Below are positions 1-54,552 of a DNA stretch of 54,552 bases, piece after piece. Origin of the DNA: Oerskovia merdavium. GTDB taxonomy: Bacteria > Actinomycetota > Actinomycetes > Actinomycetales > Cellulomonadaceae. Positions within the stretch are counted from its first letter, which is position 1, and each line of letters starts with the position of its first letter. The stretch covers positions 34,395 to 88,946 of the forward strand of contig NZ_JACSQF010000001.1 in assembly GCF_014836755.1 (NCBI RefSeq), read 5' to 3'. The translations under genes and the position numbers were made by a program. The notes below the pieces were generated by a model. The model saw nothing but the letters and a program-made list of their open reading frames with translations, was not told the DNA's origin and did not search any database.

Positions 1-37
1 GCTGCGCCCGGCCCGCGACGTCAGTGGCGGGTCGTGC

Positions 38-1102
38 TCAGGACTCGAAGGCCGACGGCAGGTACTCGTCGACGTTGTCCTTGGTCACGACCGGCGCGAA
101 GAGCTGGATCTGGCGCGGCACGCCCAGCGAGGCGAGGTCGCTCATCGACTTGCCGTGCTCGATCAGGCGGGCCAGCTTGATGCCGTCGGCTGCCTGGGTC
201 GAGGGGTAGATGACGGTCGCCTTGAGGACGGTGTCGTCGGCCTCGATCGAGCGCATGACGTTCGCCGAGCCGGCGCCGCCGACCATGAAGAACTCGTCAC
301 GGCCCGCGTTGTCGATCGCCGCGAGGACGCCGACGCCCTGGTCGTCGTCGTGGTTCCAGATCGCGTCGATCTTGGGCGCGGCCTGGAGCAGGTTGGCAGC
401 GGCCTGCTCGCCGCCCTGGACCGTGAAGTCGGCCGCGACGCGGTTGTTGACCTCGAGCCCGCAGCCCTCGAGCGCGTCGGCGAAGCCCTGGCTGCGGTCC
501 TGGGTCAGGGGCAGCGAGTCGATCCCGGCGATCTCCGCGACGACCGCGTCCTTGTTGTCGCCCAGCTGCTCGCAGATGTAGGTGCCGGCGCTCACGCCCA
601 TGCCGTAGTTGTCGCCGAGGACCGTGGACCGGGCCGCGAACGGGCTCGAGAACTCGCGGTCGACGTTGATGACCGTGATGCCGGCCTCCATGGCCTGGGT
701 CGCGACCTCGGTGAGGGCCGCGCCGTCGAACGGGAGGATGACGATCGCGTCGACGCCGTCGTTGATGAACGTCTCGATCTGGCTGATCTGGAGGTTGACG
801 TCGTTGGTGCCCTCGGCGACCTTGAGCTCGACGTCGTCGTACTTGGCGGCCTCGGCCTGGGCGGCCTTGGTGATGGCACCCATCCAGCCGTGGTCGGCGG
901 CGGGGGCCGAGAAGCCGATGACGACCTTCTCGCCCGAGGCGTCGTTGTCCGACGACGCGCCCGGGGCGACGGCAGCGGCGCTGGTCTCCGCGGGGGCCGG
1001 CGTGTTCGAGGTGCAGGCCGAGGCGAACAGCGCGACCGAGGTGAGCGCGACGGTCGCGAGGGCCAGGCGGCGTGGCATCGGGGTACGGGTACGAGCGGAC
1101 AT
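38..1102 (-). CDS. Sugar ABC transporter substrate-binding lipoprotein
   Basis: This is a 354-residue periplasmic-binding-protein type 1 (RbsB-like) receptor that would capture a sugar outside the cell and deliver it to the permease encoded upstream. The N-terminus has a basic stretch and a hydrophobic segment ending in an ASAC lipobox around residue 30, so it is probably a lipoprotein. A Thr/Ala/Pro-rich linker follows, then the mature domain beginning at EKVVIGFSAP. The pattern of two Rossmann-like lobes (INDGVDAIVILPFD, then IWNHDDDQGVGVLAAI) is typical of ribose/xylose/galactose receptors. I chose the ATG at 1102 because GGGAGA lies just upstream; the open frame continues upstream but is not coding there. 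It is the third gene of an ATPase-permease-receptor operon. The exact ligand cannot be read from the sequence. Confidence 0.93.
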   Translation of the reverse strand: MSARTRTPMPRRLALATVALTSVALFASACTSNTPAPAETSAAAVAPGASSDNDASGEKVVIGFSAPAADHGWMGAITKAAQAEAAKYDDVELKVAEGTNDVNLQISQIETFINDGVDAIVILPFDGAALTEVATQAMEAGITVINVDREFSSPFAARSTVLGDNYGMGVSAGTYICEQLGDNKDAVVAEIAGIDSLPLTQDRSQGFADALEGCGLEVNNRVAADFTVQGGEQAAANLLQAAPKIDAIWNHDDDQGVGVLAAIDNAGRDEFFMVGGAGSANVMRSIEADDTVLKATVIYPSTQAADGIKLARLIEHGKSMSDLASLGVPRQIQLFAPVVTKDNVDEYLPSAFES

Positions 1103-1167
1103 GAGGATCTCCCTTGATTCTGGTCCTGCTGGTGCTGGTTGGGACGTGCTGGACGTGCTGGGGGTCC

Positions 1168-1187
1168 GGTCCCGCGGAGGCGGGACC
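1168..1187 (-). terminator. Intercistronic hairpin between permease and binding protein
   Basis: GGTCCCGC and GCGGGACC form an 8-bp GC stem around a GGAG loop in the 125-base gap between the permease and receptor genes. No U tract follows, so it may be an RNA processing or stability element that adjusts receptor levels, rather than a true terminator. Confidence 0.4.
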
Positions 1188-1227
1188 GTCGTGCGGTGGT
1201 GCGGTGCGAGAAGTCCCGACGGCGGGG

Positions 1228-2280
1228 CTAGTCGGATCTGGTGCGCGAGGCGAAGCGCTGCTGGAGGAGCACGGCGACCACGATGATCACGCCCTTCGCC
1301 ACGTTCTGCGCCGAGGTCGACATGTTGTTCAGCGTGAAGATGTTGGTCAGCGTCATGAAGATCAGGACGCCGAACACCGTGCCGACGATCGTGCCGCGGC
1401 CGCCCACGAGGAGCGTCCCGCCGACGACGACCGCCGCGATGACGTCGAGCTCGTAGAACAGGCCGTTCGTCGAGGAGCCGGCCGTGGTGCGACCGAGCAT
1501 CATGACCGCGGCGATGCCGGCCGTGAAGCCCACGAGGCAGTACAGGTACATGAGGTGGCGCTTGACCTTGATGCCCGCGAGGCGGGCGGCCTCGGGGTTG
1601 CCACCGACCGCGATGGTGCGTCGGCCGAACGTCGTGCGGTTGAGGACGATCCAGCCGGCGACCGCGACCACGACGAACATCCAGACGAGGACCGGGATCC
1701 CGATGAAGTCGGCGCGGAAGAAGTTGAGGAACGGCTTGACCGTGACGATCTGCGTCTGCCGGTTGGAGATCATCTCGGCGAGCCCTCGGGCCGCGACCAT
1801 CATCGCGAGGGTCGACATGAACGCGACGACCTTGCCGTAGGCGATGAGGACGCCGTTGATGAGCCCGCAGACCGTACCGACCGCGAGGGCCGTGACGACC
1901 ATGACGATCCAGTGGGTGTCGGCGGCCATGGTCTGGGTCGCGAGCGTGCTGGCCCAGACGGTCGACAGACCCATGACGGAGCCGACCGAGAGGTCGATGC
2001 CGCCCGCCGTGATGACGAAGGTCATGCCGATGCTCAGGACGCCGATCACGGCGGCCGAGCGGAGGATCGTCAGGACGTTGTCGATGCTCGCGAACCGCTC
2101 TCCGGCCGTGACGTAGCCGACGATGCCGAGCGCCACGAGGGCGAGGACCAGGCCGACGTTCCGACCCATCGATCCATTGAACAAATTCCGGCGCGACGAC
2201 GCGGGACCGGACGAACCGGAGCTCCCGGCGTGCGCCGACCCGTCCACGACGGTTGCGGTGGACACCTCCTGCTCGCTCAC
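1228..2280 (-). CDS. Sugar ABC transporter permease (RbsC-like)
   Basis: This 350-residue inner-membrane permease belongs to the BPD_transp_2 family (RbsC/XylH/MglC). A Gly/Ser-rich cytoplasmic N-terminus of about 40 residues precedes eight or more hydrophobic segments. The family signature GGIDLSVGSVMGL is present, as is the cytoplasmic EAARLAGIKV loop that contacts the ATPase. The start is a GTG at 2280-2278 that overlaps the TGA of the ATPase gene (GTGA at 2277-2280), which indicates translational coupling. It acts as a dimeric channel with the upstream double ATPase and the downstream receptor. Confidence 0.94.
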   Translation of the reverse strand: MSEQEVSTATVVDGSAHAGSSGSSGPASSRRNLFNGSMGRNVGLVLALVALGIVGYVTAGERFASIDNVLTILRSAAVIGVLSIGMTFVITAGGIDLSVGSVMGLSTVWASTLATQTMAADTHWIVMVVTALAVGTVCGLINGVLIAYGKVVAFMSTLAMMVAARGLAEMISNRQTQIVTVKPFLNFFRADFIGIPVLVWMFVVVAVAGWIVLNRTTFGRRTIAVGGNPEAARLAGIKVKRHLMYLYCLVGFTAGIAAVMMLGRTTAGSSTNGLFYELDVIAAVVVGGTLLVGGRGTIVGTVFGVLIFMTLTNIFTLNNMSTSAQNVAKGVIIVVAVLLQQRFASRTRSD

Positions 2281-3803
2281 GCGGCACTTCCTTCCATGAC
2301 GAGGTCGAGCACACCGTGCTCGTCGATCGAATCTGCTGGTCCCTGGTGGACGACGCGGCCCTCCGAGATCACGAGGACGCGGTCGGACAGACCGAGCACC
2401 TCGTCGATCTCGCTCGAGACCACGAGGACGGCCGCCCCCGAGGCCGCGAGGTCGCGGATGAGGTTGTAGATCTCGGCGCGCGCCCCGACGTCGACGCCAC
2501 GGGTGGGCTCGTCGAGCAGCAGGACGCGGCAGCCGCGGACGAGCCAGCGCGCCAGGAGCGCCTTCTGCTGGTTCCCGCCGGACAGCGTCCGAGCGTGGCG
2601 CTCGACGCCGGCGGGGCGCAGGTCGAGCGAGACCGCCTGCTCCTGCGCCGCCGACTTCTCGGCCTGCTCGTCGAGGAAACCTCCCTTGGCGAAGCGCCCG
2701 AACGTCGAGAGGGTGATGTTGCGGTAGACGGGCTCGTCGAGGAGGAGCCCCTGGCTCTTGCGCTCCTCGGGGCACAGGCCGATGCCCGCGTCGACCGCGA
2801 CCGCGACCGAACCGGCCCGGAGCTGCTTGCCCCCGACCGCGACGGTCCCCTCGGTCGCGTGGCGCGCCCCGTAGATGGTCTCGAGGATCTCGGAACGCCC
2901 CGAGCCGACGAGGCCGGCGAGACCGACGACCTCGCCCGCCCGCACCTCGAAGGAGACGTCCGAGAACTCGCCCTTGAGACCGAGCGACGCGACCGCGAGC
3001 AGGACCTCCGCCTCGTCGGCGACCGGTTCGCGCGCCGGGAAGACGTTGTCGACCGCGCGGCCCGTCATGAGCTTGATGAGCTCCGCGGTGGGCGTCTGCG
3101 AGACCTGGAGGTTCTGCGCGACCGTGCGCCCGTCCTTGAGGACGGTGATCCGGTCGCCGATCTGCCGGATCTCCTCGAGCCGGTGCGAGATGTAGACGAT
3201 CGCGACACCGCTCGAGGTGAGCTCGCGGACCACGCGGAAGAGGTTCTCGACCTCTTCGCTGTCGAGCACCGCGGACGGCTCGTCCATGACGATGACCCGC
3301 GCGTCGTGCGAGAGGGCGCGAGCCATGGACACGATCTGCTTGCCCGCGGCGGACAGCTCGCCCACCTCGCGGTGGGGCGAGATCTCGGGGTGCCCCAGGC
3401 GCCTCATGAGGTCGCGGGTGTTCTTGGCGACCACGCGCCGGTTGGAGAAGCCGGCGGTCGACAGCTCGTGCCCCAGGTAGATGTTCTCGGCGACGGTCAG
3501 GCCGTCGACGACGTCCAGCTCCTGGTACATCGTGGCGACGCCGAGCTTGAGCGCGGCGACCGGGTGAGGGATGGTGACGGGCTCCCCGTCGATGAGGATC
3601 TGCCCCTCGTTGGGCTGGTGTGCACCGGCGAGCACCTTGATGAGGGTCGACTTGCCGGCACCGTTCTGTCCGAGGAGGCAGTGCACCTCTCCGGGGAGGA
3701 TGTCGAGATCGACGCCGTCGAGTGCTCGGGCGCCGGGAAACTGCTTGACGATGCTCCGCATCTGCAGGAGCGGCCTGGTGGGCTGAGGGTCTGCGTTGAC
3801 CAT
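2277..3803 (-). CDS. Sugar ABC transporter ATP-binding protein, two ABC domains (RbsA/MglA-like)
   Basis: This 508-residue cytoplasmic protein has two fused ABC ATPase domains and energises sugar uptake. The first domain has Walker A GQNGAGKS (residues 45-52), signature LSAAGKQ and Walker B VIVMDEPSAVLD. The second has the degenerate P-loop GLVGSGRSE normal for RbsA/MglA, then LSGGNQQ and VLLLDEPTRGVDVG. A TTG at 3839 also opens this frame, but it lies in the -35 of a good promoter whose -10 (TAGTTT) is 7 bases before the ATG at 3803. A leaderless start at 3803 is therefore preferred. It is the first gene of the operon and divergent from the ROK repressor, which probably controls it. Confidence 0.94.
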   Translation of the reverse strand: MVNADPQPTRPLLQMRSIVKQFPGARALDGVDLDILPGEVHCLLGQNGAGKSTLIKVLAGAHQPNEGQILIDGEPVTIPHPVAALKLGVATMYQELDVVDGLTVAENIYLGHELSTAGFSNRRVVAKNTRDLMRRLGHPEISPHREVGELSAAGKQIVSMARALSHDARVIVMDEPSAVLDSEEVENLFRVVRELTSSGVAIVYISHRLEEIRQIGDRITVLKDGRTVAQNLQVSQTPTAELIKLMTGRAVDNVFPAREPVADEAEVLLAVASLGLKGEFSDVSFEVRAGEVVGLAGLVGSGRSEILETIYGARHATEGTVAVGGKQLRAGSVAVAVDAGIGLCPEERKSQGLLLDEPVYRNITLSTFGRFAKGGFLDEQAEKSAAQEQAVSLDLRPAGVERHARTLSGGNQQKALLARWLVRGCRVLLLDEPTRGVDVGARAEIYNLIRDLAASGAAVLVVSSEIDEVLGLSDRVLVISEGRVVHQGPADSIDEHGVLDLVMEGSAA

Positions 3804-3810
3804 GTGAGAG

Positions 3811-3839
3811 AAACTAGCCGACCTTTTGACGAGCGTCAA
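3811..3839 (-). promoter_or_regulatory. Promoter of the sugar ABC operon with palindrome over the -35
   Basis: On the minus strand TTGACG (-35, 3834-3839), a 17-base spacer and TAGTTT (-10, 3811-3816) lie just before the ATG at 3803, so the transcript would be essentially leaderless. The -35 is part of the inverted repeat TTGACG-AG-CGTCAA (3826-3839), a plausible operator. Confidence 0.65.
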
Positions 3840-3854
3840 TCAGAAGATCTCGAT

Positions 3855-4101
3855 CTTTTGCTTCGTTACAGACCCGTGACCAGCAAAAGTGGACATAGAG
3901 GTGCGACGCGCCGGCCGAGACCCTGACTCACGTCCGGCCGCGCGAGCAGGCGGCGAGGACCTCGTCCAGGGTGGCAACAAGGTTAGATTGTCGGGGATAT
4001 CACGCTACTGACAGGTGGAGGTGCGAGACTCCGTCCGCCGCGGCGTCGCTGCCGCGGCAAACCACACGCTAGGTCGGCTTCTGTCGATCGTCAAGCAAAA
4101 G
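3855..4101. promoter_or_regulatory. Three copies of an AGCAAAAG motif between divergent transporter and ROK genes
   Basis: CTTTTGCTT occurs at 3855-3863, its complement AGCAAAAG at 3882-3889, and AAGCAAAAG at 4093-4101, just upstream of a possible ROK-gene -10 (TACGCT, 4115-4120). The first two form an inverted repeat with an 18-base gap. A-rich motifs like this stand out in such GC-rich DNA and are candidate binding sites for the ROK regulator. This 363-base intergenic region (3804-4166) holds no supportable gene. Confidence 0.45.
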
Positions 4102-4166
4102 CCGAAGATCGCAGTACGCTAGAGAACGCCACCACTGCGTAGTAACGAGAGGCTCCGTGATACATC

Positions 4167-5354
4167 GTGCCCACCGAGGAACTGCTGAAGTTCGCCCCAC
4201 GCCCCACCGGCGCCGGGGACATGTTCCAGCTGCTCCGCGACGGCCAACCCCGGACACGGGCTGACCTCGCCGCGATCACCGGGCAGGCGCGGTCCACGAT
4301 CGCCGCCCGCATCGACCTGCTGATGGCCTCGGGCCTCATCGCGCCCGCGGGCGAGGCGAGCTCGACCGGCGGGCGCCCCCCGGTGACCTTCGCCTTCAGC
4401 CCCGGCGCACGGATCGTGCTCGCGGTGGACCTCGGCGCGACGCACGCCCGCCTCGCGGTGACCGACCTCGCGTCGAACATCCTCGCCGAGATCGACGCCC
4501 CGCTGTCGATCTCCGAGGGACCGGAGACGGTCCTCGCCTGGGTCGCGGAGACGGGTGAAAAGCTCATCGCCGCGGCAGGACGCGACCTCAAGGACCTCGT
4601 GAGCGTCGGCGTCGGTCTCCCCGGGCCGGTCGAGCACTCGACCGGGCGGCCCATCAACCCGCCGATCATGCCCGCGTGGGACGACGTCGACGTCCCGGCG
4701 ATCCTGGGCAAGACCTTCGACGCGTCGGTCCTCGTGGACAACGACGTGAACATCATGGCGCTCGGTGAGCACCGCACGGCGTGGCCCGCGGTCAGCGACA
4801 TGCTCTTCGTCAAGGTCGCCACGGGCATCGGCGCGGGCGTCATCTCGGACGGCGAGCTCCGGCGCGGCGCCCAGGGGGCTGCCGGGGACATCGGCCACAT
4901 CGCGGTCCCCAACGCGACCGACACACCCTGCCGGTGCGGCAACATCGGCTGCCTCGAGGCCGTCGCGAGCGGCCAGGCCATCGCCGGCGCGCTCAAGAAG
5001 GAGGGTCTCGAGGCCCTCAACAGCGGCGACGTCGTCACGCTCGTGCGCGGCGGCGACCTCATGGCGAGCCACGCCGTCCGTCAGGCCGGTCGCGACATCG
5101 GGGCCGTCCTGGCCGCGTGCGTGAGCCTGCTCAACCCCTCCATGATCGTGGTCGGCGGCATCATCGCCGAGGCCGGTGAGCACCTGATCGCGGGCATCCG
5201 GGAGATCGTCTACCAGCGCTCGCTCCCCCTGGCCACGCAGCACCTGCGCATCGTCACGTCGCAGGCACGCGGGCAGGCGGGCGTGCTCGGTGCGAGCGCC
5301 ATGGCGATCGATCACGTACTGTCTCCCGCAGCGATCGATGCCCTGATCGCGTGA
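4167..5354 (+). CDS. ROK-family transcriptional repressor
   Basis: This 395-residue regulator has an N-terminal helix-turn-helix (about residues 29-58, TRADLAAITGQARSTIAARI). A ROK sugar-kinase-like domain follows, with the nucleotide-fold motif DLGATHARLAV (from residue 89), VDNDVNIMALGEH, and the zinc motif CRCGNIGC at residues 255-262. NagC/XylR/Mlc-type proteins bind a sugar in the ROK domain and release the operator. It is transcribed away from the ABC transporter operon, so it most likely represses that operon. The GTG at 4167 was chosen as the first in-frame start; GAGAGG lies about 14 bases upstream, a little far for a ribosome site. Its stop is 17 bases before the ThuA-like gene, so the two are probably co-transcribed. 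Confidence 0.93.
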   Translation: MPTEELLKFAPRPTGAGDMFQLLRDGQPRTRADLAAITGQARSTIAARIDLLMASGLIAPAGEASSTGGRPPVTFAFSPGARIVLAVDLGATHARLAVTDLASNILAEIDAPLSISEGPETVLAWVAETGEKLIAAAGRDLKDLVSVGVGLPGPVEHSTGRPINPPIMPAWDDVDVPAILGKTFDASVLVDNDVNIMALGEHRTAWPAVSDMLFVKVATGIGAGVISDGELRRGAQGAAGDIGHIAVPNATDTPCRCGNIGCLEAVASGQAIAGALKKEGLEALNSGDVVTLVRGGDLMASHAVRQAGRDIGAVLAACVSLLNPSMIVVGGIIAEAGEHLIAGIREIVYQRSLPLATQHLRIVTSQARGQAGVLGASAMAIDHVLSPAAIDALIA

Positions 5355-5371
5355 GCGCCAACGGAGGACTC

Positions 5372-6037
5372 ATGAGCGTGCCGGACCGTCGGGCCCTGAT
5401 CGTCCGGGGAGGATGGCCAGGCCACTCCCCCGAGGAGAGCACCGACCTCTTCCTCCCCTTCCTCGAGGAGTCGGGATTCGACGTCGACGTCGAGTCCTCG
5501 CTCGAGGTCTACGCCGACGCCGGGTACATGGCGGGCGTCGACCTGATCGTCCAGTCCTGGACCATGGGCGAGATCCTGCCCGACGAGATGCGCGGGCTGC
5601 GCGACGCCGTGACCAACGGTGCCGGTCTCGCCGGCTGGCACGGCGGGATCATCGACTCGTTCCGCATGGCCACGGACTACCTGCAGATGCTCGGTGGGCA
5701 GTTCGCCGCGCACCCCGGCGACCTGGTCGAGCACACCGTGGAGGTCCTGCCCGAGCACACGGACCACCCGCTCGTGGCCGGCCTCGGCCCGTTCCACCTG
5801 AACTCCGAGCAGTACTGGGTGCTCGCGGACTCGCTCAACGAGGTCCTCGCGACCACGACGATCCAGCCCACGGCCGACTCGCCGTGGCGCGCGCCCGTGG
5901 TGTCGCCGTCGATCTGGACCCGGCAGTGGGGCGCGGGCAAGATCTTCGTGTGCGCACCGGGTCACCAGCTCTCGGACCTCGAGAGCTCCGACCTGCGCAC
6001 CGTGATCGAGCGTGGCCTGCTGTGGGCCAGCCGGTGA
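5372..6037 (+). CDS. ThuA-like domain protein
   Basis: This 221-residue protein has the ThuA/class I amidotransferase-like fold named from rhizobial trehalose-utilisation genes. Features include ALIVRGGWPGHSPEES near the start, the conserved GLAGWHGGIIDSF segment, FAAHPGD, and the C-terminal GAGKIFVCAPGHQLSDL. The family is associated with disaccharide or keto-sugar catabolism; the biochemical role is not firmly established. I took the ATG at 5372 because GGAGG lies five bases upstream; an earlier GTG at 5351 overlaps the repressor stop. Position after a ROK repressor and beside a sugar importer suggests it acts on the imported sugar. Confidence 0.85.
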   Translation: MSVPDRRALIVRGGWPGHSPEESTDLFLPFLEESGFDVDVESSLEVYADAGYMAGVDLIVQSWTMGEILPDEMRGLRDAVTNGAGLAGWHGGIIDSFRMATDYLQMLGGQFAAHPGDLVEHTVEVLPEHTDHPLVAGLGPFHLNSEQYWVLADSLNEVLATTTIQPTADSPWRAPVVSPSIWTRQWGAGKIFVCAPGHQLSDLESSDLRTVIERGLLWASR

Positions 6038-6067
6038 GGCACCGCCGCTCCTGAGCGGCACCGTCGC

Positions 6068-6103
6068 GAACGGTCGGCAACCCTTCCGGGCTGCCGACCG
6101 TTC
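6068..6103. terminator. Bidirectional terminator hairpin
   Basis: GAACGGTCGGCA (6068-6079) pairs perfectly with TGCCGACCGTTC (6092-6103) around a 12-base loop. It lies between the convergent ThuA-like and MetE-like genes. Confidence 0.8.
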
Positions 6104-6173
6104 GTGCGTCCGGCCCGACGCCGGAGCGTCCCCCGGGCGTGCGGGTCCGCCCGGGGGGCCGCGCGGGCGGCGA

Positions 6174-7283
6174 CTACCAGGCGCGCGCGACCGCGGTGTG
6201 CAGCTCGAGCAGGGGCGCGGTGCGCTCGCTCGGGCCACGCCCGAACCCGCACTCGGTCCCGACCCCGACCTCGCGCTCACCCAGGACCTGCGCCGCGGCC
6301 GCGAGGCGGCGCAGCGCGCCCTCCTCACCGTCCTCGTGGTGGACGACGCCCAGGTAGAGCTCGGTGGCCGGGTCGATCGCGAGGTCGGCGAGCGGCGCGA
6401 CGTACTCGACGTCGTCGCGCTCGATCGGCACGGGCAGGTGGAACCAGTCGATCTCGCGGGTCACGGTCGTGGCGAGCCCGTTCGCGACCTCGACGAGCCG
6501 GCGCGCGTCGGCGGGCTCGACGAAGTGCTTCTCGGCCACGTCGCCGTAGCAGAGGTGGAACCCGAGCTCGACGCCCGCGGGGACCGCGGAGGCCACCCGG
6601 GCCGCGCGCGCGACGCAGCCGGCGAGCACCTCGTCGGAGTCGACCGCAAACCACGCCTGCGCGGGTCCGGCCCCGAGGTTCGCGCCCTCGATCAGCGCGA
6701 ACTCGCTCGCGAGGTCGAGCTGGATCGCGAGGTCCTCGGCGGGGACGGTCGCGACGATCGCCTCGATCTCGCGCAGCATCGCGGCCTCGTAGGCCGTGTG
6801 GACGGCCGCACGGGCGTCGGGCACGGCGAACGCCACCACGGGGGCGAGCGGCGTGGGCAGGCAGACCTGGAAGCGGGTCCCGGCCGGGATGACCCCCTCG
6901 GCGCGCAGCCGCACGAAGTCCGCGTACGACGACGACGCGGCCGCCGCGTAGCCCAGCTCGCCGAAGGTCAGGTCCCCCGGGGCGACCGAGCCGTCGAGCA
7001 CGTGCGGGCGCACGTCGAACCCGGCGACGACCACCGGGTCGATCGGGAGGCGCGCCAGACCGGGCACGGCTTCGAAGCGTGAGCCCTGGAACAGGATCCA
7101 GTGGAACCTCTCGCCGACCTCGCCGTCGGGGATCCGCCGGAGGTGGGTGCCCGCGTGCGCGGCGACGGTGCGGAACGTGTCCTCGGCGGTGGGGAGGTTC
7201 ACGGAGCCCACGAGGTGGGCGCCACGCACGAGCGTCGAGGTGTCGGCGGGCGCGACGAGGTCAGGGATCAGGTCCTGGGTCAT
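6174..7283 (-). CDS. MetE/UROD-superfamily barrel protein, function unknown
   Basis: This 369-residue protein resembles the C-terminal catalytic barrel of cobalamin-independent methionine synthase (MetE) and its stand-alone relatives. N-terminal HLVGSVNLPTAEDTF and LRRIPDGEVGERFHW and the late ECGFGRGP segment are conserved-looking. The last could supply the zinc-ligand cysteine, but the full MetE His/Cys/Glu/Cys set was not clear to me. It lacks the MetE N-terminal domain, so it is unlikely to be a full methionine synthase. Two in-frame ATGs exist (7292, 7283); 7283 is preferred because TACCAT (7291-7296 complement) lies 7 bases upstream as a leaderless -10. It is divergent from the DHDPS-family gene. 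Confidence 0.7.
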   Translation of the reverse strand: MTQDLIPDLVAPADTSTLVRGAHLVGSVNLPTAEDTFRTVAAHAGTHLRRIPDGEVGERFHWILFQGSRFEAVPGLARLPIDPVVVAGFDVRPHVLDGSVAPGDLTFGELGYAAAASSSYADFVRLRAEGVIPAGTRFQVCLPTPLAPVVAFAVPDARAAVHTAYEAAMLREIEAIVATVPAEDLAIQLDLASEFALIEGANLGAGPAQAWFAVDSDEVLAGCVARAARVASAVPAGVELGFHLCYGDVAEKHFVEPADARRLVEVANGLATTVTREIDWFHLPVPIERDDVEYVAPLADLAIDPATELYLGVVHHEDGEEGALRRLAAAAQVLGEREVGVGTECGFGRGPSERTAPLLELHTAVARAW

Positions 7284-7290
7284 GCTCGCC

Positions 7291-7296
7291 ATGGTA
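7291..7296 (-). promoter_or_regulatory. Leaderless -10 of MetE-like gene
   Basis: TACCAT on the minus strand ends 7 bases before the ATG at 7283. It overlaps the alternative upstream ATG and so argues against that start. Confidence 0.4.
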
Positions 7297-7364
7297 GGCG
7301 CGGGCGACGATCGGGCGGTGGGCCGTTCATCCCTCGGGCCCGCTCGTGTGGCAGCATCACGCGG

Positions 7365-8381
7365 ATGACCGTGCCGTCGCCCTTCAGCGGGCTGCTCGCC
7401 TATCCGATCACGCCCGTGGGGCCGGGACCGGGCGCCCCCGACCTGGAGGCGCTGGCCGGTCTGGTCGCGAGCACGGTCCGCGCGGGGGTCGACGGCGTCA
7501 CGGTCCTCGCGTCGTCGGGCGCGGGCACGTCGTTCTCGCCCGAGGAGCGCGCCGCGGTCGTGGGCACGGCCGTCCGCGCCGCACGCGAAGCCGGGCCGGG
7601 CCGCTCCGGGGCCCGGGTACCGGTGCACGTCGCCGTCGCGGCGCCGGCCACGACGGAGGTCGTGCGGAACGCGGTGGCCGCGCAGGCAGGCGGCGCCGAC
7701 GGCCTCGTGCTCACGCCCTTCTCGTACGTCCCGCTGGTCGACGACGAGGTCGTGGCCCTGTTCGAGGCCGTGGCCGCCGAGACGGACCTGCCCGTGTGCT
7801 TCTACAACCGGCCCGCGCAGAGCGGGTACGACGCGACCCCGGAGGTCCTGGCCCACCTGGCACGCCACGCCCGCCTCCTGGGCCTCAAGGACCCCGCCGC
7901 GAGGGCGGGCGTGGGCGCTCGCCTGTCCGCCGTCCGGGGCGCGGTCGACGACGACGCGTTCGCCGTCGGGCTGAGCGGTGACCTCGCGATGATCGAAGGG
8001 GCCTTCACCACCCTGCCGTCGAGCGACGCCTGGCACACCGGGATGGCCGCCCTCGTGCCCGCCGAGTACGTCAGGTTGCGCCGAGCGCACGTCGACGGCC
8101 GGCCCCTCGACGCCGTGCTCGAACGATCCTGGCTCCTGGCACTGGCCCGCGAGCTCGGGCAGCTGCGCCCCGTCGCGGGGCTCCACGCGCTCGCCGAGCT
8201 GCTCGGCGTGCCGGCCGGCCGGCCGCGAGGTCCGGTCCTCGCGACACCGCCCGAGCAGGGTGCGGGTCTGCGGTCCGTGCTGGTGCGCCGGCCGGCTGCG
8301 GCGGCAGGGGCCGCGGGGCCGGAGGCCGCGGGGTCAGGGGCGCCGGGGTCGGGGGCCGGGAAGCCCGGTCGCGCGAGGTAG
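7365..8381 (+). CDS. Dihydrodipicolinate synthase/N-acetylneuraminate lyase family aldolase
   Basis: This 338-residue class I aldolase of the DapA/NanA family forms a Schiff base with a keto acid. The catalytic Tyr147 (FYNRP) and Schiff-base Lys175 (LLGLKDPAA) have the 28-residue spacing of Tyr133/Lys161 in E. coli DapA. The GTT/GST carboxylate-binding motif is replaced by LASSGAGTSF, so the substrate is probably not that of true DapA. The C-terminus is an Ala/Gly/Pro-rich low-complexity tail of about 50 residues. The TAG stop (8379-8381) lies inside palindromic element A. The ATG at 7365 is used; no ribosome site is seen and CAGCAT 7 bases upstream could be a leaderless -10. Confidence 0.85.
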   Translation: MTVPSPFSGLLAYPITPVGPGPGAPDLEALAGLVASTVRAGVDGVTVLASSGAGTSFSPEERAAVVGTAVRAAREAGPGRSGARVPVHVAVAAPATTEVVRNAVAAQAGGADGLVLTPFSYVPLVDDEVVALFEAVAAETDLPVCFYNRPAQSGYDATPEVLAHLARHARLLGLKDPAARAGVGARLSAVRGAVDDDAFAVGLSGDLAMIEGAFTTLPSSDAWHTGMAALVPAEYVRLRRAHVDGRPLDAVLERSWLLALARELGQLRPVAGLHALAELLGVPAGRPRGPVLATPPEQGAGLRSVLVRRPAAAAGAAGPEAAGSGAPGSGAGKPGRAR

Positions 8382-8440
8382 AGGTCTCGTGTCGAGGGAG
8401 AGGCCCAGAGACCTCTTCCTCGACAGGAGACCTCTGTCTC
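8375..8440. repeat. Palindromic element A (12-7-12 / 4 / 12-7-12)
   Basis: The left arm is GAGGTAGAGGTC, TCGTGTC, GAGGGAGAGGCC (8375-8405). The loop is CAGA (8406-8409). The right arm (8410-8440) reads in complement GAGACAGAGGTC, TCCTGTC, GAGGAAGAGGTC. The element is imperfect but has the same 31-4-31 architecture as element B at 29923. It supplies the TAG stop of the upstream aldolase gene and lies between convergent genes, so it may also terminate transcription. Confidence 0.85.
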
Positions 8441-8528
8441 GGCGCACGCGTCCGACGGCTTCGCGTCGCCGGCTGATGTCTGTGGCTTCCAGCCCGACGT
8501 CGTGGCCGCCGGTCGGTCGTCGGGACCG

Positions 8529-11186
<2,658 letters not shown>

Positions 11187-11227
11187 CTACCGGCGGCCGG
11201 GCTGCTCCCCGGACTCCGGTGCCCAGA

Positions 11228-13921
11228 TCATTCCGAGGTCTCGGCGGCCGCGGCGAGCGCGAGCGCCTCCTCGGTGGCCTTGCGCTCGGCGCGGACCTCT
11301 TCACGGCTCGTGCCGTAGTAGGCCGCGACCATGATGTCCTTCATGTCCTCGAGCATCGGCAGCCGCGGGTTGGCCGGGGCGCACTGGTCCTCGTAGGCCC
11401 GCATCGCCAGGGCGTCGAGGCCTCCGATGAACTCGCGCTCCGAGACACCCTGCTCCTTGAACGAGCGCTCGATCCCGACCTTGGCCCGCAGCTCCTCGAC
11501 GGCCCGGGCGTACGACTCGACGGCCTGCTCGGGCGTCGAGGCCGGCAGCCCCAGGTGCTTGGCGATCTGCTGGTAGCGCTCGTGCGCGATGTACTTCTCG
11601 GCCTTGGGCCAGCCCGTGACCTTGGTCGGGATCTGCCCGTTGTAGCGGATCGCGTGCGGCAGGAAGATCGCGTTGGTGCGACCGTGGACCAGCCCGAACG
11701 ACGAGCCGACCGTGTGGGCCATCGCGTGCACGATCCCGAGGAACGCGCTGCCGAACGCCATGCCGGCGATCGTGGCCGCGTTGTGCATCTTCTCGCGGGC
11801 CTCGGGGGCGTCGGCCCCCTGCGTGACCGAGGCCTCGATGTGCTCGAAGACCAGCTTGATCGCGTGCAGCGCCAGGCCGTCGGTGAAGTCGTTCGCGTAG
11901 ACCGACACGTAGGCCTCGGTCGCGTGCGTCAGGGCGTCGAAGCCCGAGTCGGCCGCGAGCTTGGCGGGCATCGTCGCGGTCAGGACCGGGTCGATGATCG
12001 CGACCGACGGGGTCAGCGCGTAGTCGGCCAGAGGGTACTTGTACCCGGTCGCGTGGTCCGTGATGACCGCGAACGGCGTGACCTCCGAGCCCGTGCCCGA
12101 CGAGGTCGGGATGCAGACCAGCTTGGCGAGGTCACCCAGGGTGGGGAACTTGAACGCGCGCTTGCGGACGTCGAAGAACTTCTCGCGCAGGTCCGAGAAC
12201 GCCATCTCCGGGTGCTCGTACTTGAGCCACATGACCTTGGCCGCGTCCATGGGCGACCCGCCGCCGATCGCGACGATCGTGTCGGGCTTGAAGTCGCGCA
12301 TCATCTCCGCGCCCTTCTCGACCGTCTCGACGCTCGGCTCGGGCTCGACCTGGTCCATGATCTGGATCGAGACCTTGTTGGGACGGCGGCCCAGGACGTC
12401 GAGGACCTTGTCGACGATCCCGATCTGGCTCATGACCTTGTCCGTGACGATGGTGACGCGCTCGACGTCGGGCATCTGGGCCAGGTACTGGATCGAGTTC
12501 GGCTCGAAGTACGTCTTCGGCGGGATCTTGAACCACTGCATGTTGTTGTTCCGGCGTCCGATCCGCTTGACGTTGATGAGGTTGACCGCCGACACGTTGT
12601 TCGACACCGAGTTGTGGCCGTACGAGCCGCACCCGAGGGTCAGCGACGGGATCAGCGCGTTGTAGATGTCGCCGATGCCGCCGAGCGCCGACGGCTGGTT
12701 CCACAGGATGCGCACGGCCTTGACGCGCTGGCCGAACTCCTCGGCGATGTCCTTGTCCTCGGTGTGGATCGCCCCCGAGTGGCCCAGGCCGTCGAACTCG
12801 ACCATCTGCTCGGCGAGCGAGATGCCGTGGTCGGTCGACTGGGCGCGCAGCACCGCGAGGACCGGGCTGAGCTTCTCGCGCGTCAGCGGCTCGGCGGGGC
12901 CGACCTCGGCGCACTCGGCCAGGATGATCGACGTGCCGTCCGGGACGGTGAAGCCCGCCTGCTCGGCGATCCACTGGGGGCTCTTGCCCACGATCGAGGC
13001 GTTGAGCTTGGCGCCCGCGCAGTTCGCGCCGCCGGCCTCGACGCCGAAGATGAACCGCTCGAGCTTGGCCTTCTCCTCGGGGCTCGCGGGGTAGGCGTGC
13101 ATGTGGGCGAACTCGGCCAGGGCCTCGTCGTAGATCTCGGTGTCGAGGATGACGGCCTGCTCCGAGGCGCACACCATGCCGTTGTCGAAGCCCTTGGACA
13201 GGACGACGTCGTTGACCGCGCGGCCGAGCTTGGCGGTCTTCTCGATGTAGGCCGGGACGTTGCCCGCGCCGACGCCGAGGGCCGGCTTGCCCGCCGAGTA
13301 GGCGGCGCGGACCATCGCGTTGCCGCCGGTGGCGAGGATGAGCGAGACGCCGTCGTGGTTCATGAGGGCCGAGGTGGCCTCGAGCGAGGGCTGCTCGACC
13401 CACTGGATGCAGTCCACGGGGGCACCCTCGGCGACCGCGGCGTCACGCACGATGCGGGCTGCGGCGACCGAGCACTGCTGGGCGCTGGGGTGGAAGGCGA
13501 AGATGATGGGGTTGCGCGTCTTGAGCGCGATGAGCGCCTTGAAGATCGCGGTCGAGGTCGGGTTGGTCACCGGGGTGATGCCTGCGACCACGCCGACCGG
13601 CTCGGCGATCTCGACGATGCCCGTGAGCTCGTCACGGCCGATCACGCCGACCGTCTTGAGGTTGGCCATCGAGTTCGGCACGTGCTCGCACGCGAAGATG
13701 TTCTTGGTGGCCTTGTCCTCGAAGACTCCGCGCCCGGTCTCGGAGACCGCGAGCTGCGCGAGGCGACCGTGCTCGTGGAGGGCCGCGACCGACGCCTTCT
13801 TCACGATGCGGTCGATGTCCTCCTGGGTGAAGGCGTCGTACTGCTTGAGCGCCTTGAGACCGCGGTCGACGAGCGCGTCGATCTCGGTGACTCCTACGGG
13901 GGCCTTGCTCGTGCTGCTCAC
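11228..13921 (-). CDS. adhE: Bifunctional acetaldehyde-CoA/alcohol dehydrogenase AdhE
   Basis: This 897-residue two-domain enzyme reduces acetyl-CoA to acetaldehyde and then ethanol, using two NADH. The N-terminal aldehyde dehydrogenase domain (about 1-440) carries the nucleophile Cys near residue 251 in GFDNGMVCASEQ. The C-terminal iron alcohol dehydrogenase domain (about 450-870) has GGGSPMDAAK, SSGTGSEVTPFAVI and the iron-binding His region FGLVHGRTNAIFLPHA. Such proteins assemble into spirosomes. The GTG at 13921 follows a strong GGAGGAG site. A perfect Rex-type operator lies 54 bases upstream, indicating redox control by the NADH/NAD ratio. It points to fermentative capacity. Its position between ligA and the Rv3015c-like gene looks like an insertion into conserved backbone. 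Confidence 0.97.
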   Translation of the reverse strand: MSSTSKAPVGVTEIDALVDRGLKALKQYDAFTQEDIDRIVKKASVAALHEHGRLAQLAVSETGRGVFEDKATKNIFACEHVPNSMANLKTVGVIGRDELTGIVEIAEPVGVVAGITPVTNPTSTAIFKALIALKTRNPIIFAFHPSAQQCSVAAARIVRDAAVAEGAPVDCIQWVEQPSLEATSALMNHDGVSLILATGGNAMVRAAYSAGKPALGVGAGNVPAYIEKTAKLGRAVNDVVLSKGFDNGMVCASEQAVILDTEIYDEALAEFAHMHAYPASPEEKAKLERFIFGVEAGGANCAGAKLNASIVGKSPQWIAEQAGFTVPDGTSIILAECAEVGPAEPLTREKLSPVLAVLRAQSTDHGISLAEQMVEFDGLGHSGAIHTEDKDIAEEFGQRVKAVRILWNQPSALGGIGDIYNALIPSLTLGCGSYGHNSVSNNVSAVNLINVKRIGRRNNNMQWFKIPPKTYFEPNSIQYLAQMPDVERVTIVTDKVMSQIGIVDKVLDVLGRRPNKVSIQIMDQVEPEPSVETVEKGAEMMRDFKPDTIVAIGGGSPMDAAKVMWLKYEHPEMAFSDLREKFFDVRKRAFKFPTLGDLAKLVCIPTSSGTGSEVTPFAVITDHATGYKYPLADYALTPSVAIIDPVLTATMPAKLAADSGFDALTHATEAYVSVYANDFTDGLALHAIKLVFEHIEASVTQGADAPEAREKMHNAATIAGMAFGSAFLGIVHAMAHTVGSSFGLVHGRTNAIFLPHAIRYNGQIPTKVTGWPKAEKYIAHERYQQIAKHLGLPASTPEQAVESYARAVEELRAKVGIERSFKEQGVSEREFIGGLDALAMRAYEDQCAPANPRLPMLEDMKDIMVAAYYGTSREEVRAERKATEEALALAAAAETSE

Positions 13922-13974
13922 GTTGCTCCTCCAGTGACCCGAGCGGCCGGGTCTGCGTGGTGTCTTTCCCTTGC

Positions 13975-13992
13975 TTGTGAATACTTTCACAA
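13975..13992. promoter_or_regulatory. Rex operator upstream of adhE
   Basis: TTGTGAATACTTTCACAA is a perfect 7-4-7 palindrome that matches the actinobacterial Rex consensus TTGTGAANNNNTTCACAA exactly. On the adhE strand it overlaps the region of a possible promoter (TTGCAT, 17 bases, AAGTAT), so Rex binding would block transcription when NADH is low. Confidence 0.85.
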
Positions 13993-14095
13993 GGTACGGA
14001 TAGATGCAAGAGCCGCTCCAGGATGTGGCACGGGCCACAGGGGGTCGCCCTCTTCCGGGGCGGCCAGGCCGAGACTCCCCGTCCGCCAGGTCGCC

Positions 14096-14101
14096 TAGGG
14101 T
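14096..14101 (+). promoter_or_regulatory. Leaderless -10 of S9 peptidase
   Basis: TAGGGT lies exactly 6 bases before the ATG at 14108, with no ribosome site between, so transcription should begin at the start codon. Confidence 0.55.
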
Positions 14102-14107
14102 GTTTGC

Positions 14108-16303
14108 ATGAGTGCTGAGAACGCCGTGACCGACACGCCCACCGCACAGCCGACCACGCCGCACGACCCGTACCTGTGGCTCGAGGAGGTCGACGGTCGT
14201 GAGGCCATGACCTGGGTCCAGGGCCGCAACGCGGAGACCGCGGCGACCATCGAGGCCACCCCTGAGTTCACCGCGACCGAGCAGGCGATCCGCGAGGTCC
14301 TCGACTCCGACGACAAGATCCCCGACGTCTCCCGGATCGGCGAGCACTACTACAACTTCTGGCGCGACGCGCAGCACGAGCGCGGCATCTGGCGCCGCAC
14401 GACGCTCGACTCCTACCGCACCGACCACCCCGCGTGGGAGCTCGTGCTCGACCTCGACGCGCTGGGCGAGGCCGAGGACCAGAGCTGGGTCTGGCACGGC
14501 GCGAGCGTGCTGCGCCCCGCGCCCGGCGAGGAGTGGCGCCACGCCCTGATCGACCTGTCCCCCGGCGGCTCCGACGCCGACGTCACGCGTGAGTTCGACC
14601 TCGTGACCAAGTCGTTCGTCGCGCCCGAGGACGGCGGGTTCCTGCGCGAGGAGTCCAAGGGAGGGCTCGGCTGGATCGACGCGGACACGGTCTACGTCTA
14701 CACCGACTTCGGCCCGGGCTCCATGACGCCGTCGGGGTACCCGCGGATCGTCAAGCGGTGGCGCCGCGGCACCCCCGTGACCGAGGCCACCGTCGTGTAC
14801 GAGGGCGAGCCCGAGGACATGTACATCATGGGCTGGCGCACGCACTCCCCCGGGTTCGAGCGCGACTTCGTGGGTCGTTCGATCGCGTTCTACGACAGCG
14901 AGACCTACCTGGTCCAGGATGCCGGCACCCCCGACGAGAAGCTCGTCAAGATCGACGTCCCGCGCTCGGCGGAGGTCGGCGTCAAGCGCGAGTGGATGCT
15001 CGTCGAGCTGCGCGACGACTGGACGGTCGGCGGCGCCACGTACGTGGCGGGCTCGCTGCTCGCGACCCGCTTCGAGGACTTCCTCGCGGGGGCCCGCGGC
15101 TTCACGGTCCTGTTCGAGCCCACGCCCTCGACCTCGCTCGCCGGGGCCACCTGGACGGCGCACCACCTCGTCGTCAACGTCCTCGAGGACGTCAAGAACC
15201 GCCTGCACGTGCTGACCCCGCCGCCTCTCGCCGAGGGCCCGGACGTCCCCTGGACCCGCAGCGAGCTGCCGGGCCTGCCCACGATCGGCACGGTCGTCGT
15301 GGGCGCGGTCGACTCCGAGGAGAGCGACGACGTCTGGCTCGTCACGACCGACTACCTCACGCCCTCGACGCTCTCGCTCCTGACCGTGGGTGCGGGCACC
15401 GCCCCCGAGGCCCTCAAGTCGAGCCCTGCGTTCTTCGACGCTCAGGGGCTGGTCATCGACCAGCACTTCGCGGTGTCCGACGACGGCACGCGCGTCCCGT
15501 ACTTCGTCGTCGGGCGCGAGGACCTCGTCCGGCCCGCAGCCGGTGCGGACCCGACCAGCGCCGCCGAGCCCGCCGACGGCGCCCCCGCTCCGGCCGGCTC
15601 CAGCCCGGGCGCCGCACCCACGCTGCTCTACGGGTACGGCGGCTTCGAGGTCTCCCTGACCCCGGGCTACTCCGGCACGCTGGGCCGCGCCTGGCTCGTG
15701 GACGGCGGCGTCTACGTCGTCGCGAACATCCGCGGCGGCGGCGAGTACGGACCGGCCTGGCACCAGGCGGCCCTCAAGTCCAAGCGCCACAAGGCGTACG
15801 AGGACTTCGCGGCCGTCGCGCGCGACCTCGTCGCCCGCGGGATCACCACGCCCGAGCACCTGGGCATGGAGGGGCGCAGCAACGGCGGGCTCCTGGCGGG
15901 CAACATGCTCACCCAGTACCCCGAGCTCTTCGGCGCCGTGATCGTGGGTGTCCCGCTGCTCGACATGCTCCGCTACACGCACCTGCTCGCGGGAGCGTCT
16001 TGGGCTGCCGAGTACGGCGACCCCGACGACCCCGCGCAGTGGGAGTTCATCAGGACGTTCTCGCCGTACCACCTGTTCGACGCCGAGCGCGAGTACCCGC
16101 CCGTGCTCTTCACGACGTCGACCAAGGACGACCGCGTGCACCCCGGGCACGCCCGCAAGCTCGCCGCGAAGATGCTCGCGGCCGGCAAGGACGTGACGTA
16201 CTACGAGAACGTCGAGGGCGGGCACGGCGGCGCGGCGAACAACGCGCAGGCCGCGCACATGGCCGCGATCCACTACCGCTTCCTGCGGGAGCAGCTCGGC
16301 TGA
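14108..16303 (+). CDS. S9 family prolyl oligopeptidase
   Basis: This 731-residue cytoplasmic serine peptidase has a seven-bladed propeller (about 60-440) and a C-terminal alpha/beta hydrolase domain. The catalytic triad is visible: Ser591 in EGRSNGG, Asp674 in TKDDRVHPGHA and His706 in EGGHGG. The oxyanion/structural motifs YGYGGFEVS and ANIRGGGEYG are present. It opens with DPYLWLEEVDG, the standard family start. It probably degrades short peptides. An Ala/Pro/Gly-rich insert near residues 478-500 lies just before the catalytic domain. No signal peptide is seen. It is divergent from adhE, with a leaderless-type start. Confidence 0.94.
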   Translation: MSAENAVTDTPTAQPTTPHDPYLWLEEVDGREAMTWVQGRNAETAATIEATPEFTATEQAIREVLDSDDKIPDVSRIGEHYYNFWRDAQHERGIWRRTTLDSYRTDHPAWELVLDLDALGEAEDQSWVWHGASVLRPAPGEEWRHALIDLSPGGSDADVTREFDLVTKSFVAPEDGGFLREESKGGLGWIDADTVYVYTDFGPGSMTPSGYPRIVKRWRRGTPVTEATVVYEGEPEDMYIMGWRTHSPGFERDFVGRSIAFYDSETYLVQDAGTPDEKLVKIDVPRSAEVGVKREWMLVELRDDWTVGGATYVAGSLLATRFEDFLAGARGFTVLFEPTPSTSLAGATWTAHHLVVNVLEDVKNRLHVLTPPPLAEGPDVPWTRSELPGLPTIGTVVVGAVDSEESDDVWLVTTDYLTPSTLSLLTVGAGTAPEALKSSPAFFDAQGLVIDQHFAVSDDGTRVPYFVVGREDLVRPAAGADPTSAAEPADGAPAPAGSSPGAAPTLLYGYGGFEVSLTPGYSGTLGRAWLVDGGVYVVANIRGGGEYGPAWHQAALKSKRHKAYEDFAAVARDLVARGITTPEHLGMEGRSNGGLLAGNMLTQYPELFGAVIVGVPLLDMLRYTHLLAGASWAAEYGDPDDPAQWEFIRTFSPYHLFDAEREYPPVLFTTSTKDDRVHPGHARKLAAKMLAAGKDVTYYENVEGGHGGAANNAQAAHMAAIHYRFLREQLG

Positions 16304-16317
16304 GACTCACCAGGACG

Positions 16318-16355
16318 ACGTGCGGGCGGGCTCCCCGGGGAGCCCGCCCTCACGT
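16318..16355. terminator. Bidirectional terminator
   Basis: A perfect 26-base GC palindrome at 16324-16349 is extended by ACGTG/CACGT wings to 16318-16355. It sits between the convergent S9 peptidase and GH65 genes. Confidence 0.8.
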
Positions 16356-16413
16356 GTGTCGACCTGGCCGGTGACCCGACGCCTCGCTGGATGCCGGGCG
16401 TGGCCGTCGAGCG

Positions 16414-18891
16414 CTAGGAGTGCGGCACCTGGGCCGTGATGAGCGTCCCGTCCTCGCGGCGGTTGCCCGTCAGGTCGCGCAGGCTCGGCGTGCCATGGAG
16501 CACGGGCCCCTGGCCGTCGAGCGCGACCGTGACGGTCTCGCCCGCGCCGACGTGCACGGCCTCGCCCCGCACGAGCACGTCCGCACTGTCGCCCGTCTCG
16601 CACACGAGCTCGATCGCGTCGACCGTGACCGTGACCTTGAGCCGGGAGTCGCGCAGCGTCACGCGGAACGTCAGGGACTCCCACTCCTGGGGCAGGCGCG
16701 GGTCGAAGCTGATGCGCCCGCAGTCGTCCCGCATGCCGCCGAACCCGAACGCGAGCGCCGACCAGGTGCCGCCCGCCGAGGCGACGTGCACGCCGTCGGC
16801 CGCGTTGGCGTGCCGGTTCTCGAGGTCGACGAGCAGCGACGACGTGAAGTACTCGAGCGCGAGCTCGTGGTAGCCGACCTCGGCCGCGATGATCGACTGG
16901 ACGACGCCCGACAGGGTCGAGTCGCCCGTGGTCAACGGGTCGTAGTACTCGAAGTCGGCGAGCTTCTCCTCGGGCGTGAACTCGGCGCCCTGGAGGAACA
17001 GCGCGAGCACCACGTCGGCCTGCTTGAGGACCTGGTACCGGTAGATCACGAGCGGGTGGTAGTGCAGCAGCAGCGGTCGCTTGTCTGCCGGGGTGCCCGA
17101 GAGGTCCCAGATCTCCCGCTCGAGGAAGTGCGAGTCCTGCGGGTGGATGCCCAGGTGCTCGGCGAACGGGATCGACATGTGCTTGGCGGCCCGCTCCCAC
17201 TCGGCGGTCTCCTCCTCGCTCACCCCGAGCCGGATCGCCAGCGCCTGGTACTCGTGCGGCGCGTCGCGCCGCATGGTCTCGAGCGTCTCCGCGGCGACCC
17301 GCAGGTTGAAGCGGGCCATGACGTTGGTGAAGAGGTTGTCGTTGACGACCGTCGTGTACTCGTCGGGACCCGTGACCCCGTGGATGTGGAAGTAGTCGTC
17401 CCCGTTGACGCGCCAGAACCCCAGGTCGGCCCACATGCGCGCGGTCTCGACGAGGATGTCGACGCCCTCGCGCTCGAGGAAGTCGACGTCGCCCGAGGCC
17501 CGCACGTACTGCATGAGGGCATAGGTCACGTCGGCGTCGATGTGGTACTGCGCGGTGCCCGCGGCGTAGTAGGCCGAGGCCTCCTCGCCGTTGATCGTGC
17601 GCCACGGGAAGAGTGCGCCCTGCTGCGAGAGCTGCCCCGCCCGGCGCCGGGCGGCGTCGAGCATCTGGTAGCGGAAGCGCAGCGCGTTGCGCGCGTACCG
17701 CGGGCTCGTGTACGTCAGGAACGGGAGCACGTAGATCTCGGTGTCCCAGAAGTAGTGCCCGCCGTACCCCGTGCCCGTGAGCCCCTTGGCCGGCACCCCG
17801 TTGCCCTCGGCGCGGGCCGTGGCCTGCGCGAGCTGGTAGATGTTCCAGCGCACGGCCTGCTGAACCTCGGGCTGACCGGGGATCTCGACGTCCGAGCGCG
17901 CCCAGAACTCGTCGAGCCACTCACGCTGCTCGGCGTGCTGGAACGCGATGCCCTCGTCGCGCACGCGGTCGAGCGTGCGACGGCACCGGTCGATGAGCTC
18001 GATCGCGGGCACGCCACGCGACGTGTGGTAGGCCACGGTCTTGGTCAGACGCACGGTCTTGCCCGGCTCGGCCTGGATCCGGTAGACGTGCTTGGCCAGG
18101 TCCTCGTCCACCTGGGTGCGCACGTCGTAGGTGTTCTCGGTGACCAGGTCGTCGTCCGCCGCGACCGCGAGCGTCATGCCCGAGTTGGTGCAGCGGTAGG
18201 AGAGCACGAGCCGCTGGTCGTCGCCCCACTGCGCCTGCGGCTGGAGCACGCGCTCGGTGAACTGGTTGGCCTTGCGCGGGTCGAAGCCCTGCCCCATCGC
18301 GGCCGAGGGGACGTGGTACTCGTCCTGCCCGTCCTGACGGTTGAGGATCTGCGACGAGATCGCGATGGGCGCCGGGTCGTCGAGCATGGTGACCTCGAAC
18401 GTGAGCACGGCCAGGTGCCGCTCGACGAACGAGACCATGCGCTCGGACTTCACGAGCACGCGCTTGCCCGACGGCGTGCGCCACAGGAGCTCGCGGCGCA
18501 GCACGCCGTCGGCCATGTCGAGCGAACGGTCGTAGGTGATCAGGTCCGCGACGGGAAGCAGGAGCGGCTCGTCGTCGACGTAGAGGCGGATGATCTTGAC
18601 GTCGGGGACGTTGACGATCGTCTGCCCGACCTCGGCGAAGCCGTAGGCCTCCTCGGCGTGATGGATGCGCCAGGTCTCGTGGAAGCCGTTGATGAAGGTC
18701 CCCTGCGTGTGGGACTCGCGGCCCTCCTCGACGTTCCCGCGCATGCCCAGGTACCCGTTGGCGACCGAGAAGAGCGTCTCGGTGACCCCGAGGTCGTGCG
18801 ACGCGTACCGGCTCTCGGTGAGCTTCCACGGGTCCGCCGGGAAGCGGCTGCGGTCGATCGTCCCGTCGAACCCGTGCTCGAACCCGCCCAT
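16414..18891 (-). CDS. Glycoside hydrolase family 65 disaccharide phosphorylase
   Basis: This 825-residue enzyme of the maltose/trehalose/kojibiose/nigerose phosphorylase family cleaves an alpha-glucoside with phosphate to give beta-glucose-1-phosphate. An N-terminal beta-sandwich (from WKLTESRY; SVANGYLGMRGN) precedes the (alpha/alpha)6 barrel. The catalytic acid Glu is near residue 509 in VTGPDEYTT. The phosphate-binding region is in the HYHPLVIYRYQVLKQADV and SALAFGFGGM segments. The ATG at 18891 shares one base with the pgmB stop (TGATG) and has GGGGG upstream. The coupled beta-phosphoglucomutase gene supports phosphorylase rather than hydrolase activity. Substrate specificity cannot be decided here. 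Confidence 0.93.
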   Translation of the reverse strand: MGGFEHGFDGTIDRSRFPADPWKLTESRYASHDLGVTETLFSVANGYLGMRGNVEEGRESHTQGTFINGFHETWRIHHAEEAYGFAEVGQTIVNVPDVKIIRLYVDDEPLLLPVADLITYDRSLDMADGVLRRELLWRTPSGKRVLVKSERMVSFVERHLAVLTFEVTMLDDPAPIAISSQILNRQDGQDEYHVPSAAMGQGFDPRKANQFTERVLQPQAQWGDDQRLVLSYRCTNSGMTLAVAADDDLVTENTYDVRTQVDEDLAKHVYRIQAEPGKTVRLTKTVAYHTSRGVPAIELIDRCRRTLDRVRDEGIAFQHAEQREWLDEFWARSDVEIPGQPEVQQAVRWNIYQLAQATARAEGNGVPAKGLTGTGYGGHYFWDTEIYVLPFLTYTSPRYARNALRFRYQMLDAARRRAGQLSQQGALFPWRTINGEEASAYYAAGTAQYHIDADVTYALMQYVRASGDVDFLEREGVDILVETARMWADLGFWRVNGDDYFHIHGVTGPDEYTTVVNDNLFTNVMARFNLRVAAETLETMRRDAPHEYQALAIRLGVSEEETAEWERAAKHMSIPFAEHLGIHPQDSHFLEREIWDLSGTPADKRPLLLHYHPLVIYRYQVLKQADVVLALFLQGAEFTPEEKLADFEYYDPLTTGDSTLSGVVQSIIAAEVGYHELALEYFTSSLLVDLENRHANAADGVHVASAGGTWSALAFGFGGMRDDCGRISFDPRLPQEWESLTFRVTLRDSRLKVTVTVDAIELVCETGDSADVLVRGEAVHVGAGETVTVALDGQGPVLHGTPSLRDLTGNRREDGTLITAQVPHS

Positions 18892-19631
18892 CAGCGGACC
18901 CCCTCGTGTGCCGGACGGTCGAGGACCGTCGCGTCGAGCTCGCCCAGGTCGCTCACGACCAGGTCCGCGCCGTGCTCGGCCAGGGCCTCGGCACCGACCC
19001 CGCGGTCGACGCCGACGACGAGGCCGAAGTCGCCCGCCGCCCCGGCCTGGACGCCCGAGATCGCGTCCTCGACCACGATCGCCGCGGTCGTGGGCACGCC
19101 CAACAGCTCGGCCGCGTACTCGTAGGTCGCGGGCGACGGCTTGCCGTCGAGGCCGTGCGCGGCCGCGACCGTGCCGTCGACGACGACCTCGAAACGGTCC
19201 GCGATACCGGCCGCGGCCAGGACCGACGGCGCGTTGCGCGAGGACGAGACCACGGCGACCTGCGCCCCGGCCGCCGTCACGGCGTCGAGGAAGGCGATCG
19301 AGCCGGGGTACGGGGAGATGCCCTCCTCGACGAACATGCGGTTCACGATCTCGTTCTTCTTGTTGCCCAGCGCGCACACCGTGCCCTCGCCGGGGGCGTC
19401 GTCGATCGTGCCCCGCGGCAGCTCGATCCCGCGCGAGGCGAGGAACGTCGCGACCCCGTCGAAGCGCGGCTTGCCGTCGATGTGCGCGAAGTAGTCGGCC
19501 GAGGTGTACGGCTCGACACCACGCTCGACGCACAAGGGGGCGAACAGACGCTCCCAGGCACGCATGTGCACCTCGGCAGTCGGTGTCAGGACCCCGTCGA
19601 GGTCGAAGAGGACGGCGTGCAGAGCGGGCAT
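18891..19631 (-). CDS. pgmB: Beta-phosphoglucomutase (HAD family)
   Basis: This 246-residue HAD-superfamily mutase interconverts beta-glucose-1-phosphate and glucose-6-phosphate. The nucleophile motif FDLDGVLT starts at residue 9; VVSSSRNA, GLDGKPSP and VVEDAISGVQAG complete the HAD motifs. The cap region contains ADYFAHIDGKPR. The ATG at 19631 has AAGGAG upstream. It is translationally coupled to the GH65 phosphorylase gene, whose product it would channel into glycolysis. The two form an operon of their own. Confidence 0.93.
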   Translation of the reverse strand: MPALHAVLFDLDGVLTPTAEVHMRAWERLFAPLCVERGVEPYTSADYFAHIDGKPRFDGVATFLASRGIELPRGTIDDAPGEGTVCALGNKKNEIVNRMFVEEGISPYPGSIAFLDAVTAAGAQVAVVSSSRNAPSVLAAAGIADRFEVVVDGTVAAAHGLDGKPSPATYEYAAELLGVPTTAAIVVEDAISGVQAGAAGDFGLVVGVDRGVGAEALAEHGADLVVSDLGELDATVLDRPAHEGVR

Positions 19632-19743
19632 CGCGCTCCTTCGGGAGAGTGGACGGACGTGGGCACCGCAGATCGCGAGCGCGTGCTTCGAGCGTACGCA
19701 CCGGGGGCCGTCCCGGCGAAAACGAGCGGGCACCGCGGACGTA

Positions 19744-19760
19744 CGGCAGCCCGGCTGCCG
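19744..19760 (-). terminator. Small hairpin after MetE-like gene
   Basis: CGGCAG and CTGCCG form a 6-bp stem with a 5-base loop in the 220-base gap between the MetE-like gene at 19852 and pgmB. It is a weak terminator candidate; nothing else is evident in the gap. Confidence 0.3.
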
Positions 19761-19851
19761 AACCTCGTCACCGGGGGGGCCACGAGGTGCCCGCGCCCCC
19801 AGCCCGTTCCCCCGCGGGGCACGGCCCGCAGGCCCGTGCCCTCACGAGCCC

Positions 19852-20916
19852 TCAGTCCTGGGCCCGCTCCGCGAGCATCTCCGCGACCCGCCCCAGGTTC
19901 CCGAGCATCGCCCGGTTCTCGTCGGTGCTCCCGAGCCGGCTCCCCGAACCCAGGCCCACTCCTCCTGCGCGAGGTGCCGCCAGGAGCGTCACGTCGTCGA
20001 GCCCCGAGGCCGGGAGCCCGATGCGGCGCCACGGGACGGTCACGAGCGACGCGAGCTCGCCGAGGTGGGGGCCCGAGCACTGCGAGACCTTCGCGGGCGG
20101 CAGACCCGCCCAGACCCCGGTGCCGCGCTCGACCGCGCGAGCGACCAGCTCCCAGCCCTTCTCGTCCCAGCCCGTGCCGCGCGCGGCGAGGTCGAGACCC
20201 ACGGCGTCGGCGCCCGCGAGCACCACGGGTGCGATCCCCACCCAGGCCGGCCCCACGTGCACGACGCTGCGCGCACCCCACCCGCGCACGGCGTCCAGGA
20301 CCCCGGTGAGGCCCTCGACGATGTCGGGCCCCTCGACCGCGCGCAAGCGCGAGTACCCGGAGAACGTGGGCAGCACGCCCGCGTTGATCTGCCCCAGGAG
20401 CGGTTCGGAGACCTGCACCACGAGGTCGGCACCGGGCACCTGTCGCCGGACCTCGTCGAGGTGCGCACGCAGCCCGACGGCGAGCGAGCCCGCCAGGTCG
20501 GCCGCCGCACCACGGTCGGAGAGCACGCGGTCGCCCCGCGCGAGGTAGAGCTCGGCCGCGAGCGTCCACGGCCCGACGACCGACACGGCGAGCGGCCCCG
20601 TGTACCCGTGGCCCGCGATCGCGAGCGCACCGAGGTCCTCGCGCAGGAACGCCTGCGCGCGACGCTCGTCCATGCCGGGTCGGTCGGCGAGCTTCCAGCC
20701 GTGCGGGCCGATCTCGACGGGCAGGTCCGCGAGCAGGGTCGCCGTGCGTCCCACGCCGTCGGCCCCTGGTCCCCGCTGGGGCAGGCGCGCGAGGAACGGG
20801 ACCGGCGTGACCCCTGTGGGCACCTCGGCGAGGTCCCCGAAGATCATCTGCTGCGCCTCGAGCACGTCGGTGCCCTCACCGCCCGGCCACGGTCCGTGCC
20901 CGCTGACTGACGTCAT
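19852..20916 (-). CDS. MetE/UROD-superfamily protein, Rv3015c-like
   Basis: This 354-residue protein resembles the C-terminal barrel of cobalamin-independent methionine synthase but has no N-terminal MetE domain. It starts TSVSGHGPWPGGEGTDV, contains the GYTGPLAVSVVGPWTLAAELYL segment and ends with GVGLGSGSRLGS. The position matches the conserved actinobacterial gene between ligA and mnmA (Rv3015c in M. tuberculosis, recalled rather than searched). The function is unproven. The ATG at 20916 has AAGGAG upstream. Here adhE, the S9 peptidase and the GH65/pgmB operon separate it from ligA. Confidence 0.8.
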   Translation of the reverse strand: MTSVSGHGPWPGGEGTDVLEAQQMIFGDLAEVPTGVTPVPFLARLPQRGPGADGVGRTATLLADLPVEIGPHGWKLADRPGMDERRAQAFLREDLGALAIAGHGYTGPLAVSVVGPWTLAAELYLARGDRVLSDRGAAADLAGSLAVGLRAHLDEVRRQVPGADLVVQVSEPLLGQINAGVLPTFSGYSRLRAVEGPDIVEGLTGVLDAVRGWGARSVVHVGPAWVGIAPVVLAGADAVGLDLAARGTGWDEKGWELVARAVERGTGVWAGLPPAKVSQCSGPHLGELASLVTVPWRRIGLPASGLDDVTLLAAPRAGGVGLGSGSRLGSTDENRAMLGNLGRVAEMLAERAQD

Positions 20917-21060
20917 GACGTGAGCTCCTTGCTGGTGTGTCGTGCTGAGAACTGCTCTGCTGATCGCGCTGCACGGCCCGTGGGGGGCGCGTCGCGGGGA
21001 TCTCACCCGCGCATCACCCGCACGAACCCTTGCGGCGGCCCTCTCTCCGAGTGAAGGGTG

Positions 21061-21084
21061 ATGAGTATGCACCACAGACCGTGA
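21061..21084 (+). other. Possible 7-codon leader ORF (MSMHHRP)
   Basis: ATG at 21061 to TGA at 21082-21084 encodes MSMHHRP and is preceded by GAAGGG. It lies 46 bases before the SnoaL-like gene. It could be a leader peptide but is short enough to occur by chance. Confidence 0.2.
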
Positions 21085-21130
21085 CGACGCGGTGGCCGTT
21101 GGACGACCCCGCCGGACGAGCGAGGCGGAC

Positions 21131-21682
21131 ATGAGAAGCACCCACCAGGCCGGGACCGCGGCCGACGCGAACCACGAGGCCGCTGCGACCCACGAGGCCA
21201 CCGCGACCAACAAGGCCACCGCGATCGCCGTGCACACCCAGGCGATTCCGGGAAACCACGCACAGGCCCTGGCGGCGCTGGTCGCCGCCGACTTCCACAA
21301 CCACGACCCGGCCCCCGGGTCCTCGGGCGGGCTCGAAGGGCTCGTCGCGACCATGCACTGGTTCTCGGACGCGTTCTCCGACCAGCACGTCGAGGTGCTG
21401 CACGCCGTGGCCGAGGGTGACCTGGTGGCGCTGCACGTCGCGTTCAGCGCGCGGCACACCGGCTACTTCCGGGGACTGGCCCCCACGGGCCGTCACTTCA
21501 CGGTCCGCGAGATGCACATGCTGCGGTTCGTGGACGGCCGCGAGGCCGAGCACTGGGCGGTGCGCGACGACGCGTGGCTCGTGCGCGAGCTGAGCGAGCA
21601 CCCCGTGGTGCCCACGAGCGCCGTCGTCGCGGCGACCCGGCCGGGCGCCGCGGTGGGGAGCAGCGTGCCCGTCACGGTCTGA
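21131..21682 (+). CDS. SnoaL-like polyketide cyclase/ester cyclase family protein
   Basis: This 183-residue protein has a low-complexity Ala/Thr/His N-terminus (repeats like HEAxATxEATATNKATA) followed by a SnoaL-like NTF2-fold domain. It shows VAADFHNHDPAPG, FSDQHVEVLHAVAEGDLVALH and TGRHFTVREMHMLRFVDGREAEHW. The family includes hydroxyl-epimerases, ester cyclases and many uncharacterised proteins, so the substrate is unknown. The ATG at 21131 is preferred, with GAGG nearby; an upstream GTG at 21092 is possible. It ends 7 bases from the end of mnmA on the opposite strand. Confidence 0.7.
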   Translation: MRSTHQAGTAADANHEAAATHEATATNKATAIAVHTQAIPGNHAQALAALVAADFHNHDPAPGSSGGLEGLVATMHWFSDAFSDQHVEVLHAVAEGDLVALHVAFSARHTGYFRGLAPTGRHFTVREMHMLRFVDGREAEHWAVRDDAWLVRELSEHPVVPTSAVVAATRPGAAVGSSVPVTV

Positions 21683-21689
21683 GACGGGC

Positions 21690-22919
21690 TCAGCCCGCGA
21701 GGCTCGTGGCACGCGCGGCCCGGTAGGCCCGCTGCACGGTCGACTGCCCGACCACGCGCGTGCCCTGGTACACGACGAGCGACTGCCCCGCGGCCACGCC
21801 GCGCAGCGTCTCGCCCGTGAGCTCGACCTCCATGCCGCCGCCCTGCGCGGGCGCTGCACCGGACGCCTCCTCGGACGCTCCCGCCGCAGGCCCGACGACG
21901 GCGCGCACCCGCGCCGGGACCGGCACCCCGTGGGCACGCACCTGGACGGTCGCCTCGAACCAGTCCGACGCGGCCTGGTCCCAGCCCGCGGCGGCGAGGA
22001 CGTCGTCCGCGAGCCACACCGACCGGTCCCCCACGATCCGGTCGACCGTGAGCAGCTCCGCGGGCCCCACGACGACGCGGTTGGAGACCGGCTCGACCTC
22101 GAGCACGTAGCGCGGCTTGCCGTCGGCCGCGGGACGCCCCAGGGCCAGGCCCTTGCGCTGGCCGACCGTGAACGCGTACGCCCCCTCGTGCTCGCCCAGG
22201 ACCTCGCCCTCGCTGTCGACGATCTCGCCGGTGCGTGCTCCCAGGCGCGACCTCAGGAATCCCTGCGTGTCGCCGTCGGACACGAAGCAGATGTCGTACG
22301 AGTCGGGCTTGTTCGAGACGGACAGCCCGCGCCGCTCGGCCTCCTCGCGCACCTCGTCCTTGGACGTGAAGCCACCCAGCGGGAAGATCGAGCGGGCCAG
22401 GCGCTCGGGCCCCATGACCGCGAGCACGTACGACTGGTCCTTGGCCTCGTTGGGCGAGCGGTGCAGCTCGCGGACCGTGCGGGTCACGGGCTCGCCGTCG
22501 GGCCCGGTCTCCGTGACCTCGCGCGTGACGACCTGCGCGTAGTGGCCCGTCGCGACCGCGTCGAAGCCGAGCGCGGTCGCCTTGTCGAGCAGCGCCTCGA
22601 ACTTGATGTGCTCGTTGCAGCGCACGCACGGGTTGGGCGTGCGCCCGGCCTCGTACTCGGAGAGGAAGTCCGCGACGACCGTGTCCTCGAAGCGCTCCGA
22701 GAGGTCCCACACGTAGTACGGGATGCCCAGGACGTCGGCCGCGCGGCGTGCGTCGCCCGCGTCCTCGATCGAGCAGCACCCGCGCGACCCGGCGCGGAAC
22801 TGCTCACGGTTGCGGGACAGGGCCATGTGCACGCCGACCACCTCGTGGCCGGCCTCGACGGCCAGTGCGGCCGCGACGGCGGAGTCCACCCCGCCGGACA
22901 TCGCTGCCAGGACTCTCAT
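21690..22919 (-). CDS. mnmA: tRNA 2-thiouridylase MnmA
   Basis: This 409-residue enzyme installs the 2-thio group on uridine 34 of tRNA Lys/Glu/Gln using persulfide sulfur. The PP-loop [10 protein letters not shown] begins at residue 8. The catalytic cysteines are in [12 protein letters not shown] and [11 protein letters not shown], and FTVGQRKGL marks the C-terminal barrel. An Ala/Gly-rich insertion ([19 protein letters not shown]) interrupts the last domain. The ATG at 22919 has GAGGAGG upstream and overlaps the TGA of the cysteine desulfurase gene (ATGA), so sulfur donor and acceptor are co-translated. Confidence 0.96.
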
Positions 22920-24187
22920 GCAGGCCTCCTCGTCGTGCTGGTGGTGGTGCTGCTGACGCCCCGGCTCGTGCCCGCGGAGGACGCGAGACCCGCGGCCTGC
23001 GCGCGCGCCACGACCTGGGGCAACGCGTCCAGGAGCCGCTGCACGTCGGCGTGCGTCGAGGTCGCGCCGAGCGAGAACCGCAGCGCACCGCGCGCGTCGT
23101 CCTCGGGCACGCCCATCGCGAGCAGGACGTGCGAGGGCTGCGGGACCCCGGCCTGGCACGCCGAACCCGTCGACGTCTGGACGCCGGCCGAGTCCAGCAG
23201 GTACAGCAACGAGTCTCCCTCGCAGCCGGGGAACGTGAAGTGGGCGTTGCCGGGCAGCCGCCGCGACGGGTCGACCAGCGGGTCCGGCCCCCGCAGGACC
23301 GCGCCGGGGACGGCCGCGCGCACGCCGCGCACCAGCTCGTCGCGCAGCCCGGCCAGGTGCTCGGCGCGCTCGGCGCGCGCCCCGACGGCCTCGGTCACCG
23401 CGACCGCGAACGACCGGATGGCCGGGGTGTCGAGCGTGCCCGAGCGCACGCCGCGCTCCTGCCCGCCGCCGTGCAGCACCGGCGTGAGCGGCAGCCCCCG
23501 CTTCGCGAGCAGGGCGCCCACGCCCACCGGCCCGCCGAGCTTGTGGCCCGTGAGGGTCAGGGCGTCGAGCCCGCTCGCGGTGAAGTCCACCGGGACCTGG
23601 CCCACGGCCTGCACAGCGTCGGAGTGCACGGGGATCCCGTACGGGCGCGCGATCTGCACGACCTCCTGGACCGGCTGGATCGTCCCGACCTCGTTGTTGG
23701 CCCACATGACCGAGATCAGCGCGACCTCGTCGCCCTTGGCCGCGAGCTCGGCCCGCAGGGCGTCCAGGTCGAGGCGCCCCTCGTCGTCGACGGGCAGCAG
23801 GACGATCTCCGCGCCCGTGTGCTCGGCCATCCAGAACGCCGGGTCGAGCACCGCGTGGTGCTCGACCGCCGAGACGAGGATGCGCCGCCGCCGGGGCTCG
23901 GTCGTGCGACGTCCCCAGAACAGGCCCTTGATCGCGAGGTTGTCCGACTCGGTGCCTCCCGCGGTGAAGATCACCTCGCTGGGGCGCGCGCCGAGCGCCG
24001 CGGCCACGGCCTCGCGCGACTCCTCGACGACACGGCGCGCTGCCCGTCCCGCCGAGTGCAGCGAGGACGGGTTGCCGGTCGCCGTCAGCTCCGCGACGAA
24101 CGCTTCGATCGCCGCGGGAGACATGGGGGTCGTCGCGGCGTGGTCGAGGTACGCGCCGGCACCGGGCGCGGCAGGGGTGGAGGTCAT
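22916..24187 (-). CDS. iscS: Cysteine desulfurase (NifS/IscS type)
   Basis: This 423-residue PLP enzyme converts cysteine to alanine and a protein persulfide, supplying MnmA and perhaps other sulfur acceptors. PLP Lys216 is in LTGHKLGG; the persulfide Cys344 is in STGSACQAG; the start [11 protein letters not shown] is typical. The ATG at 24187 is used. TAGACT, about 19 bases upstream, may be a -10. The C-terminus is a short Ser/Thr/Arg-rich tail. It heads the iscS-mnmA operon, in line with the conserved actinobacterial arrangement. Confidence 0.95.
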
Positions 24188-24291
24188 GGGGCGATCACAG
24201 TCGTCCAGTCTACGAAGGGTTCCTGGGGCTCGCTGTCACACGGTCGCCGAGGGACGTCCCGAGGCCCCTCGGCCGACCTGTGGGACCGCGC

Positions 24292-24319
24292 TGGACAGCC
24301 CAGGAAAACGCGATATCTT
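24292..24319 (+). promoter_or_regulatory. Promoter of leader ORF and kinase gene
   Basis: TGGACA (24292-24297), a 16-base spacer and TATCTT (24314-24319) precede the ATG at 24325 by 5 bases, so the transcript would begin at or near that codon. Confidence 0.5.
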
Positions 24320-24324
24320 GACAG

Positions 24325-24432
24325 ATGCCCGATCGTCCTCGGATCGACGTCCTCGGTTCGTTCCCCGCCGTGGACCGCCCCCGGGACGCCTTCGCGCGGT
24401 TCCCCCCTCAGACTCCCCTCCTCACCTTGTGA
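24325..24432 (+). CDS. 35-residue leader ORF overlapping the kinase start
   Basis: ATG at 24325 directly follows a promoter-like element and opens a 36-codon frame beginning MPDRPRIDVLGSF. Its TGA (24430-24432) overlaps a GTG (24429) that opens the downstream kinase frame, giving GTGA coupling. No homologue is recognised. It could be a short protein or a translational-coupling leader. The arrangement explains how the kinase gene, which lacks a ribosome site, might be translated. Confidence 0.4.
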   Translation: MPDRPRIDVLGSFPAVDRPRDAFARFPPQTPLLTL

Positions 24433-25520
24433 GAGTGCCACACCCCATGCCCGACGACGCCGCGACCACCACCGTGGTCCGCTCACCGGAGGATCCGCGC
24501 GCCCACGCGAGCGACCGGCTGCGCTGGGCGCAGCTCCCCGCCGAGCTGCGCGACGAGATCGAGGCGACCATGAACGCCCGGGTCGTGGAGGAGATCAGCG
24601 TCGTGAGCGGCTTCAGCCCGGGCATGGGCTCGCTCGTGCGGCTCTCGACGGGCGACCAGGTCTTCCTCAAGGCGGCCCGCACTCTCGACGCGCCCGAGTG
24701 CGCCGACCTGCACCGGGCCGAGGCCAAGATCTCGGTGCGCCTGCCCGCAGCCGTCCCCATGCCGCGCTTCCTGTGGGGTCACGGCGACGGTGACTGGATC
24801 GTGCTCGCGTCCGAGGCGATCGACGGCTACCCGCCCCGCGTCCCGTGGGACCCCGCGGTGCTCGGTCGCGTGCTCGAGACCCTCGACGACCTCGCGCGCG
24901 TCCCCGGCGCACGCCAGATCCCCCTGCCGCCCGCCGGCCCCCAGCTCGCGTCGGCCGCGATCGGATGGGGCCGCGTCCAGCGCGAGCCGTACCAGCACCT
25001 CGAGCACGTCTCGCCCTGGGCAGCACAGCACCTGGACCGGCTCGTCGAGGCCGAGCTGGGCGTGCTCGTCGCGTGCGAGGGCGAGTCGATCGTCCACGGC
25101 GACATGCGTGCCGAGAACCTCGCCGTGACCGACGACCAGGTCTACGTCCTCGACTGGCCCTACGCCATGCGCGGGGCGGGCTGGCTCGACCTCGCCCACC
25201 TGCTCGTCACGGTCGGCGCCCAGGGCGTCGAGGGCGTGTTCGAGCCCGTCGACGTCGAGGTCCCGTGCGACGGAGGACCACCGGTCGTGCGCTGGGACGA
25301 CGCCGAGCGCGCCGGAGCCTGGCTCACGGCCGTGTTCGACGACCACCCGCTGGGCGCCGAGGTGCACCCCGAGGACCTGCGCTCGATCGTCGGCGGGTTC
25401 GCAGGATTCTCCCTGGACACCGCCCGTCGCCCCGCTCCCCCGGGCCGGCCGTGCCTCCCGGACCGCTCCCTGGGCCGGGCGCTCGCGGGTCTCGCCTGGC
25501 TCGAGCACCTCGGACTCTGA
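24429..25520 (+). CDS. Aminoglycoside phosphotransferase-family kinase
   Basis: This 363-residue protein of the APH/choline kinase fold probably phosphorylates a small molecule. The catalytic-loop motif is IVHGDMRAENLAV (HGDxxxxN) and the metal-binding aspartate is in VYVLDWPYA. N-lobe residues include VVSGFSPGMGSLVRL and VFLKAA. The substrate is unknown; resistance should not be assumed. The start is GTG 24429 (coupled to the leader ORF) or ATG 24447. It is divergent from iscS and followed by a strong terminator. Confidence 0.8.
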   Translation: MRVPHPMPDDAATTTVVRSPEDPRAHASDRLRWAQLPAELRDEIEATMNARVVEEISVVSGFSPGMGSLVRLSTGDQVFLKAARTLDAPECADLHRAEAKISVRLPAAVPMPRFLWGHGDGDWIVLASEAIDGYPPRVPWDPAVLGRVLETLDDLARVPGARQIPLPPAGPQLASAAIGWGRVQREPYQHLEHVSPWAAQHLDRLVEAELGVLVACEGESIVHGDMRAENLAVTDDQVYVLDWPYAMRGAGWLDLAHLLVTVGAQGVEGVFEPVDVEVPCDGGPPVVRWDDAERAGAWLTAVFDDHPLGAEVHPEDLRSIVGGFAGFSLDTARRPAPPGRPCLPDRSLGRALAGLAWLEHLGL

Positions 25521-25583
25521 CCCGCTCCAGGGACCTCGCACCGGCGCGACCCCGCCCCCGCGACCCGCAGCACCCCCGGGCGC

Positions 25584-25621
25584 ACGCACGCCCCGGCAGG
25601 CGAGCCTGCCGGGGCGTGCGT
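25584..25621. terminator. Bidirectional terminator, 17-bp stem
   Basis: ACGCACGCCCCGGCAGG (25584-25600) pairs with its exact complement at 25605-25621 around CGAG. It separates the convergent kinase and etfA genes. Confidence 0.85.
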
Positions 25622-25636
25622 CGTTCGTGCGGGTGG

Positions 25637-26614
25637 TCAGCCCTTGTGCTCGCGGATGACCTTCGCCGCCTGCGGCAGCACCTCGGCGAGGTCGCCGACG
25701 ACCGCGAAGTCCGCGATCTCGAACAGCGGGCAGTCGGAGTCGTTGTTGACCGCGACGATGACCTGCGAGGCCTGCATGCCACCACGGTGGTGCGGAGCCC
25801 CCGAGATGCCCGCACCGATATACAGGCGGGGCGCGATCGTCACGCCGGTCTGGCCGATGAACGTGTCGAACCAGCCCTCGTAGACCGCGTCGCGGGTTGC
25901 GCCCACGGCCGCGCCGAGCGCGTCCGCGAGCTCCTCGATCGGAGCGAAGTCACCGTCGGTGCCGCGCCCGCCGGCCACGACCGACGCGGCCTCGGCCAGG
26001 CTCGGGCGCCCGCCCTCGACGACCGGCTTCTCCTCGCGCGAGACGACCGTGACCCGCGTGGCCGACGCCGGGACCTCGACGGGGAACCCGATGACCTCGG
26101 TCGCGACCGAGGACTCGGCAGGCTCCGGCACGACCGAGTTGGCGCGGACCGTGAAGACCGCGACGTCCGTCGAGACCTCGCACGCGGTGTCCCACGAGCC
26201 TGCGAAGACCCGCTTGTAGCCCACCGCCTTGCCGTCCTCGGCACGGACCGCGGCGGCGTCGATCACGAGGCCCGCACCGAGCTCGTACGCGAGGCGCGCG
26301 GCGGCCTCCTTGTTGGGGAAGGTCGCCGAGAGCAGCACGACGTCGGCGTTCGCGCGGCGCACCGCGGTCGCGAGCGTCTGCGAGACGACGGCCGTCAGGT
26401 GCTCGGCGCCGGGACTCAGGGACGTGGGCAGCTCGGCCTGGAGGACCGTGTCGACGCCGTAGGCGCCGAGCTGGGCGAGCGTCGTGACGCTCGGGCTGCC
26501 GAGCGTCACCGCCTTGGGTCGCCCGAGGCTGCGGGCGATGGTGAGGAGCTCGAGGGCCGCGGAGCGCAGCTGCGTCTCCGGGGAGTCGAGCAGGACGAGG
26601 ACGTTGGTGGTCAC
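25637..26614 (-). CDS. etfA: Electron transfer flavoprotein alpha subunit
   Basis: This 325-residue FAD-binding subunit accepts electrons from acyl-CoA and related dehydrogenases. The C-terminal FAD motif is well kept (GQTGVTIAPRLYIGAGISGA, then HRGGMQAS, NNDSDCPLF, FAVVGDLAEVLP). The N-terminal half is an ETF domain. The GTG at 26614 has GAGAGGGAA upstream. It lies 11 bases after etfB, in one operon. This etfBA pair matches the fixAB pair near iscS/mnmA in mycobacteria. No ETF:quinone oxidoreductase gene is in the window. Confidence 0.95.
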   Translation of the reverse strand: MTTNVLVLLDSPETQLRSAALELLTIARSLGRPKAVTLGSPSVTTLAQLGAYGVDTVLQAELPTSLSPGAEHLTAVVSQTLATAVRRANADVVLLSATFPNKEAAARLAYELGAGLVIDAAAVRAEDGKAVGYKRVFAGSWDTACEVSTDVAVFTVRANSVVPEPAESSVATEVIGFPVEVPASATRVTVVSREEKPVVEGGRPSLAEAASVVAGGRGTDGDFAPIEELADALGAAVGATRDAVYEGWFDTFIGQTGVTIAPRLYIGAGISGAPHHRGGMQASQVIVAVNNDSDCPLFEIADFAVVGDLAEVLPQAAKVIREHKG

Positions 26615-26625
26615 GGTGTTCCCTC

Positions 26626-27435
26626 TCAGACCAGCTCGTTGCGGATGAGGAACTCGGCCAGTGCACGGCCGCCCTCGCCCTTGTCGACGACGACCTCGAC
26701 CTCGGGGCGCGGCGGGCGCGGCGTGGCGCTGAGGATGTGCGTGCGCGCACCGGCGTCGCCCACCGTTGCGGGGTCGATGCCCAGGTCCGCGAGGCTCCAG
26801 ACCTCGATGGGCTGGGTGCGCGCGGCCATGATGAGCTTGAAGTTCGGGAAGCGCGGCCAGTTCGCGTGGTCCGTCACCGAGACCACCGCGGGCAGCGGTG
26901 CAGAGAGCACCTCGAGCGCGTCGTCGAGCTCGCGCGTGACCTGAGCGGTCCGTGCGTCGGCGTCGACCTCGAGCTTGCCCGCGAGCGTGAGCTGCGGCAG
27001 GTCGAGCTCGGCCGCGAGCAGCACCGGGACGACGGACCCCAGCCCGTCGAGCGCGGCCATGCCCGTGACGACCAGGTCGACCGGGCCCTCCTCCTCGAGC
27101 TTGCGGATCGCGGCGGCCAGCGTGCTGACGGTGCCGAAGTAGTCCGAGCCCGCGAGCGCCTCGTCGCTCACGCGCACCCCGCGTCCGACGCCCATCTGGT
27201 ACGCCTTGCGGATCGCGGTGTCGGACTCGGGGCCTGCCATGGTCAGGACGACGACCTCGGAGGACGACTGCTCGTCCTCGGGCAGCGACTCGACGATCTT
27301 CAGGGCGGCCTCGATCGCGTTCTCGTCGAGCTCGTTGAGCGTCCCCTCCTCCGACGAGCGCACGACGCGGCCCTCGTCGAATCGACGGTCGGCGTGGATA
27401 TCGGGAACATACTTGACGGCGACGACGATCCTCAT
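26626..27435 (-). CDS. etfB: Electron transfer flavoprotein beta subunit
   Basis: This 269-residue AMP-binding subunit pairs with EtfA. It opens MRIVVAVKYVPD and has the family segments LNELDENAIEAALK and LDLPQLTLAGKLEVD. The ATG at 27435 has GGAG upstream. A TAGGGT on the minus strand near 27520 could be its -10. It is divergent from glgX. Short C-terminal PRPPRPEVEVVVDKGEGG is normal for the family. Confidence 0.95.
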   Translation of the reverse strand: MRIVVAVKYVPDIHADRRFDEGRVVRSSEEGTLNELDENAIEAALKIVESLPEDEQSSSEVVVLTMAGPESDTAIRKAYQMGVGRGVRVSDEALAGSDYFGTVSTLAAAIRKLEEEGPVDLVVTGMAALDGLGSVVPVLLAAELDLPQLTLAGKLEVDADARTAQVTRELDDALEVLSAPLPAVVSVTDHANWPRFPNFKLIMAARTQPIEVWSLADLGIDPATVGDAGARTHILSATPRPPRPEVEVVVDKGEGGRALAEFLIRNELV

Positions 27436-27565
27436 CGTGATGAGCTCCGTGGGTGGGCGACGGTGGACCCGGGACGAACCCGCACGCCAGGTCCCCTCGC
27501 GAGGACGCGGCACAGTCGAAACCCTACCGGGCAGCGCGCCGGCGCCGGGTGAGATCTTGCGCACG

Positions 27566-27575
27566 ACCACGTGGT
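27566..27575. promoter_or_regulatory. ACCACGTGGT palindrome between etfB and glgX
   Basis: A perfect 10-bp palindrome lies in the divergent region, 40 bases before the glgX start. It is a candidate regulator site but short. Confidence 0.25.
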
Positions 27576-27602
27576 GAGCACGAACCGTCCACGACCGGGC
27601 CG

Positions 27603-27608
27603 CACAAT
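27603..27608 (+). promoter_or_regulatory. Leaderless -10 of glgX
   Basis: CACAAT lies exactly 6 bases before the GTG at 27615. The intervening GGAGGG is too close to act as a ribosome site. Confidence 0.45.
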
Positions 27609-27614
27609 GGAGGG

Positions 27615-29924
27615 GTGCAAGCGCTTGCCCCCACCCCCCGCCCCCGCCCCTCGCACGGCCCGGTCCCGCCGCTCGGCGTGCACCTCGCAGGAGACGGCGT
27701 CGACGTCGCCGTGCTCGCGTCGCACGCGAGCGCCGTCGACCTCTGCCTGCTCGACGTCTCCCCCGACGGTGAGATCCACGAGCGGCGCGTCGCGCTCGAC
27801 GGGCCGAGCTACGGCGTCTGGCACGGTCGTGTGCCCGGCGTGCGCGAGGGGCAGCGCTACGGCTTCCGCGCCCACGGTCCCTGGGATCCCGCCGCAGGTC
27901 TCCGGTACAACCCCGCGAAGCTGCTCCTCGACCCGTACGCGCGCGGGCTCGTGGGCGAGCTCGACGAGGACCCCTCGACGCGCGGGCACGTGACCGAGCG
28001 CGACGCCTCGGGAGCGCTCGTCGGCGACCCGGGCGGTCCGGCCGACCCGCGCAACTCCGCGGCCCACGTGCCGCACTCAATCGTCGTGGCCCCGCGCACG
28101 AACCACCCGCCCGTGCGCCGGCCGCAGGTCCCGTGGGCCGACACCGTGCTGTACGAGGCGCACGTGCGCGGCCTGACCATGCAGCTCGAGGCCGTGCCCG
28201 AGCCGCTGCGCGGCACCTACGCGGGGCTCGCTCACCCGGCCACGATCGCGCACCTCCGGGACCTGGGTGTCACGACGATCGAGCTCCTGCCGATCCACGC
28301 GTTCCTGTCGGAGCCGCACCTCGTGGCCAAGGGCCTGACCAACTACTGGGGCTACTCGACGGCCGGGTTCTTCGCCCCGCACGCGCCGTACGCGACGCGG
28401 GCCGCGCAGGAGGCCGGGCCGGGCGCCGTGGTCGACGAGGTCCGCGGCATGGTCCACCTGCTGCACGAGGCCGGGATCGAGGTCGTGCTCGACGTGGTCC
28501 ACAACCACACGTGCGAGGGCGGGGTCGACGGGCCCCACCTGTCGTGGCGCGGCCTCGACAACCCCGTGCACTACCTGCACGACGGCGCGACCCCGGCCCG
28601 GCTGGCCGACGTCACCGGGACGGGCAACAGCCTCGACTTCCGGCGCGCCCGCGTGGTCCAGGCGACGCTCGACTCGCTGCGCTACTGGGCCCAGGAGATC
28701 GGGGTCGACGGCTTCCGGTTCGACCTCGCGGTGACCCTCGGTCGCGGGCCGAGCGGGTTCGACCCCGACCACCCGTTCCTCGTCGCGCTCCAGACCGACC
28801 CCGTGCTGAACGGGCTCAAGCTCATCGCCGAACCGTGGGACGTGGGCCCTGGTGGGTGGCGGACCGGGCAGTTCCCCGCCCCGATGGCCGAGTGGAACGA
28901 CCGCTTCCGCGGCGCCGTGCGCCAGTTCTGGCTCGCCGACCCCCGTGAGGCCTCGCACGGGCGCCAGGGCCAGGGCGTGCGCGAGCTCGCGACCCGCCTG
29001 GCCGGGTCGGCAGACCTGTTCGGGCACAGCGACCCGCCGCTCATGCGCGGGCCGGTCGCGTCGATCAACTTCGTGACGGCCCACGACGGCTTCACGCTCG
29101 CCGACCTCGTCGCCTACGAGCACAAGCACAACGAGGCCAACGGCGAGGGCAACCGGGACGGCAGCGACGACAACCGGTCCTGGAACCACGGCATCGAGGG
29201 ACGGCTGCAGGACGAGGAGGCCGTGCTCGAGCACGGGGGGTTCGAGCCCGGGCTCGTGATCGCTCCCCTGCGGCGACGCTCGATCCGCAACCTCATGGCC
29301 ACGCAGATCCTGGCCGCGGGCAGCCCCATGCTCACGGCGGGCGACGAGATGGGCCGCACGCAGCGGGGCAACAACAACGCCTACTGCCAGGACGGGCCGC
29401 TGTCCTGGGTGAGCTGGGACCTGTCGCCGTGGCGCAAGGACCTGCTCGCGACCACGACGCACCTGCTCGCCCTGCGCCGCGAGCACGCCGCGCTGCGCAG
29501 CGACGCGTTCTTCCACGGCAGGCCGCGTCATGCCGCCGAGGACGCTGTCCCGGACCTCGCGTGGTTCGACTCCGCCGGGCGTCCTCTCGACCACGACGCC
29601 TGGCACGACCCCGGGTTCCGGGTCCTGCAGATGCTGCGCACGGGCCCGGACGAGGGCGACCGGGACGTGCTCGTCGTGGTCAACGGTGCGCTCGACACGG
29701 TCGAGGTCACGCTCGCCGAGGTGCCGGGACGCGGCGGGGCTGCGGGCTGCGCCTGGGAGCTCGCGTGGGACTCCGACTGGGAGCACCCCACCGAGGGCGA
29801 GCACGGGGGCGAGGGCACCGAGGGCGCCTCCGCCGACCAGGACCCCGCTGGCAGGACCGGCGCGCAGCCCGTCCTGCTCGAGCCCCTCAGCATGCAGGTC
29901 TACCTCTCCGCTCCGCAGCGCTGA
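27615..29924 (+). CDS. glgX: Glycogen debranching enzyme GlgX
   Basis: This 769-residue GH13 isoamylase-type enzyme hydrolyses alpha-1,6 branches of glycogen or limit dextrin. An N-terminal CBM48/E-set domain (PPLGVHLAGDGVDVAV) precedes the barrel. Catalytic Asp370 is in GFRFDLAVTLGR, Glu406 in LIAEPWD, and the third acid is in VTAHDGFTLAD. The family motif NEANGEGNRDG follows. An acidic/Gly-rich insert occurs near residue 720. The GTG at 27615 fits a leaderless -10, and a LacI-type palindrome covers the first codons. The TGA forms the first bases of palindromic element B. Confidence 0.95.
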   Translation: MQALAPTPRPRPSHGPVPPLGVHLAGDGVDVAVLASHASAVDLCLLDVSPDGEIHERRVALDGPSYGVWHGRVPGVREGQRYGFRAHGPWDPAAGLRYNPAKLLLDPYARGLVGELDEDPSTRGHVTERDASGALVGDPGGPADPRNSAAHVPHSIVVAPRTNHPPVRRPQVPWADTVLYEAHVRGLTMQLEAVPEPLRGTYAGLAHPATIAHLRDLGVTTIELLPIHAFLSEPHLVAKGLTNYWGYSTAGFFAPHAPYATRAAQEAGPGAVVDEVRGMVHLLHEAGIEVVLDVVHNHTCEGGVDGPHLSWRGLDNPVHYLHDGATPARLADVTGTGNSLDFRRARVVQATLDSLRYWAQEIGVDGFRFDLAVTLGRGPSGFDPDHPFLVALQTDPVLNGLKLIAEPWDVGPGGWRTGQFPAPMAEWNDRFRGAVRQFWLADPREASHGRQGQGVRELATRLAGSADLFGHSDPPLMRGPVASINFVTAHDGFTLADLVAYEHKHNEANGEGNRDGSDDNRSWNHGIEGRLQDEEAVLEHGGFEPGLVIAPLRRRSIRNLMATQILAAGSPMLTAGDEMGRTQRGNNNAYCQDGPLSWVSWDLSPWRKDLLATTTHLLALRREHAALRSDAFFHGRPRHAAEDAVPDLAWFDSAGRPLDHDAWHDPGFRVLQMLRTGPDEGDRDVLVVVNGALDTVEVTLAEVPGRGGAAGCAWELAWDSDWEHPTEGEHGGEGTEGASADQDPAGRTGAQPVLLEPLSMQVYLSAPQR
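27616..27629. promoter_or_regulatory. LacI-family operator over the glgX start codon
   Basis: TGCAAGCGCTTGCC contains the perfect palindrome GCAAGCGCTTGC and matches the LacI-type pattern TGNAANCGNTTNCA at all but the last base. It spans the start codon and presumed start site, so binding would repress initiation. Confidence 0.55.
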
Positions 29925-29988
29925 GGTAGAGGTCCGGCGTCGGGGTAGAGGTCCCGAGACCTCTACCCCGACGCCGGACCTCTACCTC
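29923..29988. repeat. Palindromic element B, perfect 31-4-31
   Basis: GAGGTAGAGGTC, CGGCGTC, GGGGTAGAGGTC (29923-29953) are repeated exactly in complement at 29958-29988 around a CCGA loop. This is a perfect 31-bp stem directly at the glgX stop codon. It has the same block plan as elements A, C and D. It could act as a terminator but lacks a U tract. Confidence 0.95.
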
Positions 29989-30006
29989 GCGAGGGGACAC
30001 GGGGTC

Positions 30007-30012
30007 TAGTCT
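30007..30012 (+). promoter_or_regulatory. Leaderless -10 of flavoprotein gene
   Basis: TAGTCT lies exactly 6 bases before the ATG at 30019, immediately after element B. Confidence 0.5.
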
Positions 30013-30018
30013 CTGCGC

Positions 30019-31779
30019 ATGAGTGACAACGACGTCAGCATCCCCGACCCGACCGCAGCCCGCCCCGCCCGCGGGAGCGCTACCAGCCCCGGAGCTGCCG
30101 ACTCCGCCGAGGTCATCGTCGTCGGTGCGGGCCTGTCCGGGCTCGTCGCCGCGACCGAGCTCACCGCGGCGGGCCGTCACGTGATCCTCCTCGACCAGGA
30201 GCCCGCCGCGAGCCTGGGCGGGCAGGCCTTCTGGTCCTTCGGCGGTCTGTTCCTGGTCGACTCGCCCGAGCAGCGCCGCATGGGGGTCAAGGACACCCCC
30301 GACCTCGCCCTCGACGACTGGCTCGGCTCGGCGCAGTTCGCGCCGGGCGCGGCGGAGGGCACCGGGCCGGACCGCTGGGGCTACGCCTGGGCCAGAGGGT
30401 TCGTGGACTTCGCGGCGGGGGACATGCGCTCGTGGCTGCACGACAAGGGCGTGCGATGGTTCCCGCTCGTCCAGTGGGCCGAGCGGGGCGGCTACCCCGC
30501 GGGTGGCCACGGCAACAGCGTGCCCCGGTTCCACGTCACCTGGGGCACCGGTCCCGGCATCCTCGAGCCCTTCGTCCGGGCGGCGCTCGACGCCAGGGAG
30601 GCCGGTCTGCTCGACATCCGCTTCCGGCACCGCGTCACCGAGCTCGTCGTCACCGACGGCGCCGTCACGGGGGTGCGGGCAGAGATCCTGGCCGACGACC
30701 CGGTCGAGCGAGGCGTGCCCTCGGTGCGCGACGTCGTGGGCGAGGTCGAGCTGTCGGCGAGCGCCGTCGTCGTCTCCTCCGGGGGGATCGGCGCGAACCA
30801 CGACCTGGTCCGCGCGAACTGGCCCGCGGGCGCGGGCGTCCTGCCCGAGCGCATGCTCTCGGGCGTCCCCGACTCGACCGACGGCCTGATGCTCGGCGTC
30901 ACGCGCGACGCGGGCGCGGCCCTGGTCCACGAGGACCGCATGTGGCACTACCCCGAGGGCATCGCGAACCACTCGCCCGTGTGGACCCACCACGGCATCC
31001 GCATCCTGCCCGGACCCTCGTCGCTGTGGGTCGACGCGCACGGACACCGGCTGCCCGCCCCGCTCTTCCCCGGGTTCGACGCCCTGGGCTCGCTCCAGCA
31101 CGTCACGGGCCGCGCCGACGACCACTCCTGGTTCGTGCTCAACAAGGCCATCATGGAGAGCGAGTTCGCGCTGTCGGGCTCGGAGCAGAACCCCGACCTC
31201 ACCGGCCGGAGCGTGCGGCTGCTGGCACAGCGGGTGCTGCCCGGGGCGGTCGGTCCCGTGGCCAGGTTCGCCGCCGAGTCGCCCGAGTTCGTGTGGGGCG
31301 CGAACCCGACCGAGCTCGCCGCCGGGATGAACGCCCTGACGGCTGCGACCCCCGGGTCGCAGGGGCACATCGACGCGACCGAGCTCGAACGGCTGGTCCG
31401 GCTGCGTGACGACCAGGTGCGCTCGGGGCTCGGCAAGGACCACCAGGTCGTGGCGACGGCGATGGCCCGCAAGTTCTTCGTCGACCGCGTCATCCGCGTG
31501 TCCCCGCCGCGCCCGCTCACGACGCCCAAGGACGGGCCCATGCTCGCGGTCCGGCTCTCGGTCCTGACCCGCAAGACGCTCGGCGGGCTGCACACCGACA
31601 CCGACGGCCGCGTGCTGCGCCCTGACGGCTCGGTCTTCGAGGGCCTGTACGCCGCCGGCGAGGCCGCGGGGTTCGGGGGCGGCGGCGTGCACGGTCACCG
31701 GGCGCTCGAGGGGACGTTCCTCGGCGGGTGTCTCTTCTCGGGACGGACCGTGGGGCGCGCGCTCGCACGGAGCCTGTAG
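30019..31779 (+). CDS. FAD-binding dehydrogenase (KstD/fumarate reductase flavoprotein-like)
   Basis: This 586-residue flavoprotein has the dinucleotide motif VIVVGAGLSGLVAA near residue 33, then SLGGQAFWSFGGLFLV. It has a substrate/FAD region typical of the 3-ketosteroid dehydrogenase and fumarate reductase flavoprotein group, and ends with LYAAGEAAGFGGGGVHGHRA. It probably oxidises or reduces a C-C bond; the substrate is unknown. It resembles the actinobacterial putative FAD-binding dehydrogenase family that includes Rv0785 (from memory). The start fits a leaderless promoter. Confidence 0.85.
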   Translation: MSDNDVSIPDPTAARPARGSATSPGAADSAEVIVVGAGLSGLVAATELTAAGRHVILLDQEPAASLGGQAFWSFGGLFLVDSPEQRRMGVKDTPDLALDDWLGSAQFAPGAAEGTGPDRWGYAWARGFVDFAAGDMRSWLHDKGVRWFPLVQWAERGGYPAGGHGNSVPRFHVTWGTGPGILEPFVRAALDAREAGLLDIRFRHRVTELVVTDGAVTGVRAEILADDPVERGVPSVRDVVGEVELSASAVVVSSGGIGANHDLVRANWPAGAGVLPERMLSGVPDSTDGLMLGVTRDAGAALVHEDRMWHYPEGIANHSPVWTHHGIRILPGPSSLWVDAHGHRLPAPLFPGFDALGSLQHVTGRADDHSWFVLNKAIMESEFALSGSEQNPDLTGRSVRLLAQRVLPGAVGPVARFAAESPEFVWGANPTELAAGMNALTAATPGSQGHIDATELERLVRLRDDQVRSGLGKDHQVVATAMARKFFVDRVIRVSPPRPLTTPKDGPMLAVRLSVLTRKTLGGLHTDTDGRVLRPDGSVFEGLYAAGEAAGFGGGGVHGHRALEGTFLGGCLFSGRTVGRALARSL

Positions 31780-31828
31780 GTCCGGGGACCGGGGCGGCCG
31801 CACGCCTGGAGACGGAGGACCGCTCCCG

Positions 31829-32593
31829 TCACCAGTCCGCGGGCATCTGCACCGGGTCGTCCGGGCTCACGCGCGACGCGCGGAGCCCGGGCACCTCGAG
31901 CAGCGCCGCGACGAGCTCCTCGCTGCCCCCGAGGTCAGTGGACACGGTGTCGAGCTCGGTGCACACGAACCACGACCGGTCGTCCGGCCACCACAAGGTG
32001 GGCGACTGGTGGAGCGACGCGAAGGCGGCGGCCTGCGCGAGCGGGCCGTGCCACAGGTGGTAGCCGCGGTACGGCAGCTCGAGCATCGGTGCCGCAGGCC
32101 GCTCGACCTGGTGCGCGGCCCGCAGCGCTCGCACCCGGGCCTCGGCCTGCGCCTGCGCGAGCGCGAACGAGGACCCCGGCGCGTCCCCCTCACCCACGTC
32201 GTCGATCCCGAACGAGAGCAGGGCGAACGACGTCGAGTCCTCGGGACGGGTCGCGTGGTCGTACAGCCACCCGTACCCGGTCCACAGCGCGAAGTGGCAC
32301 ACCTGGTCGCCCGTGAACGGCGCGAGGGCGTCGAGCAGCAGGTCCATCTGCTCGGGTCCGGTCCGCTCGCTCCGTCCCAGGTAGAGCGACCCGATCCCTT
32401 CGTCCTCCTCGGCCCACGCGGGCACGTCAGGGATGCGCGCACAGGCGGCATAGCCCGACGGGACGCACGCCCCCACGGTCCCCCTCTCCCCCAGAAGGGG
32501 CCCGATCCAGGCCCCGGCCGACGCGTCGCCGTCCCACGCGACCCCACCGAAGGGCGGGGGAAGGTCGGGGAGGTGAGCGGCGTCGTCGGGCAT
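31829..32593 (-). CDS. Hypothetical protein, 254 residues
   Basis: I do not recognise a family. The protein is soluble, acidic and Trp-rich, with YGWLYDHATRPEDSTSF, LPYRGYHLWHGPL and SPTLWWPDDRSWFVCTELD. The last resembles immunity or DUF-type proteins common in actinobacteria. The ATG at 32593 is supported by TACGTT (32600-32605 complement) exactly 6 bases upstream. It is divergent from the membrane protein gene, with only 64 bases between start codons, so both promoters overlap one short region. Confidence 0.75.
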   Translation of the reverse strand: MPDDAAHLPDLPPPFGGVAWDGDASAGAWIGPLLGERGTVGACVPSGYAACARIPDVPAWAEEDEGIGSLYLGRSERTGPEQMDLLLDALAPFTGDQVCHFALWTGYGWLYDHATRPEDSTSFALLSFGIDDVGEGDAPGSSFALAQAQAEARVRALRAAHQVERPAAPMLELPYRGYHLWHGPLAQAAAFASLHQSPTLWWPDDRSWFVCTELDTVSTDLGGSEELVAALLEVPGLRASRVSPDDPVQMPADW

Positions 32594-32599
32594 GAGGCG

Positions 32600-32605
32600 A
32601 ACGTA
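32600..32605 (-). promoter_or_regulatory. Leaderless -10 of hypothetical gene
   Basis: TACGTT on the minus strand lies 6 bases before the ATG at 32593. Confidence 0.5.
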
Positions 32606-32645
32606 GCCGCGGCGAGGGCGCCCGGCCAGCGGACCGCCCTGCCGG

Positions 32646-32651
32646 TACGCT
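32646..32651 (+). promoter_or_regulatory. Leaderless -10 of membrane protein gene
   Basis: TACGCT lies exactly 6 bases before the ATG at 32658. Confidence 0.5.
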
Positions 32652-32657
32652 CCCGGC

Positions 32658-33830
32658 ATGAACCTGCCCGACGGCGCCGCTCCCCCCGGTCCCCCGGCCG
32701 GCGGTCCGGGCCTGGAGCAGCTCGACGCCGCAGGCTGCGAACGCGTCCTGCGACGCAACGGCCTGCCCCTGCTGCTCGAGGACCACTCGGCGCGCCGTGA
32801 CGTGTTCGGGCGCTCGGCGCCCTTCCTCGTGGTCGTGCTGCTGCTCGAGCTCACGGGCGCCCTGAACGGCGGGTGGACCTGGTGGGCCAACCTGCTCGCC
32901 GTGGCCGGGGGCGCGGTGCTGATCGCCGCGGCCTACGCGGGGCTCAACGTCCTGCGCGGGCGGCACTGGTCGACCCTGCCGCAGGACGTCGGCGGTCCCG
33001 AGCTCGCGTTCTTCGTGCTCGTGCCCGCCGTGCTGCCCGCGGTGTTCGGGGGTGCGTGGGGCGCCGCGCTCGTCACGGCCGGCGGCAACCTGCTGCTCCT
33101 GGGGCTCGTGTGGGTCGTGGTCGCGTACGGTGTCGGCTCGTCGCTGTGGTGGGGGCTCGCACGGATCGTCGACGAGCTCGGGGCGTCGCTGATGCGGCTC
33201 GTGCGGCTCCTGCCGCTGCTCATGGTGTTCTCGCTCGTCCTGTTCTACAACGCCGAGGTGTGGCAGGTCTTCAGCCGGACGGGCGGGGCTGCGGGGGTGA
33301 TCCTGGGGACGTTCTTCGCCGGGCTCGTCGTGCTGTTCGTGGGGCTGCGCCTGCCGACCGAGGCGCGGAACGCGCTGCGCACGGCCGCCGACGGGGTGCC
33401 GGGCGCCTCGGACCTCCCGCCGCTGACCCGCAGCCAGCGGTTCAACGTGGCCGCGATGATCGGCCTCTCCCAGCTTCTGCAGGTGCTCGTGGTCAGTGCC
33501 GGGATGGGCATCTTCTTCGTCGCGCTCGGGACGCTGACCGTGACGCCCGAGGTCATGGACCTGTGGGGCATCGACGGGCAGCGCGTGCTCCTGACGTTCG
33601 ACCTGTCGGGGAGCCCGCTCGTGGTCACGCAGACCCTCGTGCGGGTGTCGGTCGTGATCGCGACGTTCACCGGTCTGTACTACGCCATCTCGGTCCAGGT
33701 CGACGCGGTGTACCGCGAGGAGTTCGTCGAGGGGATCGGGGAGCAGCTGCGCGAGGTCCTCGCGACGAGGGTGCGGTACCTGAGGCTGCTGAAAGGTGCG
33801 ACCACGTCTGACGTCGAGGTACAGGGCTGA
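32658..33830 (+). CDS. Multi-pass membrane protein, unknown function
   Basis: This 390-residue protein has a Pro/Gly-rich N-terminus, then about seven or eight hydrophobic segments (for example APFLVVVLLLELTGAL, NLLLLGLVWVVVAYGV, GVILGTFFAGLVVLFVGL, VVSAGMGIFFVALGTL). A charged cytoplasmic C-terminus follows (YREEFVEGIGEQLREVLATR). No transporter signature was recognised. The final residues VEVQG and the TGA come from degenerate 19-bp repeat units of element C, so the natural C-terminus may have been altered by the repeat. The start fits a leaderless promoter. Confidence 0.8.
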   Translation: MNLPDGAAPPGPPAGGPGLEQLDAAGCERVLRRNGLPLLLEDHSARRDVFGRSAPFLVVVLLLELTGALNGGWTWWANLLAVAGGAVLIAAAYAGLNVLRGRHWSTLPQDVGGPELAFFVLVPAVLPAVFGGAWGAALVTAGGNLLLLGLVWVVVAYGVGSSLWWGLARIVDELGASLMRLVRLLPLLMVFSLVLFYNAEVWQVFSRTGGAAGVILGTFFAGLVVLFVGLRLPTEARNALRTAADGVPGASDLPPLTRSQRFNVAAMIGLSQLLQVLVVSAGMGIFFVALGTLTVTPEVMDLWGIDGQRVLLTFDLSGSPLVVTQTLVRVSVVIATFTGLYYAISVQVDAVYREEFVEGIGEQLREVLATRVRYLRLLKGATTSDVEVQG

Positions 33831-33918
33831 CGTCGTGGTACAGGCCTGTCGTCGAAGTAGAACGTACTGCGCGAGGTAGAACGCGCTGCGCACTACTTCG
33901 AGCAGGACGTTCTACTTC
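33816..33918. repeat. Palindromic element C with two extra tandem 19-bp units
   Basis: Blocks begin at 33816, 33835 and 33854, an exact 19-bp period (GAGGTACAGGGC, GTGGTACAGGCC, GAAGTAGAACGT), with a fourth block GAGGTAGAACGC at 33873. The last two form the left arm (33854-33884) of a hairpin with a GCT loop. The right arm (33888-33918) reads in complement GAAGTAGAACGT, CCTGCTC, GAAGTAGTGCGC. The first unit lies in the 3' end of the membrane protein gene. Confidence 0.85.
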
Positions 33919-33927
33919 GCCACCCAG

Positions 33928-33936
33928 TTGTCCACA
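33928..33936 (+). promoter_or_regulatory. DnaA-box-like TTGTCCACA
   Basis: An exact match to the actinobacterial DnaA box TTGTCCACA lies 10 bases after element C and 52 bases before the DUF559-type gene. It is single, so it does not mark an origin. Confidence 0.35.
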
Positions 33937-33987
33937 GATTCCCAGGCACCGCGCCTGGCGCCGCCGATCACCGGCACGCTGAACGAC

Positions 33988-34914
33988 ATGGCACGAGCAG
34001 AGTCCAACCGTCAGGTCCCGCCCGCGCTGCGCTACGAACCAGCGACCCGGGCGCGGCTCGAGCGGAGCCGACGCGACGGACAGGTGGTCCGTGTCCGTCC
34101 AGGGGTCTATCTGCCGCTCCCGACCGGCGACGGGCCCGCACGCCGACGCGAGGCTGAGGTGCTCGCGAGCGTGCGAGGGGTCGTGGAGAGGCTCGCCACC
34201 TCCTACTGGCTGAGCCACGAGACAGCGGCTCTCCTGTGGGGGTGCTGGACCTGGCGGCTCGGGCGACTGGTCCATGTGACCCAGCTCGCGAATCCCAGCG
34301 TGCGCCGCGACTCCGACCCGACCACCCGTCGTCACTGGACCGCGTTGCCCGAACGCGACCGGCACGACCTGGACGGCGTCCCGGTCACCTCCCTGGAGCG
34401 GACCGCGGTCGACTGCGCCCGTTCGCTGCGGCCCGCCAGCGCCCTCGTCGTCGCCGACTCTGCGCTGCGACTCGGCGCCGAGGTCCGGCTGCTCGAGAAG
34501 ATCCTCGACGAGTCGGCGGGAAAGCGCGGGGTGATCCAGGCACGGCAGATCCTCCGGATTGCCGACGCCCGGTCGGAGTCACCCGGCGAGACCCTGTTGC
34601 GTTGGGCCGCTCTCGACGCCGGCTTCCCGGTGCTCGTCCCCCAGTTCTCGGTCGCCACCTGGCGCGGCGAGTTTCGACTCGACCTCGCCTGGCCCGAGCT
34701 TCGCATCGGGCTCGAGTTCGACGGCATGGTCAAGTACGCCGGCGGCATGGGCGACCCCGCAGAACGCCTGCTCGCCGAGAAGTTGCGTGAGGACGCGCTC
34801 CGAGAGGCGGGGTGGGCGATCCTTCGCGTGACCTGGGGGGACCTGGAAGATCTGGAACGCCTCGCGGATCGGCTCCGTACGGCCAGGAGGCTTGCCCGCG
34901 AGCGGGCGAAGTAG
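33988..34914 (+). CDS. AbiEi-like N-domain plus DUF559/Vsr-type endonuclease domain protein
   Basis: This 308-residue protein has an N-terminal region like the AbiEi/type IV antitoxin winged-helix family (LERSRRDGQVVRVRPGVYLPL; SHETAALLWG; VTSLERTAVDCAR). The C-terminal DUF559-type PD-(D/E)XK fold is related to Vsr nicking endonucleases: FRLDLAWPELRIGLEFDG supplies the Asp and Glu-x-Asp positions, then REDALREAGWAILRVTWGDL. These are multi-copy, poorly characterised proteins in actinobacteria. The ATG at 33988 is chosen; an earlier TTG at 33928 is within a DnaA-box-like site. Its TAG stop lies in element D, and element C lies upstream, so the gene is bracketed by same-subtype palindromes. A DNA nicking or mobile role is inference. 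Confidence 0.85.
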   Translation: MARAESNRQVPPALRYEPATRARLERSRRDGQVVRVRPGVYLPLPTGDGPARRREAEVLASVRGVVERLATSYWLSHETAALLWGCWTWRLGRLVHVTQLANPSVRRDSDPTTRRHWTALPERDRHDLDGVPVTSLERTAVDCARSLRPASALVVADSALRLGAEVRLLEKILDESAGKRGVIQARQILRIADARSESPGETLLRWAALDAGFPVLVPQFSVATWRGEFRLDLAWPELRIGLEFDGMVKYAGGMGDPAERLLAEKLREDALREAGWAILRVTWGDLEDLERLADRLRTARRLARERAK

Positions 34915-34972
34915 AACGTGCCGCGTGAAGTAGAACGCAGGGGGTTCTACTTCACGCGGCACGTTCTACCTC
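34908..34972. repeat. Palindromic element D (12-7-12 / 3 / 12-7-12)
   Basis: GAAGTAGAACGT, GCCGCGT, GAAGTAGAACGC (34908-34938) face a right arm (34942-34972) that reads in complement GAGGTAGAACGT, GCCGCGT, GAAGTAGAACCC, around an AGG loop. The TAG inside the first block (34912-34914) is the stop codon of the DUF559-type gene. The element lies between that gene and the convergent glgP. Confidence 0.9.
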
Positions 34973-34984
34973 GGCAGCACTGGG

Positions 34985-37570
34985 TCAGGCGTTCGCGACC
35001 AGGCCCAGCTCCGCGACGCTCGCGAGCCCCTCGTGCTGCGGCACGATCCGCACGGTGTACCCGAACGGGCCCGACGCCTCGAGCCGCACCGACCCGGCGA
35101 ACGCCGCCCGCCCCGCCTCGTACGTCTCGGCGAGCTCGAGCGGCTCGGCCGTGAAAGCCTCGATCACGTCGGCCTCGGTCACGCGACCGTGGACGACCTG
35201 GACCTCGACGTCGCCGGGCTGCAGGTCGCCGAGCGACACGTAGGCCTTGACCGTCAGGAGGTCGCCGACCTGCGGCACCTCGCGGATTCCGCTCGACTCG
35301 ACGTGGTCCACACGCACGCGCGACCAGTCGCCGCGCACGTGCTGCTTCCACGCCGCGAGCTCGCGCGCGGGCTCGAACCCCGGGGCGTTGAGCGTGCGCC
35401 CGGCGACCGCAGCGGGCCCGTACAGGCGGTGCACGTAGTCGGCGACCATGCGCGTGGCCTGGACCTTGGGTCCCAGGGTCGCGAGCGTGTGCCGCACCAT
35501 CTGGAGCCAGCGACCGGGGACGCCCCGCTCGTCGCGGTCGTAGAAGCGCGCGGCGACCTGGGTCTCGATGAGGTCGTAGAGCGCGGCGGCCTCGAGGTCG
35601 TCGCGGCGCTCGGTGTCCTCGACGCCGTCGGCCGTGGGGATGGCCCAGCCGTTCTCGCCGTCGTACCACTCGTCCCACCACCCGTCGAGGATGGACAGGT
35701 TGAGCCCGCCGTTGAGCGCGGACTTCATGCCCGACGTGCCGCTCGCCTCGAGCGGGCGCAGCGGGTTGTTGAGCCACACGTCGCAGCCCGGGTAGAGCGA
35801 CTGCGCCATGCCGATGTCGTAGTTCGGCAGGAACACGATGCGGCCGCGCACGTCGGCCTCGTCGGTGAACCGGACGAGCTGCTGGATGAGCCGCTTGCCC
35901 TGGTCGTCGGCGGGGTGGGACTTGCCGGCGACGATGAGCTGGACGGGCCGCTCGGGGTCGAGCAGCAGCGAGCGCAGGCGCTCGGGGTCGCGCAGCATGA
36001 GCGTGAGCCGCTTGTACGTGGGGACGCGGCGCGCGAACCCGATGGTCAGGACGTCGGGCGAGAGCGCGTCGTCGACCCAGCCGAGCTCGGCGGGGCTGGC
36101 CCCGCGCTCGCGCCAGGACCTGCGCAGCCGGTTGCGGGCCTCGTCGACGAGCTGCCCGCGCAGCTCGCGGCGCATGTCCCACAGCTCGGCGTCGGTCACG
36201 GCGTCGGGGTTCAGCCAGCCCGACGACGCGGTGTCGGCCGTGAGCTCGTCGAGCCCCAGCTTCTCGGCCTCGAGCGCGGCCATCCGGGGGTCGACCCACG
36301 TGGGCGAGTGCACGCCGTTGGTCACGGACGTGATGGGGACCTCGCGCGAGTCGAAGCCCGGCCACAGCCCGTTGAACATGCCCCGCGAGACCTCGCCGTG
36401 CAGGAGCGAGACGCCGTTGGCGCGCCCGCCCAGGCGCAGGCCCATGACGGCCATGTTGAAGACCGTCGGGTCGCCGCCGTCGTAGTCCTCGGCACCGAGC
36501 GAGAGGACCTGCTCGACGTCGATCCCGGGGATCTGGTTGTCCCCACCGAAGTACTGCGAGACGAGGTCGCGGCCGAACCGGTCGATGCCCGCGGGCACGG
36601 GGGTGTGGGTCGTGAAGACCGTCGCGGCCCGCACCGCCTCGAGGGCCGCGTCGAACGTGAGGCCCGCGCCCGCGACGAGCTCGCGGATGCGCTCGACGCC
36701 CAGGAACCCGGCGTGCCCCTCGTTGGTGTGGTAGACCTCGGGCTCGGGGGCCCCGGTCAGGCGCGACCACAGGCGCAGCGCGCGCACCCCGCCCACGCCG
36801 AGCAGCAGCTCCTGCTGGAGCCGGTGCTCGCCGCCGCCGCCGTAGAGGCGGTCGGTGACCTTGCGGGCGGCCTCGTCGTTGCCCGGCACGTTGGAGTCGA
36901 GCAGCAGCAGCGGCACGCGTCCGACCGCCGCGACCCACACGTGCGCGTGCAGCACGCGCCCGCCGGGCAGGTCGATCGAGACGCGCGCGGGGGTGCCGTC
37001 GTCCTCGCGCAGGATGGTCAGCGGGAGCCCGTCCGGGTCGAGCAGCGGGTAGGTCTCGACCTGCCACCCGTCACGCGTGAGGGACTGGCGGAAGTAGCCG
37101 GCGCCGTAGAGCAGACCGACACCCACGATGGGCACGCCCAGGTCGGACGCGCTCTTGAGGTGGTCGCCCGCGAGGATGCCGAGCCCGCCCGAGTACTGCG
37201 GCAGCACCGAGGTGATGCCGTACTCCGGGGAGAAGTAGGCGATCGCCGCGGGGAGAGCCTCGCCCCCTGCGACCTGCTGCTGGTACCAGAGGGGGTCCTG
37301 GAGGTACCGGTGCAGGTCGGCGGCGGCCGCGCGCACGCGCTCGACGAAGCCGTTGTCGGCTGCGAGCGCCGCGAGCCGGTCCGGTCCGAGCGCTCCCAGC
37401 AGCGCCACGGGGTCGCGCTTCACGGAGTCCCACAGCTGCGGGTCGATCCCCGAGAAGAGCTGGCGCGTGGGGGCGTGCCAGGACCAGCGCAGGTTGAGGG
37501 ACAGCTCGTCGAGGTCGTGCAGCTCGGCGGGCAGGACGGTGCGGACGGTGAAACGTCTGATCGCTCTCAC
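34985..37570 (-). CDS. glgP: Glycogen/alpha-glucan phosphorylase
   Basis: This 861-residue GT35 enzyme phosphorolyses alpha-1,4 glucan to glucose-1-phosphate. It is the AgaP-type form common in actinobacteria, with the N-terminus RAIRRFTVRTVLPAELHDLDELS and Asn/His-rich VYHTNEGHAGF. The PLP Lys is near residue 616 in SGTSGMKSALNGG, followed by NLSILDGWWDEWYDGENGW. The GTG at 37570 fits a leaderless promoter (TACTGT 7 bases upstream). It is divergent from glgE; the order glgP-glgE-glgB-thioredoxin-like is also that of M. tuberculosis Rv1328-Rv1324 (from memory). Confidence 0.95.
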   Translation of the reverse strand: MRAIRRFTVRTVLPAELHDLDELSLNLRWSWHAPTRQLFSGIDPQLWDSVKRDPVALLGALGPDRLAALAADNGFVERVRAAAADLHRYLQDPLWYQQQVAGGEALPAAIAYFSPEYGITSVLPQYSGGLGILAGDHLKSASDLGVPIVGVGLLYGAGYFRQSLTRDGWQVETYPLLDPDGLPLTILREDDGTPARVSIDLPGGRVLHAHVWVAAVGRVPLLLLDSNVPGNDEAARKVTDRLYGGGGEHRLQQELLLGVGGVRALRLWSRLTGAPEPEVYHTNEGHAGFLGVERIRELVAGAGLTFDAALEAVRAATVFTTHTPVPAGIDRFGRDLVSQYFGGDNQIPGIDVEQVLSLGAEDYDGGDPTVFNMAVMGLRLGGRANGVSLLHGEVSRGMFNGLWPGFDSREVPITSVTNGVHSPTWVDPRMAALEAEKLGLDELTADTASSGWLNPDAVTDAELWDMRRELRGQLVDEARNRLRRSWRERGASPAELGWVDDALSPDVLTIGFARRVPTYKRLTLMLRDPERLRSLLLDPERPVQLIVAGKSHPADDQGKRLIQQLVRFTDEADVRGRIVFLPNYDIGMAQSLYPGCDVWLNNPLRPLEASGTSGMKSALNGGLNLSILDGWWDEWYDGENGWAIPTADGVEDTERRDDLEAAALYDLIETQVAARFYDRDERGVPGRWLQMVRHTLATLGPKVQATRMVADYVHRLYGPAAVAGRTLNAPGFEPARELAAWKQHVRGDWSRVRVDHVESSGIREVPQVGDLLTVKAYVSLGDLQPGDVEVQVVHGRVTEADVIEAFTAEPLELAETYEAGRAAFAGSVRLEASGPFGYTVRIVPQHEGLASVAELGLVANA

Positions 37571-37577
37571 GGGTCCG

Positions 37578-37583
37578 ACAGTA
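37578..37583 (-). promoter_or_regulatory. Leaderless -10 of glgP
   Basis: TACTGT on the minus strand lies 7 bases before the GTG at 37570. Confidence 0.45.
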
Positions 37584-37625
37584 CGCAACAGTCGGTCGCC
37601 GCACACCCCCTGCCCACCACCTCCC

Positions 37626-37638
37626 TGTAACGCTTGCA
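37626..37638. promoter_or_regulatory. LacI-type half-site pair between glgP and glgE
   Basis: TGTAACGCTTGCA fits TGNAA-N3-TTNCA and shares the heptamer CGCTTGC with the site over the glgX start. It may bind the same LacI-family regulator. Confidence 0.4.
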
Positions 37639-37726
37639 TGAACTTTCACCCGCCCGCCGAGCGACGAGCGCGTGGAGGTTCGGCGCCACACCCGCTCTGC
37701 GGGTGCCGCTCACGGCCCGCGCTCGA

Positions 37727-37732
37727 TACCTT
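37727..37732 (+). promoter_or_regulatory. Leaderless -10 of glgE
   Basis: TACCTT lies exactly 6 bases before the GTG at 37739. Confidence 0.4.
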
Positions 37733-37738
37733 GTGCAG

Positions 37739-39888
37739 GTGCCTGAGAACCTCGCGACCCCCGCGACCGCCCGCCCGAACGCGTCCGCCGGCTCCTCCTC
37801 GACCGTGTCTCCCCGCAGGACGCGCACAGCGCCCCCGACGGCACCCCGACCGGTGCCCCCGATGCCGGTCCGCGAGGCTCCCCCGGTCGCGCCGGCCGCA
37901 CCGATCGGTCGCATCCCGGTCGTCGACGTCTCCCCCGTCGTCGAGGGGGGCCGCTGGCCCGCCAAGGCCGTGGTCGGTGAGGTCGTCCCGGTCGAGGCCA
38001 CGGTGTTCCGCGAGGGGCACGACGCGGTCGCGGCGACCGCGGTGCTCGTCGCCCCCGACGGCAGCGACCACTCGTGGGCGCACATGGTCGACGTGGCTCC
38101 GGGTCTCGACCGCTTCCGCGCGACGGTCTCGCCCGACGCGCCGGGGGCCTGGTCGTTCCGCGTCGAGGCGTGGTCGGACCCGTACGGCACGTGGGCGCAC
38201 GACGCCGCGATCAAGGTCGCGGCGGGCATCGACGTCGAGCTCATGCTCGCCGAGGGTGTCGCGCTGTTCGAGCGCATCACGGCCCTGGCGGGCCTCAGCC
38301 CGCAGGACGCGAAGACCCTGCACGACGGCGCGGCCGCCCTCGCGGACCCGTCTCGCCCTTCGCCGGCCCGTCTCGCGGCAGCCCTGTCGCCCGAGGTGCG
38401 CGATGCCCTGGCCCGCACGCCTCTGCGGGACTTCGTGACGCCGTCGGGCACGTACCCGCTCGTGGTGGACCGGCCGCTCGCCCTCGCCGGGGCCTGGTAC
38501 GAGATGTTCCCTCGATCCGAGGGTGCGCGGCGCCTCAAGGACGGCACCTGGCGGTCGGGCACGTTCACGAGCGCCGCGCGGCGCCTGCCCGCGATCGCGG
38601 CCATGGGCTTCGACATGGTCTACCTGACGCCCGTGCACCCCATCGGCACCGCGCACCGCAAGGGGCGCAACAACTCGCTCACCGCGCTCCCGGGCGACCC
38701 GGGATCGCCCTACGCGATCGGCTCGAAGGACGGCGGGCACGACGCGATCCACCCCGAGCTCGGCAGCGAGCGCACGTTCAAGGCCTTCGTCAAGGAGGCC
38801 CGGCGTCTGGGCATGGAGGTCGCGCTCGACCTCGCGCTCCAGTGCTCGCCCGACCACCCGTGGGTCACCGAGCACCCCGAGTGGTTCACGACGCGCGTCG
38901 ACGGCTCGATCGCCTACGCCGAGAACCCGCCCAAGAAGTACCAGGACATCTACCCGCTGAACTTCGACAACGACCCCGCGGGCATCTACGCCGAGGTGCT
39001 GCGCGTCGTGCGGGTCTGGATCGCACGCGGCGTCACGGCGTTCCGGGTGGACAACCCGCACACCAAGCCGCTCGAGTTCTGGGAGTGGCTGCTCGCCGAG
39101 GTGCGCGCCACGAACCCCGAGGTGATCTTCCTGTCGGAGGCGTTCACCAAGCCCGCGATGATGCACACGCTCGCGCGCATCGGGTTCCACCAGTCGTACA
39201 CCTACTTCACGTGGCGCAACGAGAAGACCGAGCTCGCGGAGTACCTCACCGAGGTCTCGGGACCTGCCGGGTCGTACATGCGACCGAGCTTCTGGCCCAC
39301 GACGCACGACATCCTGCCGCCCTACCTGCAGCACGGCGGCATCGCCGGGTTCGCGGTCCGGGCCGTGCTCGCTGCCCTCGGCTCGCCCACGTGGGGCGTC
39401 TACTCGGGCTACGAGCTCGTCGAGAACGTGCCGCGCCCCGGCGTCGAGGAGCAGATCGACAACGAGAAGTACGAGTACAAGCCGCGCGACTGGGCGCTCG
39501 CGGAGGAGATCGGCATCTCGACGCTCCTCACGCGGCTCAACGAGGTGCGCCGCGAGCACCCCGCGCTGCGGCAGCTGCGTAACCTCACGGTCCACCCCAC
39601 GAGCAACGACCAGGTCCTCGCGTTCTCGCGCCACCTGCCGGCGCGCGTGTCCCCGGACGGGACGCACGAGCCCGCGGACACCGTGATCGTGGTCGTCAAC
39701 CTGGACCCGTGGGGCACGCAGGAGTCCATGGTCCACCTCGACCTCGCGACCCTGGGCGTGCCGTCCGAGCACGGGCAGTTCGTCGCGCACGACCTCCTGA
39801 GCGGTGCCTCGTACGGGTGGGGGCAGGACGTGTACGTGCGGCTCGTTCCGCAGGAGCAGGTCGCGCACGTCATCCACGTGGGCGCACC

Positions 39889-39892
<4 letters not shown>
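37739..39892 (+). CDS. glgE: Alpha-1,4-glucan:maltose-1-phosphate maltosyltransferase GlgE
   Basis: This 717-residue GH13 subfamily 3 enzyme extends alpha-1,4 glucan with maltosyl units from maltose-1-phosphate. A Pro/Thr-rich N-terminal extension (about 55 residues) precedes the N domain ([20 protein letters not shown]). The nucleophile Asp438 is in [12 protein letters not shown] and the acid/base Glu467 in FLSEAFTKP. The family loops [19 protein letters not shown] and [15 protein letters not shown] are present. The GTG at 37739 suits a leaderless promoter; GTG 37733 is also possible. It is coupled to treS by ATGA overlap. Confidence 0.95.
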
Positions 39893-41739
<1,847 letters not shown>

Positions 41740-41741
41740 AC

Positions 41742-41775
41742 GCCGGCGTCGCAGGCGTCGTGGATGCCGGCGTCG
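41742..41775 (+). repeat. Imperfect 24-bp tandem repeat between treS and pep2
   Basis: GCCGGCGTCG occurs at 41742-41751 and 41766-41775, within two imperfect 24-bp units in the 92-base gap. In the pep2 frame the units read VVDAGVAG and VVDAGVDG. Confidence 0.6.
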
Positions 41776-41831
41776 ACGGTGTCGCAGGGAGCCGGTCCAC
41801 AGCCCTCGCCCGGACGGCAGAAGGAGCTGAC

Positions 41832-43382
41832 GTGGTACCGAAGACCGTCTCGTCCGTGCCCGTCGCGTCCCTCCACGGGCCGCTCGGGTCGCCGCAGCGC
41901 GCCCCGCTGCCGGACGCGCGCCTGCTGGGGCTGCTCGACACCTGGCTGCCGGCCCAGCGCTGGTACCCCGTCAAGGGGCTCACGGTCCACCACGTCCCGT
42001 GGCTGAGCTTCGCGCTCACCGATCGCTGCGCGCTGCACCTGCTGCGCGTCGTGGGCGAGGGGGTGGACCTCGTGATCCAGGTACCGCTCGTGCTCACGCC
42101 CGCGGGCCGGCTCGCAGCCTCGGGCGAGCCCGCCTCACCCGACGCCGGGTCCGGCGCGGGGTCCCCGGCGCGCACACCCCTGCCGGGCCTGGTCGGTTTC
42201 GTCCCCGGTCCGCCCGCCCGGCCCGGCGACCCGCTCGACGCCCCGCTCGCGGTGCACGACGGCGCCACGCACCCCGACCTGTGGGCGGCCGTCCTCGGGG
42301 CGCTCGAGCCGGCGGAGGGGGCCGGTGCGGGAGTGCCGTGCGAGCACCCGGACCTGACGGGGGCCCGGGCCGTCGGCGGGGAGCAGTCCAACTCCTCGGT
42401 GATCCTGCCCGGGGTCGCCGGGGGCTCGATCCTCAAGATCCTGCGGACGGTCGCGATCGGCCAGCACCCGGACGTCGTGGTCCCGGACGCGCTCGCACGG
42501 GTCGGGTGGACAGGCGTCCCACGCCCGCTCGGGTGGGTCGAAGCCTCGTGGGACGCGGTCGACGTCCCCGGCCGACCCGCCGGAACCGGCTCCGGCCCAG
42601 GGTCGGCGTCCGGGCAGACGGCGGCGACCGCCCGGACGGCGCACCTCGCGATCCTCAGCGAGCTCGTGACCGACGCCCAGGACGGGTTCGAGCTCGCGTG
42701 CGCCTACGCGTCCCAGGACCGGTCGTTCGCCGACCTCGCGGCCGACCTGGGCGCGACCCTCGCGAGCATGCACGGTGCGCTGCGCGCTGCCCTGCCGACC
42801 GGACCACCACTCGAGGCGGGCTGGCTGCTGGGCGACCTGCGCCGTCGGGCCCGGGAGGCCTGCGCCGGCTCGGCACCGCTCGCGCGGCGCGCCCCGCTCG
42901 TCGAGGCCTTCCTCGACCAGGTCGCCGAACGCCTGGCCCGGGACGACGCTCCCCCTCCCCTGCTCCAGGCGATCCACGGCGACATGCACCTGGGCCAGGC
43001 CCTGCACGCGCGCGGCGACGGCTGGAAGATCCTCGACTTCGAGGGCGAGCCCCTGCGGCCCGTGTCCGAGCGCACGCGCCCGGACCTGCCGCTGCGCGAC
43101 GTCGCGGGGATCGTGCGCTCGCTCGACTACGCGGCCGCGGTCGGCGGTGCCCGCTCACCCCGCTGGACGACGACCGCGCGCACGGCGTTCGTCGAGGGCT
43201 ACCGGCGGGCCGTGGGCGAGGACGACGGGACGGCCGGGCTCTCGGTCGCGACGACCGAGGCCCTGCTGCGGGCGCTCGTCCTCGACAAGGCGCTGTACGA
43301 GGTCGTGTACGAGTCGCGCAACCGGCCCGCGTGGGAGCCGATCCCGCTCACGGCCGTGGACCGGCTGCTGGGCGGGCGATAG
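41832..43382 (+). CDS. pep2: Maltokinase Pep2/Mak
   Basis: This 516-residue kinase makes maltose-1-phosphate from maltose and ATP, the donor for GlgE. The N-terminal cap (LLDTWLPAQRWYPVKG) is typical. The catalytic loop is IHGDMHLGQALHARG and the metal site is WKILDFEGEPLRP. The C-terminus has DKALYEVVYESRNRPAWEPIPL. GTG at 41832 is chosen because AAGGAG lies 5 bases upstream. The gene's last 35 bases overlap the end of the opposite-strand DUF6338 gene. Confidence 0.94.
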   Translation: MVPKTVSSVPVASLHGPLGSPQRAPLPDARLLGLLDTWLPAQRWYPVKGLTVHHVPWLSFALTDRCALHLLRVVGEGVDLVIQVPLVLTPAGRLAASGEPASPDAGSGAGSPARTPLPGLVGFVPGPPARPGDPLDAPLAVHDGATHPDLWAAVLGALEPAEGAGAGVPCEHPDLTGARAVGGEQSNSSVILPGVAGGSILKILRTVAIGQHPDVVVPDALARVGWTGVPRPLGWVEASWDAVDVPGRPAGTGSGPGSASGQTAATARTAHLAILSELVTDAQDGFELACAYASQDRSFADLAADLGATLASMHGALRAALPTGPPLEAGWLLGDLRRRAREACAGSAPLARRAPLVEAFLDQVAERLARDDAPPPLLQAIHGDMHLGQALHARGDGWKILDFEGEPLRPVSERTRPDLPLRDVAGIVRSLDYAAAVGGARSPRWTTTARTAFVEGYRRAVGEDDGTAGLSVATTEALLRALVLDKALYEVVYESRNRPAWEPIPLTAVDRLLGGR

Positions 43383-44067
43383 ACGAGCCCTGAGGTCCAG
43401 GAGCCGGGACGTCGTTCGGCCGCTCGAGGTACTTCACCGCGACCGTGGCGATCTGCGACCCCTCGATGACGACCCGTGACCACGCGCGATCGAGGTTGAG
43501 CGGGGCGCTCCCCGGGCGCGTGACCGACAGGTGCCCGCTGAGGACGATGGCACGCGCTCCCTCGCGCGCGTCGGCCGAATAGCGCTCGATCCAACCGCGC
43601 CAGCTCGTCCCGTCGACGAGATCGACCTGCGCGAAGCACATCGTCCCGGCCGGTCTGTCGGTCCGGAACGTGTCGTACCACTCGGTGCTCCCGCTGAGCG
43701 TCGCGACGCTCCCGTCCCTGGTCCGGCGTCGCTTCCAGATCCCGTCGACCACCACGGCGAGCAGGCAGGCCGCGACGGTGGAGATCGCGAGGACTCCCAG
43801 CGCACGGAACGCGTTCGCCCAGGCGTAGGCGCTGTCCGAGCTGAACCTCAGATAGTCGAACCGAAGGAGCGGGAGATGCCAGGCACCCCAGGCGACCAGT
43901 GCACCGAACGCCGTGAACCCCAACGAGGCGAGGGTGATCCGACCCGCCTCTTCGAACGCCGACTCCTGCGTGGTGACCCGCCACGATCGAGCGCGCAGGT
44001 CGAACAGCAGGCCCGGCGCCGCGAGAAGCAGGAACAGGAGCAGCCCGGTCCACCCGTCCGCGACCAC
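43348..44067 (-). CDS. DUF6338-like membrane protein
   Basis: This 239-residue protein has an N-terminal hydrophobic segment (GLLLFLLLAAPGLLFDLRARSW), the ESAFEEAGRITLASLGFTAFG region and a second to third membrane segment (FRALGVLAISTVAACLLAVVV). A soluble C-terminal half follows (FAQVDLVDGTSWRGWIERYS; GSQIATVAVKYLERP). The pattern matches the DUF6338 family as I recall it; the function is unknown. The GTG at 44067 begins 3 bases after the stop of a 49-residue gene, so they form a two-gene operon on the strand opposite to the glg genes. Confidence 0.75.
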   Translation of the reverse strand: MVADGWTGLLLFLLLAAPGLLFDLRARSWRVTTQESAFEEAGRITLASLGFTAFGALVAWGAWHLPLLRFDYLRFSSDSAYAWANAFRALGVLAISTVAACLLAVVVDGIWKRRRTRDGSVATLSGSTEWYDTFRTDRPAGTMCFAQVDLVDGTSWRGWIERYSADAREGARAIVLSGHLSVTRPGSAPLNLDRAWSRVVIEGSQIATVAVKYLERPNDVPAPGPQGSSIARPAAGPRP

Positions 44068-44070
44068 GGA

Positions 44071-44220
44071 CTAGAAGGCCTCTCCTGCTGGATCCTCACC
44101 GGCTCCGTCGCCTGAACCGCCCGACGTCGCCTTGTTGGCGCCGAGGCTGTCGTTGGACCTCTTCTCGACGCCCTGCTTGATCCGCCGGTCGTCGGATTCC
44201 TTGGAGCTGCTCGTGGACAT
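44071..44220 (-). CDS. Small hydrophilic protein, 49 residues
   Basis: It starts with the ATG at 44220 after an excellent AGGAGG site and encodes a Ser/Lys/Asp/Gly-rich, probably disordered peptide (MSTSSSKESDDRRIKQG...). A TAGGCT -10 candidate lies at 44256-44261 (complement). It is tightly linked to the DUF6338-like gene. The strong ribosome site and linkage make it a real gene despite its size. The 250 bases between it and glgB hold only promoter-type sequence as far as I can see. Confidence 0.65.
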   Translation of the reverse strand: MSTSSSKESDDRRIKQGVEKRSNDSLGANKATSGGSGDGAGEDPAGEAF

Positions 44221-44470
44221 CCTGTCCTCCTTGACCCGGACCTCACCTGAACCGCAGCCTATCGCCACCCCTCACCGTGTGCCCGGTAGGCAGCGGCCCG
44301 TCCTGGCGCGGCGCACGCGACGCGCTGGGTCACCGGGCCACGACGCCCGGCCCCCGCCGAGCACCCGCACCCCCCAGCACGCCCTCCGGCCAGGGTGAAC
44401 CCGGGCCGCCGCAGCCGCGACGCGGCGCGGGGAGTGCACAAGCAGCCCGGCGACGTGGAAAGGTTGGCCC

Positions 44471-46774
44471 ATGACCGGGTCATCGACACCTCCGAGCTCC
44501 CTCCCACCGCTCCCCGTCGTCCCTGCCGATCCCGCGGCGCTCGCGGCCGTCGCGCAGGGACGGTCGTTCGACCCGCACGGGGTCCTCGGCCCGCACCTGA
44601 CGGCCGTCCCTCTCCCCGGTGGCCGCACCGGGGGTGCGGCTACCGTGCGCGTCCTGCGCCCGCTCGCGGACGAGGTCACGATCGTGACCCTTGACGGCGA
44701 GTTCGCCGCGACGCACGAGCAGGACGGGATCTGGGTCGCGGTCGTGCCCGCCGCGGTCGACGAGCCGCTCGGCGCCGACGCCCGGTCCACGCCCGTGCTG
44801 CACGCCCCCGACTACCGCATCCGGGCACGCTACGGCGAGACCACGACGCTCCAGGACGACCCGTACCGCTTCCTGCCGACCCTCGGCGAGGTCGACCAGC
44901 ACCTGGTGCGCGAAGGCCGCCACGAAGAGCTGTGGACGGTGCTCGGCGCCAACCCCACGACCTACCCGAGCGTCCTGGGCGAGCCCGGCTCCCCCGGCAC
45001 CACGAGCGGCACCGCGTTCGCCGTCTGGGCACCCAACGCGCGCGCCGTGCGCGTCATCGGCGACTTCAACCACTGGCAGGGCACGACGCACGCCCTGCGC
45101 GCGCTGGGCGACACCGGGGTCTGGGAGCTGTTCGTGCCCGGGATCGGCCCCGGCACGCTCTACAAGTACGAGATCCTCACCCCGGGCGGGACGTGGCTCC
45201 AGAAGGCCGACCCCCTGGCCAAGGGCACGCAGGTCCCGCCCGCCAACGCGAGCGTCGTGGTCGAGTCCCGGCACGAGTGGACCGACGCCGACTGGATCGC
45301 CGAGCGCACGGCGCGCGACCCGCACACCGGCCCCGTGAGCATCTACGAGGTGCACCTGGGCTCCTGGCGGCAGGGGTTGAGCTACCGCGAGCTCGCCGAG
45401 CAGCTCACCGCGTACGTCCTCGAGACCGGGTTCACGCACGTCGAGCTCATGCCCGTGGCCGAGCACCCCTACGGCGGCTCGTGGGGCTACCAGGTCACGA
45501 GCTACTACGCCCCGACCTCGCGGTTCGGGCACCCCGACGACTTCCGTCACCTCGTCGACACGCTGCACCGCGCCGGGATCGGCGTGATCCTCGACTGGGT
45601 GCCCGCCCACTTCCCCAAGGACGAGTGGGCGCTCGCTCGTTTCGACGGCACCCCGCTCTACGAGCACCCCGACCCCCTGCGCGGCGAGCAGCCGGACTGG
45701 GGCACGTACGTGTTCGACTTCGGGCGCAACGAGGTGCGCAACTTCCTCGTCGCCAACGCGACGTACTGGTTCGAGGAGTTCCACGTCGACGCGCTGCGCG
45801 TCGACGCCGTCGCCTCGATGCTCTACCTCGACTACTCGCGCAACCCCGGCCAGTGGCACCCCAACGTGCACGGCGGGCGCGAGAACCTCGAGGCCATCGC
45901 GTTCCTCCAGGAGACCAACGCGACGGCCTACCGCCGCACGCCCGGCGTGATGATGATCGCCGAGGAGTCCACGGCCTGGCCGGGCGTGACGCGCCCCACC
46001 GACGCGGGCGGCCTCGGGTTCGGGCTCAAGTGGAACATGGGCTGGATGAACGACTCCCTGCGCTACGTCGCCGAGGAGCCCATCAACCGGCGCTACCACC
46101 ACCACGAGATCACGTTCTCGATGGTCTACGCCTACTCCGAGCAGTTCGTCCTGCCCATCAGCCACGACGAGGTCGTGCACGGCAAGGGCTCGCTCTACGG
46201 CAAGATGCCCGGTGACGACTGGCAGAAGCGCGCGGGCGTCCGTTCGTTCCTCGCCTACCAGTGGTCCCACCCCGGCAAGCAGCTGCTCTTCATGGGCTCC
46301 GAGATCGCGCAGCACGCCGAGTGGAACGAGGCCGCGAGCCTGGACTGGGCGGGGCTCGGCGACCCCGGCAAGGCCGGGGTGCAGCGCCTCGTGCGCGACC
46401 TCAACGACCTCTACCGGCGCACGCCCGCCCTCTGGGCCCTCGACCACGACCCGGCGGGCTTCGAGTGGCTCGACGCCGAGGACGCCGACCACAACGTCCT
46501 GGCGTTCCTGCGTCGCGACGGGGCCGGGAACCAGGTCGCCGTCGTCGTGAACTTCGCCGGGACCCCCCACGAGGGCTACCGCCTCGCCCTGCCGCACGGC
46601 GGGCGCTGGCGCGAGGTCCTCAACACCGACGCCGAGGTCTACGGCGGCTCGGGGGTCGGCAACCTCGGCGAGGTCGAGTCCGAGCCGCGGCCCTGGAAGG
46701 GACGCGCGTCCTCGGTCGAGCTGCGCGTCCCGCCGCTCGGGGCTCTCTACCTCGAGCCCGTGCCCGAGGTCTGA
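44471..46774 (+). CDS. glgB: 1,4-alpha-glucan branching enzyme GlgB
   Basis: This 767-residue GH13 enzyme makes alpha-1,6 branches. It has two N-terminal beta domains: N1 ([13 protein letters not shown]...) and CBM48 ([20 protein letters not shown]). The barrel carries catalytic Asp445 ([17 protein letters not shown]) and Glu498 ([10 protein letters not shown]), with the 53-residue spacing of E. coli GlgB, and Asp near 566 in [14 protein letters not shown]. The ATG at 44471 has GGAAAGG upstream. It is separated from pep2 by the opposite-strand DUF6338 pair, so it needs its own promoter, which I could not place. Confidence 0.96.
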
Positions 46775-46797
46775 CGGCAGGTCTCTGAGCGAACGAC

Positions 46798-46834
46798 GAA
46801 GGGCCTCGGCACGCATCGCGTGCCGAGGCCCTTC
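46798..46834. terminator. Bidirectional terminator, 17-bp perfect stem
   Basis: GAAGGGCCTCGGCACGC (46798-46814) pairs exactly with 46818-46834 around ATC, between convergent glgB and the ybbN-like gene. Confidence 0.9.
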
Positions 46835-46842
46835 GCAGGTCG

Positions 46843-47787
46843 TCAGTACAGGTTGATCGCCAGGAGCTGGCGTGCCTTGCCGACGCGCGGGTCGGTCGGC
46901 CCGAGGATCTCGAAGTAGTCGACGAGGCGCAGTCGCAGCGTCTCCTTGTCCTCGGCGCTCGCGCCGGGCAGGAGGTCCAGCAGGCGACCGAACGCGTCCT
47001 CGACCTTGCCGCCGAGCATGTCCATGTCCGCGACGTCGAGCTGCGCGGCGAGGTCCGTGGGCCGCGCTGCGGCGGCCTCTCGCGTCGCCTGCAGGTCGAG
47101 GTCGCGCGTGCGGCGCAGGAGACCCACCTGAGCCAGGCCCGCGGCCGCGAGGTGGTCGCGCGGGTCCTGCTTGATGGCCTTCTGGTATGCCGCGACGGCC
47201 GCGTCGAGGTCGTCGCGCTCGATCGCGTCGAACGCCTCCTGGTGCAGCGGCGGGAGCTCGGGCTCGGGCTCGGGGGCCACCGCCGCGTCCGGGTCCGCGA
47301 CCCCCTGCGCGGGAGCTCGGCCCGTGACGCCGTTGCCCTCGGCGATCTGCAGCACCTGCTGCAGGACCGCACGGATCTGGTCTCCTGCAGCGGCCCCCTG
47401 GAAGAGCGGGACCGGCTGGCCCCCCACGATCGCGACGACCGTCGGGACGCTCTCCACCTGGAACGCCGCGGCGATCTGCGGGTAGGTCTGGGCGTCGACG
47501 CGGCCCAGGAGGAAACGACCCGCGAACTCCTCGGCGATCGCGCCGAGCTCGGTGCCGAGCTGGGCGTTCGCCTGGTCCGTGGGGATCCACAGCAGGACCA
47601 CGACCGGGTACTGCGCGGAGTCCTGGACGAGCTGCGGGAACGACTCCTCCGTGACGTCGACGACGTAGCCGCCGGCCTCGGGGGCACCGCCGGGCGTCCC
47701 GGGCGGGGGCGCCGACGGGCGGTTCAGGGACGACAGGTCGACGGCGCCGCGCACGTCGAAGTTCGGCTGCTGGCTCGGTTGGCTCAT
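46843..47787 (-). CDS. YbbN/CnoX-like thioredoxin-fold TPR protein
   Basis: This 314-residue protein has a thioredoxin fold (about residues 40-150) and a C-terminal TPR-like region (ALPPLHQEAFDAIERDDLDAAVAAYQKAIK...). The usual WCGPC is replaced by LLWIPTDQANAQ, so there is no redox-active CxxC. The cis-Pro loop SVPTVVAIVGGQPV is kept. Such proteins are thought to be co-chaperones. The ATG at 47787 has TAGGAT 6 bases upstream (leaderless). A thioredoxin-like gene in the same place next to glgB is known in mycobacteria (Rv1324, from memory). Confidence 0.88.
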   Translation of the reverse strand: MSQPSQQPNFDVRGAVDLSSLNRPSAPPPGTPGGAPEAGGYVVDVTEESFPQLVQDSAQYPVVVLLWIPTDQANAQLGTELGAIAEEFAGRFLLGRVDAQTYPQIAAAFQVESVPTVVAIVGGQPVPLFQGAAAGDQIRAVLQQVLQIAEGNGVTGRAPAQGVADPDAAVAPEPEPELPPLHQEAFDAIERDDLDAAVAAYQKAIKQDPRDHLAAAGLAQVGLLRRTRDLDLQATREAAAARPTDLAAQLDVADMDMLGGKVEDAFGRLLDLLPGASAEDKETLRLRLVDYFEILGPTDPRVGKARQLLAINLY

Positions 47788-47793
47788 GCGCTC

Positions 47794-47799
47794 ATCCTA
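47794..47799 (-). promoter_or_regulatory. Leaderless -10 of ybbN-like gene
   Basis: TAGGAT on the minus strand lies exactly 6 bases before the ATG at 47787. Confidence 0.5.
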
Positions 47800-47918
47800 A
47801 GGAAGATCGTGCCGTCGCGAGGCGGCGGCTCGGCGAGAGGGTTCGTCGACGGTGGGCGTCCGCCGTGGTCCGCGACGACAGGGCTGCTCGTCCTGCCGTC
47901 GCCGACCCCGGTACCGGC

Positions 47919-48938
47919 CTAGGAGGTCGCGACCGACGTGACGATGTTCTCCATGCCGAGCACCTGGACGCCTGTGGTGGCGTCCGCCGGCGGGATGAAC
48001 ATCGCGACCATGGTCGTGTACCCCACGTTGAGGACGTTCGTCGGTTCGGTGGCTCCGAAGAGGGCCTTCTCCGTCTCGGTACCGGGCGTGATCTTCGCGC
48101 CCTCCTCCGCGGTGCGGGTCTCGAGCGCCGTCATCGCGGCCATGACCATCGCACCGCCGTCTGCCGTGCGCACTGCGCGCGCCTCGCCCGGCGTCGGCGT
48201 GAAGGTCATGGTCTGCGTACCCGCGGCCGTGGCGAGGGGCGCCGCCTGCGTCTGCGCGTTGGTCGCGACCCAGGCGCGCAGCGGGTCGTCGGCGAACGAG
48301 GCCGCGAAGCCCGAGCCCGCGCCCAGGTTGAGGACGTCGGCGTACTGGGCGACCGCGTCGGTCGGCGTCATGAGGAGCGACGGGTCGTCGAGCGGGACGG
48401 ACTCGCTGCCGACCGCGGCGCCCGCGAAGCTCGGCAGCTTGACGCTCGGGAACAGGCGCACCCAGGCCCAGAGCTTGTACGGGTCGCGCGCCGTGGTCTG
48501 CTCGTACCCGAGGAGCCGCGGGGACTGGAGGTCCTCGGGCTGCTCGGTCACGGCGTACGCCTGCCGGGGCCAGGACTCGGTCGTCGTGATGATGTCCTGC
48601 TGGACGGCCGTGGGCAGGACCGTCACCAGGTCGCCGTTGCCACGTGCCGCGGCCACGCCGAGCTGGCTCGTGCGCAGCGACAGCGCCGGCCCGGCGAGCC
48701 GGGTGGCGAGCTGGGACGCGTCGTTGGTCGCGTTGGCTGCTTCGAGGGTCGAGCCGACGGCCTCGCGGACCTCGGCCATCTGCTCGACGGTCAGTGCGGG
48801 CTCGGCGGTCGCCGAGCTCTCGTCGACGGTGGGTGTGGGAACGGGCGACGTGCAGCCTGCGAGCAGGAGCGCGCCGAGGACGGCGCCGGCCACCGCGGCC
48901 GTGCGGGCCGTGGAGCGGCGGGGGGTGCGCTGGCTCAT
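47919..48938 (-). CDS. Secreted lipoprotein, unknown function
   Basis: This 339-residue protein has a type II signal peptide ending LLLAGC (Cys near residue 29) and a Thr/Pro linker. The extracellular domain has helical AEVREAVGSTLEAAN and LYELWAWVRLF-like segments (KLWAWVRLFPSVKLPSF). No family was recognised. GGAGGAG precedes the ATG at 48938, which overlaps the stop of the upstream membrane-protein gene (ATGA). The two products probably work together at the cell surface. Confidence 0.85.
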   Translation of the reverse strand: MSQRTPRRSTARTAAVAGAVLGALLLAGCTSPVPTPTVDESSATAEPALTVEQMAEVREAVGSTLEAANATNDASQLATRLAGPALSLRTSQLGVAAARGNGDLVTVLPTAVQQDIITTTESWPRQAYAVTEQPEDLQSPRLLGYEQTTARDPYKLWAWVRLFPSVKLPSFAGAAVGSESVPLDDPSLLMTPTDAVAQYADVLNLGAGSGFAASFADDPLRAWVATNAQTQAAPLATAAGTQTMTFTPTPGEARAVRTADGGAMVMAAMTALETRTAEEGAKITPGTETEKALFGATEPTNVLNVGYTTMVAMFIPPADATTGVQVLGMENIVTSVATS

Positions 48939-50263
48939 CGGTCTCCTCCGGTCGAGTCGGGGTTCTGGGTCTGGTCGTTCTCGTCGGACGCGGCGGGCGG
49001 GGCGGCCTGCGTCTGGCCGAAACCCCACGCCTGGCGCCACGCGTCCGCGCGGGCCGTGGCAGAGCTGCCGCCGGCGGACCCTGCGTCCGTCTCACCCGAG
49101 GGGTCGGGGACGACCGGCTGCGCGGCCGTCGCGTTCCTCTCACGTCGCACGACCGGGATCTGCCCGGTCATCCAGCGGTTGCGCGGGCGCTGCGCCCGCG
49201 CGTCCTCCTGGGCGAGCCGCTCGGCCTCGATGCGTTCCCGTTCGGCCTTCTCGCGCAGCTCACGACGGGTCAGGGTCCCTGTCGCGCCGGTCTGCGTCGG
49301 CGGTTCCTGCGCGGGTACCCGCGCAGACTCCGGTACGGCGCCGGGCCAGCCGGCCCCGGCGCGACGCTCGGTCGGTGCAGCGGGCCCGGCCTCCCCGGCG
49401 GTGCTCGTGCTCTCCGGAGCCTCCGAGCCTGCGCCGGTACGCGCCGTGCGTCCGTTGCTCGCCGTGCGGCTCTTCTTCTTCCTCCCGCCGCCTGCGCTGG
49501 GGTCCTTGTCCTTCTTGCCACCCATGAACGAGAGGACACCGATCGCCAGCCCGGCGACCAGGAGCAGCGAGCCACCCGCGATCCCGGGCCACTGCCAAGG
49601 GGTAGAGACCTCACGGGCCCAGGTCAAGGTCACGACGGGGCTCGCAGGGTCCTCACCGGTCCCGGCCGCGAGCAGGCTCCAGCGGCCCGGACGGTCGGAC
49701 CAGCGCAGGCTGACCTCGCCCGCACCGGAGGCCTCGGCGAACCACATGTCGGACCCGGCGGGGTCGACACCCACGACGGGCGTCTCGGCCGTGGCGTCCG
49801 CAGCAGCGTCGCCCTCGGCGGGCGCCTCACCTTCTGCGGGCGCGTCACCCTCGACCGGGGCCTCGCCCTCGGCCGGGGTCTCCTCGGCGGGGGTCTCCTC
49901 GGCGGGCGGCGGTGTCGTGACCGACTTCGTCGCGAGCGTCTCCCAGTCGGTGAGACCGGTGATGTCCGAGTGCGCGTCGGTGCCGACCCACCCGGTGACG
50001 TCGACGTCGCGCCCGATCACGAGCGTCACGGGCTTCCCGTCCGGGGTCTTCGCCGTGACGGTCACGTCACCGTCGACCAGGTCGAGGACCCCGGGCTCCG
50101 AGACGACCAGCGGCGACGACGCGTCGGCGGCAGCCGTCGCGACGACCGTCTCGCTCTCGCGCCAGAGGGTCGCAGAGGCGACTCCTGTGCCGATCCCCAC
50201 CAGGCCGAGCACGATCAGGCCGGCGGCCAGGATTCGTTGAAGCACCGAGTTTCCCTTCGTCAT
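48935..50263 (-). CDS. Membrane-anchored protein with acidic repeats, unknown function
   Basis: This 442-residue protein has an N-terminal membrane segment (ILAAGLIVLGLVGIGTGVASA), an extracellular domain, and a Pro-Ala-Glu repeat (ETPAEETPAEGEAPVEGDAP...). A second membrane segment follows (GIAGGSLLLVAGLAIGVLSFM), then a basic/charged cytoplasmic tail with a coiled-coil-like LRREL...EAERLAQEDARAQRPRNRW region. The topology suggests a surface-sensing or envelope scaffold protein. ATG 50263 is used; ATG 50269 is an alternative, and TATTGT lies upstream as a -10. It is coupled to the lipoprotein gene. Confidence 0.8.
   Translation of the reverse strand: MTKGNSVLQRILAAGLIVLGLVGIGTGVASATLWRESETVVATAAADASSPLVVSEPGVLDLVDGDVTVTAKTPDGKPVTLVIGRDVDVTGWVGTDAHSDITGLTDWETLATKSVTTPPPAEETPAEETPAEGEAPVEGDAPAEGEAPAEGDAAADATAETPVVGVDPAGSDMWFAEASGAGEVSLRWSDRPGRWSLLAAGTGEDPASPVVTLTWAREVSTPWQWPGIAGGSLLLVAGLAIGVLSFMGGKKDKDPSAGGGRKKKSRTASNGRTARTGAGSEAPESTSTAGEAGPAAPTERRAGAGWPGAVPESARVPAQEPPTQTGATGTLTRRELREKAERERIEAERLAQEDARAQRPRNRWMTGQIPVVRRERNATAAQPVVPDPSGETDAGSAGGSSATARADAWRQAWGFGQTQAAPPAASDENDQTQNPDSTGGDR
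49812..49910 (-). repeat. Degenerate tandem repeat encoding Pro-Ala-Glu-rich linker
   Basis: Repeated GGCGGGCGCCTC/CTCGGCGGGGGTCTC-like units encode PAEETPAEETPAEGEAP in the extracellular linker of the membrane protein. Length may vary between strains. Confidence 0.6.
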
Positions 50264-50402
50264 GGACATTCCACAATAGAGGCGAACGCCTGCTGGATTC
50301 GAAAGTTCGCCGGATGGCGACGATCGCCGCAGACTCTTCACGAAGTCCCCGCGACACCCTGACGGTACCCATTCCGGGTATTCAGGACACAGTTCCGCCA
50401 CG

Positions 50403-50408
50403 TATCCT
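50403..50408 (+). promoter_or_regulatory. Possible -10 of coiled-coil protein gene
   Basis: TATCCT lies about 100 bases before the GTG at 50508; the -35 is weak (TTCAGG). Confidence 0.3.
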
Positions 50409-50507
50409 GGGTGACGTCCCACAGGTCGGGCGACCCGGTACCTCCACCGAACGATACGGCCCGACAACAGCGCTGGCGTGGACCAGCCCGAAGCGGAAGG
50501 TCGACCC

Positions 50508-51890
50508 GTGTCCGACGAACGCACACTGTTCCCCATCACCATGCGCGGCTACGACCGCATCATGGTGGAAGGCCAGCTGGCCAAGCTCGAGAAGGATCTC
50601 GAGGCGGCCCGTCACCGGGCCGAGTCCGCCGACGCCCGGGCTGTGCAGCTCACGTCGGACCTCCAGGACGCGCAGCGCCAGCTGCGCGAGTCCGACCGAC
50701 CGTCCTACTCGGGACTGGGCTCGCGCATCGAGCAGCTGCTCCGTTCCGCGGAGGAGCAGTCGGCCGACATCCTGGCCCAGGCCAACGCCCAGGCAGTCGA
50801 CATCATGTCGCGCGCCAAGGTCGCGGGCGGCCAGATCCGCTCGCGCGCCGAGAACGAGGTCGCCGAGCTGCTCTCCGGCGCTCGTCGCGAAGCCGAGGAG
50901 ATCCGTTCGACGGCCGCGTCGGAGACCGAGAGCACCCTGGTCGGCGCACAGCGCCGCGCCGAGGAGTTCGTGGGTTCCGCCGAGCGCGAGGCCGCCCGCA
51001 TCCAGAGCGCGCTGAACACCGAGGAGAGCGAGCGTCGTTCGAGCCTCGAGCGCGAGCTGGGCACCCTGCGCGCCCAGGTCGAGCGCGAGACCACGGAGCT
51101 GCGCGTCGCGACCGAGCGCGAGACCGCCGAGCTGCGCGCCCGGGTCGCTGCCGAGACGGCCGCGATGCGCGAGGCCGCCGAGCGCGAGACCACCGAGCTG
51201 CGCGAGACCACGCGCCGCGAGGCCGAGCGCCAGGTCTCCGAGGCCAAGCGTGCGGCCTCCGAGGCGGCGAACGCCGTGACCTCTGAGATGGAGGAGCTGC
51301 GCGAGAAGGCGCGGACCGCTCTGGCCGAGGCCGAGCTGGACATCGCCCGCCGCCGCGAGGAGGCCGAGCTGGAGAGCGCGCAGCGCCACCAGACGGCCAA
51401 GGAGGAGACCGAGAAGCTCGTCGCGACGGCAGAGGCGCACGCGTCCGACGCCGAGCACCGCGTGGTCACGGCTCTCGAGCAGGCCGAGAAGGTCCGCACC
51501 GAGTCCGACGACTACGTCAAGGAGGTCATCGCGACCGCGCGTCACAACGCGGACCGCGTGGTCGCCGAGGCCCGCGAGTTCGCCGAGCAGACCGTCGGGG
51601 ACGCCAAGGCAGAGGCCGAGCAGCAGCGCGCGGCGGCCCAGCGTCAGCTCGAGGACCTCACGCGCCAGCACGAGTCGATCAACACCTACCTCGACGAGCT
51701 GCGTGGGCTGCTCGGCGACGGTGAGGGCGCCAAGACCAAGGCCGCACCGGCCGTGGCCATCGCGGGCACCCCGGCGCAGCGTGCCCGCGCTGCGAACCTC
51801 ATGACCGCGGAGTTCCCGCAGGTCGAGGTCGAGGGCGAGGAGGGCGAGGACGCCAAGTCCTCGGAGTCCTCGGCTTCCGCGAAGGCCTGA
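50508..51890 (+). CDS. Long coiled-coil protein with DivIVA-like N-terminus
   Basis: This 460-residue protein starts FPITMRGYDRIMVEGQLAKLEKDLEAAR, like the DivIVA/Wag31 membrane-binding start, then is almost entirely coiled coil. Residues 192-235 contain four 11-residue repeats (ERETTELRVAT, ERETAELRARV, AAETAAMREAA, ERETTELRETT), a hendecad pattern as in polar filament scaffolds. The C-terminus is acidic. A role in polar growth or cytoskeletal organisation is inferred. The GTG at 50508 has GGAAGG upstream. It is followed after 8 bases by another gene. Confidence 0.8.
   Translation: MSDERTLFPITMRGYDRIMVEGQLAKLEKDLEAARHRAESADARAVQLTSDLQDAQRQLRESDRPSYSGLGSRIEQLLRSAEEQSADILAQANAQAVDIMSRAKVAGGQIRSRAENEVAELLSGARREAEEIRSTAASETESTLVGAQRRAEEFVGSAEREAARIQSALNTEESERRSSLERELGTLRAQVERETTELRVATERETAELRARVAAETAAMREAAERETTELRETTRREAERQVSEAKRAASEAANAVTSEMEELREKARTALAEAELDIARRREEAELESAQRHQTAKEETEKLVATAEAHASDAEHRVVTALEQAEKVRTESDDYVKEVIATARHNADRVVAEAREFAEQTVGDAKAEAEQQRAAAQRQLEDLTRQHESINTYLDELRGLLGDGEGAKTKAAPAVAIAGTPAQRARAANLMTAEFPQVEVEGEEGEDAKSSESSASAKA
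51081..51212 (+). repeat. Four 33-bp repeats encoding hendecads
   Basis: Four consecutive 33-base units encode 11-residue coiled-coil repeats in the DivIVA-like protein. Confidence 0.75.
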
Positions 51891-51898
51891 GCACGCCC

Positions 51899-52444
51899 AT
51901 GACGCACGACGGCGACGACACCGGGGACCTGCCTGGGTCGTCGCCGTCGTCCGCTCACCAGGCACACCAGGCTCACGGTCCCGGCGATGCCGCTGGCGGC
52001 TCGACCGGAGCCGCGAGCAGCACCACGCCCGACGACGTCGCGGCCTGGCGTGCTCAGCGCACCGAGGCCGCGGCGCACCAGGCGAACGAGCTCGAACGCC
52101 GCCGCGCCCAGGAGTCGGCCCAGGCCGCCGCTCTCCTGCGCGAGTTCGTCGCCGAGGCCGGACGGCGAGGCATCGCCCCGGTCCCGCTCCAGGCCCGCTC
52201 GTACGCAGGGGACGCGACGTACCGCACCAGGACGCTCGGCTGGTACCTGCGCAAGAACCGGACGCTCGCCGTCGGGACCGACGCGTCGTTCTACATCCTC
52301 AGCGTCCAGGGCGGGCTCTCGGCCCGGCTGAAGGGCGCGACCCTCGTCCCGTCGGACCCGCCGCTCGTGCTCGGCAAGGGCGGGCGCGACGGCGAGTCCA
52401 TCTCTCTCGCGGACGCGATCGAGCTGGTGCTCGAGCGCGGCTGA
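51899..52444 (+). CDS. Hypothetical protein, 181 residues
   Basis: A Ser/His/Ala-rich disordered N-terminus and a short Ala/Glu helix precede a compact domain (LLREFVAEAGRRGIAPVPL; TLGWYLRKNRTLAVGTDASFYILSV; PPLVLGKGGRDGESISLADAIELVLERG). I do not recognise the family. The ATG at 51899 lies 8 bases after the coiled-coil gene stop, so it is probably co-transcribed and perhaps a partner of that protein. Confidence 0.75.
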   Translation: MTHDGDDTGDLPGSSPSSAHQAHQAHGPGDAAGGSTGAASSTTPDDVAAWRAQRTEAAAHQANELERRRAQESAQAAALLREFVAEAGRRGIAPVPLQARSYAGDATYRTRTLGWYLRKNRTLAVGTDASFYILSVQGGLSARLKGATLVPSDPPLVLGKGGRDGESISLADAIELVLERG

Positions 52445-52455
52445 CCGCCCGGCGC

Positions 52456-53247
52456 TCAGTCCCGGGCGACGGCCCAGAGGTCACCGATCGCGTTCGCGAC
52501 GGCCGGCGCGTCCTCGACAGCGCTCATGTGCCCCGCGGCGGGCACCACGACGAGCGTCGCCCCCCGAGCCGCGGCGACCAGGTGCTCGGCGGCCTCGACC
52601 GGGGTGAGCGTGTCCTCCTCGCCCACGACCACGCTCACGGGGCCCGCGAAGCGTGCCAGCACCTCGGTGCGGTCCGGGCGGGCGGCCATGGCGCGCTGGG
52701 CCCACGCGACGCCGTCGGGCCGCTGGGAACGGATCCACTCCTCGAGGCGAGCCGTCAGCCCGCGGCGCGCGATCTTGCTCGTCGCGCCGAGCAGGGCTCC
52801 CGGCATGCCGAGGACCGCGTCGACCGTGCGGCTCTCGCTGACCGCCGCCGCGATGCGCAGGCGGTTGGCGCGGGCCGTGTCGTCGTCGGCCGTCGACTTG
52901 GTGTCCACGAGGCCGAGCGCGACCACGAAGCCCGGATGACGCTCGGCCGCCGCGAGCGCGACGTAGCCACCCATCGACATGCCCACGACCACCGCACGCT
53001 CGAGCCCGGCGGCGCGGGCAGCGGCGACCACGGCGTCGGCTGCGGCCTCGATCGAGGGCGGCTCGCCCCCGAGCGGGCTCTCGCCCAGCCCCGGGAGGTC
53101 GACCGCGACGACCGTGATGCCGCTCGGCAGAGCCGCGGCGACGTCCTCCCACATGCGGTGGTCGAGCGGGAAGCCGTGCACGAGCAGCACGGGCAGCCCG
53201 TGCCCCTCACGCAGGGTGTGCAGGGCGAGGTGCTGGGTCGTGGTCAT
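52456..53247 (-). CDS. Alpha/beta hydrolase
   Basis: This 263-residue hydrolase has an oxyanion-hole motif LLVHGFPLDHRMW. The nucleophile Ser is in VVGMSMGGYVAL, the acid residue in VVVGEEDTLTPVEAA, and the His in PAAGHMSAVE. The lid region is helical. It belongs to the group with 3-oxoadipate enol-lactonase and esterases; the substrate is unknown. The ATG at 53247 overlaps the stop of the upstream hydrolase gene. Confidence 0.88.
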   Translation of the reverse strand: MTTTQHLALHTLREGHGLPVLLVHGFPLDHRMWEDVAAALPSGITVVAVDLPGLGESPLGGEPPSIEAAADAVVAAARAAGLERAVVVGMSMGGYVALAAAERHPGFVVALGLVDTKSTADDDTARANRLRIAAAVSESRTVDAVLGMPGALLGATSKIARRGLTARLEEWIRSQRPDGVAWAQRAMAARPDRTEVLARFAGPVSVVVGEEDTLTPVEAAEHLVAAARGATLVVVPAAGHMSAVEDAPAVANAIGDLWAVARD

Positions 53248-54200
53248 GAGTTCTGTCCTGTCGTCGTCGGCTGGACGTGCGTGCGGCTCGCGTCGTACGA
53301 GGCCTGGTCAGAGGCCTCGGTGTCCGTACCCGTCTCGGTCTGCGCGTCCCACGTCGTGGGGAGGGGTACGGGGAATCCCGGGCGGACGCGGGCGACGATC
53401 TCGTCGAGGACCCGTCGCACCGACGGCTCGCCCACCCACAGGTGCTTGGCTCCCTCGACCGCGACGACCTCGGCCTGCGGCACGCGTGCGAAACGGCGGC
53501 GCGCCTCCTCGGGGCGCAGGTAGTCGTCGAGCTCGGGCACCAGGACCAGGAGCGGCTTGCCGAACGCGGCCCACCGGTCCAGGTCCTCGTCGGTCGCGCG
53601 GTGCAGGGGCGGGGAGAGGAGGATCGCGCCCTCGATGCCGGGGTCCGTGCCGTGCTTGAGGACGAGCTCGGTCCCGAACGACCACCCCACGAGCCACCGG
53701 TTCGGCAGGTCGTGGAACTCGGCCAGCTCGATCGCCGCGGCGACGTCGAAGCGCTCGGCCTCGCCGCCGTCGAACGCGCCCTCGCTCGTGCCGCGCGGGG
53801 ACGACGTGCCGCGCGTGTTGAAGCGCAGTACCGCGAGATCGGCGAGCGCGGGCAGGCGCCAGGCTGCCTTGCGGTAGACGTGGGAGTCCATGTAGCCGCC
53901 GTGCGTGGGCAGCGGGTGCAGCGTGATCAAGGTGCCCGACGGCGCCGCGTGCGCCGGGAGCGCGAGCTCGCCCACGAGGGTCAGACCGTCCGCGGTGTGG
54001 AGCTCGACGTCCTCGCGGCGGGCCGGCAGGACCGTGAGCGAACGGATCGGGGCGCCGTGCTCGGCGGGCTTGCCGTCGGGGGCCGTGCGTGCCGCCGTGG
54101 GCGCACCTGCGGACGCTGCCGGGGGCACCGCTGCGGGCGTGGCCGCCGGTGCGGGCGTGGCGGGACGGTCGGTCGCGGGGTCAGGGCTGTGCGCGTTCAT
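53244..54200 (-). CDS. Alpha/beta hydrolase with Pro/Ala-rich N-terminus
   Basis: This 318-residue protein has a 50-residue Pro/Ala/Thr-rich leader. The hydrolase fold carries TLITLHPLPTHGGYMDSHV, nucleophile Ser in WLVGWSFGTELVL, the acid site in LVPELDDYL, and His in VEGAKHLWVG. RFNTRGTSSPRGTSEGAFDGG is typical of the KANL3/Tex30-like group. Start ATG 54200 (or GTG 54203) has TAGGCT 5-8 bases upstream. It is coupled to the next hydrolase gene by ATGA. Confidence 0.85.
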   Translation of the reverse strand: MNAHSPDPATDRPATPAPAATPAAVPPAASAGAPTAARTAPDGKPAEHGAPIRSLTVLPARREDVELHTADGLTLVGELALPAHAAPSGTLITLHPLPTHGGYMDSHVYRKAAWRLPALADLAVLRFNTRGTSSPRGTSEGAFDGGEAERFDVAAAIELAEFHDLPNRWLVGWSFGTELVLKHGTDPGIEGAILLSPPLHRATDEDLDRWAAFGKPLLVLVPELDDYLRPEEARRRFARVPQAEVVAVEGAKHLWVGEPSVRRVLDEIVARVRPGFPVPLPTTWDAQTETGTDTEASDQASYDASRTHVQPTTTGQNS

Positions 54201-54227
54201 CACGACCGAGCCTAGCCGGGGTCGACC

Positions 54228-54527
54228 TCAGCGGCGCCGGGCACGCGCCTCCCAGCACCCCGTGTGCCAGTGGCGGCGGTCCTCGAGCGCGGACTGCGCC
54301 CCGAACATCGAGTCCTTGGCCCACGCGACGACGTGGCTCGTCCCGGCGGGGACGGTCTGCCGGCAGCCCGGGCACACGTACGACTTGTCGCTCTGGCGGA
54401 CGGTGCGGACGGACCACTCGCCGTCGGGCCCGGTCTCCGACCGCATGCCGCCGAGGGCACGGTTGAGGTCGAGCGGAGGGGGTTCCGCTCCCCAGGGACG
54501 ACGGCGCGAGGGACGTTTCGAGGGCAC
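54228..54527 (-). CDS. Small zinc-ribbon protein
   Basis: This 99-residue basic protein has YVCPGC (two Cys), then TSHVVAW and RRHWHTGCW, which could complete a zinc site. An Arg-rich start and end suggest nucleic-acid binding. The homologues I recall are annotated only as ATP/GTP-binding or hypothetical proteins. I chose the GTG at 54527 because GACAAT (54534-54539 complement) is exactly 6 bases upstream; a GTG at 54542 would place the -10 inside the gene. Confidence 0.75.
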   Translation of the reverse strand: MPSKRPSRRRPWGAEPPPLDLNRALGGMRSETGPDGEWSVRTVRQSDKSYVCPGCRQTVPAGTSHVVAWAKDSMFGAQSALEDRRHWHTGCWEARARRR

Positions 54528-54533
54528 GGTTCC

Positions 54534-54539
54534 ATTGTC
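54534..54539 (-). promoter_or_regulatory. Leaderless -10 of zinc-ribbon gene
   Basis: GACAAT on the minus strand lies 6 bases before the GTG at 54527, and inside the frame opened by the alternative GTG at 54542. Confidence 0.45.
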
Positions 54540-54552
54540 CACGGTCGCGACA

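Follow-up and report, generated by a model that had tools for sequence, protein, structure and literature searches.

What are the four palindromes in this stretch of Oerskovia merdavium DNA, and why do two of them enclose a gene? The window analysed here is the whole 54,552-nt stretch. A preliminary description claimed four elements (A to D) with a 12-7-12 / 3-4 / 12-7-12 plan. Its interpretation was supported in part; it overlooked the gene between C and D (P0001), and also that the elements fall into three subfamilies that replace one another at orthologous sites. We know of no dedicated enzyme of dispersed bacterial palindromes other than RAYT-type transposases. The analysis tips slightly in favor of a REPIN-like system that is built on a different protein, of the P0001 type, and whose copies double as bidirectional terminators.

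Elements and genes in the window

Because genes were called with an in-house codon-usage finder, start codons are only rough; stop codons are firm. Coordinates and plan were reproduced for all four elements and the perfect stem claimed for element B was confirmed (Table 1). The GARGTAGARS core described for the boxes is exact in 10 of 16, has one mismatch in 5 and is worse in the last box of A. The repeating unit is 19 bp, a 12-bp box plus a 7-bp linker, iterated with a central inversion. Linkers agree between the arms at 6 (A), 7 (B), 5 (C) and 7 (D) of 7 positions, with RNA folding z-scores of −8.2, −13.6, −7.9 and −12.8, respectively. Element B and the stretch containing D head the list of inverted repeats in the window. 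The window holds 6 occurrences of GTAGARS-N0-30-GTAGARS where 0.01 would be expected, and elements B, C and D account for 5 of them. No Rfam family reached its gathering threshold on the window.

Element B starts inside the stop codon of the plus-strand gene 27678-29924, with the next predicted gene ∼30 bp further on. Element C lies ∼23 bp past the stop of the plus-strand gene 32658-33830; the degenerate units to its left, read by eye, may be remnants of an older array. Element D gives P0001 its TAG stop (34912-34914). Two other readings were dropped: uptake sequences, as 12-mers repeated in terminators (exact boxes outside the elements are rare in the window, 2/12), and, on inspection, integron attC sites (the scanned flanking genes are ordinary and all four boxes alike). 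A common type of cargo between neighboring elements was also rejected, the ten proteins scanned there being unrelated.

Table 1. Palindromic elements and associated genes in the window
Feature	Position	Strand	Description
Element A neighbor gene	7365-8381	+	TAG stop (8379-8381) lies in first box of A
Element A	8375-8440	.	Class 2; four-box palindrome, imperfect
Element A convergent partner gene	8529-10979	-	DNA ligase-like
Element B	29923-29988	.	Class 2; perfect 31-bp stem, loop 4
Degenerate class 2-like units	33815-33852	.	Adjoin element C on left; ∼19-bp period
Element C	33854-33918	.	Class 1; loop 3; four-box palindrome, upstream of P0001
P0001	33988-34914	+	AbiEi-like N-terminus, REase-like C-terminus; between elements C and D
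Element D	34908-34972	.	Class 1; loop 3; four-box palindrome
Element D convergent partner gene	34985-37570	-	Carbohydrate phosphorylase-like

Dispersed copies, classes and stem pairing

That the palindromes form a modular family was borne out by a genome-wide search, in which further copies were found both in the window's genome and in relatives. The window's genome holds 34 intergenic copies, 2 of its 36 places (intragenic, weak) having been left out before context counts. Matches were found in 7/7 genomes of the genus and in at least 15/30 other genomes of the family.

The arms covary, as had been proposed: 90.4% of cells are paired, and there are 62 double-change cells versus 26.4 after shuffling. 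Double changes that preserve Watson-Crick pairing in the stem number 24, with ∼2 expected by chance. The matching of linkers described earlier was recovered for classes 1 and 3 (observed values reached in 0/500 within-class shuffles) and not for class 2, which includes A and B (56/500); 17 of 107 elements were left out of these shuffles because their length was not 67-68 nt or they contained N. A hairpin-templated origin, also suggested at that stage, fits element B. Its linkers match at 7/7 positions and those of its orthologs in genomes G001, G003 and G002 at 5, 4 and 4, and the symmetry of B is therefore probably derived.

Subfamily class differs between species at 10 of 30 shared positions. 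Eight of the 12 class 3 copies in G002 occupy sites that hold class 1 or 2 in other species, and identical or near-identical class 3 copies are present at several G002 loci. A G002 element also occupies a site that is empty in G000, G001, G003 and G005.

The sister genomes G000 and G004 (glgP 97.5%) have P0001 proteins that are only 53% identical, versus 86% for G000 and G005. Sites C and D differ in class because the segment was exchanged as a whole, and conversion of an element by itself does not account for the difference. Elsewhere the sisters carry the same class at 18/18 dispersed sites paired at up to 70 bp, and by eye at a 19th; this comparison took in a subset of the G004 sites, and a pairing 537 bp off proved to be a different site. 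Since the alleles differ but the site classes agree, quick rewriting of the genome by the P0001 allele is unsupported.

By these P0001 identities, the segment C-P0001-D behaves as an exchangeable cassette. This would suit a defense or toxin-antitoxin module in which the nuclease overlooks its own palindromes or is restrained by them, the cassette is swapped between species for defense and the repeats are recombination boundaries. We regard this as highly improbable; Pfam recognized no toxin partner or other defense gene among the scanned neighbors in the window, and such a module leaves unexplained why copies of one class are also dispersed.

Position at gene ends

Among 103 copies from four genomes with both neighbors known, 52 lie between convergent, 48 between codirectional and 3 between divergent genes; 4 of 107 elements without both neighbors were excluded, 3 of them in G002. 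Copies are placed directly 3′ of stop codons, and 47 of the 48 codirectional copies are closer to the upstream stop. A long ordinary hairpin was found in 18/26 element-free convergent gaps versus 1/35 divergent gaps, and a second, ordinary hairpin in only 4/52 convergent gaps that bear an element. The elements substitute for ordinary terminator hairpins at gene ends, and transcription may terminate at them.

Like intrinsic terminators, the palindromes present a stable GC-rich hairpin right after a stop codon, frequently between convergent genes. They differ in forming a repeated family with conserved boxes and in having no U-tract (at least 6 T in 12 nt), which was seen at 0 of 152 element sides. 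The preliminary description had offered ordinary terminators as its alternative, and this captures the occupied slot but not the absent U-tract. In its full form the alternative holds that these are bidirectional intrinsic terminators made alike by gene conversion or duplication, that there is no dedicated enzyme and that the P0001 flanks are two more terminators. The strong 3′ placement, the replacement of ordinary hairpins and the presence of other strong hairpins in similar slots of the window all speak for it, but we consider it unlikely. The box and the 19-bp unit are conserved beyond the needs of a hairpin, and both the repeated class 3 copies of G002 and the flanks of P0001-family genes in other genera (below) argue against it.

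P0001 and its protein family

The open frame of P0001 runs from a TTG at 33928; the likely start is the ATG at 33988. PADLOC AbiEi models match residues 40-210 (E 3.9e-12), with a sub-cut-off AbiEi-like match in Pfam. The C-terminus is of the MTES_1575/DUF559 type, under the Pfam cut-off; among 30 homologs, 8 match MTES_1575 and 1 matches DUF559 (E ≤ 0.01). E201, D232, E243, D245 and K249 are invariant across these 30 homologs, giving the E, D, ExD, K pattern shared with Vsr-like, DUF559 and MTES_1575 nucleases. From this conservation the acidic and lysine residues are putative catalytic residues. No relative of solved structure was found by sequence up to E 10, and a Pfam scan of the neighboring genes at 32658-33830 and 31829-32593 gave nothing at E ≤ 0.001. 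The titles and abstract starts listed by literature searches gave no description of the palindrome family or of a gene-palindrome link, and none connecting nucleases of these types with flanking palindromes.

According to the consulted part of PMC3985639, the promoter of AbiEi carries inverted 23-3-23 repeats to which the protein itself binds, and a conserved part of ∼11 bp in them is proposed to be read by the wHTH. P0001 resembles this type IV toxin-antitoxin system in its AbiEi-like N-terminal region and in having inverted repeats close to the gene. The 12-bp box is near the conserved AbiEi part in length, and box plus 3-bp center resemble the operator geometry given in the same part of that paper. 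The palindromes beside P0001 could thus be its operators and the dispersed copies extra binding sites. Such autoregulation is decidedly unlikely, as matched repeats flank the gene on both sides, with an overlap into the stop codon at the window locus, and the dispersed copies are placed at gene 3′ ends, with few in divergent promoter regions (3/103). P0001 also differs from AbiEi in its C-terminal REase-like motif, and no AbiEii nucleotidyltransferase toxin was recognized beside it among the neighbors scanned at the window locus.

Matched repeats at P0001-family loci

Similar repeats on both flanks (score ≥ 24) were found at 33 of 41 usable P0001-family loci versus 2 of 304 control genes; both of these control genes directly adjoin the element beside the P0001 ortholog in Cellulosimicrobium. 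Matched flanks are absent at the other 8 loci. From an initial 45 loci, 2 that lay at contig ends and 2 that were duplicate pieces were dropped to leave the 41, with gene ends taken from tblastn; in one search, loci were obtained for 30 of 47 matches. Locus L155 is itself a P0001 homolog.

Between genera, repeat similarity tracks protein identity (26 loci, 284 pairs, rho 0.40, permutation p 0.0005), as measured on repeat segments only, since shared neighboring genes confound the comparison. Across 12 genomes, dispersed elements were closer to the homolog flanks of their own genome than to flanks from elsewhere (permutation p 5e-5). For four genomes the dispersed example was chosen among the matches listed, and for eight it was the match that fitted the model best. 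The own genome ranked first in 5, second in 2 and lower in 5 (3, 4, 6, 10, 10).

P0001-family genes in other genera have quite different but locally matched flanking arrays. A second family, of GAGACGGGTG arrays, flanks a P0001 paralog in G001, G005 and G006, where it has 15, 15 and 11 matches, of which 3, 4 and 2 are the paralog flanks. There are 2 matches in G003, 1 in G004 and 0 in G000. G002 has 7, but no cognate gene was found there at E ≤ 1e-10. This family has no 3′ bias (17 copies: 3 convergent, 11 codirectional with 6 closer to the stop, 3 divergent), a further point against ordinary terminators.

Some homologs (L246, L247, L248 and L255) sit between forward arrays on the left and reverse arrays on the right, so the palindrome corresponds to both arms minus the gene, as in MITEs and other TIR elements. 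They differ from these in that no target-site duplication was seen by eye at the inspected element sites and the partner is not a known transposase.

Comparison with REP and REPIN systems

In the consulted parts of PMC3116915 and PMC3733652, REPs and REPINs are short extragenic palindromes occurring as dispersed inverted pairs, with subfamilies and a dedicated gene that has its own repeats on its flanks; the latter source places REPs mostly downstream of genes, and Actinobacteria has 0 occurrences in its text. The palindromes described here are likewise dispersed, extragenic and multi-copy, lie 3′ of genes and have subfamilies, and the flank test adds a dedicated gene with matched repeats. Most boxes also contain GTAG. 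A REP/RAYT system proper is nevertheless hardly credible. A search for the RAYT-type transposase domain Y1_Tnp (PF01797, IS200/IS605-type) was positive in 0 of 24 genomes, although 16 of these have elements, and in 5 of 14 control genomes. The partner here is AbiEi/REase-like, the unit is an iterated 19-bp box, and GTAG lies within the box, paired with CTAC in the stem and not unpaired at one end of the hairpin.

Proposed explanation and implications

In the favored REPIN-like reading, the palindromes would be short non-coding elements whose cognate partner is a P0001-type gene flanked by repeats of the same kind. Proteins of the P0001 family may bind and cut DNA and mobilize or convert the elements. 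The AbiEi-like N-terminal domain would most likely recognize the box, and the nuclease-like part would most likely nick or cut the elements. Cutting would allow elements to spread and to be overwritten by a copy of another element, and overwriting would put a new subfamily where an older one had been. Bidirectional termination at gene 3′ ends would have passed, in the Oerskovia-like lineage, to the highly stable family 1 hairpins, a job that would hold them in place and maintain stem pairing. More tentatively, and with the balance somewhat against it, these may represent a new class of repeat-and-enzyme system in Actinobacteria, in which AbiEi-like/REase-like nucleases each read an iterated box of their own, flank themselves with it and, through cutting and copying in a homing-like conversion, sow and replace dispersed palindromes, one family of these having been domesticated as terminators at gene 3′ ends.

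Such hairpins seem to corrupt or break short-read assemblies. With subfamilies replaced at fixed positions, concerted evolution among dispersed 67-bp elements can be put to a direct test. If the explanation is correct, a second and unrelated protein family would have palindromes of its own, and the life-style would have had more than one origin. It would also provide a likely substrate for an uncharacterized nuclease-like family of Actinobacteria, and the paired variants of box and protein could be used to read out DNA specificity.

Size and anatomy of the palindrome family

The genome that holds the window (G000) is an Oerskovia-like draft of 4.49 Mb, and the closest named record found for its glgP-like gene is from Oerskovia rustica (95% amino-acid identity). 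The preliminary description had treated palindromes A-D as members of one repeat family, and all four were present with the coordinates and plan then reported. Genomes were searched with a degenerate pattern, followed by a covariance model of the family (R1). Further copies were recovered: R1 matched 36 places in G000 at E ≤ 0.1 (34 intergenic, two weak and intragenic). Relatives were matched in 23 of 59 genomes, comprising all seven of the genus (20-71 matches per genome over both strands), 15/30 in the rest of the family and, weakly, 1/22 beyond it. With a looser core pattern, matches came from 13 of the 149 genomes in the order, six inside the family; beyond the family G065 gave eight matches, G124 two and five genomes one each, these single matches being no more than a control pattern yields.

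By inspection the 34 elements of G000 look clustered, with several pairs or triplets within 1-4 kb against an average spacing of ~130 kb. Some family hairpins are broken by long C runs or N runs, and contigs end within elements in genome G002 (contigs C40 and C3) and in O. rustica (L083). The pattern suggests that short reads drop out at the hairpin, so element counts from drafts are probably low.

Each 19-bp repeat unit consists of a 12-bp box and a 7-bp linker. As read from the sequences, most elements run from two units through a 3-4 nt centre into two further units in inverted orientation; forms with two, three or five units occur as well. Elements were assigned to the nearest box consensus: class 1, GAGGTAGAAC; class 2, GAGGTAGAGG; class 3, GAGGTAGACC. 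Among genomes of the genus, class 2 made up 26/27 elements in G001 and class 1 made up 14/18 in G005. G000 carried 17 of class 2, 15 of class 1 and 2 of class 3, and G002 carried 12 of class 3, 10 of class 2 and 6 of class 1.

The suspected covariation of the arms was borne out, with double changes at 19/32 stem pairs in 14 elements. Across 46 same-class orthologous pairs, which are not mutually independent, 37 stem changes affected both sides (6.5 expected under independent sides), and Watson-Crick pairing was kept in 24 of these (~2 expected). The proposed matching of linkers within elements held for classes 1 and 3, where none of 500 within-class shuffles reached it, and failed for class 2 (56/500). 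Inner boxes gave no matching excess overall (119/500 shuffles); class 2 alone did (6/500). Element B is the class 2 exception: its linkers agree at 7/7 positions, against 5, 4 and 4 in its orthologs in G001, G003 and G002, so that by comparison of the sequences its symmetry is probably derived, as hairpin-templated correction would give. Several class 1 elements carry a two-base inner-stem mismatch, which gives the palindrome polarity.

Coordinates of elements, genes and related features
Feature	Genome	Location	Remark
Element A	G000, window	8375-8440	class 2
Element B	G000, window	29923-29988	class 2
Element C	G000, window	33854-33918	class 1
Element D	G000, window	34908-34972	class 1
P0001	G000, window	33988-34914(+)	
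Inner-stem mismatch, example	G000, window	33873-33899	GTAGAAC opposite GTAGTGC
Non-family long hairpins	G000, window	6067-6104, 16318-16355, 25584-25621, 46790-46842	between convergent genes
Clustered elements, examples	G000	C44 28-31 kb, C22 345-347 kb, C14 15-16 kb	
Broken family hairpins	G000	L004 ~5950-6030, L064:3435-3502	
Broken family hairpin	G002	L173:5134-5220	
Element pair	G000	L007:3503-5375	L189 in G002
Class 1 element	G000	L004:4648-4714	G004: L303 near 2798
Inverted P0001 segment	G002	L173:1-1220	compared with window 33854-34972
Divergent P0001 homolog	G000	C22:182361-182963 (L078)	flanked by CGAGCGTGCAGTTCGGGC
P0001 homologs	Nocardioides and other Nocardioidaceae	L155:666-1694, L150:377-1414, L122:11673-12671	

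The proposed partner gene P0001

Elements C and D flank P0001. Its N-terminal part is AbiEi-like (PADLOC E 3.9e-12; Pfam below its cut-off) and its C-terminal part REase-like (MTES_1575 in 8/30 and DUF559 in 1/30 homologs at E ≤ 0.01), with E201, D232, E243, D245 and K249 invariant across 30 homologs. An element lies at either side of the ortholog in G000, G001, G003, G004 and G005; the G002 ortholog likewise has two, one of them truncated at the contig end. The flanking class is 1 in G000 and G005, 2 in G001, G003 and G004, and 3 in G002. This class is also the most frequent in G005, G001 and G002, in G004 (16 class 2 and 9 class 1 among 25 elements examined) and in G003 among the matches listed, which include no class 1 box. 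G000 is the exception, class 1 being only its second commonest (15 vs 17).

By neighbouring genes G000 and G004 are sisters, yet P0001 of G000 is 53% identical to that of G004 and 86% to that of G005: the C-P0001-D segment has been exchanged as a unit. In G002 the P0001 segment between the elements is inverted relative to its neighbour, either a real inversion between palindromes or a contig-end assembly effect.

P0001 homologs were found in 12/12 other genomes tested. Flanks were compared at 45 loci (30 of 47 matches and 15/15 of another search), of which 41 were usable. Left and right flanks shared a repeat (score ≥24) at 33/41 P0001-family loci and at 2/304 control genes of similar length, both of these two controls adjoining the element beside the P0001 ortholog in Cellulosimicrobium. 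Repeats are wholly different among paralogs, for example arrays of CGAGATACCGG, GAGACGGGTG and TTCGGTGATTCG. Between genera, loci with more similar proteins also tended to have more similar repeats (rho 0.40, 284 pairs, permutation p 0.0005), some of the loci compared possibly being orthologous places. Dispersed elements fitted the homolog flanks of their own genome better than those of others (12 genomes, permutation p 5e-5); own flanks ranked first in G017, G029, G033, G065 and G079, second in G009 and G036, and lower in G013, G062, G161, G030 and G031.

A second family inside the genus, of GAGACGGGTG arrays, repeats this gene-repeat pattern: it surrounds a P0001 paralog in G001, G005 and G006 and lies on one side only in G003. 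These genomes hold 15, 15, 11 and 2 matches, with 3, 4, 2 and 1 of them being flanks of the paralog itself. The paralog was not found in G000 and G004, which hold 0 and 1 matches, nor in G002, which yet holds seven. Separately, G000 carries another P0001 homolog, a divergent one, with a different repeat at its flanks, and homologs occur in Nocardioidaceae, where the L155 flanks have a repeat in common (score 47, first flank comparison).

Turnover and proposed mechanism

Elements of four genomes (107) fell into 48 orthologous positions, 30 common to at least two genomes. Elements were joined into one position when both flanks matched, or when a single flank match lay near the element; in each of groups 87 and 96, two adjacent sites have been merged. 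Class differed between species at 10/30 common positions: 9/15 convergent, 1/13 codirectional (Fisher p 0.006) and 0/2 others. In groups 46 and 67 the four species carry three classes between them (a contig end truncates the group 46 copy from G002); in the alignment, the right-hand junction of group 67 is alike at 44/45 bases in G001 (class 2) and G002 (class 3). Eight of the 12 class 3 copies in G002 occupy positions holding class 1 or 2 in other species, one of the eight being the P0001 locus, where the whole segment is exchanged. The chance of this coincidence is p ~1e-9 with ~3.4% of suitable slots occupied, an estimate from gap counts, and 3e-6 with 10%. G002 also has a new element between the orthologs of window 30019-31779 and 31829-32593, with none in G000, G001, G003 or G005.

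When dispersed sites of the sisters G000 and G004 were paired within 70 bp, class agreed at 18/18, and by eye it agreed at a nineteenth, despite differing P0001 alleles; this agreement speaks against a fast replacement process. One class 1 element of G000 is only a single box in G004, a recent gain or loss. An element pair 1.8 kb apart in G000 is ~0.5 kb apart in G001 and G005 and single in G002; gene segments between element pairs vary among species.

PMC3985639 describes AbiEi binding at a pair of inverted 23-bp sites separated by 3 bp, and proposes that the wHTH of AbiEi recognises a conserved stretch of ~11 bp; this layout closely resembles that of the inner boxes of the palindromes (12-3/4-12). 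P0001-type proteins most likely bind their own boxes. Cutting or nicking at elements by the REase-like part is plausible, and a cut element could be repaired from another copy, which would explain class replacement at a fixed place. At L246, L247, L248 and L255 the homolog gene lies between forward and reverse arrays; a dispersed palindrome is thus equivalent to the two ends minus the gene. The system would work like REPIN-RAYT; REPIN-RAYT proper was ruled out, the Y1 transposase being found in 0/24 genomes and the tag being paired. No description of the gene-palindrome system was found in the titles and abstract starts of the open-access papers listed.

Position in terminator slots

Of the 107 elements, 103 had both neighbours: 52 convergent, 48 codirectional and 3 divergent. 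Weighted by length over four mutually orthologous stretches of 55-57 kb, convergent gaps make up 17% of the intergenic space, codirectional gaps 35% and divergent gaps 48%. Codirectional elements lay nearer the upstream stop codon in 47/48 cases, and TAG of the end box doubles as the gene stop codon at 31/152 stops. The best element in each of 15 non-genus genomes was convergent in 7, codirectional in 6 and called intragenic in 2.

A long ordinary hairpin was present in 18/26 convergent, 8/30 codirectional and 1/35 divergent element-free gaps. Element-bearing convergent gaps had an additional hairpin in 4/52, little space being left there (median 45 bp; 4/16 where at least 60 bp remains). Elements thus stand in for terminator hairpins. 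A U-tract was absent (0/152 element sides), so family 1 elements would act either as terminators of a U-less kind or as protectors of RNA 3' ends. Four non-family window hairpins look like ordinary terminators of G000. Among 17 copies of the second family there was no such link to 3' ends, so the terminator role belongs to family 1 and not to the whole system. The family occupies terminator slots, yet exceeds a set of ordinary terminators.
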